Shown: positions 1 through 59,401 of the stretch, piece after piece
Layout: every line of letters starts with the position of its first letter
Position numbering within the stretch: position 1 is the stretch's first letter
Assembly: GCF_000466425.1 (NCBI RefSeq)
Contig: NZ_KE992182.1
Location: 1-59,401 of the forward strand
Origin: Capnocytophaga sp. oral taxon 863 str. F0517
Lineage (GTDB): Bacteria; Bacteroidota; Bacteroidia; Flavobacteriales; Flavobacteriaceae
Direction: 5' to 3'
DNA: 59,401 nt
The notes under the pieces: model-generated
The model's database searches: none
Seen by the model: the letters and a program-made list of their open reading frames with translations, nothing else
Told to the model about the DNA's origin: nothing
Translations under genes and position numbers: made by a program

Positions 1-377
1 CACCGGAGCCAAAACCTGCCCCCAAGCCGGAACCAGCTCCAGTACCTACACCGGAACCTACCCCTCCTACTTCTAAGTGGGAAGAGCCGGAGTTAGTAGT
101 CTATAATGCTGTTTCTATAGATGGGGAAAACTATTTTAAAGTAGAAAATACCGATCCTAATACCTCTATAGAGCTGCTTATCTTTAACCAGATGGGCTTA
201 ATAGTCTATCAAAGTACTCATTATCAGGAAAGTGGAGACCTATTCCATGGTTATGCCAATGTAAGTAACGTAATAGGTAGTGGCCAACGCCTCCCTTCAG
301 GTACGTACTTCTATATCATGTACTACACCCATCATGGAGAAAGAGAGCTAAAGAAAGGATTTCTCTATGTAAATTAA
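1..377 (+). CDS. C-terminal end of a type B T9SS-secreted (gliding-motility CHU_C) surface protein, 5' truncated by window edge
   Basis: The frame is open from base 3 to the stop at 375-377, so the gene begins upstream of the window. The visible part starts with a Pro/Glu/Lys-rich linker (PEPKPAPKPEP style). It is followed by about 90 residues that match the gliding-motility-associated C-terminal sorting domain: ELVVYNAVS, then IELLIFNQMGLIVYQ, then LPSGTYFYIMYY and a final LKKGFLYVN. This domain directs export by the type IX secretion system and retention at the cell surface. The giant adhesin at 10276-22443 ends with the same architecture. The cargo part of the protein is outside the window, so its function cannot be named. 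Confidence 0.88.
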   Translation, partial: PEPKPAPKPEPAPVPTPEPTPPTSKWEEPELVVYNAVSIDGENYFKVENTDPNTSIELLIFNQMGLIVYQSTHYQESGDLFHGYANVSNVIGSGQRLPSGTYFYIMYYTHHGERELKKGFLYVN

Positions 378-399
378 AGGAATAAGGGGATTTTTTGCA

Positions 400-434
400 C
401 TAAAGGGTTATAGGATTTTGCTATAACCCTTTAG
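400..434 (+). terminator. Rho-independent terminator
   Basis: A perfect 14-bp stem (CTAAAGGGTTATAG and its complement) encloses a 7-nt loop and is followed by TTTTTA. It lies just after the stop of the type B protein and before the convergent peroxidase gene. A related TTATAG-based hairpin occurs at 25980-26021. Confidence 0.8.
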
Positions 435-442
435 TTTTTAGT

Positions 443-1579
443 TTATGGTAATTGTGGGATGCGCTCACGTTTGAAAGGAGAGCTAAGGGTAAGTAGAAAA
501 GCCTTGAGGGCAGCCCGTTCTTCTTTGGAAAGAGAGAGCTTCTGGAGCAAGGGGTCGGTAGTGGGGAACAGAGGGTCATTTTCCTGATCCTTTCTGGGTT
601 TGGGGCGAGGCATACCTGCATCGTACATTTGGATAACCTCGTCCAAAGTAGCTATCAGGCCGTTGTGCATATAGGGGGCGGTACGACCTACCTCACGGAG
701 GGAGGCTGTCTTGAAGCTACCGACATCCGCCTTGTCTTTGCTGATTTTGTAGCGGCCTAAGTCTTCATATTTGCGGCCATAGTAGGACATCCCTAAGTTA
801 TGGAACTGTTGGTCAGAGAATAGGGGAGAGAAGTGGCAATTTACACAGCGTGCTTTGGTGCGAAACAGATGTAATCCTAAGACTTCCTCATCGGTGAAGA
901 GGTCTTTCTCTCCAGAGATAAAGCGGTCGAACTTGCTCTTGCCACTGACGATGGTACGCTCATAGGTTGCAATGGCATCAAAGATACGAGATAAGGTAAT
1001 GTTTTCGTCTGCGTAGGCTTCCTTGAAGAAGGGACGATAGCCCTTGATTCGCTTGATATGCTTTACGGCTACCACCTCATGGGAGGCCATCTCTACAGGA
1101 TCGGTAAGAGGGAACATAGCCTGCGACTCCAATGTGCTTGCCCTCCCATCCCAGAAAAAGGTGGTATGGTAGGCCATATTAAATATAGAGGGGGAGTTTC
1201 TCACGCCATTTTTGCGATCGTGGCCAAAGGAAAGACTACGTCCGTCTGCCCAGCCCAATTCGGGGTCGTGGCAGTTGGCACAGGAGATTTGTTTGGATTT
1301 CGAGAGGCGGGGATCAAAGAAAAGGAGCTTGCCCAATTCTTTTTTAGCTTCGGAATAAGGGTTACTCTCAGGGAAAGAGCTTTTAGGCAAGGAGCCAATT
1401 TCTATATAACGAGCCTTGACGCCTTCGTCCAAATGGGGGGCTTCCCATTTGTTGGGATCTCCACTGCTATAGGCTTCTCTGAGCTGGGCGATGTATTGGG
1501 GTTCGTATAGGTGCTCTTTCAGTCGGGTAAAGGAGAAAAAAGTACCTGTAAGCAGGCATAAGATAAGTGTTTTTTTCAT
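443..1579 (-). CDS. Di-haem cytochrome c peroxidase (CcpA/MauG family)
   Basis: The 378-residue product carries two c-type haem sites, CANCH at about residues 100-104 and CVNCH at 245-249, which is the bacterial di-haem peroxidase/MauG layout. Other family landmarks are ELGKLLFFDPRLS before the first haem, GWADG after it, FFWDGRAS, PLTDPVEM and the C-terminal SLREVGRTAPYMHNG. The N-terminus looks like a Sec signal without a lipobox, so a periplasmic location is inferred. It is the last gene of a leftward operon, 19 bp after the barrel gene, behind a TonB receptor and a DUF4876 lipoprotein. Members either reduce H2O2 or oxidise a protein partner. The linkage to a surface lipoprotein makes a protein-modifying role plausible, but that is inference. 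Confidence 0.9.
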   Translation of the reverse strand: MKKTLILCLLTGTFFSFTRLKEHLYEPQYIAQLREAYSSGDPNKWEAPHLDEGVKARYIEIGSLPKSSFPESNPYSEAKKELGKLLFFDPRLSKSKQISCANCHDPELGWADGRSLSFGHDRKNGVRNSPSIFNMAYHTTFFWDGRASTLESQAMFPLTDPVEMASHEVVAVKHIKRIKGYRPFFKEAYADENITLSRIFDAIATYERTIVSGKSKFDRFISGEKDLFTDEEVLGLHLFRTKARCVNCHFSPLFSDQQFHNLGMSYYGRKYEDLGRYKISKDKADVGSFKTASLREVGRTAPYMHNGLIATLDEVIQMYDAGMPRPKPRKDQENDPLFPTTDPLLQKLSLSKEERAALKAFLLTLSSPFKRERIPQLP

Positions 1580-1598
1580 GGTTGTTGTCGTTAGTTTT

Positions 1599-3137
1599 TT
1601 ATTTTAATAAAGAGATAGAAATAGTAGCTCCATAGCGTTCTACTCCTTTGAAGGCAGTATGATAGGTGGAATGGAGGCTAGTGATGAGCTGGGTACCCTT
1701 AGAGAGGCGTTTTTTCAAATCGATTCCTAAATCGAGCAGGTAACGGGTACTGTCAAAATACGCATAGTCGGGATAGATCACCTCTTGGTAGAAGAGGCGC
1801 AGGGTACGAGCAGCATAATCGTCCGGATTATAAGCCTTGTGGTAGTCTTCATTTTCATTGATGAGCTTGTTGTACAATGGGCTGATAAGGCTTGCCTTTA
1901 GTGAGGGGCGAAGTACAAAGTGGTCTAGCTCATAGCCCTTTGCCCAAAATAGCGAGAGGGCAAGGGAGGAATGATCCGTGAGCGTTTTCGCGGTTACATC
2001 TTTTTGGTAAGCCCCTTGGTAGACAGCCTCTAAGGCCAACTCTCGGTGGGTTTCTCCAAGCTGCTTTAATAGGTTGGCAGAGAAGGCGATGTCCTCTTGA
2101 TAGGAGCGATAGTTGCGCCCCTGTCGCTGCATAAGGCGGTTAGTGGCTTGCTTGTCGGAGGCTATAAGTGACAGACTAAGGAGTTGTTCTTTTTTTAACT
2201 GATTGATATAATGTATTTTAGCTAAAAAAGTGTCCTCATAGAGACGGGCTAAAATATCTTCGTCAAACTCGCTATCATTGTCATTGCGATAAGTATGGGT
2301 GAGGGTATTGCGATAGCTACCTTCTGCTAAAAGTTTGTGCTTGTCAGTGGTAAAATGATAACCAAGGGCAAAGCCATAATAGTCATTATTGCGCCTATAA
2401 TGGGAATTCGGAGGGAGTTGGGAGGTACCTAATCCAAGTTGCCAGCGGTTGTATTTGGTAAAATTGTTGGGGGTTTGTCCTTCTTGGTCAGAGAATTTTA
2501 TTTTATTGCTGGCTTTGTTGTATCCATATTCACCGGAGAGGGCTATTTTGTGTTTGTCAAGCAGTCGAAAGGCTGTTTGTGCAGCAAAATAGAGTTCATT
2601 ATGGTTAGTTTTAGGTCTTGGGTCGTAGTTTTCTCTGAATTTTTCTTCATAATTGATACGAGTAGAGAGGGTCATATCCCATAGTTGTTTGTAAATGGGG
2701 ATCCCTGCTCCCCCGAAGATATGGTACTGCTGGTTTACCCAAGGGGCAGGGCGACTTACCGCAAAGTAGTGCGGGTCAGGCATAAGGCCGTTGGGCTGTA
2801 CCTCTTCTTCTGAGAGTGTCCAAGCTTTGTCTTTCTGATAGATACGTTGCAGGTTGATCTTTCCAAAGAAGTTGATACGCTTATGTTGGTAAAAACCATA
2901 GGAGCGCAAGCCAAAGTCAGTTTGTTCTTTAGCTTCTTGGGCGAGGTGTAGGTCTCCTTCCTTGTGGTGAAGGTATAGGGTACTGAAGGTAAAGTTGTCC
3001 ACGGGTGCCTCCGAAAGAAAGATAGGCGAAGCCTCGTAAAGGGCATACATCTCCTCAAACATATAAGTATCCGGGGCGATTTGCCCATAGAAAGTAGCCG
3101 AAAACAGCCCGCATAAGGGAAAAATAAGTCTTTTCAT
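1599..3137 (-). CDS. Outer-membrane beta-barrel protein, DUF6850-like
   Basis: I place the start at the internal ATG at 3137, because it begins a clean signal peptide (MKRLIFPLCGLFSATFYGQ); the frame extends 15 codons further upstream without one. The ~512-residue product has the alternating aromatic/polar strands of an outer-membrane barrel (for example FGLRSYGFYQHKRINFFGKINL and KHKLLAEGSYRNTL) and ends in hydrophobic strands closing with ATISISLLK. The DUF6850 assignment rests on recall of proteins that accompany DUF4876 lipoproteins and TonB receptors in Bacteroidota. It sits between the DUF4876 gene (61 bp upstream) and the di-haem peroxidase (19 bp downstream). Function is unknown; an outer-membrane partner of the operon's uptake or redox system is the simplest guess. 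Confidence 0.7.
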   Translation of the reverse strand: MKRLIFPLCGLFSATFYGQIAPDTYMFEEMYALYEASPIFLSEAPVDNFTFSTLYLHHKEGDLHLAQEAKEQTDFGLRSYGFYQHKRINFFGKINLQRIYQKDKAWTLSEEEVQPNGLMPDPHYFAVSRPAPWVNQQYHIFGGAGIPIYKQLWDMTLSTRINYEEKFRENYDPRPKTNHNELYFAAQTAFRLLDKHKIALSGEYGYNKASNKIKFSDQEGQTPNNFTKYNRWQLGLGTSQLPPNSHYRRNNDYYGFALGYHFTTDKHKLLAEGSYRNTLTHTYRNDNDSEFDEDILARLYEDTFLAKIHYINQLKKEQLLSLSLIASDKQATNRLMQRQGRNYRSYQEDIAFSANLLKQLGETHRELALEAVYQGAYQKDVTAKTLTDHSSLALSLFWAKGYELDHFVLRPSLKASLISPLYNKLINENEDYHKAYNPDDYAARTLRLFYQEVIYPDYAYFDSTRYLLDLGIDLKKRLSKGTQLITSLHSTYHTAFKGVERYGATISISLLK

Positions 3138-3198
3138 AGTAAAAATGGAAAGAATGAGTACCCAAAAAGGATACTCATTCATATAATAACAACAATAA

Positions 3199-4530
3199 TT
3201 AATCTAAAGCACTTAGGTCAAATACATTTTCTTTTCTATCGAAGTCATTAGAAGAGTTGTTGGTATCCTGATAGCGGGTGATACCATTTCGAGTATCTTT
3301 CACCTTACGGATAAATACTTCAGAAGAGTAGAAGCTATTAGCCTTGAGTTCTCCAGCATCTATGCTATCAGGTAGGCTGTGAGGGAAAGATTTGTTTACA
3401 TTGTCATGTTGGGCATTGACTCCATCAATGATTTTATTTATAGGAATCTGAACATGTTTAGGTGCTTTGTTGAGATTATCAGAGTTTACAGAGGGTAGAG
3501 GCACTTTTCTATAAGTATTGAAGTTCTCTTGGGTGTCCCTGAAGAGGATATAGGCTTCTCGACCATGGGGATCTAAAAGGAAGTCTTGTCCACCACTTTT
3601 ATGGAGTATAACCATATTGGGAACCGCAGGGTTATCAGTGTCTAAAGTTCTTCCGCTTGAGGACTGGGTTGCATCTAAATATACCTCAAAGTGGGAACGA
3701 CTTAGGTCTATGGTCAGTTCAGGTTTTATTACAGGCCTTTTTCCAGGTAAAGGCTCTTTATGATTACGAGCGGAGATTGCGACGATTTTGGACTTACCAG
3801 GAGCTAAAGGATACTCTTTACCGTTACCAGGGAAGGCGATGACAGTTTTGGCATATACATAATCTGTATTGGCCTTCTCACCTAAGCCTTCTAAACCTTG
3901 CGTTTGGCTCCAATCATACTTTCCTTCAGCATCATAGCCTTTTTGGCCTTTGTAGGATTTAGTATCGGTTGATACCTTCAGTTTGGCAAAATAGATACCA
4001 TCCAAGTAAATGGTGTCAGAGGAATTGTTATGTACCTCAAAGAATTGGTCATTGTAGTTAGCAGCAGTTCTTGTATCAGAGCCAGTATAATAGATCTGTT
4101 TGATAACGAGGTCGCCCATACGGGAAGTACTCATTTTGAAGGTAATGGCATTAGCTTCTTTGGAGATAGTTAGGCCTTGTTTGGAGGCAGCGAAATTGGC
4201 CTCATTGTCAAAGCCAAAAAGGGTATTGCTTTGTTCTTTGGTAAGGGATTTGGTGACCTCAATGTTATAGGTGCCAGGCAGTAGCTGTAGGGTTGCTTTC
4301 CCTTCGTCGGAGGTAGTAGCCTCGTACTGCTGACCGGTGGAGGTATCGGTGAGCTTTACCACTACACCAGCGGCTTTGAGGTTGTTAAATTTGTCCCCAT
4401 AGGTAGTCTCTACCGTGTAGGCGATACGGGACACTTCTTGGCCTTGACCTTTGCCATCAAAACCATCATCGTCCTTGCGACAAGCATTGAGTAATGCAAC
4501 GCAGGCTAAAAGTAAAACAATTCTTTTCAT
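3199..4530 (-). CDS. DUF4876 surface-exposed lipoprotein
   Basis: The 443-residue product starts with a lipoprotein signal (MKRIVLLLACVALLNAC). The lipidated Cys17 is followed directly by Arg-Lys-Asp-Asp-Asp, which fits the lipoprotein export signal that sends Capnocytophaga and Flavobacterium lipoproteins to the cell surface. An N-terminal segment resembles a carboxypeptidase-regulatory/transthyretin-like fold (about residues 35-110, GVVVKLTDTSTGQQYEATTSDEG). The remainder, including GDLVIKQIYYTGS and NDQFFEVHNNSSDTIYLDGIY, matches my recollection of DUF4876. It lies between a TonB receptor (45 bp upstream) and an outer-membrane barrel, a position like that of SusD-type surface partners of TonB receptors. 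The ligand is unknown. Confidence 0.8.
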   Translation of the reverse strand: MKRIVLLLACVALLNACRKDDDGFDGKGQGQEVSRIAYTVETTYGDKFNNLKAAGVVVKLTDTSTGQQYEATTSDEGKATLQLLPGTYNIEVTKSLTKEQSNTLFGFDNEANFAASKQGLTISKEANAITFKMSTSRMGDLVIKQIYYTGSDTRTAANYNDQFFEVHNNSSDTIYLDGIYFAKLKVSTDTKSYKGQKGYDAEGKYDWSQTQGLEGLGEKANTDYVYAKTVIAFPGNGKEYPLAPGKSKIVAISARNHKEPLPGKRPVIKPELTIDLSRSHFEVYLDATQSSSGRTLDTDNPAVPNMVILHKSGGQDFLLDPHGREAYILFRDTQENFNTYRKVPLPSVNSDNLNKAPKHVQIPINKIIDGVNAQHDNVNKSFPHSLPDSIDAGELKANSFYSSEVFIRKVKDTRNGITRYQDTNNSSNDFDRKENVFDLSALD

Positions 4531-4575
4531 AAAAAGTATATTTAGTTTTTAGTTTTTAGTTGTTAGTCACTAGAA

Positions 4576-7248
4576 TTATAGCTTTCCAAACTTGAAAGTA
4601 GCGGTGGCTCCAAAGGAAATAGCTTCGTTCATACGAGTTTCAGAGCCTGCAATCACTACCTTAGGGTGGTAATTGGCTACATTGTTGATATAGAAGGACA
4701 GAGAGAGTCCATTTTGTAACTCCTTGGTTATACGCAAATGGAAATTATGATATATGGGAGTACGCCTATCTTGTCCGGCAGTACCTATCACCCTATGGAG
4801 CGCTTGGTAACGGCTGCTGCTTCGCTCGCTCTCAGGGATAGGGATGTGTTGCAACTGTCCATTGAGATAGCCTAAGGGATAGCGTTCCTTAACGGAAGCA
4901 AACTGAGTGCTAAAGGTAAATTGTTCTATAGTAAGGGACGTCAGCAGTCCTATGAAAGAAAGGTGGTAGGTAGCCGTTAGGCGTAGGCTAAGCTTATCAG
5001 CACTGATAAGGTCTCTGGGGTATAGGATATATCGGTGTTCGGTGTCGGCTAAGTTGGTATTGGCTACCTGATTGGGTAGCGTACTATCGGACTCCGAATA
5101 GGTATAGCTTCCCGATAGGGTGAATTGGGTATTGATGGCCTCAATTTTGTTAAAGTGCATCATCAGTTCTACCCCTGTATCCTTACTTTTTCCTGTATTT
5201 CCCGAGGTTTGGTACTCCAAAATCATATCCTTATAGCGGGTAATGGTATAGGAGGGCGGTAGGGAAGGGTTCGGATTGGGGGTAAAGCTTAGCTCAGGGA
5301 TCGGATAGAGCCCTAAGTAAGGGGTATTCTCGAAGCTATCATAGTTATAGTTGAGAAAACCGGTAAGGTTTAGCCGTGCAAAAGGCAGTGTAAGGTCTGC
5401 TCCTGCTTCATATTTCCATGCTTTAGCCGGCTTGAGGGCCACTTCGGGGCGTTCTATGACATAGGTTTGTATATAATTGACGGCATAGTCGCGTGTGCGA
5501 AGGTCTTTGACTAAGATATCAAAAAAGACATTGCCAGGGAAGCGGTTTTGCAGGGAAGGCGCCTTGGTTGCCAGCCCCGCTCCTGCTCTGAATTTCAGGG
5601 TAGGGGAGAGGGTCAGGGCGGTATTGACACGTGGACTGAGGGAGGAAAAGCCATTTTGGTTTTCATATCTTAGCCCAATATTGGCAGCTAAGGATTTTCG
5701 ATCATTGAAGGTATAGGTAATATTGTCCTGTACATAGAAGTGGAAGAGCTTGTTGGCGATCACATAGCGGTTAAAGTTCAGTGGGCGTACCCCCTGCTGG
5801 CTATCGGTACCTCCTCGGTTAGGGCTTAGTGTGGTGAGGGTAGAGGCTGAAGCGGAATCAAAGATCTTTCCCTCGCCTATATTATCACTATAAGTCAGGC
5901 CTGTTCCTGCTGATAATAGATGTCGGAAGTTATGATGGAAGAGGTCTTTGGAAGCGGTCAGGCTTAGGGAGCCATTGATGGGTTCGCCTATGGTACGTTC
6001 TCGGGACATATAGGAGACAGGGGTATAGGCACCCTGATGGAAGGAGGTACGGTCGGCTAAGGGGACTACATTGCCAATTCCATTGACATAGTATTCCTTG
6101 GTAGAGTCGGTACGGGTATGGGCGAAGCTCAGGGAGCTGGTCAGCTGATCAATCCAAGGGCTTTGGAGCTGTAGGGTGGTGCGATTGCTTATCGTATAAC
6201 CATATTCTTTTTTGGAAGAGCCGTTGCGGAAGGCCTCTTCCAATTCTTTGTTCTGTTTGCTACCATCTAAGTTACTTCTGGCCGAGAGGGTCAGCGTATT
6301 TTTCAGGCGTTGGGAAGGGCTGAAGGTACTCCATATTCCAGTGGCAGTGATACGGTTGAAGGACATTAGGTCGTTGCGAGGGTCACTGTTGGAGTTCAGG
6401 TAATCCAAGGAGAGGCTTAGGTTCCCCCAGTTCCCAGGTAGTCTGAAGCCCTTTATCGCACTAAGACTGTTACCTCCCCCCACCATAGAGGCGGAGAGTT
6501 GTAGGGGAGAGACCCCCGCTTTGCGCTCTACAATAATAAGTCCAGAGGTAGCATTGCCGTATTTGGCATCGGCTATACCACTGATGACCTCCACCTTTTC
6601 TATATTAGAGGAAGGGATGCTACGCAAGTCAATAGAGCTATTGATATGCGAGAAAGCCGCTTTGTTGTTTCCTCCTTTTTGGGTAAAGGCATAGGATTGC
6701 ATATTCTCATCATTGGAGATATACATGTCGTCCATGATAAAGCCCACTCCGAAAGCATTATTTTGGGAAGAAATAGCCGTCCGCAATTGGATGTCCTTGG
6801 GGGATTCCAAGGCAATATTCTTGATTGCCTGGCCGGGGAGCTGCTGGAGCACATCGGAGAGGGAGAAGGATTGGAATTGGGAGATGGCATATTTGTCGAG
6901 CGTGATAGCCGAACTGGTTTTGTCCTTGACTTTATCGGCCGTTACCACTACCTCTTTTAGGGTTAGGGATTCCTCTTTTAGGGTGATGACAAGGGAGGGG
7001 TCGCTTCCCTTGATTATGCGTTTTTCCATTCCTAAGAACTGAATCTCCAATTCATATTCTTTTTGAAAAGGGAGGGAAAACTTCCCATTTTCGTCGGTAA
7101 TAGCCCATTTTTTAGAGTTTTTATCTACTACACTCACGCCCAGAAGCGGTTCCTTTCGCTCGTCTTGGACGAGCCCGGATACAAGCTGCTGTTGGCTGTA
7201 CAAAGTAGCAGAAAAGAGACTTAAGAAGCTAAAAATCAGATATTTCAT
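4576..7248 (-). CDS. TonB-dependent outer-membrane receptor with N-terminal carboxypeptidase-like domain
   Basis: The 890-residue product has a signal peptide ending near LYSQ, then a carboxypeptidase-D regulatory-like domain (about 22-100, VSGLVQDERKEPLLGVSVVDKN). A plug domain (about 105-245) contains LSDVLQQLPGQAIKNIALES and IPSSNIEKVEVISGIADAKYGNATSGLIIV. A long beta-barrel ends in a terminal strand (ATFKFGKL). It is first in a four-gene leftward operon and has its own -7 box at 7269-7276. Such receptors use TonB energy to import scarce ligands, often metal complexes or oligosaccharides. The di-haem peroxidase in the operon hints at a metal or redox substrate. No typical TonB box can be named with certainty. 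Confidence 0.93.
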   Translation of the reverse strand: MKYLIFSFLSLFSATLYSQQQLVSGLVQDERKEPLLGVSVVDKNSKKWAITDENGKFSLPFQKEYELEIQFLGMEKRIIKGSDPSLVITLKEESLTLKEVVVTADKVKDKTSSAITLDKYAISQFQSFSLSDVLQQLPGQAIKNIALESPKDIQLRTAISSQNNAFGVGFIMDDMYISNDENMQSYAFTQKGGNNKAAFSHINSSIDLRSIPSSNIEKVEVISGIADAKYGNATSGLIIVERKAGVSPLQLSASMVGGGNSLSAIKGFRLPGNWGNLSLSLDYLNSNSDPRNDLMSFNRITATGIWSTFSPSQRLKNTLTLSARSNLDGSKQNKELEEAFRNGSSKKEYGYTISNRTTLQLQSPWIDQLTSSLSFAHTRTDSTKEYYVNGIGNVVPLADRTSFHQGAYTPVSYMSRERTIGEPINGSLSLTASKDLFHHNFRHLLSAGTGLTYSDNIGEGKIFDSASASTLTTLSPNRGGTDSQQGVRPLNFNRYVIANKLFHFYVQDNITYTFNDRKSLAANIGLRYENQNGFSSLSPRVNTALTLSPTLKFRAGAGLATKAPSLQNRFPGNVFFDILVKDLRTRDYAVNYIQTYVIERPEVALKPAKAWKYEAGADLTLPFARLNLTGFLNYNYDSFENTPYLGLYPIPELSFTPNPNPSLPPSYTITRYKDMILEYQTSGNTGKSKDTGVELMMHFNKIEAINTQFTLSGSYTYSESDSTLPNQVANTNLADTEHRYILYPRDLISADKLSLRLTATYHLSFIGLLTSLTIEQFTFSTQFASVKERYPLGYLNGQLQHIPIPESERSSSRYQALHRVIGTAGQDRRTPIYHNFHLRITKELQNGLSLSFYINNVANYHPKVVIAGSETRMNEAISFGATATFKFGKL

Positions 7249-7268
7249 CTATTATAGTTTTCGGTGGG

Positions 7269-7276
7269 CAAAGATA
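7269..7276 (-). promoter_or_regulatory. -7 box for the TonB receptor operon
   Basis: On the minus strand this reads TATCTTTG, a match to the Bacteroidota TAnnTTTG box, about 20 bp upstream of the receptor ATG. No clear TTTG -33 element was seen at the expected spacing. Confidence 0.6.
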
Positions 7277-7404
7277 TTATTTTAATTCGGTCTAAGTTTT
7301 TAGTTTAACTTTGTTTTAAGAGTTAAAGAAAGAGGTATTAGAGGTTAGTAGTTAAAAAATGGTCTAGTTGAATGATTTTCTTTAATGGTATATAATAAGG
7401 TAGG

Positions 7405-7420
7405 GATCAATAGTTAAAAT
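7405..7420. repeat. Solo end of the palindromic element family
   Basis: GATCAATAGTTAAAAT matches the terminal repeat of the three full elements at 9851, 26492 and 39066, which begin GCGAATCAATAGTTAAAA. No core hairpins are nearby, so it is probably a remnant or a solo terminal repeat. Confidence 0.45.
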
Positions 7421-7436
7421 ATATTAGATAAAAAAA

Positions 7437-7467
7437 TTAATCATTAATCATTAATCATTAATCATTA
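7437..7467. repeat. Perfect heptamer tandem repeat (TTAATCA)x4 upstream of a -7 box
   Basis: Four exact TTAATCA units run from 7437 to 7464, followed by a partial TTA. The array ends only a few bases before the -7 box at 7473-7480 and therefore occupies the spacer and -33 region of the aminotransferase promoter. Confidence 0.9.
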
Positions 7468-7472
7468 TTTCG

Positions 7473-7480
7473 TATCTTTG
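7473..7480 (+). promoter_or_regulatory. -7 box for the DegT aminotransferase gene
   Basis: TATCTTTG, a perfect TAnnTTTG match, lies 22 bp before the ATG at 7503. A TTAATCA array takes the place of a normal -33 element. Confidence 0.7.
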
Positions 7481-7502
7481 CGGGCGAAAAACAAGCAAGA
7501 CC

Positions 7503-8630
7503 ATGAAGAAAATTCAAATGGTGGATTTGCAAGGGCAATATGAGCCTTTGAAAGTGCAGATACAGCAGTCCTTTGAGGAGGTGCTTTCTTCCGCATCCTT
7601 TATCAATGGACCTCAGGTGCAGGCTTTCCAAAAGGAATTGGAACAGTACTTACAGGTAAAACATGTGATTCCTTGTGCCAATGGTACCGATGCACTGCAA
7701 ATAGCGATGATGGGCTTAGGCCTTAAGCCTGGTGATGAGGTAATCACGGCCGACTTTACCTTTGCCGCTACGGTGGAGGTGATCGCTCTTTTGGGATTGA
7801 CCCCTGTGTTGGTAGATGTAGAGGCGGATACCTTTAATATAGATATAGAGGCAATCAAGAGGGCTATTACCCCTAAGACCAAGGCTATCGTACCGGTACA
7901 TCTCTACGGTCGTCCGGCGAATATGGAGGCGATTATGCAGCTGGCCAAGGAGCATAACCTTTTTGTCATAGAGGATAATGCCCAAGGGATAGGGGCTGAT
8001 TATACTTGGAGTGATGGCCATAAGCAAAAGCTGGGCACTATCGCTCAGGTGGGTGCCACGAGTTTCTTTCCGTCCAAGAACTTGGGTTGTTATGGCGATG
8101 GGGGAGCGATCTTTACCAATGATGATGCACTGGCACATACCCTACGTGGGATTGTCAACCACGGGATGTATGTTCGCTACCACCACGATGTAGTAGGGGT
8201 CAATTCGCGTTTGGACTCCCTACAGGCTTGCGTACTGCGTGCCAAGCTCCCTCACTTGGATACCTATAATAAGAAGCGCCGCAGCTTCGCTCGTATGTAT
8301 TCCCAGAGGCTGGCCGTTAATCCACATATCATCACCCCAGAGATACCCGAAGGGGACACCGCCCATGTGTTCCACCAATATACCATCCGTATCACCAATG
8401 GCAAGCGCGATGCCTTGGCCGAGCACTTAGCCGCACAGGGGGTACCTTTTGGGATTTACTACCCGATACCGCTCCACCAGCAGAAAGCCTATTTAGATCC
8501 TCGCTATAAGGAAGTAGACTTCCCTGTTACGAATCAGTTAGTACAGGAGGTATTATCGCTACCTATGCACACTGAGTTGGACGAAGAACAAATCAATTTT
8601 ATCACAAAGTTGATAGTTGATTTTGTGTAA
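7503..8630 (+). CDS. DegT/DnrJ/EryC1/StrS family PLP-dependent sugar aminotransferase
   Basis: The 375-residue product has the fold-type I signatures of the nucleotide-sugar aminotransferase family. These are CANGTDALQIAMM near residue 58 (cofactor phosphate binding), GDEVITADFTFAATVEVI, EDNAQGIGADY with Asp158 near the pyridine nitrogen, and FFPSKNLGCYGDGG with the presumed Schiff-base Lys192. The family aminates keto-sugars for surface polysaccharide, O-antigen or glycoprotein glycan synthesis. The sequence looks closest to the WbpE/WlbC-like group, but the exact sugar cannot be read from sequence. The gene stands alone: no other sugar-pathway genes lie beside it, and it is read from its own promoter at 7473-7480. 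Confidence 0.9.
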   Translation: MKKIQMVDLQGQYEPLKVQIQQSFEEVLSSASFINGPQVQAFQKELEQYLQVKHVIPCANGTDALQIAMMGLGLKPGDEVITADFTFAATVEVIALLGLTPVLVDVEADTFNIDIEAIKRAITPKTKAIVPVHLYGRPANMEAIMQLAKEHNLFVIEDNAQGIGADYTWSDGHKQKLGTIAQVGATSFFPSKNLGCYGDGGAIFTNDDALAHTLRGIVNHGMYVRYHHDVVGVNSRLDSLQACVLRAKLPHLDTYNKKRRSFARMYSQRLAVNPHIITPEIPEGDTAHVFHQYTIRITNGKRDALAEHLAAQGVPFGIYYPIPLHQQKAYLDPRYKEVDFPVTNQLVQEVLSLPMHTELDEEQINFITKLIVDFV

Positions 8631-8652
8631 AATAAAAAAATACGTAATTTTG
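8622..8652 (+). promoter_or_regulatory. Full Bacteroidota promoter for pdhB
   Basis: TTTG at 8622-8625 and TAATTTTG at 8645-8652 are separated by 19 bp, which matches the consensus spacing. The -33 element overlaps the last codons of the aminotransferase gene, so pdhB is probably transcribed independently. Confidence 0.8.
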
Positions 8653-8723
8653 CAACTGATTAAGTAAAAGTGAAAAGTGACTAATTACCCAGCACGATCA
8701 CTAACAACTAAAAACTAAAATAA

Positions 8724-9701
8724 ATGAGAACAATACAATTCAGAGAAGCCGTATGTGAGGCGATGAGTGAGGAGATGCGTCGTGATCCCTCTATTTACCT
8801 AATGGGAGAGGAAGTAGCCGAGTACAACGGTGCTTACAAGGCTTCCAAAGGCATGCTGGACGAGTTTGGTCCTAAGCGTATTATAGATACTCCTATTGCA
8901 GAGAGTGGATTCTCTGGTATTGGAGTGGGTTCGGCTATGAATGGCTGCCGTCCTATCATTGAGTTTATGACCTTCAACTTCTCTTTGGTGGCCATGGACC
9001 AGATTATCTCCAATGCGGCTAAGATGCGCCAAATGTCCGGTGGACAGATCAATATTCCAATCGTATTCCGTGGACCTACTGCCTCAGCAGGGCAATTGGG
9101 AGCAACCCACTCTCAGGCTTTTGAGAACTGGTTTGCCAACTGTCCAGGTCTTAAGGTGGTAGTACCTTCTACTCCTTACGATGCCAAGGGATTGCTCAAA
9201 TCAGCTATCCGTGACAACGATCCAGTTATCTTTATGGAATCTGAACAGATGTATGGCGACAAAGGCGAAGTACCTGAAGAGGAATACACCATTCCACTAG
9301 GAGTAGCCGATATCAAGCGTGCTGGTAAGGATGTAACTATCGTTTCTTTCGGAAAGATTATCAAAGAAGCTCTTGCAGCTGCTGAAACTCTTGCCAAAGA
9401 AGGGATAGAGTGTGAGATCATCGATATTCGTACTGTTCGCCCTATGGACTGGGAAGCTATCTTTACTTCAGTGAAGAAAACCAATCGCTTGGTGATCCTC
9501 GAAGAAGCTTGGCCTTTTGGTTCTGTATCTTCTGAAATCACTTACCAAGTACAAGAACATATCTTCGACTACTTAGATGCGCCTATCCAACGTATCACCA
9601 CTGCCGATACTCCTGCGCCTTACTCTCCAGCCCTCCTACAAGAGTGGTTGCCCAACGCTCAGGATGTGATCAATGCCGTGAAGAAAGTACTCTATAAATA
9701 G
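8724..9701 (+). CDS. pdhB: Pyruvate dehydrogenase E1 component, beta subunit
   Basis: The 325-residue product matches the beta subunit of the alpha2beta2 E1 enzyme, with which ThDP-dependent decarboxylation of pyruvate begins. Landmarks are MRTIQFREAVCEAMSEEMRRD, GEEVAEYNGAYKASKGM, DTPIAESGFSGIGVGSAMNG, the central GATHSQAFENWFA and the C-terminal RTVRPMDWEAI and RITTADTPAPYSPALL. The length is typical. The alpha subunit and the E2 gene are not in this window, so the complex is encoded at dispersed loci, which is common in flavobacteria. A complete promoter lies upstream and a perfect AT-rich hairpin follows the stop, so it is probably a single-gene transcript. Confidence 0.95.
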   Translation: MRTIQFREAVCEAMSEEMRRDPSIYLMGEEVAEYNGAYKASKGMLDEFGPKRIIDTPIAESGFSGIGVGSAMNGCRPIIEFMTFNFSLVAMDQIISNAAKMRQMSGGQINIPIVFRGPTASAGQLGATHSQAFENWFANCPGLKVVVPSTPYDAKGLLKSAIRDNDPVIFMESEQMYGDKGEVPEEEYTIPLGVADIKRAGKDVTIVSFGKIIKEALAAAETLAKEGIECEIIDIRTVRPMDWEAIFTSVKKTNRLVILEEAWPFGSVSSEITYQVQEHIFDYLDAPIQRITTADTPAPYSPALLQEWLPNAQDVINAVKKVLYK

Positions 9702-9740
9702 TGAACGATTAGTGACGAGTGACTAACCATTAGTGACTAA

Positions 9741-9788
9741 TAAAAAGATAAAAAGTAAAAGTTTTACCTTTTACTTTTTATCTTTTTA
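9741..9788 (+). terminator. Perfect 20-bp AT-rich hairpin after pdhB
   Basis: TAAAAAGATAAAAAGTAAAA (9741-9760) is matched exactly by its reverse complement at 9769-9788 around an 8-nt loop. It lies 40 bp after the pdhB stop and its 3' arm is T-rich. It can act in either direction. Confidence 0.7.
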
Positions 9789-9795
9789 TTTGATA

Positions 9796-9833
9796 CCTAT
9801 GCCTTTATTCTTTTAACTATTGATTTGCGCCAT
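9796..9833. repeat. Solo right end of the palindromic element
   Basis: The stretch ending TTTTAACTATTGATTTGCGC nearly repeats the right end of the full element that follows (about 10095-10140). It lies 16 bp before the left end of that element. It is a remnant of a second element or the product of a deletion between neighbouring copies. Confidence 0.65.
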
Positions 9834-9850
9834 TAGTCATTGACTACTAA

Positions 9851-10140
9851 TGCGAATCAATAGTTAAAATAATACACTTTACACAGTAATCCATTGATAT
9901 TCAGAATATTTTTTTCTACATCCCCCTAGCCCCCCTCAAGGGGGGAATCACAGAGTGGTATCAAGTAGAATATTGAACAATCACACTTAAATATGCTGAA
10001 TATCAGCATGATAGTTCAGCGGTGTCCTATTCCCCCCTTGAGGGGGGCTAGGGGGATGTAAATGGAAAATATTAATAATGAGTTATTTGCAACTTGTTTA
10101 TATACCCGCATCTTTATTCTTTTAACTATTGATTTGCGCC
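9851..10140. repeat. Near-palindromic mobile-like repeat, copy 1 (core inverted relative to copies 2 and 3)
   Basis: The ends are inverted repeats (TGCGAATCAATAGTTAAAA at the left; the complement of GCGCAAATCAATAGTTAAAA at the right). Inside are two perfect 31-bp inverted repeats at 9918-9948 and 10029-10059, each holding a CCCCCC-TCAA-GGGGGG hairpin. They flank an 80-bp core (9949-10028) with an internal palindrome (ATGCTGA...TCAGCAT). The outer arms differ from each other, so orientation can be read: left arm A, right arm B. There is no coding potential and no transposase. The design resembles REP/BIME pairs or a MITE. This element and the flanking repeats fill the 574-bp gap between pdhB and the adhesin gene. 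Confidence 0.9.
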
Positions 10141-10181
10141 ATTAACCATTGATCATTGATCATTAACCATTGACCATTGTT
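10140..10181. repeat. Six heptamer units of CATTRAY type
   Basis: Reads CATTAAC, CATTGAT, CATTGAT, CATTAAC, CATTGAC, CATTGTT with no gaps, directly abutting the right end of element copy 1. Confidence 0.85.
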
Positions 10182-10215
10182 GTTAATAACTTTTGATAAA
10201 ATCCATTTTAGGGGC

Positions 10216-10246
10216 TTGACTTTAAGAAAAAAATAGTTTAATTTTG
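10216..10246 (+). promoter_or_regulatory. Promoter of the giant adhesin gene
   Basis: TTG at 10216-10218 and TAATTTTG at 10239-10246 are 20 bp apart. Transcription would start near 10252, which places the ATG at 10276 about 24 nt into the message. It excludes the upstream TTG at 10252 as a start. Confidence 0.75.
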
Positions 10247-10275
10247 CGCACTTGAAAATCCTAAGAGATTCTAAG

Positions 10276-13200
10276 ATGATAAAAAGTATCCAACAATGGC
10301 AAAAAGTCTGGGGGCACCTAATATGGTGCGCCTGGGCTCTTGTATTTTCTTCTGTAGCCTATGGGCAAAGTCCAGGCTGTGGGAGTATGCCTTCTGAGGG
10401 TTTCGGCGGTGCCGGAGTGACAGAGAAGCGCATTAATAATTTGAACGTAACTCGTACCATATATGGTACGCAGGTTTTTAGCTCCGCAGGAAAGGTCAAA
10501 TATTGTAGTGACCAACCTAACTCTCCGGCTGGAATGGTCTTTATGGGGAATGATCTAGGGGCTAATAGTACCGGTACTCCGGTACAAGGAGCGACTTCGG
10601 TCAAGTATACTTTTGACCAACCGGTGGCTAGTGCCGAAATCTACCTTATAGGTTTCGGAGGGAGTAACCCTGGAGGGAAACTCGACCAGGTGGTCTTTGC
10701 GACCAATGCAGGAGCGGGCTTTACCCTAAGCAAGACTTATGATTGTAATAATATCGTGAGCTTGCTGCCCAATGGAGCACAAGCAGGGAACGATATGAAG
10801 ATTACCGATGCGGCTATCAAAATTACTGGAAATAAGCCCTTTACGGAGCTGACCATACGAGTATCGGCGACCGATCAGTCGGGTTTCTTCATGGAGCTGT
10901 GCCCGGATTTGCGAAGGGTAGCTAATATAGTTGTATATAATGTATTACAGAGCCAACAGGTATGTGTAGGTACTACTCCTGTCTTCAAAGGGAAGTTAGG
11001 AATAGACTCAGCTTATACCGGAGGTATCGAGACCTACCAGCTTCAAGTGAAAAAGAATGGTTCCAGTACTTGGGAGAATGTACCAGGAATGCGCTATTCA
11101 GGGACGAATTTAGGGGAGAAGACCTTTACCCCGTCCCAACTTTCTGCAGCCACTTATCACGATGCTAAGGTAAGGGTGGCCTATACCTATACTTACCCAA
11201 CGAAGTTTACCGGAACGGCTACTGCTTATTCTCAGGAGGTAGACCTGAAGATCAATCAGGCAGAGATCACCTCCGTGACACTCAGCCCTACTTCCTTCAA
11301 CCGAGGTACGCCAACCAATGTAACCTATACGATACAAGGTACCCCTAATGCTGAAATCCGTTATGAGGTAGATGGAACCGCCAAGACGGCTACCCTCAAT
11401 GCTAGCGGACACTATAGCGAAAGCAAGACCGTTACCGACGATACCTATCTGAAGGTAACAGAGGTCAAAATAGGAGCTTGTACCCAAGTGATTAGTCAGA
11501 GCCAAACTCTTAGAGCAACTGCCCCTCTTACGCCTTCTTCTCTTGTAGCCGACCTACAACTCACCCAACTTATTGGCTGTGGTACAGGTGTTAATGCTGA
11601 TAAGGCAGAGGTAACCGCTAAGGTAGAAGGTACCGGCTACCAATTCGACTTTGGTACCGGTTGGCAGACCTCTAACAAGGGCTGGCTTACCGCAGGCAAT
11701 CATACCGTACGTATCAAGCAAGGCAGTAATGTACTTACCAAGACCATTACCGTTCCTGCCAAGCCTGCTACCCCTACCTTTACCCCTCAGATAGAGCCTA
11801 CTGCTACAGCGGCTAATGTATATCTGCTGAACAACCAACCTACTTACCAATATAGCTATACCTATAATGGGGAGACCTCCAATTCTTTCTTTATCCGTAA
11901 CATGCCAGAGGGGGCTAACACGGTACAGGTGAATTATACTGCTCCTTCTTTGGAAGAAGAGCTTATCTTCTATGATGATTTTGGTAAATATGAAGGTGGA
12001 GCAGCTAAAGGAGTTAGTAGTCCTTATGCCAATCCAAATGTGTACTTTGCCCCCTTGGATGGCTCTGGCAAGCAGTATCTCAATAATGGGAGTGGTGCAG
12101 CTCGTACCAGTGATTTTGGTTTAGATGCCTGCTATACTGTAGCCAGTGTAAGTAGACCAGGAGTGATTGATTATACAAATGCTTTGTTGGATCCTCCTCA
12201 TTATTGGCGCTATCCTAATGATAAGGATGGTGATCCGAATGGACGGGTACTCTGTTATAATTCTGTAGTAGACAATCCTCGGGCGGTAATCTACAAACGA
12301 AAAGCAACAGTACGTCCTCATACACAAGTGAATTTTTCTGCTTATGTATACAACACTATTGCTCATAATAATACAGGTGGACTTGGGGCAAATTGGGTAA
12401 TGCCTATGCAGCTTCAGGTATTTGCTACTGAAGCAGATGCCGATGCGGGCACCGCTCCTTTGTTCACCTCTTATCAGTTTAATATACCTAGATGTACCAG
12501 TCGTGATGACTGGCACCCTATGAAGGTTACTGGTTATACAGGAAGCCATACCGAGCTTTTCTTCGTAGTGCGTATGTTACCTGGTGGAGGGAATGATGTA
12601 GCTGTGGATAATATAAGGGTAAGCCAACCTGTGGCCAACTGTGCTAATACACTTCCTGTAACGGTGAATGTCCCAGCTTCCTCTGTGAAGCTCAGTGGTA
12701 CTTACGACTGTACCACCCAAAGCGGTAAGATAGAGATCACAGGGCTACCCGCAGGCTATACCTATAGCTTGGACGGGGGTACCTTCCAGTCCTCCGGTAC
12801 TTTTAATAATGTATCGATAGGTACTCATACCCTTACCTATAAAAAAGGTAATCCTAATATTATCTTTAAGGAAGACTTCCGCTCAGGAGAGCCTTATTTG
12901 CTGCCGACCGATGTGGTACCACCACCTTTTGTAGGGCGAGACCACCTGATCGGTTATCCGGCCGATATCTTACCAGAAGGGCATTATCAAGTAGCGAATA
13001 AGCAGAACCTGACTAAAAACCAAAATTGGGGATGGATAAGTCCTCAAGACCATACGGGCTTGGGTGCCCAGGGACGCTATTTGGCGATTAACCATGGGGC
13101 TAATGCTAATCAGGTTTTCTATAAAAAGACTCTAAAGGTAGCCAAGAACAAGGCCGTTACCTTAAGGTACTATGGCTATAACCTGAATCCAGATAATCAT

Positions 13201-16200
13201 CCTTATAATGCCAATATACGTACAGTCTTTGTAGACAAAGCCAGTGGAGCGGAGATTCCGGCTTCTGTCAAAGTAGAAGAAATAAAAAATCGTGCTCATG
13301 ATAACGACTGGACGGAGGTAACTCATACCTTTAATCCAGGAGAGGCCACTGAATTGGAATTACGCTTTACTAATACTAATAATTCAGAAGGAAGTAATGA
13401 CTTCGTTATCGATGATATCTTAGTAACCCAGTCCGATGAGATTACCGAGACGGTAGAGATAACCAATCCTACCATGGCACCGATTCTCACCAATCAAAGG
13501 GTCTGTACAGGCACTAAGGTATCGGAAGTATTCTCCGGTTATAATAACTTAAAATGGTATACCACCGCTGCTATGGGAGGTACGGCTTTGGCTGCTACTG
13601 ATGTGCTAACGGCTCGTACCTACTATATCTCCCAGGTGGAGAATGGTTGTGAGAGTCCGCGTACCCAAGTGACCATCACCCTTAGCGCTGCGGTGGCGCC
13701 CCCTACACTAACCACTCCACAAGAGTTCTGCGTGGGGGAAGGCAAGAAGCTCTCCGATATAGCTGCCAATAACTATGTATGGTATGATGCCGCCACCGGA
13801 GGCAATCCACTTTCGGCAGAGACACTCTTGGAAACCAAGTCTTACTATGTGGCAGCGACCAATGCCGATGGTTGTGAAAGTATAACCCGCCAGGAGATCA
13901 GGGTGACACTGAAGAACAAGCCTACCCTTACCTATATAGGAGTATCGCCCACCATCTTGAATCCAGGAGCTAATACCCTTACCTATACCATCAAGGGTAC
14001 TCCGGGGGCAAAAGCTACCTATACCTTTGATGGGGGAGCGCCCGAAGAGTTGACCCTCAATGCTATGGGAGTGGCTACCGTAACCAAGACAGGGGTAAGC
14101 CATGCGGTAGTTTTGGATGTTACTAAGTTGGAGAAGGCTGGCCTATGCGACCTCACAGGCATCCACTACAAGGCGGAGGTGACCACCACAGCGGCTGCCG
14201 CGGCCGGGGCTACTTGTAGCCAACACCCGACCCCTCAGTTCCCTACCCAAGCCCTTGCCAAAGCAACCATGAATGGCATAGAGGTAACCCGTCGCATCAT
14301 AGGAACCGAGCGTTATGAGTTTGTACCTGTAATGAATGATCCTCTAAATGGATTTTGCTATAATCCTGTATTATATGGTCATCCGGCTATGAATAAGAGA
14401 GAAGAAGGACGTGCGGCTCAAAAGATTATTTATACCTTTGACAAACCCATTACTCAGGTACAGGTGTGGGAATCAGGAATGATAAGAGACCCAGCGGATG
14501 GAGATGGAGTGAAAATTTCAGTAAATTGCGGAGGTACCTTAACTACTTCTATTACTAATTGTGAAAATAGAAATAATTGGGGCCTGACATTTGATGAAGA
14601 CGGAGAGAGAGCATGGGTTCCACAAATGCTGGAATTCACCCAAGGGGCTGTATTGGTTACTTCCTCAAAGCCCTTTACAGAGCTTGTATTGAAGGTACGC
14701 AATAATATAGGAAGAAGCCTTTATGGCTATACCGTAGAGCTTTGTCCACTATCGTTGCGCCCCGCTGCGATTGATATCTCAGCGCAGCCCCAAGCCCTTA
14801 GTGCTTGTGTCGGCCAGGCGGGTGAGACCCTCTCGGCTACGGCACAGCTTACAGGAGCTACCACAGGTGACCTAAGCTATGTTTGGCAACAGTCCGAGAC
14901 ACCTATGCTCGAAAGCAGTTGGACAACTGCGGTGGCTGCTTCGGGAGTAAGTGGTACCATTCCTGCGACAGGGGGTACAGCGACCCTGACCCTTAATGAT
15001 ATCAAGGCAGCGGATCACCAGCGCTACTACCGCGTACGCTTTAGCTATGGCGATACTTGCGGTGCCGATGTAGAACAATATTCTCGTGTGGCTCAGCTAA
15101 CGGTTAATACAGTAGCTGTACCCGTGGTGGACAACACTCAGGTGGCTTGTCCGACCCAGGCGCCTACAACCTTCGACCTCTCGGGCTTGGTGACCCCAGC
15201 GGCAGGACATACCCTCAAGTGGTATGAGGCCTTTGCAGGGGGTACCGCCTTAGCTGCTGCACCACAAGTACAGCGACAAGTGACCCAGCCAACTACCTAT
15301 ACCTATTATGTAAGTCAGGTGAATGCCACAGGATGCGAATCACCTCGTACTCAGGTGACTTACAAGGTAGCTATAGGAGACCAACGCCCTGTGATTACAT
15401 TGCCAGCTACCGACTTAGCGCTGAACTGTGAGGATACTAATATTGATACTCAAGTGAATGCTTGGTTGGCAACCGCACAGGCCTCCACTCCTTGTGGAGA
15501 AGTGAGCCTCACTAACAACTTTGCAGCTGTACGCCCTGGCAACCTCTGTAATACAGATCAAATAGAGGTAACCTTTACCACTACTGACCTTTTCGGTGGC
15601 AAGGTGACCGCTACCAAGGCTATTAAGCTGGTACATCTCAATACTCAGGACGATACCGCTACCATAGCCCGCAATACGGGAGGCACTATCAATGTCCTTG
15701 CAAACGACCGTATCAATGGAGGATTGGCACAACATCCGACCAATGTGGTGGTGACCCTTACTGATCCAGCAGGTACAGGAGCTACCCTAACTCCTGATGG
15801 CAAGATTCAGATCCCAGGAGGCACCCTCGCTGCTAATACCTATCCTATAAGGTATACCGTATGCGATGCCGCTCATGCCGCTATCTGTAAGACGCATACC
15901 CTTACTCTTACGGTAACCGATAATAACTTGGTAGCTACCAATGATGATAGCAACGATGTCCTTATACGCAGCACCACAGTCGATCAATATGTACGAGTGG
16001 GAGGTGCCGCACTGAATATCTTGGCCAATGATCTCTTGGGCAGTGCAGCCCCTACTTTGGCACAGGTAGAGATACAGCCTACCAATACCCTAACCGGCCT
16101 AAGTATCAATAGAACCACAGCAGAGGTGAAAGTGGCAGCGGGTACTGCTGCGGGTACTTACCAGCTCAAGTACAAGCTCAAGGAAAAAGGTACTGAAAAC

Positions 16201-19200
16201 CTTTCTAATGAGGCGACCATCACCGTGGTGGTTACAAGTGAGGTAAGCCTGCTTGAGCGTACTCCAACCTATAGTGGCCAACCTTCCAAGACGGCCATCC
16301 CTACCGAGGCAGGTAATGCACTGACCCCTGTACGTATCCCAGGCAACCCTGCTGTACCAGCGATCACCGAGGTGGTAATAAGGGATATTGTCCCAGCCAC
16401 TCCACGTCCAGGCTCTTCCGTAGTGCCTAAGATAGATCCTGCCACTGGCAAGGTGCTTATCCCACAAGGAACGCCAGCGGGTGACTATACTATTAAATAT
16501 AAGGTATGCGATAAGGCCAATCCACAAAGTTGCAGTGGGGAAATCACCGCAACCGTGAAGGTAACTGCGGGTATTCTCTTGGCGGAGGCCGACCTCTCCA
16601 ATACAGAAATCCGCTATGCCACTACCGAGCAAGTGGTACAGAAGGATGGTGCGAACCTCAACCTCTTGGCCAACGATAAGCTTGATGGGGTAGCCCCCAC
16701 GCTCGCACAGGTGAGCCTTACCGCTACCCATAACGAAGAAAAAGTTACGATAGATCCAGCTACAGCGACTGTCAAGGTAGCTGCTGGTACTACAGCAGGA
16801 GTATACACCCTCCGATATACGCTGACCGAACAAGGCCAAACTACTGCTTCCAACGAAGTGGAGGTGAAGGTCGTAGTCAAGAACAACTTAGAGGTGAATC
16901 CAATCACCATCCCAGCATCCAATACCCCTTCTACCCGAGGTAGAGATAAGGAATTGGGCAATATACTCAATGGGGTGAAGATCAATGACGAGCAACCTAC
17001 GCTCGACAAGGTAATGATCACAGTACCTACTCCAGCCACACCTAAGAGAGCAGGAGCAGCCGTACCTTATATAGATCCGCTTACCGGTAAGGTCATCCTC
17101 CCACCAGCAGTGCCCGATGGTACCTATAACCTTACCTACCAAGTATGTGATGCCGCTCAGGGTGAAGCCCAGCATTGTAAGACACAAACCCTTGCCGTAG
17201 TGGTGGACAAAAATACGATCGAAGCCCAAGAAGATGACTATACCAATGCTGTTTATACAGTACCTTTCTCTGCCACAGAAGCTCGTATTATAGGTGATGG
17301 AGCTCCAGTGAGTGTCTTGGACAACGATACCTTGGCAGGGCTCTCAGTGACCCCATCCCAGGTGGAAATAGTAGAGGTGACAGGAGATGGTCAAGTTCAT
17401 ATTGATAGAAACACAGGCTACATCACTGTAGGAGCCAATGCGAGTATAGGGGAACATACTTTGACCTATAAGATTAAGGAAAAAGGTACCGACAACCTCT
17501 CTCAGGCTGCTACTGTAAAAGTAGTGGTGGATACTGACAATAAGCTGGAAGGGCTTTCTCATTATGAGGTGAGCAGTAAGAAGCCTACTGATAATAGTAC
17601 TAAGGTAATAGGTAATATCTTTACCTTAGGGCAGGTGAAGTACAATGGAGTGCTACAGACCGCTCCAGGCCAGCTCACAATAACGAACATTCCTTCCTAT
17701 GGGGTTCCTGCTTCACTCACTATAGATGAGACAACAGGAGAGATCAAGACCACTAAAGATACGCCTGATCGTACTTATTGGCTTTCTTATATGCTTTGTG
17801 ATCAAGCAACACCGCAGCTTTGCAAGGATGTTCGAGCGGTTGTACGTATAGGTTTAGAAGAATTCAAGGCGAATGATGATAGTCAGGACAACACTTTCCT
17901 TCCAGTAACGGTTTCCAATACCGCTACAGTAGTGAAGAAGGATGGTACGAATGCAGCGAACATCTTGGACAACGACAAGCTTGGGGATATGGTAGGACTC
18001 AATACCAACCAAGTAACCATCCTAACTACAGCTACTTCGCCCTACCTCTCTACCGATAATAGTGGTAAGGTCACCGTGGCAGCCAACACACCAGCAGGCT
18101 TGCACAGATTTAAGTACAAGCTCTTGGATAAGATAAACTTGGGTAACGAGACGGATGAAGCCACCGTTACCATAGCCGTGAAGAACAATATGGTGGTAGG
18201 AGTCCCTACCCTAAGTCCCGCCAAGCCTGCGGTAGATAATACGCCAAGGGAAATAGGTGATGTACTGGAACCAACGACCATCAATGGCCAACGACCCAAT
18301 GCTGGGGAAGTTACCATTAACGTAGTTACCCCTGCGCTTCCTACTCCTCAAAGCCCTGCGGTACCTTATATAGATACAACAACCGGTAAGATACTCGTGC
18401 CTAAGGGAACTCCGATAGGTTCGTACCCTATTACTTATGAGATTTGTGACCAGGTAAATATAGAGGCACGTACTTGTAAGCGACAGACGGTAACTATAAA
18501 TGTAGCACCTAATGATATAGAAGCGAAGGACGACCGACAAAGCAGCTCTCCCGATGTCCCTTACAAGGTACAGAAGAGCAGCGTACCTACCGAGCTTAGA
18601 GACAGTGGCAATGCGATTGTCAATGTGTTGGATAATGATGTCTTAGGTACTCGTACAGGCTTCTTGGATACCGATATAGTAGAGATAGAAGCCCTTCCGG
18701 ATCCTTCCAATATCAAGGTAGATGTGACCACCGGTCGGGTACTCATCCCCGCCAATACCCCAGCTGGAGAATACAATATTAGCTATCGTATCAAGGAAAG
18801 AGGAAACACAGCCTCCCCAGTAGGCCATGTCTTTGTAGCGGTGACCAATAGGATAGAGGTGGAAACGCCTGTCTTCCGTGGAAAAGCAGCTACCGGAACG
18901 ACCCCTGCTGAAATAGGCAATGTGATAGATAAGGTGAAGCTCAATGGTACTCCAGCCCAAAGTGCAGACTTGGTTCCTATAACAATCGTAACCCCTGCCT
19001 CCCCACAAGCGGGAGGTACCCAGGCGCCAACCATTGAGCCAAATGGTAAGGTATTGGTGCCCCAGGGTACAGCTCCAGGTACTTATACCATTGTCTATAA
19101 GCTATGTGACCACCCAAGTCCGCAATCACAGACCTGCCAAGATATCACCACAACGATAGAGGTAACCCCTTCCAATCTACAGCTCAATCCCGATAATACC

Positions 19201-22200
19201 GCTCGGGTACCTAAGACAGGTGGAGAGGTAGCTGTATTGGGCAACGATACCCTTAATGGGGTGCCCGCTACCACCGATAATGTGGAAATCACTATCGATA
19301 ATGACAGAGGTATCGGAGCCACCATAGGCCCTGATGGCAAGATCATAATACCTAATAACGTAGCTCCTGGTGAGCATACTATTACCTATAAGGTATGTGA
19401 AAAAGGACAAACTTCTCAGTGCCAAACCGCAGAGGTGAAGATTTCTGTTCCTGCCAACATCACCCTAACCGATGATGCCCCAGCAACCATCCCTCATATA
19501 GGAGGTGCTGTGGATGTGTTGGCCAACGATACTGTCAATGGAGGATCTGCCAATCGTGGTAATGTGGATATCGCCATTACCAACGATGGTAATACAGGAG
19601 CTGATATAGATCCTGATGGCAAGATCCGTATTCCTGAAGGAGTATCCCCAGGGGAACATACCATTACTTATAAGGTATGTGAAAAAGGGCAAACAGACAA
19701 TTGCCAAACCAAGACACTCAAGATTACCAGCTTAGGCGAGCTTGTTCTCAATGACGATGATACGGCTCGTATCCCTAAGACTGGAGGTCAAGTGGATGTC
19801 CTAAGCAATGATATCCTAAGTGGAACCCCTGTCACAACCGATACGGTAAGCATCGAAATTACTGATGCCGATGGTACCCATGCTACGATAGACAATGGCA
19901 AGATCAAAGTACCGGCCCCTGGCGATGATGTCACCCCTGGTGAGCATACCATTACCTATAAGGTGTGTCAGAAGAATACGACTAATTGCCAGACCAAGAC
20001 GGTGAAGGTATCCATCCCTGCGCGTATCCAGCTCAATGACGATGATCCGGCAACCATCCCTCACACAGGAGGTACCGTGGATGTGCTAACCAATGACCGT
20101 GTCAATGGAGGAGCAGCCAATACCTCCAACGTGGATATCACTATTACCAATCCTGACGGAACGGGAGCTACGATAGATTCCGATGGTAAGATTCGTATCC
20201 CTGCGAGGGTTACCCCAGGGGAACATACCATTACCTATAAGGTATGTGAAAAAGGGCAAACAGACAATTGCCAAACCAAGACACAGAAGATTACCAGCTT
20301 AGGCGAGCTTGTCCTCAATCCGGACAATACCGCTCGGGTAACTAAAGTAGGAGGTGAGGTAGATGTCCTCTCCAACGATACCCTAAATGGTGACCCTGTC
20401 ACAACCGATACGGTGACCCTTGAGATAGAGGATGCCGATGGCAGTGGTGCAACCGTAGAAAATGGTAAGATCAAGGTACCTGCCAATGCGGCTCCTGGTG
20501 AGCATACCATCACCTATAAGGTATGTCAGAAGAATACGACCAACTGCCAAACGGCAACTGTCAAGGTCGTGGTCTTGGAAGAAGATATCGCTGCCAATGA
20601 CGATAATTATACGGTGCAGTGGTCAGCGACAGCCACTACGGTGAAGGATAACAATCGTCGTGAGGTGAATGTCCTCTCCAACGATGCTTTTGATGGTACC
20701 AATGGCCCTACTACCACACAAGTGGATATTGTACAGACCGCCGCTTCTGATCCGGATAAGGTGTTCTTGGATACCGTGACTGGTAAGGTAAAAATAGCCG
20801 CCGATGTACAGGGAGGTACCTATACAGTGACCTATACCATCCAGCCTAAGGGACGTCCCAGTCCTGTGAGTGCTCCTGCGACGGTTACTATAGTGGTGAA
20901 GAACAAAGTGGAACTATCCGACGATCGCATCCCAGTAAGGCCATCTGATGACCCTACTCCTGCAGGAAACATCTTGGATAATGTGAGAGTCAATGGTAGA
21001 AGACCTCAGGCAGGCGAGGTAACGCTCACGGTAACCCCTCCAGCAGGTTCGCCAGTGCCTTCTATCAATCCTAATACAGGAGAAATTACTGTCCCAGGCA
21101 ATGTGCCTGCTGGTGATTATCCTTTCCAAATACAGGTCTGCGATAGGCAAACGCCTCCTACTTGTCAGTCGAAACAGATTGTTGTGAAGGTCAATCCGAA
21201 CCAAGACCTTGAAGCGGTGGATGACCCTGAATATAAGGTAGGAACCGCAGGAGGCACCTCTACGATAAATGTCTTGGACAACGATAAGTTGGGTACAGAA
21301 GTAGGCCTCAGAGGCAAAGAAGGTATTACGGTACAAAAGCTAAGAACAGAGCCTAATATAGCCGAAGTGACCAACAATATTGTTCTTGGAACAGATGGAT
21401 TTATTACTGTAAAACCAGGTATTGCAGTAGGTAATTATGAACTCTACTACGAAGTTCATAAGGATAGAATGAGTGCTATCGCCAAGGTGCGCATCCGAGT
21501 AACGGATGTGATCGCAGGAGAAGATAATATTTCTGTAGAACGTCCGCTCGAAGGACAACCTGATAAGGTATCCGAACAGAGTGTATTGGGCAACGACAAC
21601 GTAGCCTCCAACGAGCGAGCTACTCCCGAAACGGTACAGATAGAGGAAATAGAGATAAGCAATGTGGATCCTTCAGGACCAGCTCCTGACGGTAAGATTA
21701 GCCTCGATCCTGCCACTGGTAAGATCGTCGTGAAGCCTGGAGCTCCTATAGGAGAATATACCGTCAAGTATAAGATCCGTCCTAAGGAAAGTACCTCCGA
21801 TGCTGACTGGATCACCGGCGAGGACAAAGTGAAGATCACCCCTAACTTCTCAGTTAGTGATAAGGACTTCACCAATCCTCCAGTAATGACCAACCAGTCG
21901 CCAGGAGTAACTAAGAGTGTCTTGGATGGCGATACCTTAGAAGGACAGCCTCTTACCCCTGCAGATGTGACCTTGACTATCACCGATCAGCCAGGTATCT
22001 CCGAGAATGTTACTTTCGATGACCAAGGACGATTGGTAATCCCACAAGGAACGCCATCGGGTACCTACCCCATCAGGTATAAGATAAAATCCAATGCCTA
22101 TGGCATAGAGAAGGAAGTAACTGTAATGGTGAAGGTTGAAAATGATATAACTCTTGAGTTCTATAATGCGATCTCAACCGACGAAGGAAGTCCGAACAAC

Positions 22201-22443
22201 GCCTTTATCATCAAGAATATACAGTACTATCCTGATAATAACCTCAAGATATACAACCGCTATGGGGTGTTGGTGTTCGATAAGGACAATTATACCAATG
22301 AGGAACCATTCCGAGGTATCTCCGAAGGACGTGCTACCCTAAGCAAAGACAGCAAGCTACCACAAGGTACTTACTTCTATATCTTAGAGTACAAGGCCAA
22401 AGGCGAAAGCCTACAGAAGTCAGGATGGCTCTATGTTAAGTGA
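10276..22443 (+). CDS. Giant modular cell-surface adhesin, T9SS type B substrate (~4055 aa)
   Basis: The start is the ATG at 10276, which begins a signal peptide cleaved near AYGQ. Visible layout, in approximate residues: 33-223 a Cys-containing domain (VTRTIYGTQVF...KPFTELTIRV) repeated in divergent form at 1313-1494; 560-780 and 860-1053 two jelly-roll-like domains (EELIFYDDFG, NIIFKEDFRS, each ending in a D-D/N-I-x-V motif); 1055-1215 CHU-type Ig-like domains (WYTTAAMGGTALA, YISQVENGCES); 1705-1790 an HYR-like segment. From ~1792 to ~3955 run about 20 cadherin/Ig-like modules carrying NVLxND, GKIxVPxG, GTYTITYKVCD and a Cys pair. The last ~98 residues are a CHU_C sorting domain (YNRYGVLVFDK, LPQGTYFYILEYK). 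SprB-like adhesion or gliding is inferred from architecture. Confidence 0.92.
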   Translation: MIKSIQQWQKVWGHLIWCAWALVFSSVAYGQSPGCGSMPSEGFGGAGVTEKRINNLNVTRTIYGTQVFSSAGKVKYCSDQPNSPAGMVFMGNDLGANSTGTPVQGATSVKYTFDQPVASAEIYLIGFGGSNPGGKLDQVVFATNAGAGFTLSKTYDCNNIVSLLPNGAQAGNDMKITDAAIKITGNKPFTELTIRVSATDQSGFFMELCPDLRRVANIVVYNVLQSQQVCVGTTPVFKGKLGIDSAYTGGIETYQLQVKKNGSSTWENVPGMRYSGTNLGEKTFTPSQLSAATYHDAKVRVAYTYTYPTKFTGTATAYSQEVDLKINQAEITSVTLSPTSFNRGTPTNVTYTIQGTPNAEIRYEVDGTAKTATLNASGHYSESKTVTDDTYLKVTEVKIGACTQVISQSQTLRATAPLTPSSLVADLQLTQLIGCGTGVNADKAEVTAKVEGTGYQFDFGTGWQTSNKGWLTAGNHTVRIKQGSNVLTKTITVPAKPATPTFTPQIEPTATAANVYLLNNQPTYQYSYTYNGETSNSFFIRNMPEGANTVQVNYTAPSLEEELIFYDDFGKYEGGAAKGVSSPYANPNVYFAPLDGSGKQYLNNGSGAARTSDFGLDACYTVASVSRPGVIDYTNALLDPPHYWRYPNDKDGDPNGRVLCYNSVVDNPRAVIYKRKATVRPHTQVNFSAYVYNTIAHNNTGGLGANWVMPMQLQVFATEADADAGTAPLFTSYQFNIPRCTSRDDWHPMKVTGYTGSHTELFFVVRMLPGGGNDVAVDNIRVSQPVANCANTLPVTVNVPASSVKLSGTYDCTTQSGKIEITGLPAGYTYSLDGGTFQSSGTFNNVSIGTHTLTYKKGNPNIIFKEDFRSGEPYLLPTDVVPPPFVGRDHLIGYPADILPEGHYQVANKQNLTKNQNWGWISPQDHTGLGAQGRYLAINHGANANQVFYKKTLKVAKNKAVTLRYYGYNLNPDNHPYNANIRTVFVDKASGAEIPASVKVEEIKNRAHDNDWTEVTHTFNPGEATELELRFTNTNNSEGSNDFVIDDILVTQSDEITETVEITNPTMAPILTNQRVCTGTKVSEVFSGYNNLKWYTTAAMGGTALAATDVLTARTYYISQVENGCESPRTQVTITLSAAVAPPTLTTPQEFCVGEGKKLSDIAANNYVWYDAATGGNPLSAETLLETKSYYVAATNADGCESITRQEIRVTLKNKPTLTYIGVSPTILNPGANTLTYTIKGTPGAKATYTFDGGAPEELTLNAMGVATVTKTGVSHAVVLDVTKLEKAGLCDLTGIHYKAEVTTTAAAAAGATCSQHPTPQFPTQALAKATMNGIEVTRRIIGTERYEFVPVMNDPLNGFCYNPVLYGHPAMNKREEGRAAQKIIYTFDKPITQVQVWESGMIRDPADGDGVKISVNCGGTLTTSITNCENRNNWGLTFDEDGERAWVPQMLEFTQGAVLVTSSKPFTELVLKVRNNIGRSLYGYTVELCPLSLRPAAIDISAQPQALSACVGQAGETLSATAQLTGATTGDLSYVWQQSETPMLESSWTTAVAASGVSGTIPATGGTATLTLNDIKAADHQRYYRVRFSYGDTCGADVEQYSRVAQLTVNTVAVPVVDNTQVACPTQAPTTFDLSGLVTPAAGHTLKWYEAFAGGTALAAAPQVQRQVTQPTTYTYYVSQVNATGCESPRTQVTYKVAIGDQRPVITLPATDLALNCEDTNIDTQVNAWLATAQASTPCGEVSLTNNFAAVRPGNLCNTDQIEVTFTTTDLFGGKVTATKAIKLVHLNTQDDTATIARNTGGTINVLANDRINGGLAQHPTNVVVTLTDPAGTGATLTPDGKIQIPGGTLAANTYPIRYTVCDAAHAAICKTHTLTLTVTDNNLVATNDDSNDVLIRSTTVDQYVRVGGAALNILANDLLGSAAPTLAQVEIQPTNTLTGLSINRTTAEVKVAAGTAAGTYQLKYKLKEKGTENLSNEATITVVVTSEVSLLERTPTYSGQPSKTAIPTEAGNALTPVRIPGNPAVPAITEVVIRDIVPATPRPGSSVVPKIDPATGKVLIPQGTPAGDYTIKYKVCDKANPQSCSGEITATVKVTAGILLAEADLSNTEIRYATTEQVVQKDGANLNLLANDKLDGVAPTLAQVSLTATHNEEKVTIDPATATVKVAAGTTAGVYTLRYTLTEQGQTTASNEVEVKVVVKNNLEVNPITIPASNTPSTRGRDKELGNILNGVKINDEQPTLDKVMITVPTPATPKRAGAAVPYIDPLTGKVILPPAVPDGTYNLTYQVCDAAQGEAQHCKTQTLAVVVDKNTIEAQEDDYTNAVYTVPFSATEARIIGDGAPVSVLDNDTLAGLSVTPSQVEIVEVTGDGQVHIDRNTGYITVGANASIGEHTLTYKIKEKGTDNLSQAATVKVVVDTDNKLEGLSHYEVSSKKPTDNSTKVIGNIFTLGQVKYNGVLQTAPGQLTITNIPSYGVPASLTIDETTGEIKTTKDTPDRTYWLSYMLCDQATPQLCKDVRAVVRIGLEEFKANDDSQDNTFLPVTVSNTATVVKKDGTNAANILDNDKLGDMVGLNTNQVTILTTATSPYLSTDNSGKVTVAANTPAGLHRFKYKLLDKINLGNETDEATVTIAVKNNMVVGVPTLSPAKPAVDNTPREIGDVLEPTTINGQRPNAGEVTINVVTPALPTPQSPAVPYIDTTTGKILVPKGTPIGSYPITYEICDQVNIEARTCKRQTVTINVAPNDIEAKDDRQSSSPDVPYKVQKSSVPTELRDSGNAIVNVLDNDVLGTRTGFLDTDIVEIEALPDPSNIKVDVTTGRVLIPANTPAGEYNISYRIKERGNTASPVGHVFVAVTNRIEVETPVFRGKAATGTTPAEIGNVIDKVKLNGTPAQSADLVPITIVTPASPQAGGTQAPTIEPNGKVLVPQGTAPGTYTIVYKLCDHPSPQSQTCQDITTTIEVTPSNLQLNPDNTARVPKTGGEVAVLGNDTLNGVPATTDNVEITIDNDRGIGATIGPDGKIIIPNNVAPGEHTITYKVCEKGQTSQCQTAEVKISVPANITLTDDAPATIPHIGGAVDVLANDTVNGGSANRGNVDIAITNDGNTGADIDPDGKIRIPEGVSPGEHTITYKVCEKGQTDNCQTKTLKITSLGELVLNDDDTARIPKTGGQVDVLSNDILSGTPVTTDTVSIEITDADGTHATIDNGKIKVPAPGDDVTPGEHTITYKVCQKNTTNCQTKTVKVSIPARIQLNDDDPATIPHTGGTVDVLTNDRVNGGAANTSNVDITITNPDGTGATIDSDGKIRIPARVTPGEHTITYKVCEKGQTDNCQTKTQKITSLGELVLNPDNTARVTKVGGEVDVLSNDTLNGDPVTTDTVTLEIEDADGSGATVENGKIKVPANAAPGEHTITYKVCQKNTTNCQTATVKVVVLEEDIAANDDNYTVQWSATATTVKDNNRREVNVLSNDAFDGTNGPTTTQVDIVQTAASDPDKVFLDTVTGKVKIAADVQGGTYTVTYTIQPKGRPSPVSAPATVTIVVKNKVELSDDRIPVRPSDDPTPAGNILDNVRVNGRRPQAGEVTLTVTPPAGSPVPSINPNTGEITVPGNVPAGDYPFQIQVCDRQTPPTCQSKQIVVKVNPNQDLEAVDDPEYKVGTAGGTSTINVLDNDKLGTEVGLRGKEGITVQKLRTEPNIAEVTNNIVLGTDGFITVKPGIAVGNYELYYEVHKDRMSAIAKVRIRVTDVIAGEDNISVERPLEGQPDKVSEQSVLGNDNVASNERATPETVQIEEIEISNVDPSGPAPDGKISLDPATGKIVVKPGAPIGEYTVKYKIRPKESTSDADWITGEDKVKITPNFSVSDKDFTNPPVMTNQSPGVTKSVLDGDTLEGQPLTPADVTLTITDQPGISENVTFDDQGRLVIPQGTPSGTYPIRYKIKSNAYGIEKEVTVMVKVENDITLEFYNAISTDEGSPNNAFIIKNIQYYPDNNLKIYNRYGVLVFDKDNYTNEEPFRGISEGRATLSKDSKLPQGTYFYILEYKAKGESLQKSGWLYVK
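19177..20583 (+). repeat. Five tandem ~282-bp modules alternating A-B-A-B-A inside the adhesin
   Basis: Modules of about 94 codons begin at 19177 (A1), 19459 (B1), 19741 (A2), 20026 (B2) and 20308 (A3). A-type modules read LVLNxDxTARxxKxGGxV; B-type read IxLxDDxPATIPHxGGxV. Both share GEHTITYKVC. The B-to-A junctions near 19650-19740 and 20217-20307 are almost identical at the DNA level, about four differences in some 95 nt. That indicates recent duplication of a two-module unit or gene conversion. Confidence 0.9.
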
Positions 22444-22456
22444 TAAATAACCAACG

Positions 22457-22551
22457 ATTAGTGACTAATGATTAGTGACTAACGACAAATAAAGTGACGA
22501 GTGACCCAATCCCATACAGGGATAGTCACTCGTCACTTGTCATTAGTCACT
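22457..22551. repeat. Heptamer repeats and long inverted repeat after the adhesin gene
   Basis: CGATTAG, TGACTAA, TGATTAG, TGACTAA run in a 7-nt period. GTGACGAGTGAC (22494-22505) pairs with GTCACTCGTCAC (22525-22536), and the outer TAGTGACTAATG pairs with CATTAGTCACTA. Together they could form one long hairpin and may terminate the adhesin transcript. Confidence 0.75.
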
Positions 22552-22571
22552 ATTATAAAAGGTTATGAGCC

Positions 22572-22600
22572 AAAAAAAAGACCATCCTTTCGGATAGTCT
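22572..22600 (-). terminator. Terminator of the yceD-rpmF operon
   Basis: On the minus strand, stem AGACTATCC / GGATGGTCT around a GAAA-type loop is followed by eight T. It lies about 26 bp after the rpmF stop. Confidence 0.85.
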
Positions 22601-22625
22601 CTTTCTGTTTTATTATCTTTAATTT

Positions 22626-22838
22626 TTAAGCTTCTTTAGCAGCGGATTCAGTTCCAGCAGTAGCATCGATAAGTACTTGTCCGCGGTAGTATAGCTTACC
22701 TTCGAACCAGTGTGCTCTGTGGTAGAGGTGCAATTCGCCAGTGGTAGGGTCTTTAGCTATTTGAGGAACGACAGCGGTGTCGTGAGTTCTTCTTTTGTCT
22801 CTTCGGGTAGAGGATTGTCTTCGTTTGGGATGTGCCAT
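22626..22838 (-). CDS. rpmF: 50S ribosomal protein L32
   Basis: A 70-residue basic protein beginning [20 protein letters not shown], the invariant start of bacterial L32, followed by [20 protein letters not shown]. It is a structural protein of the large subunit. The zinc-binding cysteines of some L32 proteins are absent, so this is the Cys-minus form. It lies 12 bp downstream of the yceD gene, the classic yceD-rpmF pair of bacteria, and is followed by a strong terminator. Confidence 0.96.
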
Positions 22839-22850
22839 TTTCTTATTTTT

Positions 22851-23390
22851 TTATTTGTTCAACAATTTTCTTAATTCGTCCCATCGTGGGTCAGTCTGGG
22901 AATCATCGGGGGCTGTTTCCAGCTCTTTAGGGCTAAAAGCCTCAATGGTGTCCAATACCTCATCTAAGTTGGCCGCATGGGTGTTGATACGCTTGGCCGG
23001 AACAGAGAGAATAATCATCTCATAGATATATTGGGCAACCGATAGGGTATGTTCTCCTTGAGGGAGGATGAGCAACTCTTCATTATCATCATTGTAAGCC
23101 TCGCCGAACTTCACTACCAAGTGGAGGGTAGCCTCACAAGGGAGATCAAAAGGTTCATCAGTAAGGTCACAATTGACATTGACTGTTCCTTGGCTTGAGA
23201 AATGTAACTCCAAGAGGGTACTTTTCTTCACCAAATGAACACTTACCCTTTGGGAAACTTCATTGAACTCATGATAGTCAAATAGTTCAAAAAAATGATT
23301 ATCTATCTGATATTCAAAGAGGTGTTCACCATCTTTTAGTCCTGCAAAGTGAATGTCATACGCTTTTAGGTCGCGTTTTTTATCTTTCAT
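22851..23390 (-). CDS. yceD: YceD/DUF177 family protein
   Basis: About 179 residues, starting MKDKKRDLKAYDIHFAGLKDGEH. A frame extension begins 8 codons upstream at 23414, but that ATG lies within the -7 box (23412-23419) and would not be transcribed, so 23390 is the start. The segment with NCDLTDEPFDLPC and LHLVVKFGEAY matches DUF177. YceD is implicated in 23S rRNA accumulation in E. coli and plants. The invariant linkage to rpmF, 12 bp downstream, supports the call and a role in large-subunit biogenesis. The acidic C-terminal half (FSPKELETAPDDSQTDPRWDEL) is usual for the family. Confidence 0.88.
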   Translation of the reverse strand: MKDKKRDLKAYDIHFAGLKDGEHLFEYQIDNHFFELFDYHEFNEVSQRVSVHLVKKSTLLELHFSSQGTVNVNCDLTDEPFDLPCEATLHLVVKFGEAYNDDNEELLILPQGEHTLSVAQYIYEMIILSVPAKRINTHAANLDEVLDTIEAFSPKELETAPDDSQTDPRWDELRKLLNK

Positions 23391-23411
23391 CTTACATGCA
23401 GTTTGAGGGTG

Positions 23412-23419
23412 CAAATATA
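23412..23419 (-). promoter_or_regulatory. -7 box of the yceD-rpmF operon
   Basis: The minus strand reads TATATTTG, an exact TAnnTTTG match. It overlaps the upstream in-frame ATG at 23414 and so fixes the yceD start at 23390. Confidence 0.75.
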
Positions 23420-23461
23420 GGAATTTTTTTAATTACACAAAAATATTTTAGGGATAAATTT

Positions 23462-24541
23462 TCACAGTTTGAAAATCTGGTAATTGGGGGTCACTTGCTT
23501 GACTATCTGTTCGGTACGCTCGAGATCCGTATCACTTAGGAAAACCTGCGCGAAGGGCGGCTGGCTGACGATGCTCAAGAGCTGGCCTACACGCTTGCTA
23601 TCGAGCTTGTCGAAGATATCGTCCAGCAGCAGGATAGGCGCTATATGGCTATGGGTATAGAGGCTGAAAAATTGGGCTAACTTTAACGCAATAAGGAATG
23701 ATTTTTGCTGTCCTTGACTGGCGAATTTCTTCACTGGCTGCTGGGCTATGGAGAAGCTCAAATCGTCCTTATGAATCCCCACTGTGGTGTATTGGGCTGC
23801 CCTATCTTGGGAGCGGCTTTGGGAGAGCAGCTCCCTGAAGTTGCCCCCTTCCAAGGGGCTTTGGTAGCCGATGGCCACTTGTTCTTTTCCCTGACAGAGG
23901 GCGGTATATTGCTCTTGAAAAGTAGGGAGGAAGGCCTCCAGAAAAGCCTTGCGTTCTTGGAAAATAGGCGCCCCATAGAGGGCGAGCTGCTCATCGTAGA
24001 TGGCCAAGGTATGAGGGTCGAAGTATTGCCGCTCGGCCATGAGCTTCAGTAGGCCATTGCGCTGGGAGAGCACTTGGTTGTACCTTAGCAGGGCTTGCAG
24101 ATAGGAGGGGCTTAGCTGGCAGAGCATCCCATCGAGGAAGCGGCGACGTGCCTCACTCCCCTCATGGATAAGGTCGCGGTCAGAAGGGGAGACGATCACC
24201 ACCGGGAAGGCACCGATATGCTCGGAGAGCTTCTCATAAGCCTTGCCATTGCGCTTGAGTACCTTTTTCTGTCCTTTTTTTACGCTACAGACCACCAGTT
24301 CCTCACGCGCTTCCTTCTGGAAAGTACCCTCTATCAGGTAGAAGTCCTCCCCAAAGCGAATGGAGTGCGATGCGCTCGAGTTGAAGTAGCTTTTGGTCAT
24401 TCCTAAGTGGTAAATGGCGTCCAAGGAATTGGTTTTTCCCACTCCATTGTCGCCCACAAAACAATTCACCCCCGAGCAGAAGGTGTACACTTGGCTATCT
24501 ATATTTTTGAAATTCAGTATGTAAAGTCGTTTTAGGAACAT
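23462..24541 (-). CDS. recF: DNA replication and repair protein RecF
   Basis: The 359-residue product is an SMC-like ATPase. Walker A is GDNGVGKTNSLDAIYHL near residues 30-38, followed by KSYFNSSASHSIRFG. Near the C-terminus are the signature FASQGQQKSFLIALKLAQ and Walker B PILLLDDIFDKLDSKR. RecF binds gapped DNA and helps RecOR load RecA during gap repair and fork restart. The start MFLKRLYILNFKN is typical. It is divergent from the TPR-ribH genes with only 113 bp between the starts; this arrangement is common in flavobacteria. Confidence 0.95.
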   Translation of the reverse strand: MFLKRLYILNFKNIDSQVYTFCSGVNCFVGDNGVGKTNSLDAIYHLGMTKSYFNSSASHSIRFGEDFYLIEGTFQKEAREELVVCSVKKGQKKVLKRNGKAYEKLSEHIGAFPVVIVSPSDRDLIHEGSEARRRFLDGMLCQLSPSYLQALLRYNQVLSQRNGLLKLMAERQYFDPHTLAIYDEQLALYGAPIFQERKAFLEAFLPTFQEQYTALCQGKEQVAIGYQSPLEGGNFRELLSQSRSQDRAAQYTTVGIHKDDLSFSIAQQPVKKFASQGQQKSFLIALKLAQFFSLYTHSHIAPILLLDDIFDKLDSKRVGQLLSIVSQPPFAQVFLSDTDLERTEQIVKQVTPNYQIFKL

Positions 24542-24620
24542 CCGAAAAAGGGCTTAGAAAAACGTGCGCAAATTATTAAAAATTCTTGAGAAAAACACGT
24601 GTTATTACAAATAAAAATTC

Positions 24621-24628
24621 TATTTTTG
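24621..24628 (+). promoter_or_regulatory. -7 box for the TPR-ribH genes
   Basis: TATTTTTG, 26 bp before the ATG at 24655, in the short divergent region shared with recF. Confidence 0.65.
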
Positions 24629-24654
24629 CAAAATGTTTTTAAAGCAAAAAAATT

Positions 24655-25470
24655 ATGTCAGTTTACAAGAAGAATAACTATCGTCCAGGCCGACAAACCA
24701 AGAAAGAAAGAGCACAGCAAGATGTTGCTAATGAGGTTAGTAGCGAACAATTGTCCCATGAGAGTACCACCGCAGAGGTATTCCAGACCTTAGATGAGAA
24801 GGCTGGGAAAACAGAAGCCTGGGTGATCTCTCATCAGCGAACCATTCTCCTTGCTATCGTAGCGGTAGTGGTGGTAGGCTTAGGCTATATGTTCTACAAA
24901 CAATTCGTAAGCGCCCCTCGTGAGAAGGAAATCGCCGAGCAACTTTCTTTTGCTCAAAAGACTTTTGGGGAAGCACTCAATGCCCAAACCACAGCCACCA
25001 GGGATTCTCTCTTTACCCTTTCCCTTGAGGGAGATAAGAGTCATCCTGGCTTTTTGAAGATTATCAAAGACCATGGCTCCAGCAAAGCAGGTAATGTAGC
25101 CTATTATGCAGCCGGAATGGCTTATTTGCAATTGAACAAATACAAGGAAGCGGTGTCTCATTTGGATAAGTTCTCCTCTTCCGATCCTATTCTCAATGCC
25201 TTAGCTTTGGGCAATATAGGGGATGCCTTCGTAGCACTCAACCAGCCTAAGGATGCGATGGACTACTACCAAAAAGCCATCAAGGAGAGTGATAATGAGC
25301 TAACAGCACCCCTCTACTTAGGTAAGGCAGCCCAGGTGGCACAAGAGCAGAAGAATTACAAACAGGCATTGGAATACTTAGAACGTATCAAGACAGATTA
25401 TCCTAAATCAGAAGAGGCTACCTCAGTGGAGATGCGTATCGCTCAGGTCAATGCTCTTATGAACCTATAA
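24655..25470 (+). CDS. Membrane-anchored tetratricopeptide-repeat protein (YfgM-like)
   Basis: The 271-residue product has a basic, polar N-terminus. One transmembrane helix (about residues 64-81, ILLAIVAVVVVGLGYMFY) is followed by a periplasmic region of TPR-like helices (for example AYLQLNKYKEAVSHLDKF, ALNQPKDAMDYYQKAIKES, QKNYKQALEYLERIKTDYP). The single-anchor plus TPR layout resembles YfgM, a partner of the Sec translocon and periplasmic chaperones, although direct homology is not certain. It is translationally linked to ribH, whose ATG follows the stop by one base. recF-TPR-ribH is a recurrent flavobacterial neighbourhood. Confidence 0.85.
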   Translation: MSVYKKNNYRPGRQTKKERAQQDVANEVSSEQLSHESTTAEVFQTLDEKAGKTEAWVISHQRTILLAIVAVVVVGLGYMFYKQFVSAPREKEIAEQLSFAQKTFGEALNAQTTATRDSLFTLSLEGDKSHPGFLKIIKDHGSSKAGNVAYYAAGMAYLQLNKYKEAVSHLDKFSSSDPILNALALGNIGDAFVALNQPKDAMDYYQKAIKESDNELTAPLYLGKAAQVAQEQKNYKQALEYLERIKTDYPKSEEATSVEMRIAQVNALMNL

Positions 25471-25471
25471 T

Positions 25472-25954
25472 ATGGCTACAGAGAATAAAAATCTTTCTAC
25501 CTATGACAAGGCCTCCCTACCCGATGTGGCAGGCAGAACCATAGGTATCATAACCTCTCAGTGGAATGGGCAGATAACCGAGAATATGCGCCGAGGGGCT
25601 TATGAGACCCTCTTGGATTGTGGGGTACATGCCCGAGATATCATCCAGTGGAAAGTGCCAGGAGCCTTTGAGTTAGTCAATGGTGCCAAGCGTATGCTGG
25701 AAGAGGGGGTCGATGCGGTGATTGTCATAGGCTGTGTGATCCAAGGCGAGACCAAGCACTTTGACTTTGTCTGTCAAGGGGTCACCCAAGGGATTGCTTA
25801 CCTGAATGCTACCCAGCATGTGCCGGTGATTTTCTGTCTGCTTACCGATAATACCCTACAGCAGTCCATAGACCGCAGTGGGGGCAAGCATGGCAACAAA
25901 GGAATAGAAGCGGCCATTACCGCCATCCAAATGATTGAGTTAGATCGAGATTGA
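25472..25954 (+). CDS. ribH: 6,7-dimethyl-8-ribityllumazine synthase
   Basis: The 160-residue product matches lumazine synthase, the penultimate step of riboflavin synthesis, which condenses 5-amino-6-ribitylaminouracil with 3,4-dihydroxy-2-butanone 4-phosphate. Landmarks are IGIITSQWN (substrate aromatic site), VPGAFELVNGAKRM, VIVIGCVIQGETKHFDFVCQGVTQGI with the catalytic His, and PVIFCLLTDNTLQQSIDRSGGKHGNKG (phosphate-binding). The length is normal. It follows the TPR gene by one base and so is probably co-translated. Riboflavin supplies the FMN and FAD needed by the Na+-NQR encoded further along. Confidence 0.96.
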   Translation: MATENKNLSTYDKASLPDVAGRTIGIITSQWNGQITENMRRGAYETLLDCGVHARDIIQWKVPGAFELVNGAKRMLEEGVDAVIVIGCVIQGETKHFDFVCQGVTQGIAYLNATQHVPVIFCLLTDNTLQQSIDRSGGKHGNKGIEAAITAIQMIELDRD

Positions 25955-25979
25955 GAAATTTAAGGGATTAAGAAATGAA

Positions 25980-26045
25980 GGGTTATAGAATTATAGGGTT
26001 TTGGCTATAATTCTATAATCCTATAGTCCTATAATCCTGTAACCC
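25980..26045. repeat. Hairpin plus octamer tandem repeat between ribH and ferredoxin
   Basis: A 17-bp imperfect stem (25980-25996 with 26005-26021, one mismatch that is a G-U pair in RNA) runs into five octamers of the type TATAATCC (26006-26045). The hairpin resembles the terminator at 400-434. It may attenuate read-through from ribH into the ferredoxin gene. Confidence 0.7.
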
Positions 26046-26063
26046 ATAATAACCCTATAAAAA

Positions 26064-26414
26064 ATGGCTATTATAATAACAGATGACTGTATCAATTGTG
26101 GGGCTTGCGAACCTGAATGCCCTAACAATGCAATATACGAAGGTGCCGATGACTGGCGCTATAGTGATGGAACCAAGTTAAGAGGGAACATCGTCCTACC
26201 CAATGGAAAACACGTCAATGCCGATGAGGTACAGAAGCCTATCAGCGACGATTATTACTATATTGTTCCCGACAAATGTACCGAGTGCTTGGGCTTCCAT
26301 GAGGAACCCCAGTGTGCGGCTGTCTGTCCAGTGGACTGCTGTATCCCCGATGAAAATTGTAAGGAAACCGAGGAAGAACTCCTCCAAAAGAAAGCCTTCT
26401 TACATGAAGAGTGA
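26064..26414 (+). CDS. 2x[4Fe-4S] ferredoxin
   Basis: A 116-residue protein with two cluster motifs. The first is C-INCGAC-EPEC-PNNAI near residues 10-21. The second is CTECLGFHEEPQCAAVCPVDC near 73-93, with the long insert between the second and third cysteines typical of the YfhL/Allochromatium-type family. An acidic middle segment (EGADDWRYSDGTKLRG, PISDDYYYIVPDKC) is characteristic of the Bacteroidota form. It carries electrons in the cytoplasm; partners are unknown. The start is the ATG directly before AIIITDDCINCG. Confidence 0.92.
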   Translation: MAIIITDDCINCGACEPECPNNAIYEGADDWRYSDGTKLRGNIVLPNGKHVNADEVQKPISDDYYYIVPDKCTECLGFHEEPQCAAVCPVDCCIPDENCKETEEELLQKKAFLHEE

Positions 26415-26467
26415 GAAGTGAAGAGGGAATAATGAAAAGTGAATAGTTAAAAGTGAAAAGTGAAAAG
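26411..26467. repeat. Heptamer repeats of GTGAANA type after the ferredoxin stop
   Basis: Eight successive 7-mers, among them GTGAGAA, GTGAAGA, ATGAAAA, GTGAATA, GTTAAAA, GTGAAAA and GTGAAAA, begin within the ferredoxin stop codon (TGA at 26412-26414). Similar arrays follow other genes in the window. Confidence 0.8.
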
Positions 26468-26491
26468 GAATAATGAGGGGTTAATTATCAG

Positions 26492-26776
26492 TGCGAATCA
26501 ATAGTTAAAAAATAGATTAATATAGTTAATTTGTATAATTGTCAAAGTCTTTTTACGACATCCCCCTAGCCCCCCTCAAGGGGGGAATAGGATACTGTTG
26601 AACTATCATGCTGGTTATCAGTATATTTAGGTTAAACTTTCACCACTCTGTTTGATACCACTCCGTAACTCCCCCCTTGAGGGGGGTAGGGGGGATGTGA
26701 TAATGAAGAGTTGATAATGAGTCACTTACAACTTTTATAGATGTATATATTTCTAGACCTTTAACTATTGATTCAT
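26492..26776. repeat. Near-palindromic mobile-like repeat, copy 2
   Basis: The left end is TGCGAATCAATAGTTAAAA; the right end is the complement of TGAATCAATAGTTAAA. Internal inverted 31-bp arms lie at 26558-26588 and 26668-26698, the right arm slightly diverged. The 79-bp core (26589-26667) reads in the opposite direction to that of copy 1. The right arm is type B, matching the left arm of copy 3. The element and flanking repeats occupy the whole 416-bp gap between the ferredoxin gene and ruvA. Confidence 0.88.
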
Positions 26777-26788
26777 ATTATTAATGCA

Positions 26789-26830
26789 AATCACTAACCT
26801 CTAACCACTAATCACTAACCTCTAACCACT
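26789..26830. repeat. Two perfect 21-bp tandem units abutting the ruvA start codon
   Basis: The unit beginning AATCACTAACC and ending TAACCACT is present twice without change (26789-26809, 26810-26830). The ATG of ruvA follows immediately. Each unit is itself three 7-mers (TCACTAA, CCTCTAA, CCACTAA). Confidence 0.93.
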
Positions 26831-27418
26831 ATGATTACACATCTTGAAGGTCGCTTGGTAGAGAAGACCCCCATCTACATCGTGATAGACTGTAATGGGG
26901 TGGGCTACTGGGTGAATATTTCGCTTAATACATACTCGCAACTTCCTGATACGGAGCGTATAAAGGTCTATACCTATTTGCAAGTGAAGGAAGATGCCCA
27001 TACTCTTTTTGGATTTTTCGACAAGCAGGAGCGGGAGCTTTTCTCGCTGCTTATCTCGGTATCGGGGGTAGGGGCAAGTACAGCACGGGTGATGCTCTCT
27101 TCGCTCTCTCCTGGGCAGCTGCGCAGTGCCATTATTAACAATGAGGTGCGCACCATACAGTCGGCCAAGGGAATAGGAGCCAAGACCGCTCAGCGCATCA
27201 TCTTAGATCTGAGAGAGAAGGTACTCAAGCTCTCCGATGACCCTACCCAGCCTGCGCTGCCACAAGGACAACCCCACAAGGAAGAGGCCTTGGCAGCTCT
27301 TGAAGTATTGGGCTATCCTCGGAAAACGGCCGAGGCGGTGGTGGGCAAGATCCTTTCGCAAGTCACCGAGGCCGTCTCTGTAGAACAACTGATCAAACAA
27401 GCCTTAAAACAACTATAA
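26831..27418 (+). CDS. ruvA: Holliday junction branch migration protein RuvA
   Basis: The 195-residue product begins MITHLEGRLVEKTPIYIVIDCNGVGYWVNIS (OB-fold domain I). It continues with FGFFDKQERELFSLLISVSGVGASTARVML and the helix-hairpin-helix IQSAKGIGAKTAQRIILDLREKV (domain II), a linker, and domain III (EALAALEVLGYPRKTAEAVV), which contacts RuvB. RuvA tetramers hold the four-way junction flat while RuvB drives migration. sprA begins 6 bp after its stop, so the two are co-transcribed; ruvA next to sprA is also seen in Flavobacterium. The upstream region has two 21-bp repeats up to the start codon and no recognisable ribosome-binding site. Confidence 0.96.
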   Translation: MITHLEGRLVEKTPIYIVIDCNGVGYWVNISLNTYSQLPDTERIKVYTYLQVKEDAHTLFGFFDKQERELFSLLISVSGVGASTARVMLSSLSPGQLRSAIINNEVRTIQSAKGIGAKTAQRIILDLREKVLKLSDDPTQPALPQGQPHKEEALAALEVLGYPRKTAEAVVGKILSQVTEAVSVEQLIKQALKQL

Positions 27419-27423
27419 CCAAA

Positions 27424-30400
27424 ATGAACGCAAAAATATTTATACCCTTATCCCTCCTCTTCACGCTTCTTTCAGGTACCCTTTGGGGGCAAGAGAAGCA
27501 GACCCCCTCGCAAAATGCTAAGGATACGATTCCTTCGAGTCGTTCGCTACGCCGTCTGCTATTGAAGGACTCCGATCGCATTTCGCGTAAGTATAAGTAC
27601 AATGCAACCCTGGACAAATATGTCTATAGTGAAAAGGTGGGGGAGTATGATATTTCCACGCCCATTTTCCTTACCCCTCAGGAGTATGAGCGCTTGGTGA
27701 TGCGTGAGCGTATGGGCTTGTATTTCAGGGAAAAGTCCAAGGCGATGCAGCCTACCACTTCGCCCGAAGAGGCTCGGAATGCCCAGCGGGACTTGCTGCC
27801 GGAGTTCTATGTCAAATCAGAGCTTTTCGAATCCATCTTCGGAGGGAATAATATAGATATTATCCCCCAAGGGAATGTGGCTTTTGACCTGGGGATGCGC
27901 TATACCAAGAATGACAATCCTTCTATCAGTCCCGAATACCGCTCTTCCTATGGGATTGATTTTGACCAACGCATCAGCATGGGGATACAGGGGAAGATAG
28001 GAACACGCTTGGCGATCAATGCGATGTATGATACTCAGGCTACTTTTGATTTTCAGAATGTGTTCAAATTGGAATATTCGCCCAATGAAGACGATATTGT
28101 ACGTAAGGTAGAGCTGGGAAATGTGAGTTTGCCACTCAATAGCTCGCTTATCACCGGGGCACAAAGTCTCTTCGGGCTGAAGACCGAACTACAGTTCGGT
28201 CGTACTACCGTGACAGGGGTTTTTTCCGAACAACGCTCCCAGTCCCAGACCGTTACTGCTCAGGGGGGCGGAACCCTACAGGACTTTGAGATCCGCGCTT
28301 TGGATTATGATGAAAACCGCAACTATTTCCTCTCTCAATTCTTCAGAGACCAATATGACCGCGCCTTGGAGAACTATCCTTATATCCGCAGCAAGGTGCA
28401 AATCGTGCGGGTAGAGGTATGGGCAACCAACCGCTCCAGTCGTACTTCCAATATACGCAACATCGTAGCCTTGCAGGACTTAGGTGAAGCCAAGGCAGAG
28501 AACACCCGTATTGCCGGCAATGCCCCCGCAGGCTTCTTCCGTGGCTCCCCTGGGGACAGGCCTACCAATGAGGCCAATATGTACGACCCTACTCGTATGG
28601 ACAGTCCTCGCTCAGTGTTGAAGAAGGAGATCCGCGATGTGGCTACCCTCCGCTCTGGTTTTGGTACGGTCGCTTCCTTGGTCAATGAAGGTTTCGACTA
28701 TGCCGTGCTGGAAAACGCACAGAAATTAGAAGAAGGACGGGACTTCAAGGTCAATAAGCAATTGGGCTATATCTCCCTAAGTCAGCGATTGAATAATGAT
28801 GAAGTCTTGGCGGTTGCTTACCAATATACCTACGAAGGACAGGTGTATCAGGTAGGGGAGTTCGCCAACGACGGGATTTCGGCCACCACCAATGTCTATA
28901 TAGGAGGACAGAACAAAATCACCAATAACTGTTTGGTACTCAAGATGCTCAAGAGTAACCGCTTGGTCACTGGGGATCCTATCTGGAACCTGATGATGAA
29001 GAACGTCTATTCGCTCAATGCGGTACAGATCAATCCGGATAACTTCCGCATGAACATCTTCTATAATGATCCCGCTCCAGTCAACTACATTGCTCCGGTA
29101 GATGAGGCTACTTGGAACAGAGAGCTTACCCGAAAAATCCTCCTTCAGCTCTTCAACTTCGATAGGCTCAATGCCTACAATGACCCAGAGAATGGAGGCG
29201 ATGGCTTCTTTGACTTTGTCGATGGCATCACCATAGATCCCGAATATGGGAAGATTATCTTTACCAAGGTAGAACCCTTTGGAAAATACCTCTATGACAA
29301 GCTCGGAGGGGGAAGCCGCTATCTCGACCCGACAGCCTATCAGCCAGGCTCTACTGTTTGGAATGCCAATCAAAAGAAATATGTATTCCGCTCGCTTTAT
29401 ACTGATATTAAGGCCAAGGCCTTGGAGGATGCCGAGCGCAATAAGTTCTCCCTCAAGGGGCGCTATAAGTCCAAGGGAGGGCGTGGTATCTCCTTGGGTG
29501 CCTACAATGTACCTCGTGGCTCGGTACGAGTAACCGTAGGGGGGCGTATCCTTCAAGAAGGTATCGACTATACGGTCAATTACCAACAAGGTACGGTACA
29601 GATCATAGATCCTACTATAGAGAACTCCAACCTTCCGATACAGGTATCGGTGGAGAACAACCTCATCTTCGGAGGGCAGAGTCGCCGCTTCATTGGGGTA
29701 AATGTAGAACACAAGTTCAATGATAAGTTCCGAGTGGGCACCTCGCTGATCAATATGCGAGAGCGCCCCTATACTCAAAAAGCCAATTACGGTCAGGAGC
29801 CGGTGAACAATACTATATTTGGATTTGGCGGAAGCTACTCCACGGAGCTGCCTTTCCTTACCCGCTTGCTCAACAAAGTACCCTCTTTGCAGAGTGATGT
29901 AGCCTCGAACCTCTCTGTCAGAGGAGAGATGGCCTTCTTGCGCCCGAGCAGCCCCAGTGGATCCGATTTCGATGGGGAGGCGACCGCTTATCTGGATGAC
30001 TTCGAAGCGGCACAGACCACTGTGGACATCCGTGGGATGCGCTCTTGGTCATTGGCCAGCACTCCTTTGCGCTTCGGGCAAGGCAGCTACCCCAACCAAA
30101 CCCTCTATGGCAATAGCCCCGAAGATTCCGATAACCTCAAGAATGGCTATGGACGTGCCAAATTGGCTTGGTATAGCATCGACCCTGTCTTCTATTCCAA
30201 TAACAAGCCAGGGGATGTGAATGCCTCCGAGATTTCTAAGAACAGTACCCGCCGTATCTATGTCAAGGAGATTTTCCCTGAACGAGAATTGGCTCAGGGT
30301 GATTTGCTGGTACAGAATACCTTGGACTTGGCCTATTACCCCAATGTCAAAGGCTCGTACAACAACAATCCTCAGGCCATGAGCACGCTCTCGGCTTCTG

Positions 30401-33400
30401 ACAAGTGGGCAGGAATCATGCGAGGGGTTACCGCTACCAATTTCGAAGAGAACAATATAGAATATATACAGTTTTGGGTCTTAGACCCCTATACCTCTGG
30501 AGAGTTCACCCCTTCAGCTACAGGGGAATTGGTCTTTGACCTGGGTAATATCTCCGAGGATATCCTCAAGGATGGTCGCAAGCAGTACGAAAATGGCTTG
30601 CCAGGGCTTTCCATTAACTCGCCTACCCATACCACCGCTTGGGGGAAAACGCCTGTCTCTCAGTCACTACTCTATGCCTTTGACTCCAATTCGGAAAACC
30701 GCAGCTTGCAGGATATAGGTCTGGATGGACTCACCGATGAGCAGGAGCGGGCTATCTATGCCAATAACCTTTTGGATTCGCCTTCGGATCCTGCCTTGGA
30801 CAACTATGAGTATTACCTGAACCGCTCCGGAGGGATACTCAACCGCTATTACAACTACAATGGTACCCAAGGCAACTCACCGGTGGCCGGAAGTAGCCAG
30901 GCCGCATCGCTTAATCCTGATACAGAGGACGTGAATAAGGACAATACCATGAGCACGGTCAATAGCTATTACGAGTACCGAGTGCCTATCCATGGCAATG
31001 TACAGCGTACGGATCGTTATGTGAGTGATATCAAGGAAGTATATGCAGAAACGCCCGATGGAACCCCCGTTTTTGCACGCTGGATACAGTATAAGATACC
31101 TATCAAGGATGCCAACCGACGTGAGTACGGAGGTGGGGGAGACCTTCGTTCGGTAACCCATATTCGCATGTACCTCACTGGTTTCTCCTCCGAGGTATTG
31201 CTTCGATTTGGTACTTTGGACTTGGTACGAGGGGACTGGCGCCACTATACCAAATCGCTCAAGGACGACCTCTCGGCTCCCGATGCAGGGGCAGTAACCG
31301 AGATAGGCTCTGTGAGCTTGATAGAGAATGGTACCCGCCAGCCAATCCCATACCGTATGCCTCCAGGGGTATACCGAGAACAAATCAACCAGAACAACAC
31401 TATTGTCAGCCAAAATGAGCAAGCGCTCTCCTATACCATATGCGACTTAGCCCCTCGCGATGCCCGCGGGGTGTACAAGAACCTCAACGCCGACCTGCGC
31501 CAGTACAAGCGCATCAAGATGTTTGTCCATGCCGAACGCTACAAAAACCAATCCCTCGCCGATGGAGATATGGTGGCCTTCGTACGCCTTGGTTCGGATC
31601 TTTCGGAAAACTTCTATCAGGTGGAATTGCCCTTACAGGTAACTCCTGCGGGGGCTTATACCGAAGAGGGCATTTGGCCAGCGGCCAATAGCTTCGATAT
31701 TCCGATGGAAGCGCTCACCCAGATTAAGGCCAAGGGGATCAACAGTGGTAACTTAGCCCAGCTTACCTATTATGATGCGGGGCTGAACCTGATAGCCTCC
31801 CCAGCCACGACCCCCCATCCTATGGGACAGAATCGCTATGCGATTAAGGGTAATCCATCACTGGCCGATGTACAGATTATCATGGTAGGAATCAAGAACG
31901 CGACCACCAATCAGGTTTGTGGAGAGGTGTGGTTCAACGAATTGCGTATGTCCGAGCTCGAAAACAAAGGCGGCTGGGCAGGGATTGCCGCTGTGGATCT
32001 CAATGCAGCCGACTTCATGGACATGTCCCTTACAGGGAAAATCAGTACAGTAGGCTTTGGTACTGTAGAACAGAAACCCAATGAGCGTAGCCGTGAGGAG
32101 CTCCGACAGCTCGATGCTATGATGAATATCAATGCCGGTAAGCTCTTCCCTAAGAAGTGGAATGTACAACTTCCGGTGGGGCTGAATCGTTCGGCCTCGG
32201 TAGCAACTCCAGAGTACGACCCGCAGTATGAGGATATTAAGCTCAAAGACCGCATCGCAGCTGCCACGACCCAAGAGCAGAAAGACCTCATCCGCGAGCA
32301 AGCCGAGGACTATACCCTAAGGCGTGGTATCAGCCTCATTGGAGTGAAGAAGAACCTTGGGGAAGGCCAAAAAGCGAAGTTCTACTCCATAGAGAACCTA
32401 ACTCTAAATTATGCCTATAACCAAATGGATCACCATGATTTCGAGATAGAAAAGCAAAAAGAACAGAATGTGCGTACAGGGGCGCTCTATGCCCATACCT
32501 TCGAGCAATATAAGTGGACACCCTTCAAAGGCAAGCAGAAGATGAGTGCCAACAAGTACCTTAAGTGGCTCTCCGAGGTCAATTTTAATATATTGCCGAA
32601 CAATATCTATATAGGGCCTACCCTGACCCGCGCTTTTGCACGTCAGCGCTTCCGCGAGGTGTATCCACTGGGTGTCAATCCCAATACCCAGGTGCCCCTA
32701 CCGGAATTACAACAGCGCAACTATCTCTTTGACTGGCAATATGGGGTCAATTATTCTTTGACCAAGTCGCTCAAGCTAAGCTATGACGTGACCAACAGCA
32801 ATATCGTGCGCAACTATTACCGCTACAATGATATAGGCGAGCGCGAGCTGAATAAGGAACTCACCCTATGGCATGACTTTTGGAATCAGGGAACCCCGAA
32901 CCACTTCATGTCAGCCTTCAAGCTCAATTATGAGTTGCCATTGGATAAGTTGCCTTACCTATCCTTTGTGAAGGCTTCTTACTCCTATACTGGAGATTTC
33001 GATTGGCAACGCGGTTCGGAAGCCCTTACCCAAGTGGCAGGTCACCAGATAAATAAGGTACAGAATGCCAATACCCATAACCTGACGGCTAATATGACCT
33101 TCGACCGCTTCTATAGTTCCTTAGGAGTGAAGCGCCAAGCTATAGGACAGAAGTCCACCGGAAAAGATCACCTCATGAACCTGGCCACCATGGTAAGGCG
33201 TATAGGGGTGAGCTATACCGAGACCAATGGGATGAGCCTTCCTGGCTACCTACCCCAAGTAGGCTTCTTCGGTACCTCTCAGCCATCCTTACCCTTTGTG
33301 TTCGGCTGGCAGGACGATATCCGCTATGAGGCCGGTCGCAGGGGATGGCTTACCCGCTTTGGGGACTTCAACGAGCAGTTTGTCCGCTCTACCAATAAGA

Positions 33401-34503
33401 ACTTGAGCCTAACGGCCAGCCTACAGCCAGCCAATGACTTGCAGATAGACCTCAAGGCCGATCGAGAGTATATTGATAATTTCGAGGAGACCTTCAATGG
33501 GGTGCCTGGTTACTATAACCCACTGATAGGCAACACCACAGGGAACTTTATGATCTCCGATAACATGATCCTCACTTCCTTCATGGCATCGGATGCGTAT
33601 AGCTCCAAGGCCTTCCAGCGTTTCAAGGACAATAGGATCACCATCGCAAGGCGCTTGGCCACCCAGCGAGGAATCAACTTGGCTGACCCTAACAATATCG
33701 ATGCCGATGGCTTCCCTAAGGGTTATGGTAAGAATAACCAAGCGGTAATGATGCCGGCCTTCTATGCTGCCTATACCGGTCGTGATGCCGATGGGGTATC
33801 TTTGGGAGCTTTCCGCACCATTCCTATTCCAGCCTGGACGGTGCGCTATGGAGGTCTTATGCGTATGGAGGCGATTAAGAATACTTTCCGTCGCTTTACC
33901 CTTACCCATGGCTATCGTGCCAGCTATGCACTGAGTGATTTCCGTACCAACTTGGAATATACTCAAAACCCTGATCAGTTAGACCAAGGAGGTAACTTCC
34001 GCAATGAGAAGCTCTTTACCAATGTGAATCTCGTAGAGCAGTTTTCGCCACTAATTCGCATAGATACCGAATTGCAGAACTCCCTGAGTGTGATGGGGGA
34101 AATACGCCGCGACCGTACCATCTCTATCAGCTTGGATAACAACTATCTCACCGAGCTGCAACGCCGCGAATATCGCTTGGGCTTGGGCTATCGTATCAAG
34201 GATATTAGCTTCACTTCCCGCTTCAACGGGCGTGATGTGGTTATCCGAAGCGACCTAAACCTCAAGGCAGACCTCGCCTTCCGAGACGACTTTACAGTTA
34301 TCCGCAATATGGAGCTAAGTGACAACCAAGTAACCAACGGACAAACCTCTTGGCTGGGTCGCTTGACCGCTGATTACTCGTTCTCCAAGAACCTATCGGG
34401 AATTTTCTATTTTGATTATTCCTTCTCGAAATACGCCATCTCTACCTCCTTCCCTATGACTACTATACGTACGGGAATTACAGTGAGATATACGTTTAAT
34501 TAG
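27424..34503 (+). CDS. sprA: SprA, outer-membrane translocon of the type IX secretion system
   Basis: The 2359-residue length agrees with SprA/Sov proteins, the very large (36-strand) barrel through which T9SS substrates cross the outer membrane. A signal peptide (MNAKIFIPLSLLFTLLSGTLWGQ) is present. Family-typical segments are FLTPQEYERLVMRERMGLYFREKSK, NIDIIPQGNVAFDLGMRYTKNDNPSISPE, DFQNVFKLEYSPNEDDIVRKVELGNVSLPL and FDGEATAYLDDFEAAQTTVDIRGMRSWSLASTP. The end closes with barrel strands (TIRTGITVRYTFN). SprA is needed for gliding and for secretion of SprB-like adhesins, so the type B proteins at 1-377 and 10276-22443 are probable clients. It lies in an operon with ruvA. Confidence 0.96.
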   Translation: MNAKIFIPLSLLFTLLSGTLWGQEKQTPSQNAKDTIPSSRSLRRLLLKDSDRISRKYKYNATLDKYVYSEKVGEYDISTPIFLTPQEYERLVMRERMGLYFREKSKAMQPTTSPEEARNAQRDLLPEFYVKSELFESIFGGNNIDIIPQGNVAFDLGMRYTKNDNPSISPEYRSSYGIDFDQRISMGIQGKIGTRLAINAMYDTQATFDFQNVFKLEYSPNEDDIVRKVELGNVSLPLNSSLITGAQSLFGLKTELQFGRTTVTGVFSEQRSQSQTVTAQGGGTLQDFEIRALDYDENRNYFLSQFFRDQYDRALENYPYIRSKVQIVRVEVWATNRSSRTSNIRNIVALQDLGEAKAENTRIAGNAPAGFFRGSPGDRPTNEANMYDPTRMDSPRSVLKKEIRDVATLRSGFGTVASLVNEGFDYAVLENAQKLEEGRDFKVNKQLGYISLSQRLNNDEVLAVAYQYTYEGQVYQVGEFANDGISATTNVYIGGQNKITNNCLVLKMLKSNRLVTGDPIWNLMMKNVYSLNAVQINPDNFRMNIFYNDPAPVNYIAPVDEATWNRELTRKILLQLFNFDRLNAYNDPENGGDGFFDFVDGITIDPEYGKIIFTKVEPFGKYLYDKLGGGSRYLDPTAYQPGSTVWNANQKKYVFRSLYTDIKAKALEDAERNKFSLKGRYKSKGGRGISLGAYNVPRGSVRVTVGGRILQEGIDYTVNYQQGTVQIIDPTIENSNLPIQVSVENNLIFGGQSRRFIGVNVEHKFNDKFRVGTSLINMRERPYTQKANYGQEPVNNTIFGFGGSYSTELPFLTRLLNKVPSLQSDVASNLSVRGEMAFLRPSSPSGSDFDGEATAYLDDFEAAQTTVDIRGMRSWSLASTPLRFGQGSYPNQTLYGNSPEDSDNLKNGYGRAKLAWYSIDPVFYSNNKPGDVNASEISKNSTRRIYVKEIFPERELAQGDLLVQNTLDLAYYPNVKGSYNNNPQAMSTLSASDKWAGIMRGVTATNFEENNIEYIQFWVLDPYTSGEFTPSATGELVFDLGNISEDILKDGRKQYENGLPGLSINSPTHTTAWGKTPVSQSLLYAFDSNSENRSLQDIGLDGLTDEQERAIYANNLLDSPSDPALDNYEYYLNRSGGILNRYYNYNGTQGNSPVAGSSQAASLNPDTEDVNKDNTMSTVNSYYEYRVPIHGNVQRTDRYVSDIKEVYAETPDGTPVFARWIQYKIPIKDANRREYGGGGDLRSVTHIRMYLTGFSSEVLLRFGTLDLVRGDWRHYTKSLKDDLSAPDAGAVTEIGSVSLIENGTRQPIPYRMPPGVYREQINQNNTIVSQNEQALSYTICDLAPRDARGVYKNLNADLRQYKRIKMFVHAERYKNQSLADGDMVAFVRLGSDLSENFYQVELPLQVTPAGAYTEEGIWPAANSFDIPMEALTQIKAKGINSGNLAQLTYYDAGLNLIASPATTPHPMGQNRYAIKGNPSLADVQIIMVGIKNATTNQVCGEVWFNELRMSELENKGGWAGIAAVDLNAADFMDMSLTGKISTVGFGTVEQKPNERSREELRQLDAMMNINAGKLFPKKWNVQLPVGLNRSASVATPEYDPQYEDIKLKDRIAAATTQEQKDLIREQAEDYTLRRGISLIGVKKNLGEGQKAKFYSIENLTLNYAYNQMDHHDFEIEKQKEQNVRTGALYAHTFEQYKWTPFKGKQKMSANKYLKWLSEVNFNILPNNIYIGPTLTRAFARQRFREVYPLGVNPNTQVPLPELQQRNYLFDWQYGVNYSLTKSLKLSYDVTNSNIVRNYYRYNDIGERELNKELTLWHDFWNQGTPNHFMSAFKLNYELPLDKLPYLSFVKASYSYTGDFDWQRGSEALTQVAGHQINKVQNANTHNLTANMTFDRFYSSLGVKRQAIGQKSTGKDHLMNLATMVRRIGVSYTETNGMSLPGYLPQVGFFGTSQPSLPFVFGWQDDIRYEAGRRGWLTRFGDFNEQFVRSTNKNLSLTASLQPANDLQIDLKADREYIDNFEETFNGVPGYYNPLIGNTTGNFMISDNMILTSFMASDAYSSKAFQRFKDNRITIARRLATQRGINLADPNNIDADGFPKGYGKNNQAVMMPAFYAAYTGRDADGVSLGAFRTIPIPAWTVRYGGLMRMEAIKNTFRRFTLTHGYRASYALSDFRTNLEYTQNPDQLDQGGNFRNEKLFTNVNLVEQFSPLIRIDTELQNSLSVMGEIRRDRTISISLDNNYLTELQRREYRLGLGYRIKDISFTSRFNGRDVVIRSDLNLKADLAFRDDFTVIRNMELSDNQVTNGQTSWLGRLTADYSFSKNLSGIFYFDYSFSKYAISTSFPMTTIRTGITVRYTFN

Positions 34504-34596
34504 TGACGAGTGACTTTGGCACGCTTTTTGAGATTACAAACTTGTACTATTAATCATTAGTTACTATAACTAAAAAACTAAAAAAACACCTATAAA

Positions 34597-35175
34597 ATGA
34601 AAAAAGTATTCATGACCGTAGCGTTTGCAGCCCTTGCGATAGCAGGAGCTAACGCACAAGTAAAATTTGGAGCTCGCGCAGGGCTTAACCTTGCTGATGT
34701 GGCTTCCAAAACAGCTGATGTAAAAGTAGAAACTAAAATCCGTCCTGCTTTTTATGTAGGAGGTTTGGCAGAGTATGCTTTTAACGATGTAACCCTTTTG
34801 GATGCAGGCCTTACTTACTCTAACCAAGGAGCTAAACCCAAAGAAGGAGATGGAGCTCTTGTACAACACGCCCTTAACCTCCCGGTATGGTTTAAGTACG
34901 ACTTTGCGGGCTTCCGTCCTAAAGCAGGGCTTTATGCAGGTTATATCCTTAGCCAACAAACTAAATATGATGGTAAGACAGAAACTGTAAAAAGTGATAG
35001 CTACAACCACTTTGACTATGGGATTGGCTTAGGTGCCGAATACAACTTGTCCGATAATGGCTTGTTCTTCGAGGCCTCTTACAACTGGGGCTTGGCTAAT
35101 CTTCAAAAGAATGGAGATTCCAAGAACTATGCCAATAACCGTGTGATTCAAATAGGGGTAGGATATAAATTCTAA
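34597..35175 (+). CDS. Small outer-membrane beta-barrel protein (porin family)
   Basis: The 192-residue product has a signal peptide (MKKVFMTVAFAALAIAGANAQ) and then the pattern of an eight-stranded barrel: VKFGARAGLNLADV, FYVGGLAEYAFNDVTLLDAGLTYSNQG, FRPKAGLYAGYILSQ, HFDYGIGLGAEYNL, GLFFEASYNWGLANL, and the final VIQIGVGYKF with a terminal aromatic. It matches the OMP_b-brl_2/PorT-like superfamily. These are abundant flavobacterial proteins, mostly of unknown role. The gene starts 93 bp after sprA and ends at a strong hairpin terminator. A link to T9SS is possible but is not shown by the sequence. Confidence 0.85.
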   Translation: MKKVFMTVAFAALAIAGANAQVKFGARAGLNLADVASKTADVKVETKIRPAFYVGGLAEYAFNDVTLLDAGLTYSNQGAKPKEGDGALVQHALNLPVWFKYDFAGFRPKAGLYAGYILSQQTKYDGKTETVKSDSYNHFDYGIGLGAEYNLSDNGLFFEASYNWGLANLQKNGDSKNYANNRVIQIGVGYKF

Positions 35176-35176
35176 T

Positions 35177-35205
35177 TCCAATCCCCCAACCCCCAAAGGG
35201 GCAGA
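35177..35205. repeat. Short CCCCC-AACCCCC-AAAGGGG repeat, possibly a degenerate half unit
   Basis: ATCCCCCAACCCCCAAAGGGG between the barrel gene and its terminator resembles the hairpin arms of the palindromic elements. It lacks their flanks, so membership in the family is uncertain. Confidence 0.35.
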
Positions 35206-35211
35206 AATACA

Positions 35212-35246
35212 AGAAGCCGTTCCCAAATCAGGAACGGCTTCTCTTT
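35212..35246. terminator. Bidirectional terminator between converging genes
   Basis: A perfect 12-bp stem AGAAGCCGTTCC / GGAACGGCTTCT with a 7-nt loop is followed by CTTTT on the plus strand. It separates the barrel gene from the convergent M1 peptidase. Confidence 0.88.
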
Positions 35247-35271
35247 TGTAATATAAAAACTAATACCCTTA

Positions 35272-37125
35272 CTATGGTTGGAAAGTATCGTTGCTTCTAT
35301 CTATATCGGTGGAGATATGATAGGGGTCAATGATTACTTTTTGGATGTTTTCAAAGGGAATAGCCACCTCAAAGCTATAGGTAGGATATGCCCAACCCCA
35401 GTCGGGGAATACTTGGCGTTCATAGCTATAAGGGTTTGCTTTTTGTCCGAACTGCATGCGTAGCGGGATATAGCAATAGTGGGTCTTACCACTCTTATCT
35501 ACGACAAAGACATCGACAGGGAGGGGAACACGCCCTACGCGGCGTAGGGTGATTTGGGTTTGTGCGCCTTTGCCTTCTACCTTATCTACTGCATAATCCA
35601 CATGATCGGGGGTTTGCATGAACTCGTTGAGGTACCAGCCTAATTGCATACCGGAAACCTCTTCGGCACAGCGGATTAGGTCATGGGGTTGTGGGTGCTT
35701 GAAGGCAAATTTCTTGAAATAGAGCTGTAGGGTCTTCTCTACTTGCTTTTCTCCTATGATATATTCCAACTGGCGAAGAAAGAGACTTCCCTTGACATAA
35801 GCACTTGTGGAATAAGCATAGTTGGTATTGAAGCGATCGGAGTGATGGGTAGGGGTCTCTTCATATTTGGATTTGACATAGCGGTCATAAGACCTATACA
35901 GGCTTACAAAAGGCGCTTCGCCGGTGATACGGCTGGTTGCCAAGTCCTGTATATAAGTGGTAAAGCCCTCGTCCAGCCATGGATAGAGGGTCTCATCGGA
36001 GGCTAAAATATGCTGGAACCAAGCATGGCCTAACTCATGTATCGCAGTGCCCAATAGGGAGCGATAGTCATCCTCTCCTTTGATAAGGGTACACATGGCA
36101 TATTCCATACCGCCATCTCCCCCTTGGATAAAGGAGTATTGTTGCCATGGATAGGGGCCGACAAATTGATTATAGAACTCAAAGGTCTTGAGCATGTCCC
36201 CTTGGATACGCTTCCATATTTCAGGATATTTCTTGTAGAGGAAGTGTAGGGTAACTCCATCGCCAGCATCGAGCTTATCATGGATAAACTGTGGGTCGGC
36301 AGCCCAGGTAAAGTCGTGTACCATGGGTGCATAGAAGTGCCAAGTGCGGGTGTTGCCCTTTACCTTGGGTACTTTCACACCTGTATCCTCGTAGCCGAAG
36401 CCTATTTCGTTCTTGTTCTGCAAGTAACCGGAGCCTCCTACGATATAGTCCTTATCGAGGGTGATTTTTACATCAAAATTGCCCCATACCCCATAGAATT
36501 CACGGCCGATGTATTCGGAGGTATTCCAGCCGCGGTAGTCGTATTCGGCCAATTTGGGATACCACTGGCTCATGGAGAGCGCTACCCCATCGGGGCTGTT
36601 TCTACCAGTACGGCGAATCATCACCGGAGCCTGTCCGGCAAAGTCCATACGGAAGACGGTACTTGAGTGAGGGGCAATGGGCTTGTTGAGTTCTACCTTG
36701 AGGATAGTCCCCTCGGTGTGGTACTTCACAGGAGTGCCGTCTTGGGTGAGGTTATTGACCTTGAGGTAACCGATTTCTTCAGGCTTAAGGGAAGCAATAC
36801 GGCTTTCCTTGATCGTTTTGCCATCGACCTCTTTTTTGGTAACCATACGGCTATCGGGGTCTAAGATGTTTTGCAGGCGGATATCCATCTCGCTACCGGG
36901 CTGGAAAGCGTTTAGGAAAAGATGATAGAAGACAACCTTGAGCGTATCAGGAGCGTTATTGGTGTAGGTAAGCTCCTGCTTTCCGGTGTATTGGTAGTTT
37001 TTTACGTCCATATTGACCTCCATTTTGTAATCTACTTTTTGTTGCCAATAAGGAGCATTTTGCCCTTGGAGGGTACCTATAGTCCCCAATGCTACCAAGG
37101 AGAGCATGTGTCGGTAATTCATCAC
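35272..37125 (-). CDS. M1 family zinc metallopeptidase
   Basis: The 617-residue product has a signal peptide. Its N-terminal half is a saddle-like beta domain (QYTGKQELTYTNNAPDTLKVVFYHLFLNAF). The catalytic core has the exopeptidase loop GGMEYAM (the GxMEN-like site) and the zinc motif HELGH near residue 361, with the third ligand in DEGFTTYIQD 18 residues further on. The length is shorter than PepN and similar to secreted Bacteroidota M1 enzymes. It probably trims amino acids from peptides in the periplasm or outside the cell. A -7 box lies 26 bp upstream; the gene is transcribed alone. Confidence 0.92.
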   Translation of the reverse strand: MMNYRHMLSLVALGTIGTLQGQNAPYWQQKVDYKMEVNMDVKNYQYTGKQELTYTNNAPDTLKVVFYHLFLNAFQPGSEMDIRLQNILDPDSRMVTKKEVDGKTIKESRIASLKPEEIGYLKVNNLTQDGTPVKYHTEGTILKVELNKPIAPHSSTVFRMDFAGQAPVMIRRTGRNSPDGVALSMSQWYPKLAEYDYRGWNTSEYIGREFYGVWGNFDVKITLDKDYIVGGSGYLQNKNEIGFGYEDTGVKVPKVKGNTRTWHFYAPMVHDFTWAADPQFIHDKLDAGDGVTLHFLYKKYPEIWKRIQGDMLKTFEFYNQFVGPYPWQQYSFIQGGDGGMEYAMCTLIKGEDDYRSLLGTAIHELGHAWFQHILASDETLYPWLDEGFTTYIQDLATSRITGEAPFVSLYRSYDRYVKSKYEETPTHHSDRFNTNYAYSTSAYVKGSLFLRQLEYIIGEKQVEKTLQLYFKKFAFKHPQPHDLIRCAEEVSGMQLGWYLNEFMQTPDHVDYAVDKVEGKGAQTQITLRRVGRVPLPVDVFVVDKSGKTHYCYIPLRMQFGQKANPYSYERQVFPDWGWAYPTYSFEVAIPFENIQKVIIDPYHISTDIDRSNDTFQP

Positions 37126-37150
37126 TGTTACAGTTTTGTAATTATGGACA

Positions 37151-37158
37151 CAAAGTTA
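37151..37158 (-). promoter_or_regulatory. -7 box for the M1 peptidase gene
   Basis: The minus strand reads TAACTTTG, a TAnnTTTG match, 26 bp before the ATG at 37125. Confidence 0.6.
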
Positions 37159-37227
37159 CGAATTTTGTAGCGTATTTTCTAATAAAAAATAAAAAAACTT
37201 AGCTTGTCTTATCTGATTTTTTTTTCT

Positions 37228-37235
37228 TATTTTTG
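37228..37235 (+). promoter_or_regulatory. -7 box for the exonuclease gene
   Basis: TATTTTTG lies 28 bp before the ATG at 37263. An in-frame TTG at 37233 falls inside the box and is therefore not a start. Confidence 0.7.
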
Positions 37236-37262
37236 TACCTTCTATCTGATAAAAACTTTCTC

Positions 37263-38033
37263 ATGGAACTGAAACTAACTCGTCCGCTTTGTTTCTTTGA
37301 TTTGGAGACTACTGGCACTGATGTCTCCCGCGATCGCATCGTGGAAATCTCCATATTAAAGGTATACCCCAATGGCAACCGCGAGAGCAAGACCTGGCTG
37401 GTGAATCCTACGATCCCCATTCCGCCTGCCTCTACCGATATTCATGGTATCAGCGATGCGATGGTGTGTGAGGCGCCTACCTTCAAGGAGCTGGCCAAGC
37501 AGATACATAACCTGATCAAGGATTCCGACTTAGCCGGCTATAACTCCGACCGCTTTGATATTCCACTACTGGCTGAAGAACTGCTGCGTGCTGGAGTGGA
37601 TTTTGACCTCAAGAACCGTGTGACCGTGGATGTACAGACGATCTTCCACAAGATGGAACAGCGCACCCTCTCGGCCGCTTATAAGTTCTATTGCAAGAAA
37701 TCCTTGGACAATGCCCATTCCGCTGAGGCCGATACCACTGCCACCTACGAGATCCTCAAGGCGCAGCTCGATACCTATGCCGATACCCTGCCCAATGACA
37801 TCAAGCAACTGAGCGACTTTACCACCCGCAAGCAAGTGGCTGACTTTGCGGGCTTTATCGCCTATAACGAACAAGGAGAGGAGATATTTACTTTTGGCAA
37901 ACACAAAGGGCGCAAGGTAACGGAAATCTTGGACGAAGAACCTGGCTATTTCGGCTGGATGCTCAATGCCGACTTTCCCCTCTATACCAAGAAAGTGCTC
38001 ACTGCGATCCGACTTAGGAAAATGGGACAGTGA
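37263..38033 (+). CDS. DEDDh 3'-5' exonuclease (DnaQ/PolC-epsilon-like)
   Basis: About 256 residues from the ATG at 37263; the frame upstream of this is promoter. The catalytic set is visible: FDLETTGTD (Exo I Asp and Glu), GYNSDRFDIPLL (Exo II Asp), and HSAEADTTATYEIL (Exo III His and Asp). The family includes the proofreading subunit of DNA polymerase III and RNase T-like enzymes. The C-terminal segment (EEIFTFGKHKGRKVTEILDEEPGYFGWML) matches the small domain often fused to such exonucleases in Bacteroidota. It may act as the proofreading subunit or in repair; sequence alone does not decide. Confidence 0.92.
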   Translation: MELKLTRPLCFFDLETTGTDVSRDRIVEISILKVYPNGNRESKTWLVNPTIPIPPASTDIHGISDAMVCEAPTFKELAKQIHNLIKDSDLAGYNSDRFDIPLLAEELLRAGVDFDLKNRVTVDVQTIFHKMEQRTLSAAYKFYCKKSLDNAHSAEADTTATYEILKAQLDTYADTLPNDIKQLSDFTTRKQVADFAGFIAYNEQGEEIFTFGKHKGRKVTEILDEEPGYFGWMLNADFPLYTKKVLTAIRLRKMGQ

Positions 38034-38078
38034 ACAGTGAAGAGTGAACAGTGAAAAGTGAAAAGTGGACAGTGAGTA
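38030..38078. repeat. Seven heptamers (GTGAANA) starting in the exonuclease stop codon
   Basis: GTGAACA, GTGAAGA, GTGAACA, GTGAAAA, GTGAAAA, GTGGACA, GTGAGTA run without gaps. The TGA of the first unit is the stop codon (38031-38033). Confidence 0.9.
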
Positions 38079-38111
38079 ACGTTTTTCACTATTTGCTATT
38101 CACTTTTTACT

Positions 38112-38146
38112 AAAAAACCGCTCTCCAAGAGGAAAGCGGTTTTATT
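38112..38146. terminator. Bidirectional terminator
   Basis: Stem AAAACCGCT / AGCGGTTTT is flanked by A-rich and T-rich runs. It lies between the exonuclease (plus) and the barrel protein (minus). Confidence 0.85.
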
Positions 38147-38174
38147 CATATGGAAGAAAAGTTTATACAATTTC

Positions 38175-38852
38175 TTAGAAGTAAAGGTTTAAGAGAACAG
38201 AAGCAGTTCCGAAACCAGTCTTTTCAGTAGCTCCATTAGCAGGAGAGTTACCAATACCGAATTTGAATGTATTATTTTCACCTGATTTTTCATAACTGAT
38301 GGTTACAGGGAAAGCATATTGAGCTCCTAAAGCTACTTTAGGGAAGATAAAGTACTCAACACCTGCAAATCCTTGTGCACCTAATAAGAAGTTAGTATCA
38401 TTCTTAGCAGGAGAACTGAAGCCGATAAGGGCATCAGCACCATAGAATCCTTGAAGGCGGGTAGTTCCTTTTCTCCACTCTTTACCATAACCAGCTAAAA
38501 GACCAAAGGCTGTTTCAGCGTCATTATCACTTTTTGATTTTTTGTAAGAGAAAAGTAAGTTAGCAGTGTAGCGGTCAGCAGTAGTGTCAGAAGTAAAGTT
38601 TTTTCCTACAAAGCTAACACTATTGGCAAATCCTGGTAGTTTTGTAGCATCATTGCTGTTGAAATTTACTTCATTACCATTGGCACCATTGAAAGCATTT
38701 CCGACAAATTTTAAAGCACTGTTGGCATTGAATCCGATAGACCAGTCACCTTGTTTAGGAAGGTAGTTTTCTCCTTTAGAAGAAACGAGTTCTTGTGCAT
38801 TTGCAAAGCTGAAAGCCAATACAGCTACAGCTGATAAAAGAATTTTTTTCAT
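38175..38852 (-). CDS. Outer-membrane beta-barrel protein
   Basis: I start at the ATG at 38852, which begins the signal peptide MKKILLSAVAVLAFSFANAQ. The frame continues 29 codons upstream, but that part contains the -7 box (38878-38885). The mature ~205 residues alternate polar and hydrophobic strands (GDWSIGFNANSALKFV, RYTANLLFSYKKS, TAFGLLAGYGKEWR, RLQGFYGADALIGF, GAQGFAGVEYFIFPKVALGAQYAFPVTISYEK) and end in SVLLNLYF with a terminal Phe, as for BAM-inserted barrels. No specific family is recognised. Its role is unknown and it is likely an abundant structural or porin-like protein. Confidence 0.85.
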   Translation of the reverse strand: MKKILLSAVAVLAFSFANAQELVSSKGENYLPKQGDWSIGFNANSALKFVGNAFNGANGNEVNFNSNDATKLPGFANSVSFVGKNFTSDTTADRYTANLLFSYKKSKSDNDAETAFGLLAGYGKEWRKGTTRLQGFYGADALIGFSSPAKNDTNFLLGAQGFAGVEYFIFPKVALGAQYAFPVTISYEKSGENNTFKFGIGNSPANGATEKTGFGTASVLLNLYF

Positions 38853-38877
38853 CTTAAAAATGTTTTTAAATTTGGGG

Positions 38878-38885
38878 CAAAGATA
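38878..38885 (-). promoter_or_regulatory. -7 box for the barrel gene at 38175-38852
   Basis: The minus strand reads TATCTTTG, 25 bp before the chosen ATG, and rules out the longer reading frame. Confidence 0.7.
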
Positions 38886-39065
38886 GGTTTTTTTCTTTAA
38901 CCCAAAAATCTTTATGGATGTTTTTTCTATGTAAAACATGTAAGATATTTGTATTCAAGAGGTTACAAAAGGAATATTTTAAGAAAACATTAGTGATTAG
39001 TGCTCTGTGGTTGGTCACTAAGCACTAAGAACGAACCACGTAACTACACAAAAACTAACTGCTAA

Positions 39066-39352
39066 TGCGAATCAATAAGTTAAATAACTAGAAATATAGG
39101 TATTTATAAAAGTTGTAAGTGACTTATTATTAATGATTTATAATTACATCCCCCTAGCCCCCCTCAAGGGGGGAATAGTATGCTGGTGTCAAATAGAGTA
39201 GTGAAGATTTGACCTAAGTATGCTGATAATCAGAATGATAGTTCGGCTGAATGCAATTCCCCCCTTGAGGGGGGCTAGGGGGATGTATAGAAAGATGTTG
39301 AATATCAACGGATTACTATATAAAGTGTATTATTTTAACTACTGATTCGTGT
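39066..39352. repeat. Near-palindromic mobile-like repeat, copy 3
   Basis: The left end is TGCGAATCAATAAGTTAAA; the right end is the complement of ACGAATCAGTAGTTAAAA. Perfect inverted 31-bp arms lie at 39146-39176 and 39256-39286 and flank a 79-bp core (39177-39255). The left outer arm equals the right arm of copies 1 and 2 (type B). The right outer arm equals the left arm of copy 1 (type A, about 85% by eye). The core nevertheless reads in the same direction as copy 1, so core and arms are in opposite phase between these copies. Apart from two promoters, nothing else is seen in the 623-bp gap. Confidence 0.9.
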
Positions 39353-39432
39353 CTCTAATTTATAAAGAGTATAAATAACGAAATAGAGCTGTTAAAAGTC
39401 GGTTTTATATGAATTAATTCAAAAAAAAATGA

Positions 39433-39440
39433 TACTTTTG
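39433..39440 (+). promoter_or_regulatory. -7 box of the nqr operon
   Basis: TACTTTTG, a TAnnTTTG match, 35 bp before the nqrA ATG. No good TTTG -33 element is seen; an A-tract precedes it. Confidence 0.6.
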
Positions 39441-39475
39441 CACGACTTTTTAAGAAACTAACTAATTTATATCCT

Positions 39476-40831
39476 ATGTCAAGCGACATCCGTATTCGAA
39501 AAGGATTGGATATTCAGCTCAAAGGAAAAGCTGAGCCTGTAACCAAGGCGGCACCATTGGCCGCTGTGTATGGGATCAAGCCTGCTGAATTCCACCGCGT
39601 CATCCCTAAGCTCATTGCACGCGAGGGGGCAACACTCAAAGCCGGAGACGCCGTTTTCTACGACAAAAGAGACGAAAGGGTACTCTTCCCTTCTCCCGTT
39701 AGTGGTACTATCACGGAGATTATCCGTGGAGAACGCCGTAAAATTCTGGAAATCAGAATTACTCCCGATGCTACTCAGTCTTTCCAGGACTTTGGAAAGA
39801 AGGAGGTAAACTCACTCTCTCCAGAGCAAATCAAAGAACACTTGCTCGAGTCAGGTGCTTGGCCGCTCATTAAGCAACGTCCGTACGATGTGATTGCTAA
39901 CCCTGACAGCCAGCCTAAGGAGATCTTCATCTCGGCTTGCAAGACCAATCCGCTTGCCCCTGATTATGACTATGTGCTCAAGGGCAAGGAAAAAGAATTG
40001 CAGGTAGCCCTTACCGCCCTTTCCAAACTTACCACTGGTAAGGTGCATGTATCTGTCTTCAAGGACAGTTCCCTTTCTCCTTTCCGAGGCCTCAAGGATA
40101 TCGTATTGCACAACGTATCAGGGCCACACCCAGCAGGAAACGTCAGCACCCAAATTGCGAAAATCAGCCCTATCAACAAGGGGGAAGTGGTATGGGTGGT
40201 TGCTCCTCAGGACTTGGTAGTTATAGGAGAGCTTTTCCTTACCGGTCACCTAAACCTTACCCGTACGGTAGCCCTTACAGGAGCTTCTTTGGCTAATCCA
40301 CACTATGTAACGGCTATTGCAGGGGCTCAAATCAAGAGCTTGGTAGCCGAGCAGCTAAAAGAGCCTGCCGCTACCCGTATCATCAGTGGGGATGTGCTTA
40401 CCGGTCGAAAGGTATGTGAAAACACCTACTTAGGCTTCTATGATGACCAGATTACAGCCATTGCAGAAGGCAACGACTACGACCTATTGGGTTGGGCAAA
40501 ACCTATAAGCAACAAGATTTCTCTTACCCGTGCCTTGACCTTCTCTTGGCTCAATCCTACTAAAGAGTACGACCTCAACACCAATACCAACGGAGAGCAA
40601 CGCGCCTTTGTAGTAACAGGTATGTATGAGGAGGTATTCCCGCTAGATATTTACCCTATGCAGCTGCTCAAAGCCTGCTTGTATAAGGACTTGGACGAAT
40701 TGGAAAACTTAGGAGCGTATGAAGTAGCCCCTGAGGATTTTGCCTTGACCGAGTTTGTATGTGTGTCCAAACAGCCACACCAGCAAATCATCAGAAACGG
40801 TTTGGATTTGATGATGGACGAATTGGGATAA
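39476..40831 (+). CDS. nqrA: Na+-translocating NADH:quinone reductase subunit A
   Basis: The 451-residue product has the barrel-sandwich/biotin-like N-terminus of NqrA (SSDIRIRKGLDIQLKGKAEP), GDAVFYDKRDERVLFPSPVSGTI, and the Rossmann-like core with HNVSGPHPAGNVSTQIAKI. It continues with HLNLTRTVALTGASLANPHYVTAIAGAQIKSL and ends GLDLMMDELG. NqrA is the peripheral cytoplasmic subunit without bound cofactor and contributes to quinone binding. It is first in the operon and is separated from nqrB by an unrelated ClbS-family gene. Na+-NQR pumps sodium while oxidising NADH, and serves as the main NADH dehydrogenase in many Bacteroidota. Confidence 0.96.
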   Translation: MSSDIRIRKGLDIQLKGKAEPVTKAAPLAAVYGIKPAEFHRVIPKLIAREGATLKAGDAVFYDKRDERVLFPSPVSGTITEIIRGERRKILEIRITPDATQSFQDFGKKEVNSLSPEQIKEHLLESGAWPLIKQRPYDVIANPDSQPKEIFISACKTNPLAPDYDYVLKGKEKELQVALTALSKLTTGKVHVSVFKDSSLSPFRGLKDIVLHNVSGPHPAGNVSTQIAKISPINKGEVVWVVAPQDLVVIGELFLTGHLNLTRTVALTGASLANPHYVTAIAGAQIKSLVAEQLKEPAATRIISGDVLTGRKVCENTYLGFYDDQITAIAEGNDYDLLGWAKPISNKISLTRALTFSWLNPTKEYDLNTNTNGEQRAFVVTGMYEEVFPLDIYPMQLLKACLYKDLDELENLGAYEVAPEDFALTEFVCVSKQPHQQIIRNGLDLMMDELG

Positions 40832-40846
40832 AAGTTGCTATAGCAT

Positions 40847-41350
40847 ATGTCCAGACCCGCAACGAAGCAAGATTTAGAGGCTTTAGCCAAAGAAAACTAC
40901 CAAAAGTTAGTTTCTTTGATAGAAGCACTATCAGACAAAGAGCGAGAAAAAGCATTTCCCGAAGGTACTATGAATAGGAATATTCGTGATGTCATAGGTC
41001 ACTTGTATCATTGGCATTTATTATTCTTAAACTGGTACGAGGTAGGGATGCGAGGTGAGAAACCCAAAATACCCAAAGAAGGCTATACTTTTTCTGACAC
41101 CCCTAAGCTCAACCGAGAAATATGGGAGCAGTGTCAAGGAGTGTCACTTACTGAGATACGCTCACTTTTTGAAGCTACTCATAACAAAGTGTTTCAACTT
41201 ATACAGAAACACACAGATGAGGAGCTTTTCACTAAGAAAAAGTATCACTGGACGGGGAGTACTTCTTTAGGCTCTTACTTAGTTTCGGCAACATCAAGTC
41301 ATTATGATTGGGCTTTAAAACTAATTCGCAAATCCATAAAAAAGAAATAA
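40847..41350 (+). CDS. ClbS/DfsB family four-helix (DinB-like) protein inserted in the nqr operon
   Basis: The 167-residue product begins MSRPATKQDLEALAKENYQKLVSLIEALSD, followed by RNIRDVIGHLYHWHLLFLNWYEVGMRGEKPKIPKEGYTF and KLNREIWEQ; YHWTGSTSLGSYLVSATSSHYDWA lies at the end. This is the pattern of the ClbS/DfsB family within the DinB-like superfamily. The His residues in HLYHWH and SSHYDWA sit where DinB proteins hold metal. ClbS itself protects against colibactin; most members have unknown roles. It fits 15 bp after nqrA and 19 bp before nqrB, so it is transcribed with the operon. It looks more A-rich than its neighbours and is likely a later insertion. Confidence 0.82.
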   Translation: MSRPATKQDLEALAKENYQKLVSLIEALSDKEREKAFPEGTMNRNIRDVIGHLYHWHLLFLNWYEVGMRGEKPKIPKEGYTFSDTPKLNREIWEQCQGVSLTEIRSLFEATHNKVFQLIQKHTDEELFTKKKYHWTGSTSLGSYLVSATSSHYDWALKLIRKSIKKK

Positions 41351-41369
41351 TTAACTTATTCATAATAAA

Positions 41370-42596
41370 ATGAGTTTAAAAAGTAAATTACATACACTAA
41401 AAGAAAAGTATAAGGGAACCAAGTGGGAAACGACCTTCAATGCGCTCCACACTTTCCTTTATACGCCTAATGAAGTAACCCATGGGGGTACTCACATTAA
41501 GGCAGCAGATGACCTAAAGCGGACGATGAATACCGTGATTATGGCGCTGATTCCCTGCTTGATTTTTGGTATTTTCAATGCAGGATACCAACACCAAGTG
41601 GCTTTTGGTACTTTGGAACCTCAGGCAGGTATGTCCTTTTTCAGTGGAGACTTCTGGAGTGGGACTAACTTCTGCATAGGGGCGATGAAGGTACTCCCCT
41701 TGGTGATTGTCTCCTACCTTGTAGGTTTGGGGATTGAGTTTGTTTTCGCAACCATCCGCAAGCACGAAGTAGAGGAAGGTTACCTAGTAACAGGGATGCT
41801 CGTACCCCTTATCGTACCTATTGATATTCCTCTTTGGATGCTTGCCACAGCGGTTGCTTTCGGGGTGATCCTCGGTAAGGAAGTATTCGGTGGTACTGGT
41901 ATGAATATCGTAAACCCTGCCCTTACCATCCGTGCCTTCTTGTTCTTCGCTTATCCTACTTATATGACAGGGGACAAGATATGGGTAGAAGGTGCCTTGG
42001 GCAGAGCCAATGAAATCGCAGGAGGTGCCCAATTGGATGCCGTATCAGGAGAGACCATCTTGGGAAGCTTAGCCCAAGGACAGACAGGTACTTATCAGCT
42101 ATCCGACCTCTTCTATGGGTTTATCCCAGGTTCAGTAGGGGAGACCTCTACACTGCTTATCCTCTTAGGAGCTTTGTTCCTTATCTATACCAAGATCGCT
42201 TCTTGGCGTATTATCTTGAGTACCTTTGTAGGGGCTTTTGTAATGGGAAGTATTTTTAACTGCTTGGCACCAAGTATGGAAGGTACCCAGTTCTACGCCT
42301 TGTGGAACTTACCCGCTTATGAGCATTTGCTTATCGGAGGTTTGGCTTTTGGAGCCGTATTCATGGCTACCGATCCGGTAACAGCGGCACAGACCAATAC
42401 AGGGAAATACATCTACGGCTTCTTCGCGGGCTTCTTTGCCATTATGATACGTTGCTTCAACCCAGCTTATCCAGAAGGGGTGATGCTCGCTATCTTGCTG
42501 ATGAACGTATTGGCGCCTACCATAGACCACTTTGTGGTACAGGCCAATGTATCTCGCCGTAAAAAACGCTTAAAACTAACTACTAAAACCGCATAA
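41370..42596 (+). CDS. nqrB: Na+-NQR subunit B
   Basis: The 408-residue integral membrane subunit starts with a cytoplasmic N-terminus (KYKGTKWETTFNALHTFLYTPNEVTHGGTHIKAADDLKRTMN). About ten membrane helices follow, including VLGKEVFGGTGMNIVNPALTIRAFLFFAYP (as GVILGKEVFGG). The covalent FMN site is expected at the Thr of the SGxT motif, here DAVSGETILGSL, so the usual SGAT is SGET with Thr kept. FGAVFMATDPVTAAQTNTGKYIYG is characteristic. NqrB also binds riboflavin and quinone and contains the sodium path. The stop is followed by nqrC after two bases. Confidence 0.96.
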   Translation: MSLKSKLHTLKEKYKGTKWETTFNALHTFLYTPNEVTHGGTHIKAADDLKRTMNTVIMALIPCLIFGIFNAGYQHQVAFGTLEPQAGMSFFSGDFWSGTNFCIGAMKVLPLVIVSYLVGLGIEFVFATIRKHEVEEGYLVTGMLVPLIVPIDIPLWMLATAVAFGVILGKEVFGGTGMNIVNPALTIRAFLFFAYPTYMTGDKIWVEGALGRANEIAGGAQLDAVSGETILGSLAQGQTGTYQLSDLFYGFIPGSVGETSTLLILLGALFLIYTKIASWRIILSTFVGAFVMGSIFNCLAPSMEGTQFYALWNLPAYEHLLIGGLAFGAVFMATDPVTAAQTNTGKYIYGFFAGFFAIMIRCFNPAYPEGVMLAILLMNVLAPTIDHFVVQANVSRRKKRLKLTTKTA

Positions 42597-42598
42597 TT

Positions 42599-43342
42599 AT
42601 GGCAGTCAAGACAGAAAGTAATTCATATACAGTGATTTTCGCCATTGTCATGGTGGTAATCGTAGGGGCTTTGCTGGCGGGGATTTCTTCCGCACTTAGC
42701 GGCCAAATCAGTGAAAATAAGAAATTGGAGAAAAAGCAAAATATCCTTTATGCCATGGGTGTGAATCATAATGAAGGCGCCCTTGGAGAAGGTAAAGTAG
42801 TTTTCCTCACTACTACAGAGGCCAATACTGAGTTTGACAAATATGTAAAGGCACAGTACCTTATAGATCCTCAAAGCAATACCGCTAAGGAAGTAAAAGG
42901 AGCTGAAGACCTTATCAACTTCAACGGACACCGCCCAGGACTTCCTCTCTATGTAGGAGAGAAAGAAGGAAAGACCCTCTATATCATTCCTGTAAACGGG
43001 CGAGGATTGTGGGATGCTATCTGGGGCTATATAGCCGTAGATAAGGACTTTGTGATACAAGGGGTGTTCTTTGACCACAAAGGAGAGACTGCCGGCTTGG
43101 GAGCCAACATTAAGGAACGCTTCTTCATGGACGACTTCATAGGAGAACATGTATTGGACGGAGCAGGTAACTTCCAAAGTGTTCAGATCTCAAAGAGCAA
43201 TGCAGACCCAGAAAACAAACGTAAAGAGGACGGAAAGGTAGATGCCATCGCTGGAGCCACCCTTACCGGAAACGGGGTAGCAGAGATGATTGCACACGGA
43301 CTTTCCCCTTATGTAGCCTATATTAAAAGTTTAAACCAATAA
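42599..43342 (+). CDS. nqrC: Na+-NQR subunit C
   Basis: The 247-residue product has one N-terminal transmembrane helix (VIFAIVMVVIVGALLAGISSAL) and a periplasmic FMN-binding domain. FMN is covalently linked by a phosphoester to a Thr in the SGATLT motif, present here as DAIAGATLTGNGV. Family segments also include GRGLWDAIWGYIAV and HKGETAGLGANIKE. It starts two bases after nqrB and ends five bases before nqrD, so it is tightly coupled. Confidence 0.96.
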   Translation: MAVKTESNSYTVIFAIVMVVIVGALLAGISSALSGQISENKKLEKKQNILYAMGVNHNEGALGEGKVVFLTTTEANTEFDKYVKAQYLIDPQSNTAKEVKGAEDLINFNGHRPGLPLYVGEKEGKTLYIIPVNGRGLWDAIWGYIAVDKDFVIQGVFFDHKGETAGLGANIKERFFMDDFIGEHVLDGAGNFQSVQISKSNADPENKRKEDGKVDAIAGATLTGNGVAEMIAHGLSPYVAYIKSLNQ

Positions 43343-43346
43343 GACG

Positions 43347-43994
43347 ATGGGACTAACAAAAAAAGATATCAAATTAGTAACTGATCCCCTATGGGATAAT
43401 AACCCCGTAACGGTACAGGTATTGGGGATCTGCTCCGCGCTGGCCATTACCGCTCAGCTCAAAGCCGCGATCGTAATGAGTCTTTCCTTTACCTTCGTAT
43501 TGGCCATGGGGAACGTAGCCATTTCTTTACTTAGAAATGTGATACCACCCAAGATTCGTATCATCGCCCAGCTGATTGTAGCAGCTGCCTTGGTGATTGT
43601 GGTGGATTTTGTGCTCAAAGCCTTTGTATATGACCTAAGCAAACAGCTATCGGTATACGTAGGGCTTATCATTACCAACTGTATTTTGATGGGACGTTTT
43701 GAGGCTTTCGCTTTGGGAAATCCTCCAGGGAAGTCTTTCCTTGATGCCCTTGGAAACGCCGGAGGGTACTCCATCGCCTTGCTTATTGTTGCTTTCTTCC
43801 GCGAACTCTTAGGTTCAGGAACCTTGCTCGGCTTCCAAATATTGGGAGACCCTATCAAGAAAACAGGGGTATATGCCTTGGGCTATGAAAACAACGGCTT
43901 TATGCTTTTGGCTCCTATGGCCTTGGTAACCTATGGTATCGTAGTATGGGTACAGCGCTCACGCAACAAAGCCCTTATAGAAGAAGGTCATTAA
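43347..43994 (+). CDS. nqrD: Na+-NQR subunit D
   Basis: The 215-residue, six-helix membrane protein includes the conserved Cys29 (QVLGICSALA) and a second Cys in LIITNCILMGRFEAFALGN. These match the Cys residues that, together with the pair in NqrE, ligate the intramembrane [2Fe-2S] cluster of the Vibrio enzyme. Other markers are IPPKIRIIAQLIVAAALVIVVDFVL and FFRELLGSGTLLGFQ. Length and position in the operon are normal. Confidence 0.96.
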   Translation: MGLTKKDIKLVTDPLWDNNPVTVQVLGICSALAITAQLKAAIVMSLSFTFVLAMGNVAISLLRNVIPPKIRIIAQLIVAAALVIVVDFVLKAFVYDLSKQLSVYVGLIITNCILMGRFEAFALGNPPGKSFLDALGNAGGYSIALLIVAFFRELLGSGTLLGFQILGDPIKKTGVYALGYENNGFMLLAPMALVTYGIVVWVQRSRNKALIEEGH

Positions 43995-44014
43995 TCACTT
44001 AAAACGAAAAGAAC

Positions 44015-44752
44015 ATGTTAGAATATTTAACACTGATATTTAAATCTGTATTCTCAGAGAATATGATTTTCGCTACCTTCTTGGGTATGTGTTCGTACTT
44101 GGCGGTATCCAAAAAGGTATCTACGGCTATAGGTTTGGGAGCAGCTGTAGTTTTCGTGCAAACCCTTACAGTGCCTATGAACTACTTGCTTAACCAATAT
44201 ATTCTCAAAGAAGGTGCCCTATCATGGCTCGGTGAGGAATACGCCTCTTATGACTTGAGCTTCCTCACTTACATCCTCTTTATCGCTACGGTAGCTACCA
44301 TGGTACAGTTGGTTGAGATCATTGTAGAGAAGTTCTCTCCTTCTTTGTATAACTCCTTGGGGATCTTCTTGCCTCTTATTGCGGTGAACTGTGCCATCTT
44401 AGGAGGGTCACTCTTTATGCAATCTCGTGAGGAAACCATCCACTCTTTCGGCCTTTCCGTAGCTTACGGATTCAGTTCAGGATTGGGTTGGGCAATCGCT
44501 ATCTTGGCCTTGGCTGCCATTCGTGAGAAAATACGTTACTCACATGTACCAGCCCCTTTGCGAGGCTTAGGGATTACCTTTATCACCACAGGGCTTATGG
44601 CCATTGGCTTTATGAGCTTTGGGGGTATGCTTACCGGTGGTAGCAGCAAGAAGGAAGAACCTAAGAAAGAAACCACAACCGTTCAACAAGAAGTAAAAAC
44701 TGATAAATTAGCCAATAACACAAAAGACTTAAGTAATGATTTTAGCAAGTGA
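44015..44752 (+). CDS. nqrE: Na+-NQR subunit E with C-terminal extension
   Basis: The first ~200 residues match NqrE, the inverted-topology paralogue of NqrD. Conserved Cys26 lies in [13 protein letters not shown] and the second Cys in [59 protein letters not shown] is typical. About 40 further residues follow the last helix, rich in Lys, Glu and Thr ([24 protein letters not shown]), a tail absent from the 198-residue Vibrio protein. The gene's end overlaps the nqrF start by 17 bases, suggesting translational coupling. Confidence 0.95.
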
Positions 44753-46049
44753 AATATTAACAACTATTACGGTAACGGTGGTAGGATTATTAGTGATAAT
44801 CCTCTTGTTAGTGGCGATTTTGCTTTATGTAAAACAAAAACTAACCCCATCGGGGCCAGTGAAAATTACCATCAATAATGATAAGGTAATAGAAGTACCC
44901 CTAGGTGGTTCCTTGCTTTCTACCTTGGGTAACGAGAAGATCTTCCTCCCATCGGCTTGTGGAGGTAAGGGCTCTTGCTTGCAGTGCGAATGCCATGTGT
45001 ACGAAGGTGGGGGAGAAGCCCTTCCTACTGAAACACCTCACTTTACCAAAAAAGAACTCAAAGAGGGCGTACGCCTTGCCTGCCAGGTAAAGGTAAAACA
45101 AGATATGAAAATCGGGGTACCTGAACAGGTCTTCGGTATCAAGAAGTGGCAAGCTACCGTAGTGAGAAACTACAATGTGGCTTCCTTCATCAAAGAGTTC
45201 GTGGTGGAAATCCCAGAAGATATGGACTACAAACCAGGAGGATATATCCAGATAGAAATTCCTCCTTGCGAGGTAAAATACTCCGATATTGATATTACTG
45301 CTCACCCAGTAGAACACCCAGGTGAGCCAGAGAAGTTCAAAATGGAATGGGATAAGTTCAAGCTATGGCCACTGGTGATGAAAAACCCAGAGCCTGCTGA
45401 GCGTGCTTACTCTATGGCCTCTTACCCTGCGGAAGGGCGCGAAATCATGCTTAACGTACGTATCGCTACCCCTCCTTTTGACAGAGCTAAAGGCGGCTGG
45501 ATGGATGTAAATCCAGGGGTAGCCTCCTCTTACATCTTCTCTCGCAAACCAGGAGACAAGGTAACCATCTCAGGGCCTTATGGAGAGTTCTTTATCAACG
45601 AATCCGATGCCGAGATGTTATACGTAGGTGGGGGAGCAGGTATGGCGCCTATGCGTTCGCACCTATACCACCTCTTCAAAACATTGAAGACAGGACGTAC
45701 CGTAACTTACTGGTATGGAGGTCGTTCTAAGCGTGAATTGTTCTACATAGAGCACTTCCGTGAATTGGAGCGTGAGTTCCCTAACTTCAAGTTCTTCATC
45801 GTGCTTTCCGAGCCCCTACCAGAGGATAACTGGAAAGTGAAGAAAGACATCAACGACAAAGAAGGGGATGGTTTCTTAGGTTTCGTACACAATGCGGTAA
45901 TCGAACAATACTTGAGCAAACACGAAGCACCCGAAGATATTGAACTCTACTTCTGTGGTCCTCCGATGATGAACAAGGCTGTTCAGAAAATGGGACAAGA
46001 CTTCGGTATGCCAGATGAAAACATTCGTTTCGACGACTTTGGAGGTTAA
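44736..46049 (+). CDS. nqrF: Na+-NQR subunit F (NADH-oxidising flavoprotein)
   Basis: The 437-residue product has one N-terminal helix (about 8-32). The [2Fe-2S] ferredoxin domain has Cys75, Cys81, Cys84 and Cys116 ([13 protein letters not shown] ... ACQVKV). The FAD domain has RAYSMASYP, and the NADH domain has [17 protein letters not shown] and [11 protein letters not shown]. It is the electron entry point: NADH to FAD to 2Fe-2S and on to the NqrD/E cluster. It closes the operon; a strong terminator follows 20 bp after the stop. Confidence 0.97.
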
Positions 46050-46067
46050 TCACTTTTTCCATAATAA

Positions 46068-46101
46068 TGAAAATCCGACTCAGCAATGGGTCGGATTTTT
46101 T
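46068..46101 (+). terminator. nqr operon terminator
   Basis: Stem AAAATCCGAC / GTCGGATTTT with loop TCAGCAATGG is followed by T residues. Confidence 0.92.
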
Positions 46102-46155
46102 GCTAATAGTGAAAAAGATTTGTCATTTATCATTGGTCATTTGTCATTAAAGTTG

Positions 46156-46163
46156 TAATTTTG
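46156..46163 (+). promoter_or_regulatory. -7 box of the lrgAB pair
   Basis: TAATTTTG, 22 bp before the ATG at 46186. Confidence 0.65.
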
Positions 46164-46185
46164 CGCCCGTTTTAATCACTATCCT

Positions 46186-46554
46186 ATGTTAATCAGATAT
46201 TGTGCTATTATCTTTGGCTGTTTGGCCTTAGGAGAGTTGATCGTTTATCTTACAGAGATTCACTTTCCTTCCAGTATTATAGGAATGATACTACTGACCC
46301 TTTTTCTACACTTAGGCTGGATCAAGCTGCATTGGGTCAAGGCTTTTTCAGATATGTTGATCTCTCACTTAGGGCTGTTCTTCGTGCCGCCCAGCGTGGC
46401 TATATTGGCTTACTTTGACCTTATAGCTAAGAATTTTTGGTCTATCAGTGCAGCAATTGTGGGCAGTACCCTCATTGTGATGGTGGTAACAGGCCATGTA
46501 TATCAATTTATCCGCAAAAGAACCAAACATCACCACGATCATGAAAATATTTGA
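46186..46554 (+). CDS. lrgA: CidA/LrgA family membrane protein
   Basis: The 122-residue protein has four predicted helices and the family core FGCLALGELIVYLTEIHFPSSIIGMILLTLFLHLGWIKL, then HLGLFFVPPSVAILAYFDLI. LrgA/CidA are holin-like proteins linked to murein hydrolase control and, in newer work, to transport of small carboxylates such as pyruvate. It overlaps lrgB by 14 bases, the standard arrangement for this pair. The tail is basic and His-rich (RKRTKHHHDHENI). Confidence 0.9.
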   Translation: MLIRYCAIIFGCLALGELIVYLTEIHFPSSIIGMILLTLFLHLGWIKLHWVKAFSDMLISHLGLFFVPPSVAILAYFDLIAKNFWSISAAIVGSTLIVMVVTGHVYQFIRKRTKHHHDHENI

Positions 46555-47233
46555 AAATCCTTTAGTCCTTTTAGCCATCACCTTTGGCGTCTATTACGGA
46601 GTCCTTATGCTCCAACAGAAATACAAATCCGTGTTCCTCAACCCTGTGATGCTCGCCGTTTCTGTGCTTATAGGTTATCTGCTCATCTTCAATATCTCTT
46701 ATGAGACCTATGAGCACAATGCAGGTATGTATATTGATTTTTGGCTTAAGCCCTCTATTGTGGCTATGGGAGTTCCTCTATACCAACAGCTTTCTAAGAT
46801 TCGCAAACAACTTTTGCCACTCTTAGTCTCCCAGTTTGTGGGTAGCTTGGTTGGGATTCTTTCCGTATGCTATATCGCCAAGGGCTTAGGTGCCGATGCG
46901 CATATCATTCGCTCTTTAGCCCCTAAGTCCGTAACTACCCCTATTGCCCTTGAGGTGTCCAAGACCCTCCATGGGATTACCTCCCTTACGGTAGCGGCAG
47001 TGATTGTGACCGGTATATTGGGGTCTATTTTAGGCTTTAAGGTGCTCCAATGGACAGGTATCAAAAGCCCAATGGGGCGTGGTATATCCTTAGGAACAGC
47101 CTCTCATGCCTTGGGGATTATGGCTGCCTTCAACCTTAGCGAAAAGCACGCGATCTACGCCAGCTTAGGAATGATTTTCAATGGGATTTTCACGGCTGTT
47201 TTAGCACCTATCGTAATGCCTTTTATCTTGTAA
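46541..47233 (+). CDS. lrgB: LrgB/CidB family membrane protein
   Basis: Start at the ATG at 46541 (MKIFENPLVLLAITFGVYYGVLMLQQKYKS), giving 230 residues. The upstream in-frame codons lie inside lrgA. Multiple helices and the family signature SLAPKSVTTPIALEVSKTLHGITSLTVAAVIVTGILGSILG and GTASHALGIMAAF identify LrgB. It works with LrgA in envelope homeostasis or metabolite export. The last 33 bases overlap the 3' end of the convergent lpxB gene, so both coding ends share DNA. Confidence 0.92.
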   Translation: MKIFENPLVLLAITFGVYYGVLMLQQKYKSVFLNPVMLAVSVLIGYLLIFNISYETYEHNAGMYIDFWLKPSIVAMGVPLYQQLSKIRKQLLPLLVSQFVGSLVGILSVCYIAKGLGADAHIIRSLAPKSVTTPIALEVSKTLHGITSLTVAAVIVTGILGSILGFKVLQWTGIKSPMGRGISLGTASHALGIMAAFNLSEKHAIYASLGMIFNGIFTAVLAPIVMPFIL

Positions 47234-48337
47234 GGAATCGTAAATAGCTTGAGCGGTGCGCTCACTGGCGCCTTCGTTGCCTAATTTTTCTCGCAAGGCT
47301 TCGTAATCCTTGAGGAGTTTTTCTCTATAATCAGCATTTAGGAGTTTGTTGAGTTCTGCTTTGAGGTTTCGGGTGTTGAGCGCTCCCTGGATAAGTTCAG
47401 TAACCACGGGAGCATCCATAATAAGATTGACCAAGGAAATATACTTGAGGCTAATGACCCGCTTGGCTATTTGGTAAGAAATCCAATTGCCTCGGTAGCA
47501 CACCACTTCGGGGACATTCAATAAAGCTGTTTCCAAGGTAGCTGTGCCGCTGGTGACTAAGGCCGCATAGGAGTGAGCGAGTAGGTCATAGGTCTTTCCA
47601 CTTACAAAATGTACATTTTCTTCCTTGATAAACTGCTTATAAAAGTCATATCCTAAAGAGGGTGCCCCTGCAATAACAAACTGGTATAGATGATAGCTAC
47701 CCACCACCGAGAGCATCACCGAGAGCATTTGGGCAATCTCCTGCTTGCGGCTACCTGGTAACAGGGCAATGATAGGGCGCTCATCTAAGCCGTTTTCTCT
47801 TTTGAATACTTCCTCGCTAACCTCCTTCCTCGCTGCAATAGCATCTAACAGAGGATGTCCTACAAAGTGTACGGGATATTGGTGCTTCTCTTCATAGAAA
47901 TCTTTTTCAAAAGGTAGAATGACATACATGGCATCTACATCCCTTTTGATTGCTTTGATGCGGTTTTCCTTCCAAGCCCATATCTGTGGGGAGATGTAAT
48001 AATGAGTAGGAATTCCCTGCTGCTTAGCCCACTTAGCAATACGCATATTGAACCCAGGATAATCAATGAAGATAATCGCATCAGGCTGAAATTGTATGAT
48101 ATCTCGTTTGCAAAAATCAATATTTCGAAGAATTGTTCGAAGATTGGTAACCACTTCCCAAAATCCCATAAAAGCCAAATCGCGGTAGTGCTTGATGAGC
48201 TTTCCTCCTACAGCTTCCATACGATCACCTCCCCAAAAACGGAATTCAGCCTCGGGATCTATTTGTTGTAGGGCGCGCATGAGGTTTGCCCCATGTAAGT
48301 CGCCAGAGGCTTCACCAGCGATAAGGTAGTATTTCAT
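47201..48337 (-). CDS. lpxB: Lipid-A-disaccharide synthase
   Basis: The 378-residue product begins MKYYLIAGEASGDLHGANLMRALQ, the invariant LpxB opening, followed by FWGGDRMEAVGG and MGFWEVV. FIDYPGFNMRIAKWAKQQGIPTHYYISPQIWAWKENRIKAIKRDVD, LLPGSRKQEIAQM and SGTATLETALL complete the GT19 pattern. LpxB joins UDP-2,3-diacylglucosamine and lipid X to form the disaccharide of lipid A, on the inner membrane's cytoplasmic face. Its promoter is divergent from, and close to, that of the RNA methyltransferase. The C-terminal codons overlap lrgB on the other strand. Confidence 0.96.
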   Translation of the reverse strand: MKYYLIAGEASGDLHGANLMRALQQIDPEAEFRFWGGDRMEAVGGKLIKHYRDLAFMGFWEVVTNLRTILRNIDFCKRDIIQFQPDAIIFIDYPGFNMRIAKWAKQQGIPTHYYISPQIWAWKENRIKAIKRDVDAMYVILPFEKDFYEEKHQYPVHFVGHPLLDAIAARKEVSEEVFKRENGLDERPIIALLPGSRKQEIAQMLSVMLSVVGSYHLYQFVIAGAPSLGYDFYKQFIKEENVHFVSGKTYDLLAHSYAALVTSGTATLETALLNVPEVVCYRGNWISYQIAKRVISLKYISLVNLIMDAPVVTELIQGALNTRNLKAELNKLLNADYREKLLKDYEALREKLGNEGASERTAQAIYDSLQDKRHYDRC

Positions 48338-48354
48338 AACGATGAATATTTTTG

Positions 48355-48391
48355 CAAAGATACTATTTTTTCAAAAATAATTGTATATTTG
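48355..48391. promoter_or_regulatory. Divergent promoters of lpxB and the RNA methyltransferase
   Basis: TATCTTTG on the minus strand (48355-48362) serves lpxB. TATATTTG on the plus strand (48384-48391) serves the methyltransferase. They are only 21 bp apart, so each -33 region overlaps the other promoter and polymerases should compete. The plus box overlaps an in-frame TTG at 48389 and rules out that longer start. Confidence 0.7.
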
Positions 48392-48412
48392 CCTTGCGAT
48401 TATTTATCCTAT

Positions 48413-49150
48413 ATGCTAAGCAAAAACCAATTCAAGTTAGTACAAAAACTCTCTCAGAAGAAACATCGTAGCGAAACAGGACTCTTTGTGGTAGAGGGGA
48501 AGAAGAGTATAGTAGAGTTTGTCCAGGCAGGCTATAAAGCTGAAGCTATCTATGCAACAGAAACATTCTCCCCTGTTCTCTCTGGGCAGCCCTTGAGCCT
48601 TGTGACCAAGGAAGACCTCTTGAAGCTCACCAGTTTCAAAAATCCTGATGAAGGGGTGGCTATTTTCCACCAACCCCAGCATAAGGGTATCTTGCAAGAA
48701 GGACTTATCTTGGCCTTAGATAATATCCAAGACCCAGGTAATTTGGGTACGCTGATCCGCCTGTGTGATTGGTTTGGTATAGAGACACTTCTGTGCAGCG
48801 AGCAGACGGTGGATTGCTATAATCCCAAGGTCGTACAAGCCTCCATGGGGTCACTCTCGCGGGTGGGGGTGCATTACCTTCCCTTGGCGGGTTTCTTGGC
48901 TACTTGTGCCTTACCGGTATATGTAGCCACTTTAGAAGGAGAGAACCTCTATACGAGTCCTTTTCCGAAGGATTGTGTAATTGTCTTGGGCAACGAAGCC
49001 AATGGGGTCAGTCCAGAGGTTGCCGCTTTGGCTAATGGGGCTATTACTATACCACGCTTTGGCAAGCTCCAACAGGCAGAAAGCCTTAATGTCGCTATGG
49101 CGGGAGCGATTATAGTAAGTCAAGTAATAGGTAAAAATAATGACCAATGA
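48413..49150 (+). CDS. TrmH/SpoU (SPOUT) family RNA methyltransferase
   Basis: About 245 residues from the ATG at 48413 (MLSKNQFKLVQKLSQKKHRSETGLFVVEGKKSIVE). The N-terminal part resembles the substrate-binding domain of TrmH-like enzymes. The three SPOUT motifs are clear: LDNIQDPGNLGTLIRLCDWFG, IVLGNEANGVSPEV, and IPRFGKLQQAESLNVAMAGAII. These form the knotted AdoMet site for 2'-O-ribose methylation. The target (rRNA or tRNA) cannot be told from sequence. The start is set by the -7 box at 48384-48391. A hairpin terminator follows. Confidence 0.92.
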   Translation: MLSKNQFKLVQKLSQKKHRSETGLFVVEGKKSIVEFVQAGYKAEAIYATETFSPVLSGQPLSLVTKEDLLKLTSFKNPDEGVAIFHQPQHKGILQEGLILALDNIQDPGNLGTLIRLCDWFGIETLLCSEQTVDCYNPKVVQASMGSLSRVGVHYLPLAGFLATCALPVYVATLEGENLYTSPFPKDCVIVLGNEANGVSPEVAALANGAITIPRFGKLQQAESLNVAMAGAIIVSQVIGKNNDQ

Positions 49151-49187
49151 TTAATGACCAATGTGAGCTTATAAAAACAAAAAAAAC

Positions 49188-49218
49188 GAGAGATTTTACA
49201 AAAATCTCGCATTTTTTA
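49188..49218 (+). terminator. Terminator of the RNA methyltransferase gene
   Basis: Stem GAGATTTT / AAAATCTC with a 3-nt loop is followed by GCATTTTTT. Its 3' half is nearly identical to the terminator at 52404-52440. Confidence 0.85.
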
Positions 49219-49317
49219 TTTGTATTGCAGCTCAAGGGCAAGTATATAGGTTGCAAAAGGGAGTAGGAGAGGGAAGATTATAAAGGTTAATGAAAAATAG
49301 AAAAATAATAATTAGTT

Positions 49318-49350
49318 TTTGCTATAACTATAAATATTTTTGTATATTTG
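49318..49350 (+). promoter_or_regulatory. Promoter of the barrel/OmpA-like gene pair
   Basis: TTTG at 49318-49321 and TATATTTG at 49343-49350 are 21 bp apart. The ATG at 49406 is 55 bp downstream. Confidence 0.65.
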
Positions 49351-49405
49351 CCCCTGTTTTAGAACAATTGTTTGTAAAATAAAGAACGTAATAAATAAGT
49401 ATTTT

Positions 49406-51166
49406 ATGAAAAAGAAAATTCTTATAGGCCTTTTGGCCACTGCATTAGGAGCTAATGTATCAGCACAAGTAAAGGATATTAGTTTTGCGATAGCTCCTAC
49501 CGCAGAATATGTATGGTGGAATAAGAAATCAGCGATAGAGAATGGCTTTATGGCGGGTGGTTATGTAGGTTTTGGCTTTGGCAAAAACTTAGAGTTACTC
49601 GGCTTGTACAGTCAGTCATTAGGATTGAAATCGACCATAGATGGTTTTTCGCTTCCTGATAATATAAGGGATGCTTTTTCACCTTCCGATGTAGCGGTAT
49701 ACCGCTGGGGTGGAGAACTCAAAGGGAATATCCCTATGACGTATTCTTTCCAGCCTTATGTAACCTTAGGCTCTGGTATACAGACCGTAAAGGTAGATCC
49801 CACTAAGCAAGATGCTATTTATTTTACCTTTGGCTTGGGAGCTAAGTTCAATTTGCTAAGACGACTTACACTCAACCTTCAGGCAAAAGGCTATCGCTTC
49901 AATTCGGATGCGCCTAATGTCCTTTATAAAACCTCCGAAGCACCCACAAGTCCTTATAATCAATGGATAAAAGATAATATCTCGAAAGGAAATCTCTACA
50001 ACTGGTCTCTTGCAGCAGGCTTAGAATGGTATTTAGGAGGGCGCAATCCTAACGAATTGACCGAGTTCGATCGTTCTTATACCAGTCTTAAGAACTTCAA
50101 GGTGGTCGTTGCTCCTGCCATCGGATATATTGATTTTGATGATGCTAACAACTTCCGTGATACTTATTTGGCAGGTATCTCCTTAGGATTCGACTTTACA
50201 GAATACATAGGTGTAAGAGGGTTCTATTACCAAGCCATGGAGGATGAAAAAGTAAGCACGAACTTTGACAAGCTCTCGCTCTATGGGGCGGACTTTTTGG
50301 CACGTCTTAATGTGTCAAACGGCGTGGTACCTTATATTACCGTAGGGGCAGGACGCCTTAGGGCAGGCGAAAGCTATCAGGGAAAGGTGGCAACGGCTGA
50401 AAATAGATCTGGTATTTTTGCAAAAGGAGGATTAGGAATGGCTATTCCCATAAGTAAACATTTAGAACTGTTCGGGGTAGCTAATATCCTATATACCGCT
50501 AATAATGAAGGGGCTCATAGCGCTTTGAGCTCTCCCAATAAGCTGCAAAAAAATATTTTCTATAGTGCAGGTATTCGCATCAAATTAGCTAAAGAAAACA
50601 GCTATACTTATCAAGACCCTGCCAACGAACTTCATGTGGAAGCCCAACAGGAAGCAAAGCAAACTAAGGTTCAACAAGCACCTAAAACAACAATAGCCTC
50701 TCAAAAGCAAAAAGATATAGACTACTATAATGCACAAATCGCTGTGGTAGAAAAACAAATACAATTGGCCTACCGACAGAATGATATGAAGAATGCAGAT
50801 CTATTGCTAAAAGAAAAGAAAAAATGGGAAGAATTGCGTAACAATTACGTAGCAGAGCATATTCCTTATCCAGCAGGAGACCAAACACATTTGGTAAGAA
50901 TGACTCCAGAACAACTACAAACCTTAATCTCTGAAGTAGTTCAAAAAGTAGAAGAAGGAGAAGGGAAAACACCAGATCAACGTATCGATAGGCTTGAAAA
51001 ATTGTTGTTAGAAATCAATAACAATAATAAAAAGATAGAAGAACAACAGAAAATGAATCAGTCTGTCCTTGAAGCTATCCAAAATTTGAAAGAAAGTGTG
51101 GAGAAAACAAATATCATTGTTCCTACAGTGAAGAATGCTCCTATAAAAACAAATAAACCTAAATAG
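49406..51166 (+). CDS. Outer-membrane barrel protein with C-terminal coiled coil
   Basis: Start at the ATG at 49406 (MKKKILIGLLATALGANVSAQ, a signal peptide), giving ~586 residues; the frame upstream contains the -7 box. Residues ~22-205 and ~225-420 look like two successive barrel domains (FMAGGYVGFGFGKNLELLGLYSQS; YLAGISLGFDFTEYIGVRGFYYQAM; IFYSAGIRIKLAKE). A linker rich in Gln and Lys follows. The last ~150 residues are charged and helical (DYYNAQIAVVEKQIQLAYRQNDMKNADLLLKEKKKWEELRNN; DRLEKLLLEINNNNKKIEEQQKMNQ), consistent with a periplasmic coiled coil. It is 15 bp upstream of an OmpA-like gene, so the two probably form an envelope-spanning complex. The family is not recognised by name. 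Confidence 0.8.
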   Translation: MKKKILIGLLATALGANVSAQVKDISFAIAPTAEYVWWNKKSAIENGFMAGGYVGFGFGKNLELLGLYSQSLGLKSTIDGFSLPDNIRDAFSPSDVAVYRWGGELKGNIPMTYSFQPYVTLGSGIQTVKVDPTKQDAIYFTFGLGAKFNLLRRLTLNLQAKGYRFNSDAPNVLYKTSEAPTSPYNQWIKDNISKGNLYNWSLAAGLEWYLGGRNPNELTEFDRSYTSLKNFKVVVAPAIGYIDFDDANNFRDTYLAGISLGFDFTEYIGVRGFYYQAMEDEKVSTNFDKLSLYGADFLARLNVSNGVVPYITVGAGRLRAGESYQGKVATAENRSGIFAKGGLGMAIPISKHLELFGVANILYTANNEGAHSALSSPNKLQKNIFYSAGIRIKLAKENSYTYQDPANELHVEAQQEAKQTKVQQAPKTTIASQKQKDIDYYNAQIAVVEKQIQLAYRQNDMKNADLLLKEKKKWEELRNNYVAEHIPYPAGDQTHLVRMTPEQLQTLISEVVQKVEEGEGKTPDQRIDRLEKLLLEINNNNKKIEEQQKMNQSVLEAIQNLKESVEKTNIIVPTVKNAPIKTNKPK

Positions 51167-51181
51167 AAAAAGCCCAAAACT

Positions 51182-52402
51182 ATGAATAATATCATAATAA
51201 AGGGGATTATATTTATATTAGTGTTTGTTCCTACTCTTATATATGCTCAAGATAAGCTACCACATCAACAAACAGAAATTGTTCTCTCTGAAGGGGAGTT
51301 ACAATTGCTTTTACAAAAAGTAGCGGAGGCTAAATTGAGAAAAATAAGATCGGAAAAACTGACTAATCTGCATAAATCTCAACAAAAAGAAGCAGCTTCA
51401 AATATATATAAATCCAATGAAATAAAGAATTTTTACTATTTAGCGCAACATGCAGACTCCACTCATACAGATGTAGAACAGCTAAATAGGAAAATGGATC
51501 TTCTATTGGCTTATATGATGAAAAAGGATAGCATTTCGGTTATTCATGTAACAGATACTGTCAAATACGTGATTAGAGGTTCCAATACAGCCAGACGTGT
51601 GGCTAATAATAATCCAAATAAAGCCAAGCAGGCAGCCAATAATCCGAATACAGCTAAGCAGGTAGCTAATAATAATCCGAATACAACTAAAAATGTGGCT
51701 AATAATTCGAATGAGGAGGCTTTGCAAAAACAATTGAGTACGATATACAGATCTGTAAATGATCTAAGTAACCAGCAAAAGCAATTAGCCGTATCAATAG
51801 CCGCATTAGCTGCATTGAATAATAAAGACAAACTGGAAAAAATCCAACAGCGCTTAGATTCCGTTTTGTTAGTATCTAAAAAACAAACAAATAATCAAGT
51901 GCAGGATAATAAAGTACGAAATAATGAAGTACAGCATAAAGTAGCGAATAATGAAGTGTTACAAAATGAAGTACAGCAACATGAAGTAGCAACACAGCGC
52001 ATAGCAGCACCTGTTCACAATGAAGTGAATGTTGTTATTTCAGAGGAAAGAAGGCGTACATTAGAAGATTTGTTGGCTAAGTACGGACATAAGAAAACAC
52101 CTATTTATTTTGCTAATAATGCCTATAGTCCGCTGCCACATGATACAGAGGCTATCAGCCAAATAGTAAGCATGCTTAACGATAATCCAGAGCTGTCCAT
52201 TCTATTGGAAGGCTATGCGAGTGATGTGGGTTCCTCCGCCTACAATAATCAATTGTCTATGAGGCGTTCGGAAAGCGTAGCTCGCTTGCTGGAGCAGCGC
52301 GGAATTGCTTTGCAGCGAATCCTTACTGCTTTCAGAGGCATAGACCATTCGGTGGATAAGGAGAAAGCCCGAAGAGTAGATATATCGGTCATCATACGTT
52401 AA
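51182..52402 (+). CDS. OmpA-family peptidoglycan-binding protein with Asn-rich repeat linker
   Basis: The 406-residue product has a signal peptide (MNNIIIKGIIFILVFVPTLIYAQ). A charged helical region follows, then a low-complexity stretch (about 140-180; NNPNKAKQAANNPNTAKQ and similar) made of three imperfect units. Next come a helical coiled-coil-like segment and a second repetitive stretch around residues 239-265 built on NNEVQ/VANNEV. The C-terminal ~110 residues are an OmpA domain (PIYFANNAYSPLPHD, LLEGYASDVGSSAYNNQLSMRRSESVARLL, RRVDISVIIR), with the Asp and Arg that hold diaminopimelate. There is no barrel in this protein; the upstream gene may supply one. It shares a bidirectional terminator with rnpB. 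Confidence 0.85.
   Translation: MNNIIIKGIIFILVFVPTLIYAQDKLPHQQTEIVLSEGELQLLLQKVAEAKLRKIRSEKLTNLHKSQQKEAASNIYKSNEIKNFYYLAQHADSTHTDVEQLNRKMDLLLAYMMKKDSISVIHVTDTVKYVIRGSNTARRVANNNPNKAKQAANNPNTAKQVANNNPNTTKNVANNSNEEALQKQLSTIYRSVNDLSNQQKQLAVSIAALAALNNKDKLEKIQQRLDSVLLVSKKQTNNQVQDNKVRNNEVQHKVANNEVLQNEVQQHEVATQRIAAPVHNEVNVVISEERRRTLEDLLAKYGHKKTPIYFANNAYSPLPHDTEAISQIVSMLNDNPELSILLEGYASDVGSSAYNNQLSMRRSESVARLLEQRGIALQRILTAFRGIDHSVDKEKARRVDISVIIR
51598..51715 (+). repeat. In-frame imperfect repeat of ~36-39 bp, about three units, encoding an Asn-rich linker
   Basis: Units of the form GTAGCTAATAATAATCC-GAATACAGCTAAGCAG occur three times with small differences and differ in the number of Asn codons. Length changes in units of three would keep the frame. 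Confidence 0.75.
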
Positions 52403-52403
52403 T

Positions 52404-52440
52404 AAAAAATGCGAGATTTTTCGAAAATCTCGCATTTTTT
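52404..52440. terminator. Perfect bidirectional terminator between the OmpA-like gene and rnpB
   Basis: A 17-bp perfect stem (AAAAAATGCGAGATTTT and its complement) around a TCG loop. It can end the OmpA-like transcript on the plus strand and rnpB on the minus strand. Confidence 0.92.
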
Positions 52441-52452
52441 ATTGTTAAAAAG

Positions 52453-52757
52453 AAGGGTAAATCATAAGCCGGATTCTGTGCTTTCCCTTCAGGAGAAAGA
52501 GCTTATCATTTATCTGGATGGACTGTTGCCAGGCCATTCTAACCGCCTACCCTCCGACACGGAGCGAGCCACTCTTAGTTGCCGGTATACTTGGCGTTGC
52601 ACCCTATAGAGTTTACCTGATTTCACTACAGCCGAACTGTACTTGCTTTCTGTTGCACTGGTCCTCGCCTTACGGCGGACGGGCGTTACCCGCTATAGCG
52701 CTCTGTGGTGTCCGGACTTTCCTCTACCCGAAGGCAGCGATAAGCTGATTTACCCAA
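52453..52757 (-). ncRNA. rnpB: RNase P RNA, bacterial type A
   Basis: Read on the minus strand, the 5' part contains GAGGAAAGTCCGGACACC, the conserved P4/CR-I region. The 3' part contains ACAGAATCCGGCTTA, the conserved P4-closing region. The first and last bases pair as P1 (GGGTAAATC near 52755 with GATTTACCC near 52455). The ~305-nt length is usual. It is the catalytic RNA that trims tRNA 5' leaders. A bidirectional terminator follows its 3' end. Exact ends are set from P1 pairing and may be off by a few bases. Confidence 0.95.
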
Positions 52758-52764
52758 CTTTATT

Positions 52765-52820
52765 AAGTGAAGAGTGGAAAGTGAAGAGCGAAAAGCTATT
52801 CACTCTTCACTTTTCACTTT
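52765..52820. repeat. Heptamer-based inverted repeat between the zinc peptidase and rnpB
   Basis: A ~24-bp imperfect stem (52765-52788 with 52796-52820) is built of GTGAANA-type 7-mers. On the minus strand the units begin at the stop codon of the peptidase gene (52814-52816). It may end the peptidase transcript just before rnpB. Confidence 0.75.
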
Positions 52821-53674
52821 ACACTATCAAAGGTATTTCCTTGATTGATATCGCCTGTATTATATCCTTTCATGAACCATTCTACTCGCTGCTTAGAGGT
52901 ACCATGGGTGAAGGAGTCGGGGACTACCTCTCCTTGCATGCGTTTTTGGATGGCATCGTCTCCTACGGCGTTGGCAGCGCTTATGGCCTCATCTATATCG
53001 TCGGCATCGAGATATTGTTTGTCATAGTGCGCCCATACTCCCGCATAGAAATCGGCTTGGAGTTCGAGAGCTACCGAGAGTTTGTTAGCCTCCTTTTGGC
53101 TGAGTCCTTGTTGGGCTTGGCGAACCTTTTTGGAGGTCCCCAAGAGTGTTTGTACATGGTGGCCTACCTCATGCGCCATTACATAAGCGATGGCAAAGTC
53201 GCCCCCTTTGGCACCAAAGCGTGTACGCAGCTCCTCGAAGAAGCTCATATCCATATAGAGCTTGTGATTGCCAGGGCAGTAGAAAGGCCCTACAGCACTG
53301 CTGGCGTTTCCACAAGCGGTCTGTACTGCATTGGTGAAGAGCACTAAGGTAGGCTTCTGGTAGGTTCCTAAATTGTTGTCTTTGAATATTTTAGTCCAAA
53401 TATCCTCCGTATCGGCCAATACGGTTGCGGTAAAGGCTTTGATTTCCTTTTGTTCCTCTGTAAGGTCAGCCTCATTGGCTACTTGGGAGGTTTGTTGTGT
53501 TTGGTTGAACTGCTCTAAGATAGGCGCGACGGCCTGTCCGGTTTCCCCTCCAAAGAGTTGGAGCAGGACAATTACAATTCCTAACAAGCCGCCACCGGCA
53601 GCCACTTTTCCTGTGGTACTCACCCCACGGCGGTCTTCCACGTTGTCACTTTGTCGTCTTCCTTGCCACTTCAT
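52814..53674 (-). CDS. YpfJ/KPN_02809-family neutral zinc metallopeptidase
   Basis: About 286 residues from the ATG at 53674 (MKWQGRRQSDNVEDRRG, the family's typical start); the frame upstream holds the -7 box. A transmembrane helix follows (GLLGIVIVLLQLFGG). The conserved segments are ACGNASSAVGPFYCPGNHKLYMDMSFFEEL, the zinc motif AHEVGHHVQTLLG, SVALELQADFYAGVWAHY and DSFTHGTSKQRVEWFMKGY. The His-Glu-x-x-His motif and downstream Glu support a metallopeptidase anchored in the inner membrane. Substrates are unknown. rnpB lies downstream in the same direction. Confidence 0.93.
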   Translation of the reverse strand: MKWQGRRQSDNVEDRRGVSTTGKVAAGGGLLGIVIVLLQLFGGETGQAVAPILEQFNQTQQTSQVANEADLTEEQKEIKAFTATVLADTEDIWTKIFKDNNLGTYQKPTLVLFTNAVQTACGNASSAVGPFYCPGNHKLYMDMSFFEELRTRFGAKGGDFAIAYVMAHEVGHHVQTLLGTSKKVRQAQQGLSQKEANKLSVALELQADFYAGVWAHYDKQYLDADDIDEAISAANAVGDDAIQKRMQGEVVPDSFTHGTSKQRVEWFMKGYNTGDINQGNTFDSVK

Positions 53675-53693
53675 AAGGTTGTTTTTTTGGGGA

Positions 53694-53701
53694 CAAAGAT
53701 A
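53694..53701 (-). promoter_or_regulatory. -7 box of the zinc peptidase gene
   Basis: The minus strand reads TATCTTTG, 19 bp before the ATG at 53674. It lies inside the longer reading frame, which is therefore rejected. Confidence 0.7.
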
Positions 53702-53916
53702 CAACTTTTAATGATTAATGACAAATGAGTTATTTATATTAATATTCTCATTGCAAACGATCCAAATTCTTTTCTAAAATCTTATTCAGTACTTAAGTTT
53801 TATAAGTAGTTTAAATTGTTGAAAATCAATGTATTATATAAGATTCTCTAAAAAAAAGGAAAGTTGCACAAGAGAGTATATTAGGGGAGGTTTGTTGTGC
53901 TTTGGTATAATTTTTG

Positions 53917-53924
53917 TACATTTG
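53917..53924 (+). promoter_or_regulatory. -7 box of the small unknown gene
   Basis: TACATTTG, 19 bp before the ATG at 53944; a TTG at 53895-53897 has 19-bp spacing and may be the -33 element. Confidence 0.6.
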
Positions 53925-53943
53925 TACTCAAAATAAGAATCTC

Positions 53944-54261
53944 ATGGCTTATACTATTACCATCACCAGCGACAGTCCTCAAGCCTTAGCTTTTATAAAA
54001 GAAGCTAAAAAACTTGATTTTGCGAAAGTTACAAAAATCAAAGAAACTAAGACTAAAAAAAATCCTATCGAAACAAAGAAAAGGATTAAGAAGCCTATGC
54101 CTGCTTTCGAAGAAGAAACCAAAGAACAATATGAAGCTATAATGGAGTTGTCAAAAATAGCAAATAGAAATATAGCTCATAAATTAGCTAAAGCAAAAAA
54201 CTTAGACTTACCCTTCAAGACAGATGAAGTGAGAAAGCACCTATACAAAAAGAAAGTATAA
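53944..54261 (+). CDS. Small basic protein of unknown function
   Basis: About 105 residues from the ATG at 53944; upstream in-frame codons contain the -7 box. The N-terminus (MAYTITITSDSPQALAFIKEAKKLDFAKVTKI) has the strand-helix look of short antitoxin-like or DUF2683-like proteins, but no toxin gene is adjacent. The middle is strongly Lys-rich (KETKTKKNPIETKKRIKKP), and the C-terminal half is predicted helical (EEETKEQYEAIMELSKIANRNIAHKLAKAKNLDLPF). It has its own promoter and a terminator directly at its stop, so it is a real monocistronic gene. Function is not assigned; nucleic-acid binding is suggested only by charge. Confidence 0.65.
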   Translation: MAYTITITSDSPQALAFIKEAKKLDFAKVTKIKETKTKKNPIETKKRIKKPMPAFEEETKEQYEAIMELSKIANRNIAHKLAKAKNLDLPFKTDEVRKHLYKKKV

Positions 54262-54290
54262 CCTACATTTTGTAGGTTATTTTTATTTTA
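54261..54290 (+). terminator. Terminator of the small unknown gene
   Basis: Stem AACCTAC / GTAGGTT with a short loop and a following ATTTTTATTTT, starting at the stop codon. Confidence 0.85.
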
Positions 54291-54356
54291 TATCTTTTTT
54301 GTTATTCATCTGTATTGGTTACTTCCTATAATTCTATACCTCTAAATTCTTGATAA

Positions 54357-56399
<2,043 letters not shown>

Positions 56400-56404
56400 G
56401 AAAT

Positions 56405-56436
56405 AAAGAGCGACCGACTGGCCGCTCTTTTTATAT
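56405..56436. terminator. Bidirectional terminator of gyrB and the convergent peroxidase
   Basis: Stem AAAGAGCG / CGCTCTTT around a short structured loop, with a T-rich 3' side on the plus strand. Confidence 0.85.
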
Positions 56437-57477
56437 TTACTCTCTTCCGATAAATTGTGGATCGCTTAAGGTTTGCATAAAGGCGATAAGTGCCTCTTTC
56501 TCCGCTTCGGTGAGGGGAATACGTCGGTTGTTATTCTTCAGGATAGGGTCTAAGTTGGGGTAATCCAATACCCCCTGATCGAAGTAGTCCAATACTTCTT
56601 TCAGGGAAGCAAATTGGCCAAAACTGCCGTAGGGAGCCGTATAGGCGATATTGCGTAAGGAGGGTACCCGAAAGCGATAAAGGTCGTCTTCGCTACCTGT
56701 AACGCGCCCTCTTCCTGATTCTTCTACCCTGTCGGGGTGTTCGGGGAAGCCAATATTTCTAAAAGATTCGTCGGTGAAGAGGGTACCCTTATGACAGGAA
56801 GCACATTTGGACTGAAATAGCTCGTATCCCTGTTGTTCCAAAAGGGAGAAGGTAGCGGTATGGTCGCGTGTGACACGGTCATATTTGCTGTTGGCTGAGA
56901 TCAGGGTATACATGAATTGGGCGATACTTCCTAAGATGCGGTCAGAGGTGATTTGGGCATCGCCAAAAGCCTTAGTGAATGCCTCCTTATAATAGGGATC
57001 ATCCTTGAGCTTTTCCTTTACTTCTAAGAGCGAAGAGTCCATTTCCTCATGGGTAACGATAGGAGTTATAGGCTGTTCCTTGAGATCGACCACGGCACCA
57101 TCCCACATATATTCGGTCAGGAAGGCCATATTTTGAATAGGAGGTGTATTGCGAAGGCCTATTTTTCCAGCGACCCCCACAGCACGTGGGTTTCTATCAG
57201 CATAGGCCTGTCCGCGGATATGGCAAGTAGCACAAGAGATAGAGTTGTCCCGACTTAGGCGTACCTCGTGGAAGAGTTTGTCGCCTAAGGCTACGCCATA
57301 CTCGGTAGGATAGGCAGTCTCAATAAGAGGATTGAGAGGAGGGAAATTGGAAGGAATCGAAAGTGATAGCCTTGGATTGGTCAGTTGTAAGGCTTCTTCT
57401 TTAGGGATATCAGTTGTGTTTTTGTTGCAGGCGTATAAAAAGGGGAGTAAAAGGGAGAATTTTAGTATGTTTTTCAT
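56437..57477 (-). CDS. Di-haem cytochrome c peroxidase-like lipoprotein (probable MbnH-type partner of the adjacent MbnP)
   Basis: Start at 57477 (MKNILKFSLLLPFLYACNKN), giving 346 residues; Cys17 sits in a lipobox. The next residues are Asn-Lys-Asn-Thr, not a surface-export signal, so it probably faces the periplasm. Haem motifs are CATCH (82-86) and CASCH (225-229). RLSRDNSISCATCHIRGQAYAD, LRNTPPIQNMAFLTEYMWDG and RVPSLRNIAYTAPY support the MauG/CcpA family. Where relatives have PYMHDG, this protein has PYGSFG (about 282-287), so the usual Met-His pair is missing. It follows an MbnP-like gene across 77 bp that hold a hairpin. MbnH enzymes oxidise a Trp of MbnP to kynurenine; this activity is inferred here from context. 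Confidence 0.88.
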   Translation of the reverse strand: MKNILKFSLLLPFLYACNKNTTDIPKEEALQLTNPRLSLSIPSNFPPLNPLIETAYPTEYGVALGDKLFHEVRLSRDNSISCATCHIRGQAYADRNPRAVGVAGKIGLRNTPPIQNMAFLTEYMWDGAVVDLKEQPITPIVTHEEMDSSLLEVKEKLKDDPYYKEAFTKAFGDAQITSDRILGSIAQFMYTLISANSKYDRVTRDHTATFSLLEQQGYELFQSKCASCHKGTLFTDESFRNIGFPEHPDRVEESGRGRVTGSEDDLYRFRVPSLRNIAYTAPYGSFGQFASLKEVLDYFDQGVLDYPNLDPILKNNNRRIPLTEAEKEALIAFMQTLSDPQFIGRE

Positions 57478-57502
57478 AGGTATATAAAATAAATTAGAAA
57501 TA

Positions 57503-57532
57503 GCCTGCACTCAACTATTATTAAGTGCAGGC
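57503..57532 (-). promoter_or_regulatory. Intercistronic hairpin between the MbnP-like and peroxidase genes
   Basis: A perfect 9-bp GC-rich stem (GCCTGCACT / AGTGCAGGC) with a 12-nt loop and no T-run, so it is not an obvious terminator. It could protect the upstream lipoprotein message or reduce expression of the peroxidase. Confidence 0.6.
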
Positions 57533-57554
57533 CTACATATGGAGAGGAAAGCAA

Positions 57555-58616
57555 TTATTTTACACTAAGGATGGAGAACATCCCTACTTTGTCCAATTTG
57601 CTGTTATCTAAGTTTGATAGAGGGGTTTCAGGATTAGGTTTTTCATCAGTGGGGAATATTTTTGTGATGATTTGTTTTCCATCAATTCCCTGGTTTCCAC
57701 CTATATTATTTACAAAAGGGAACATATTGTTAAGGTTATGGATTACAGGTATTTTTCCGGTTAAGGAAATTTTATTGGTACCATTGATGAGTTTGTCAAA
57801 ATCAGCTTTGATAGTTACCTTGGCAGTAGTTCCTTTTTTTACAGTGAGATTTTTAGGAAAGTCTAAGGAAACAAAGCGGAAAGCATCTCTATCAGCATTG
57901 AGAATGAGATCTTTTATTTCTTTTGTATTACCATCTTCTCCCTTTATTTTTGTACCCTTAAAGGCACTACCAATATGGATAGAAAGTTCTCCATCAGTGA
58001 CAGCAGGGAGGTCTTCTCCTTTCTTATTTTTACCTGGTGTAGGGTTGGTGTACCAGCCTTCGAGTTTTACAAAGCGGTAACCATTAGCCCATTCCCAGTG
58101 CATGATTTTTCCGTTTTCAAAGGAGTATTTACCTGTAAGTTTGTAGAAGTTAGGGAACTTTTCTTGAAGCTTAAGATCATTAAGGTCTTTCTTTACCCCT
58201 AAACCAAATTCAATTCCTTGATAATCTCCTTCTGGAATATTATTAAGGACAGGGCTTAAAGAAGCAACATTTTCTTGGTTGATTAAAAAGCCTCCTTTGT
58301 CCAAATCTTCTGTGTTGTAAGGTACTTTAGTACCATCGGATTTTACAAGTACTACGTTGGTAATTACATACTTTACTTCAGAGAATTTGAGGGTTTGTCC
58401 GTTGGAAGTGTATGCTTCAGCATTAGCTGGACCAGTTCCCAAGACTAATTTTTTGTCACCTACATAATTTTCAAATTGTAAGGAGATTTTTCCTTCACCT
58501 TTTAATTCAGAATCAGGCTTTTTTTCACCTTGCTTTGAGTTATTATCGTCTTTACTACATGAAGAGAGTGCGGCCACTGTAGTGATAGCCATGAGGAGTG
58601 TTTTGAATTTTCTCAT
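57555..58616 (-). CDS. MbnP-like copper-associated surface lipoprotein
   Basis: The 353-residue product has a lipoprotein signal (MRKFKTLLMAITTVAALSSC). The lipidated Cys20 is followed by Ser-Lys-Asp-Asp, fitting the flavobacterial surface-export signal. The body matches MbnP: GKISLQFENYVGDKKL, LKFSEVKYVITNVVLVKSDG, NNIPEGDYQGIEFGLGV, and the family's hallmark MHWEWANGYRFVKLEGW near residues 172-188 (Trp174, Trp176), then LSIHIGS with His214. In characterised MbnP a Trp is converted to kynurenine by the di-haem enzyme MbnH and copper is then bound; the next gene here encodes such an enzyme. Which Trp is changed cannot be read from sequence. It was probably assigned outside methanobactin operons by copper or redox stress, not methanobactin, as none is present. 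Confidence 0.85.
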   Translation of the reverse strand: MRKFKTLLMAITTVAALSSCSKDDNNSKQGEKKPDSELKGEGKISLQFENYVGDKKLVLGTGPANAEAYTSNGQTLKFSEVKYVITNVVLVKSDGTKVPYNTEDLDKGGFLINQENVASLSPVLNNIPEGDYQGIEFGLGVKKDLNDLKLQEKFPNFYKLTGKYSFENGKIMHWEWANGYRFVKLEGWYTNPTPGKNKKGEDLPAVTDGELSIHIGSAFKGTKIKGEDGNTKEIKDLILNADRDAFRFVSLDFPKNLTVKKGTTAKVTIKADFDKLINGTNKISLTGKIPVIHNLNNMFPFVNNIGGNQGIDGKQIITKIFPTDEKPNPETPLSNLDNSKLDKVGMFSILSVK

Positions 58617-58722
58617 TTTTATATAAATTAAAATTTTAAAAATTAGGTTTTAGGGGATGTTTTTCTATCCCTAAAGTATAAAAATAGGGGGAATATTAGG
58701 TGGTTAAAAGAATAATTGTTTT

Positions 58723-59401
58723 TTAAGATTCACTTTCTACAATAAGTTCTTCTAAATCTTTCCATTCTTCAGAACTATTAATATAAGTTTGTTTTTTTCC
58801 TTTAGGAACAAATATTTTCAGAGAAGGTTCTTCTACTTTTCTTTTTAAAGAACTATATTCAATAGAAGGCGGAGTAGCTCCCTTGAACACTATTTTCTCT
58901 AAATTTGAACACCATTCTACTACATCAGTATCTAATTTTTTAAGAGAAGCAGGGAAAATAATCTCTTTTATGGCATTCTGACTAAAGGCGTTATAACCAA
59001 TGGTTTGTATTCCTTCATAGAGCGTAATTTTGGAAAGGGCTTTGCAACCGTAGAAGAAAGTATCAGGGAGTTCGGTGAGTCCTTTGGGAAGCTCCAACTC
59101 TTGCAAGTTTGTACAATCTGAGAAAGCTCCTCTTCCAATACTTGTTACTGTCTTAGGGATAGATACTGTTTTTAAATTAGTGCAATCCATGAAGACTTGA
59201 TCTTCCATAGTAGTAATTCCTTTAGGGAGAATAATATACTCTATATTTTTATTCCCAGAAAAGGCTTCTTCTCCTATCTTAGTAACCTCTTTGAAAGCCT
59301 CTATAATATCCATATCTAGACTCTTTGTATTGGCTCCTTTCCACTTAACTAAGGTCTTTTTATCTTGGCTAAGTTCATAGTCTTCAGGAGTTACTTTGGA
59401 A
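58723..59401 (-). CDS. BspA-type leucine-rich-repeat protein, 5' end outside the window
   Basis: The frame is open to the window edge (SKVTPEDYELSQDKKTLVKWKGANTKSLD precedes the first internal Met), so the start is missing. The visible ~225 residues hold the typical Bacteroidota lead-in (YxLSxDxxTLVKWKG) and then LRR_5 repeats: VTKIGEEAFSGNKNIEYIILPKGI, VFMDCTNLKTVSIPKTVTSIGRGAFSDCTNLQELELPKGL, FFYGCKALSKITLYEGIQTIGYNAFS. It ends with KIFVPKGKKQTYINSSEEWKDL. BspA-type proteins are surface or secreted and often bind host proteins or other bacteria. No secretion signal can be checked because the N-terminus is cut off. Confidence 0.88.
   Translation of the reverse strand, partial: SKVTPEDYELSQDKKTLVKWKGANTKSLDMDIIEAFKEVTKIGEEAFSGNKNIEYIILPKGITTMEDQVFMDCTNLKTVSIPKTVTSIGRGAFSDCTNLQELELPKGLTELPDTFFYGCKALSKITLYEGIQTIGYNAFSQNAIKEIIFPASLKKLDTDVVEWCSNLEKIVFKGATPPSIEYSSLKRKVEEPSLKIFVPKGKKQTYINSSEEWKDLEELIVESES

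Follow-up and report, generated by a model that had tools for sequence, protein, structure and literature searches.

Core orientation and arm combination vary between copies of a MITE-like repeat family in Capnocytophaga sp. oral taxon 863

Described systems and the present repeat family

One of the closest described systems is the BrickBuilt MITE of Porphyromonas gingivalis, for which 19 copies are reported in one strain, with target duplications in 3 of 4 testable cases (PMC4596501). As far as that description goes, BrickBuilt and the family analyzed here are both short elements that end in inverted repeats, show target duplications at some of their copies and have no transposase remnant inside, but BrickBuilt holds a minisatellite, whereas the present family holds a second pair of inverted repeats around a core, with orientation and arms varying by copy (PMC4596501). 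Another likeness is found in the hairpin-loop inversions of plant chloroplasts, for which the cited accounts give loops of 5–50 bp and stems of 11–24 bp, and of which one small inversion, in Juglans, did not track the tree (PMC5492656, PMC12928735). In both systems a short segment bounded by short inverted repeats occurs in both orientations; compared with the inversions in these accounts, the present loop is ~80 bp with stems of up to 32 bp, lies inside a multi-copy mobile bacterial element and is accompanied by exchange between copies (PMC5492656, PMC12928735). The invertons of Bacteroidales, in the descriptions drawn on here, are likewise short segments between inverted repeats with two orientations, whereas the present family is without the promoter motif tried and differs in orientation between copies, not at one site. 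BOX repeats have a modular make-up, and we know of no report of a BOX or RUP core inverted relative to its arms. As outlined in the source, pneumococcal BOX and RUP resemble the present family as small interspersed repeats of one species (PMC3049150). Finally, REP/BIME sequences and their RAYTs are presented in their description as multi-copy extragenic palindromes with composite structures, a likeness to the present family, which is however longer and has a target duplication (PMC2817692). In addition, the RAYT that the original prediction suggested looking for was not found, and a REP/RAYT identity was rejected, since PF01797 (Y1 transposase) had no match in the genome at E 0.001 (controls positive in 5 of 14 genomes).

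In this one strain, 28 loci were fetched genome-wide, of which 22 have a full core. The elements (~285 bp, some two dozen copies in this bacterium) are presumably too short for a transposase gene and carry terminal inverted repeats of ~20 bp, with a AATCAATAGTTAAA-like sequence at both ends; short, with terminal inverted repeats and without a transposase gene, they have the make-up by which MITEs are recognized. Their flanks show a TTANTAA-like target duplication: identical 5-bp flanks occur in 8 copies against 1.1 expected (19 usable copies of 25 loci), a match total reached in none of 300 shuffles of these 19 copies, and the variable center base of TTANTAA, the strongest column, is the same on the two sides of the element in 13 of 16 copies (5.2 expected, p 0.0002; L070, L071 and L073, with poor ends, were left out of the 19). 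Moreover, the matching sites of L078 and L085 are without the element in the congener G007, as is that of L085 in G012. The elements form a single family of MITE-like, non-autonomous insertions. Note that 48 end-like sites (at most one mismatch) in the draft assembly were read by eye for an autonomous partner transposon, and no pair was recognized as an insertion sequence; draft assemblies often lose insertion-sequence copies.

Other identities were also rejected. For a conserved RNA, no Rfam match was obtained at the gathering threshold in the 6 of 28 loci scanned, and core covariation is weak, with both-side changes in 2 of 26 predicted pairs. For a phage or plasmid origin, two patterns gave no exact match in viral contigs, and blastn gave no match in plasmids or phages. 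Among the matches listed for 19 congeners, BLAST hits lie on the inner arm; a small number extend into the neighboring arm or cover an arm alone. The best core-model matches in congeners have E-values of 0.01–0.08, in 6 of them; 198 other genomes of the bacterial family, including the congener G010, gave no match under stricter filters. An exact search of genome contigs with one core motif returned 0 matches, in a collection that may exclude this genome or its very close relatives, and a literature search on the inner-arm letters found nothing.

Three copies in the window

The window (the whole stretch of DNA analyzed, 59,401 nucleotides) contains the three elements where the original prediction had placed them, and their cores measure 80, 79 and 79 bp by coordinates, in line with the 79–80 bp proposed. 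The inner arm occurs six times in the window (at most 3 mismatches), against none in 100 shuffles. Copy 1 (L084; 9851..10140, plus strand) runs from arm A to arm B on the plus strand. Its arm A (9851..9917, +), of subtype A1 (z 14.1), starts with the terminal inverted repeat and is followed by the left inner arm (9918..9948, +), the 80-bp core (9949..10028, −), the right inner arm (10029..10059, −), which repeats the left one perfectly in inverted form, and arm B (10060..10140, +), a diverged member of class B (z 8.8). While the arms run on the plus strand, the core model matches on the minus strand, with 112.6 bits against 22.1 on the plus strand, and the core is in the minority orientation. 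The flanks of copy 1 agree in only 5 of 9 columns of the target duplication, and a solo arm-B end (9803..9831, +), identical at 29/29 positions to the B terminus of copy 1, lies just upstream.

Copy 2 (L085; 26492..26776, +) also runs from A to B on the plus strand, with its core in the majority orientation. Its left inner arm (26558..26588, +), 79-bp core (26589..26667, +, by core model) and right inner arm (26668..26698, −) lie between an arm A of subtype A2 (z 14.5) and an arm B (z 18.4), and its inner arms are imperfect, with a longest perfect inverted run of 17 bp. The reservation that arm A of this copy is diverged can be lifted, since the arm is a recognizable subtype, A2, common to L073 and L074. 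Copy 3 (L086; 39066..39352, −) runs from A to B on the minus strand, with an inner arm on the arm-B side (39146..39176, +), a 79-bp core (39177..39255, −, by core model) in the majority orientation and an inner arm on the arm-A side (39256..39286, −) that forms a perfect inverted repeat with the other. The perfect inner-arm repeats claimed for copies 1 and 3 are indeed present, as 32 bp flush with the core (31 bp plus one base). Both blast and core-model strand agree with the prediction that, read from A to B, the cores of copies 2 and 3 face the same way, opposite to that of copy 1.

Core orientation and arms across the genome

Core orientation was read by blast and by core-model strand in the 22 full cores, and relative to the first arm it is the majority one in 17 and the opposite one in 5. 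Neither of the outcomes that would speak against the original prediction was seen: genome-wide, arms A and B fall into separable classes, class A having the subtypes A1 and A2, and the core does not always keep to the direction of the arms. Of the 18 copies in which an A arm and a B arm were both typed, 3 have a reversed core, namely L061, L062 and copy 1, which are A-flipped core-B elements by arm typing. A segment flanked by short inverted repeats is thus found in both orientations, which is the pattern that characterizes hairpin-loop inversion. L061 and L062 are separated by ~2.4 kb and may go back to one flip event, and arm A of L062 is a short remnant (z 4.9). An inversion of the whole 2.4-kb segment between them was rejected, since, in the part that the comparison resolved, the segment and its left side have the same direction in G007. 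In L087, which also has the opposite core, the second arm falls in an assembly gap. L078 is an A1-core-A2 hybrid, its second arm scoring 81 (z 11.6) as A2 against 38 (z 2.2) as B. By core sequence it is nearest to L073 and L074, both of them A2 elements whose cores are oriented to A2 in the same way. One inner-arm exchange explains L078, whose opposite core would then reflect arm exchange between elements and no inversion, so that recombination at the inner arms extends beyond core flipping. A chromosomal inversion at L078 was rejected, as the flanks directly beside the element are collinear with G007 and G012, although synteny is broken ~3.7 kb to the left of L078.

Inner arms differ in length and sequence between copies. 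Of the perfect inverted repeats that start no more than 12 bp from the core edge, the longest measures 11 bp in L061, 5 bp in L062 and 3 bp in L078, L062 having in addition a 27-bp inverted repeat farther from the core, at distances of 21 and 41 bp; among L061, L062 and copy 1, the long core-flush repeat survives in copy 1 only.

The distances between copies show how far arms and cores travel together. Distances in arm A do not correlate with those in arm B (Mantel r 0.03, p 0.40, 16 copies), and therefore the modules have been reshuffled, while the correlation with core distances is r 0.20 (p 0.047, 20 copies) for A arms and r 0.14 (p 0.18) for B arms. The flipped L061 and the unflipped L079 are mutual nearest copies in arm A (0.05) and core (0.06), but not in arm B, and the B arms of the flipped L061, L062 and copy 1 group with that of the unflipped L063. 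A1 arms are paired with both core subtypes. The core tree rejects a single clade of L061, L062 and copy 1 (p 0.007; p 0.0066 with L087 added), whereas the combined tree of arms and core does not (p-AU 0.38), and the three flips are thus not clearly independent.

Inner arms as putative recombination joints

Our preferred reading, to which we give a probability of about 0.58, is that the inner arms act as recombination joints, exchange within an element inverting the core and exchange between elements swapping arms. These short inverted C-rich/G-rich palindromes would serve as joints in two ways: where an element's own inner arms pair with each other, A-core-B would turn into A-flipped core-B, and where an inner arm pairs with its opposite counterpart in another element, a whole arm would be swapped, probably through gene conversion, giving A1-core-A2. 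The route may be ordinary homologous recombination or template switching at a hairpin. From the sequences compared here, we infer that such exchange made both the flipped cores and the hybrid. As L061 and L062 are without the long core-flush repeat, later change must have erased it if inversion used such a repeat.

Another scenario, possible but on the unlikely side, is that the core and its inner-arm halves were copied between elements by gene conversion and that no core ever turned in place; with inverted repeats as its flanking inner arms, a donor core could enter either way round. The partial uncoupling of arms and cores, the pairing of A1 arms with both core subtypes and the between-element exchange seen in L078 would all fit, as would one flipped ancestor in which the core was replaced later, but L061 and L079, nearest in arm A and core, have opposite orientations, which in-place inversion explains in one step.

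Quite unlikely is an artefact in which the draft assembler passed the inverted inner arms the wrong way. The genome is a draft of 103 contigs in which several copies hold 100-N gaps or end at contig ends, and the perfect 32-bp flush repeat of copy 1 means that a short-word assembler could turn its core. However, the shortness of the near-core repeats of L061, L062 and L078 speaks against this reading; in L062 an artefact is unlikely though, given the 27-bp repeat farther out, possible.

A site-specific recombinase that inverts the core as a phase-variable switch is very improbable. Inverted repeats do surround a short segment, and invertible promoters are among the elements described in Bacteroidales, but the Bacteroidota promoter motif TTG-N16-22-TAnnTTTG, the single motif type tried, occurs in 0 of 22 elements, the arrangement of flanking genes is mixed, and the inner arms are not uniform. 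A regulatory switch is therefore unsupported, and a phase-variable promoter was rejected on this one motif. Of the invertible cassette inside a mobile-like repeat that was originally envisaged, the mobile part is upheld by the target duplication and the empty site in a relative, and the core is not fixed relative to the arms, but a working switch is not supported; core inversion is probably occasional and neutral rather than programmed. That each core orientation marks one of two old subfamilies is hardly credible given the core tree, even though, for the three flips whose two arms are both typed, the combined tree does not reject one clade and the B arms are close together.

Altogether, the element is MITE-like and differs from BrickBuilt in its nested inverted-repeat pair, with core orientation and arms varying between copies; a literature search of partial coverage found no case of bacterial spacer inversion, which counts as weak evidence. 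It is a doubtful but wider idea that such a nested, widely dispersed palindrome works as a general recombination joint, at which cores would flip and arms would be traded continually, so that orientation would be mixed in a living population and new element types would arise without a dedicated recombinase. Small loop inversions are documented in chloroplasts by the accounts cited (PMC5492656, PMC12928735), and here the setting is a multi-copy bacterial element whose distinguishable arms provide an internal ruler. Since every copy reports both inversion and arm exchange, recombination at short inverted repeats would be countable within one genome, and such counts could then be tested in recombination mutants.

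Arm classes and core orientation across the family

The original prediction placed three elements at 9851–10140 (copy 1), 26492–26776 (copy 2) and 39066–39352 (copy 3), where the sequence indeed holds them, and the window contains six inner-arm occurrences (≤3 mismatches) versus none in 100 shuffles. With copy 1 as query, BLAST gave 70 matches in the 2.72-Mb draft genome (103 contigs, the window being contig C100), and 40 of 60 first-look candidates were scored. Among the 28 loci fetched from this genome, the full core is present in 22; it falls inside an N gap in three (L064, L071 and L081), and three more are cut by contig ends (L065, L067 and L083). A core model derived from these 22 full cores recovers the same 22 together with partial or reverse-strand matches.

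Every arm was scored against class references, and the classes A1, A2 and B separate. Arm A of copy 2, previously called diverged, is a recognisable subtype, A2, that L073 and L074 also carry. The orientation of the core, taken with respect to the first arm and read both by BLAST and from the core-model strand, follows the majority in 17 of 22 copies (including L066 and L075, with truncated second arms) and is opposite in five. Three opposite copies carry both A and B arms, namely L061, L062 (whose arm A is a short remnant, z 4.9) and copy 1 (L084); L078 combines an A1 arm with an A2 arm at the other end, and the second arm of L087 lies inside an N gap. Where an A and a B arm could both be typed (18 copies), the core is thus reversed in three. 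By eye, the inner arm on the second-arm side of the core in L062 and L078 seems reversed and in part duplicated, its outer end pointing towards the core.

Mobility and surroundings

The elements can be regarded as MITE-like because of their end repeats (AATCAATAGTTAAA-like), the duplication of a TTANTAA-like flank directly outside these repeats, and congener sites without an element. Ends were usable in 19 of 25 loci, eight of which have identical 5-bp flanks versus 1.1 expected. Poor ends led to the omission of L070, L071 and L073; among the other 16 loci, 13 have the same variable centre base in both flanks (expected 5.2, p = 0.0002), while one adjoining column gave p = 0.019 and the remaining columns were near expectation. 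The flanks of copy 1 match in only 5/9 columns. The ferredoxin–ruvA pair of the copy 2 site was located in 2/19 congeners, G007 (gap of at most ~40 bp) and G012 (222 bp), both without the element, and G007 also has no element at the L078 site. Inspection of end-like sites in the genome revealed no recognisable autonomous partner with the same ends.

Just upstream of copy 1, a solo B end (9803–9831), 29/29 identical to the B terminus of copy 1 itself, resembles the relic of a head-to-tail pair. In place of the window segment 9700–22666, which contains copy 1 and a 4063-aa reading frame, G007 has about 280 bp and G012 about 126 bp, so that copy 1 lies at the left edge of a nearly 13-kb block absent from both. 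By eye, the flanks of copy 1 (9716–9790 and 10140–10190) and copy 2 (26415–26480 and 26780–26830) abound in short degenerate repeats, GTGAAAAGTGA and CCATTAACCATTGACC among them. The one Bacteroidota-type promoter motif tried is in 0/22 elements, though some have it in their flanks. Neighbouring reading frames, as called mechanically, show tandem, divergent and convergent arrangements, a mixture that argues against a dedicated terminator.

The element looks species-specific among the genomes examined, since the matches listed in 19 congeners are mostly confined to the inner arm, and the core model gave no match better than E 0.01 in these congeners and none, under stricter filters, in the family sample's 198 other genomes, which include one congener. 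Among the matches listed, the inner-arm palindrome (C-rich/G-rich) occurs alone or in small clusters in congeners (L090–L096, L098–L100 and L104), so that the inner arm is a dispersed repeat in its own right. A second inner-arm module, CACATACTCCGCTCTCGCGGACTT, is found in the inner arms of L061, L062, L064 and L076–L080 and in 12 other genus genomes, i.e., in 13/20 with our own counted (≤3 mismatches); its short stem appears by eye to vary in matched pairs (CCGC/GCGG, CTGC/GCAG, CCGT/ACGG and CAGC/GCTG).

Proposed core inversion and arm exchange

The best explanation, to which we assign a probability of about 0.58, is that the inner arms act as recombination joints, exchange within an element inverting the core and exchange between elements swapping arms. 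The clearest pair is L061 and L079: each is the other's closest copy for arm A (0.05) and for the core (0.06), though not for arm B, and their cores are oppositely oriented. The most telling copy of the family is L078, whose core is nearest to those of L073 and L074, both A2 elements, and points the usual way with respect to its A2 arm. In its simplest history, an A1 arm would have taken the place of the B arm via an inner arm paired in opposite register; the flanks beside the element are collinear with G007 and G012, the state expected after gene conversion. Away from the element, ~3.7 kb to its left, synteny with both genomes breaks (about 6300–6370 of L157, near 156.8 kb of contig C89).

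A single origin was rejected when all five opposite copies were counted, hybrid L078 and half-typed L087 included (core tree, p = 0.00006; combined tree, p = 0.0024). With the three fully typed flips only, the core tree still rejects one clade (p = 0.007), unlike the combined tree (p = 0.38). The B-arm tree groups L061, L062 and copy 1 with the unflipped L063, and L061 and L062 lie ~2.4 kb apart and have, by eye, odd inner-arm variants in common. On this evidence, one to three flip events are possible.

The longest perfect repeat starting within 12 bp of the core measures 11 bp in L061, 5 bp in L062 (where a 27-bp inverted repeat lies farther away) and 3 bp in L078. Such short flush repeats in L061 and L062 slightly lower our confidence in the inner-arm joints and slightly raise that in a rival, replacement of the core cassette between elements, which we still consider rather unlikely. 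The orientation of copy 1 could be a turn made in assembly, as a 32-bp perfect inverted repeat adjoins its core directly; this artefact is unlikely in L061, L062 and L078 given their short near-core repeats, and the phenomenon would therefore hold even without copy 1.

In the parts of the literature searched, the nearest element type is the bacterial MITE (PMC4596501) and the nearest mechanism that of chloroplast small inversions, with loops of 5–50 bp and repeats of 11–24 bp, said in these accounts to flip by hairpin recombination (PMC12928735, PMC5492656). Within that literature, no case emerged of a MITE whose nested palindrome pair serves as a joint for arm exchange as well as core inversion. 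In the three window copies, all of which were folded, the inner arms form one long hairpin, and core inversion would be a by-product of this hairpin.
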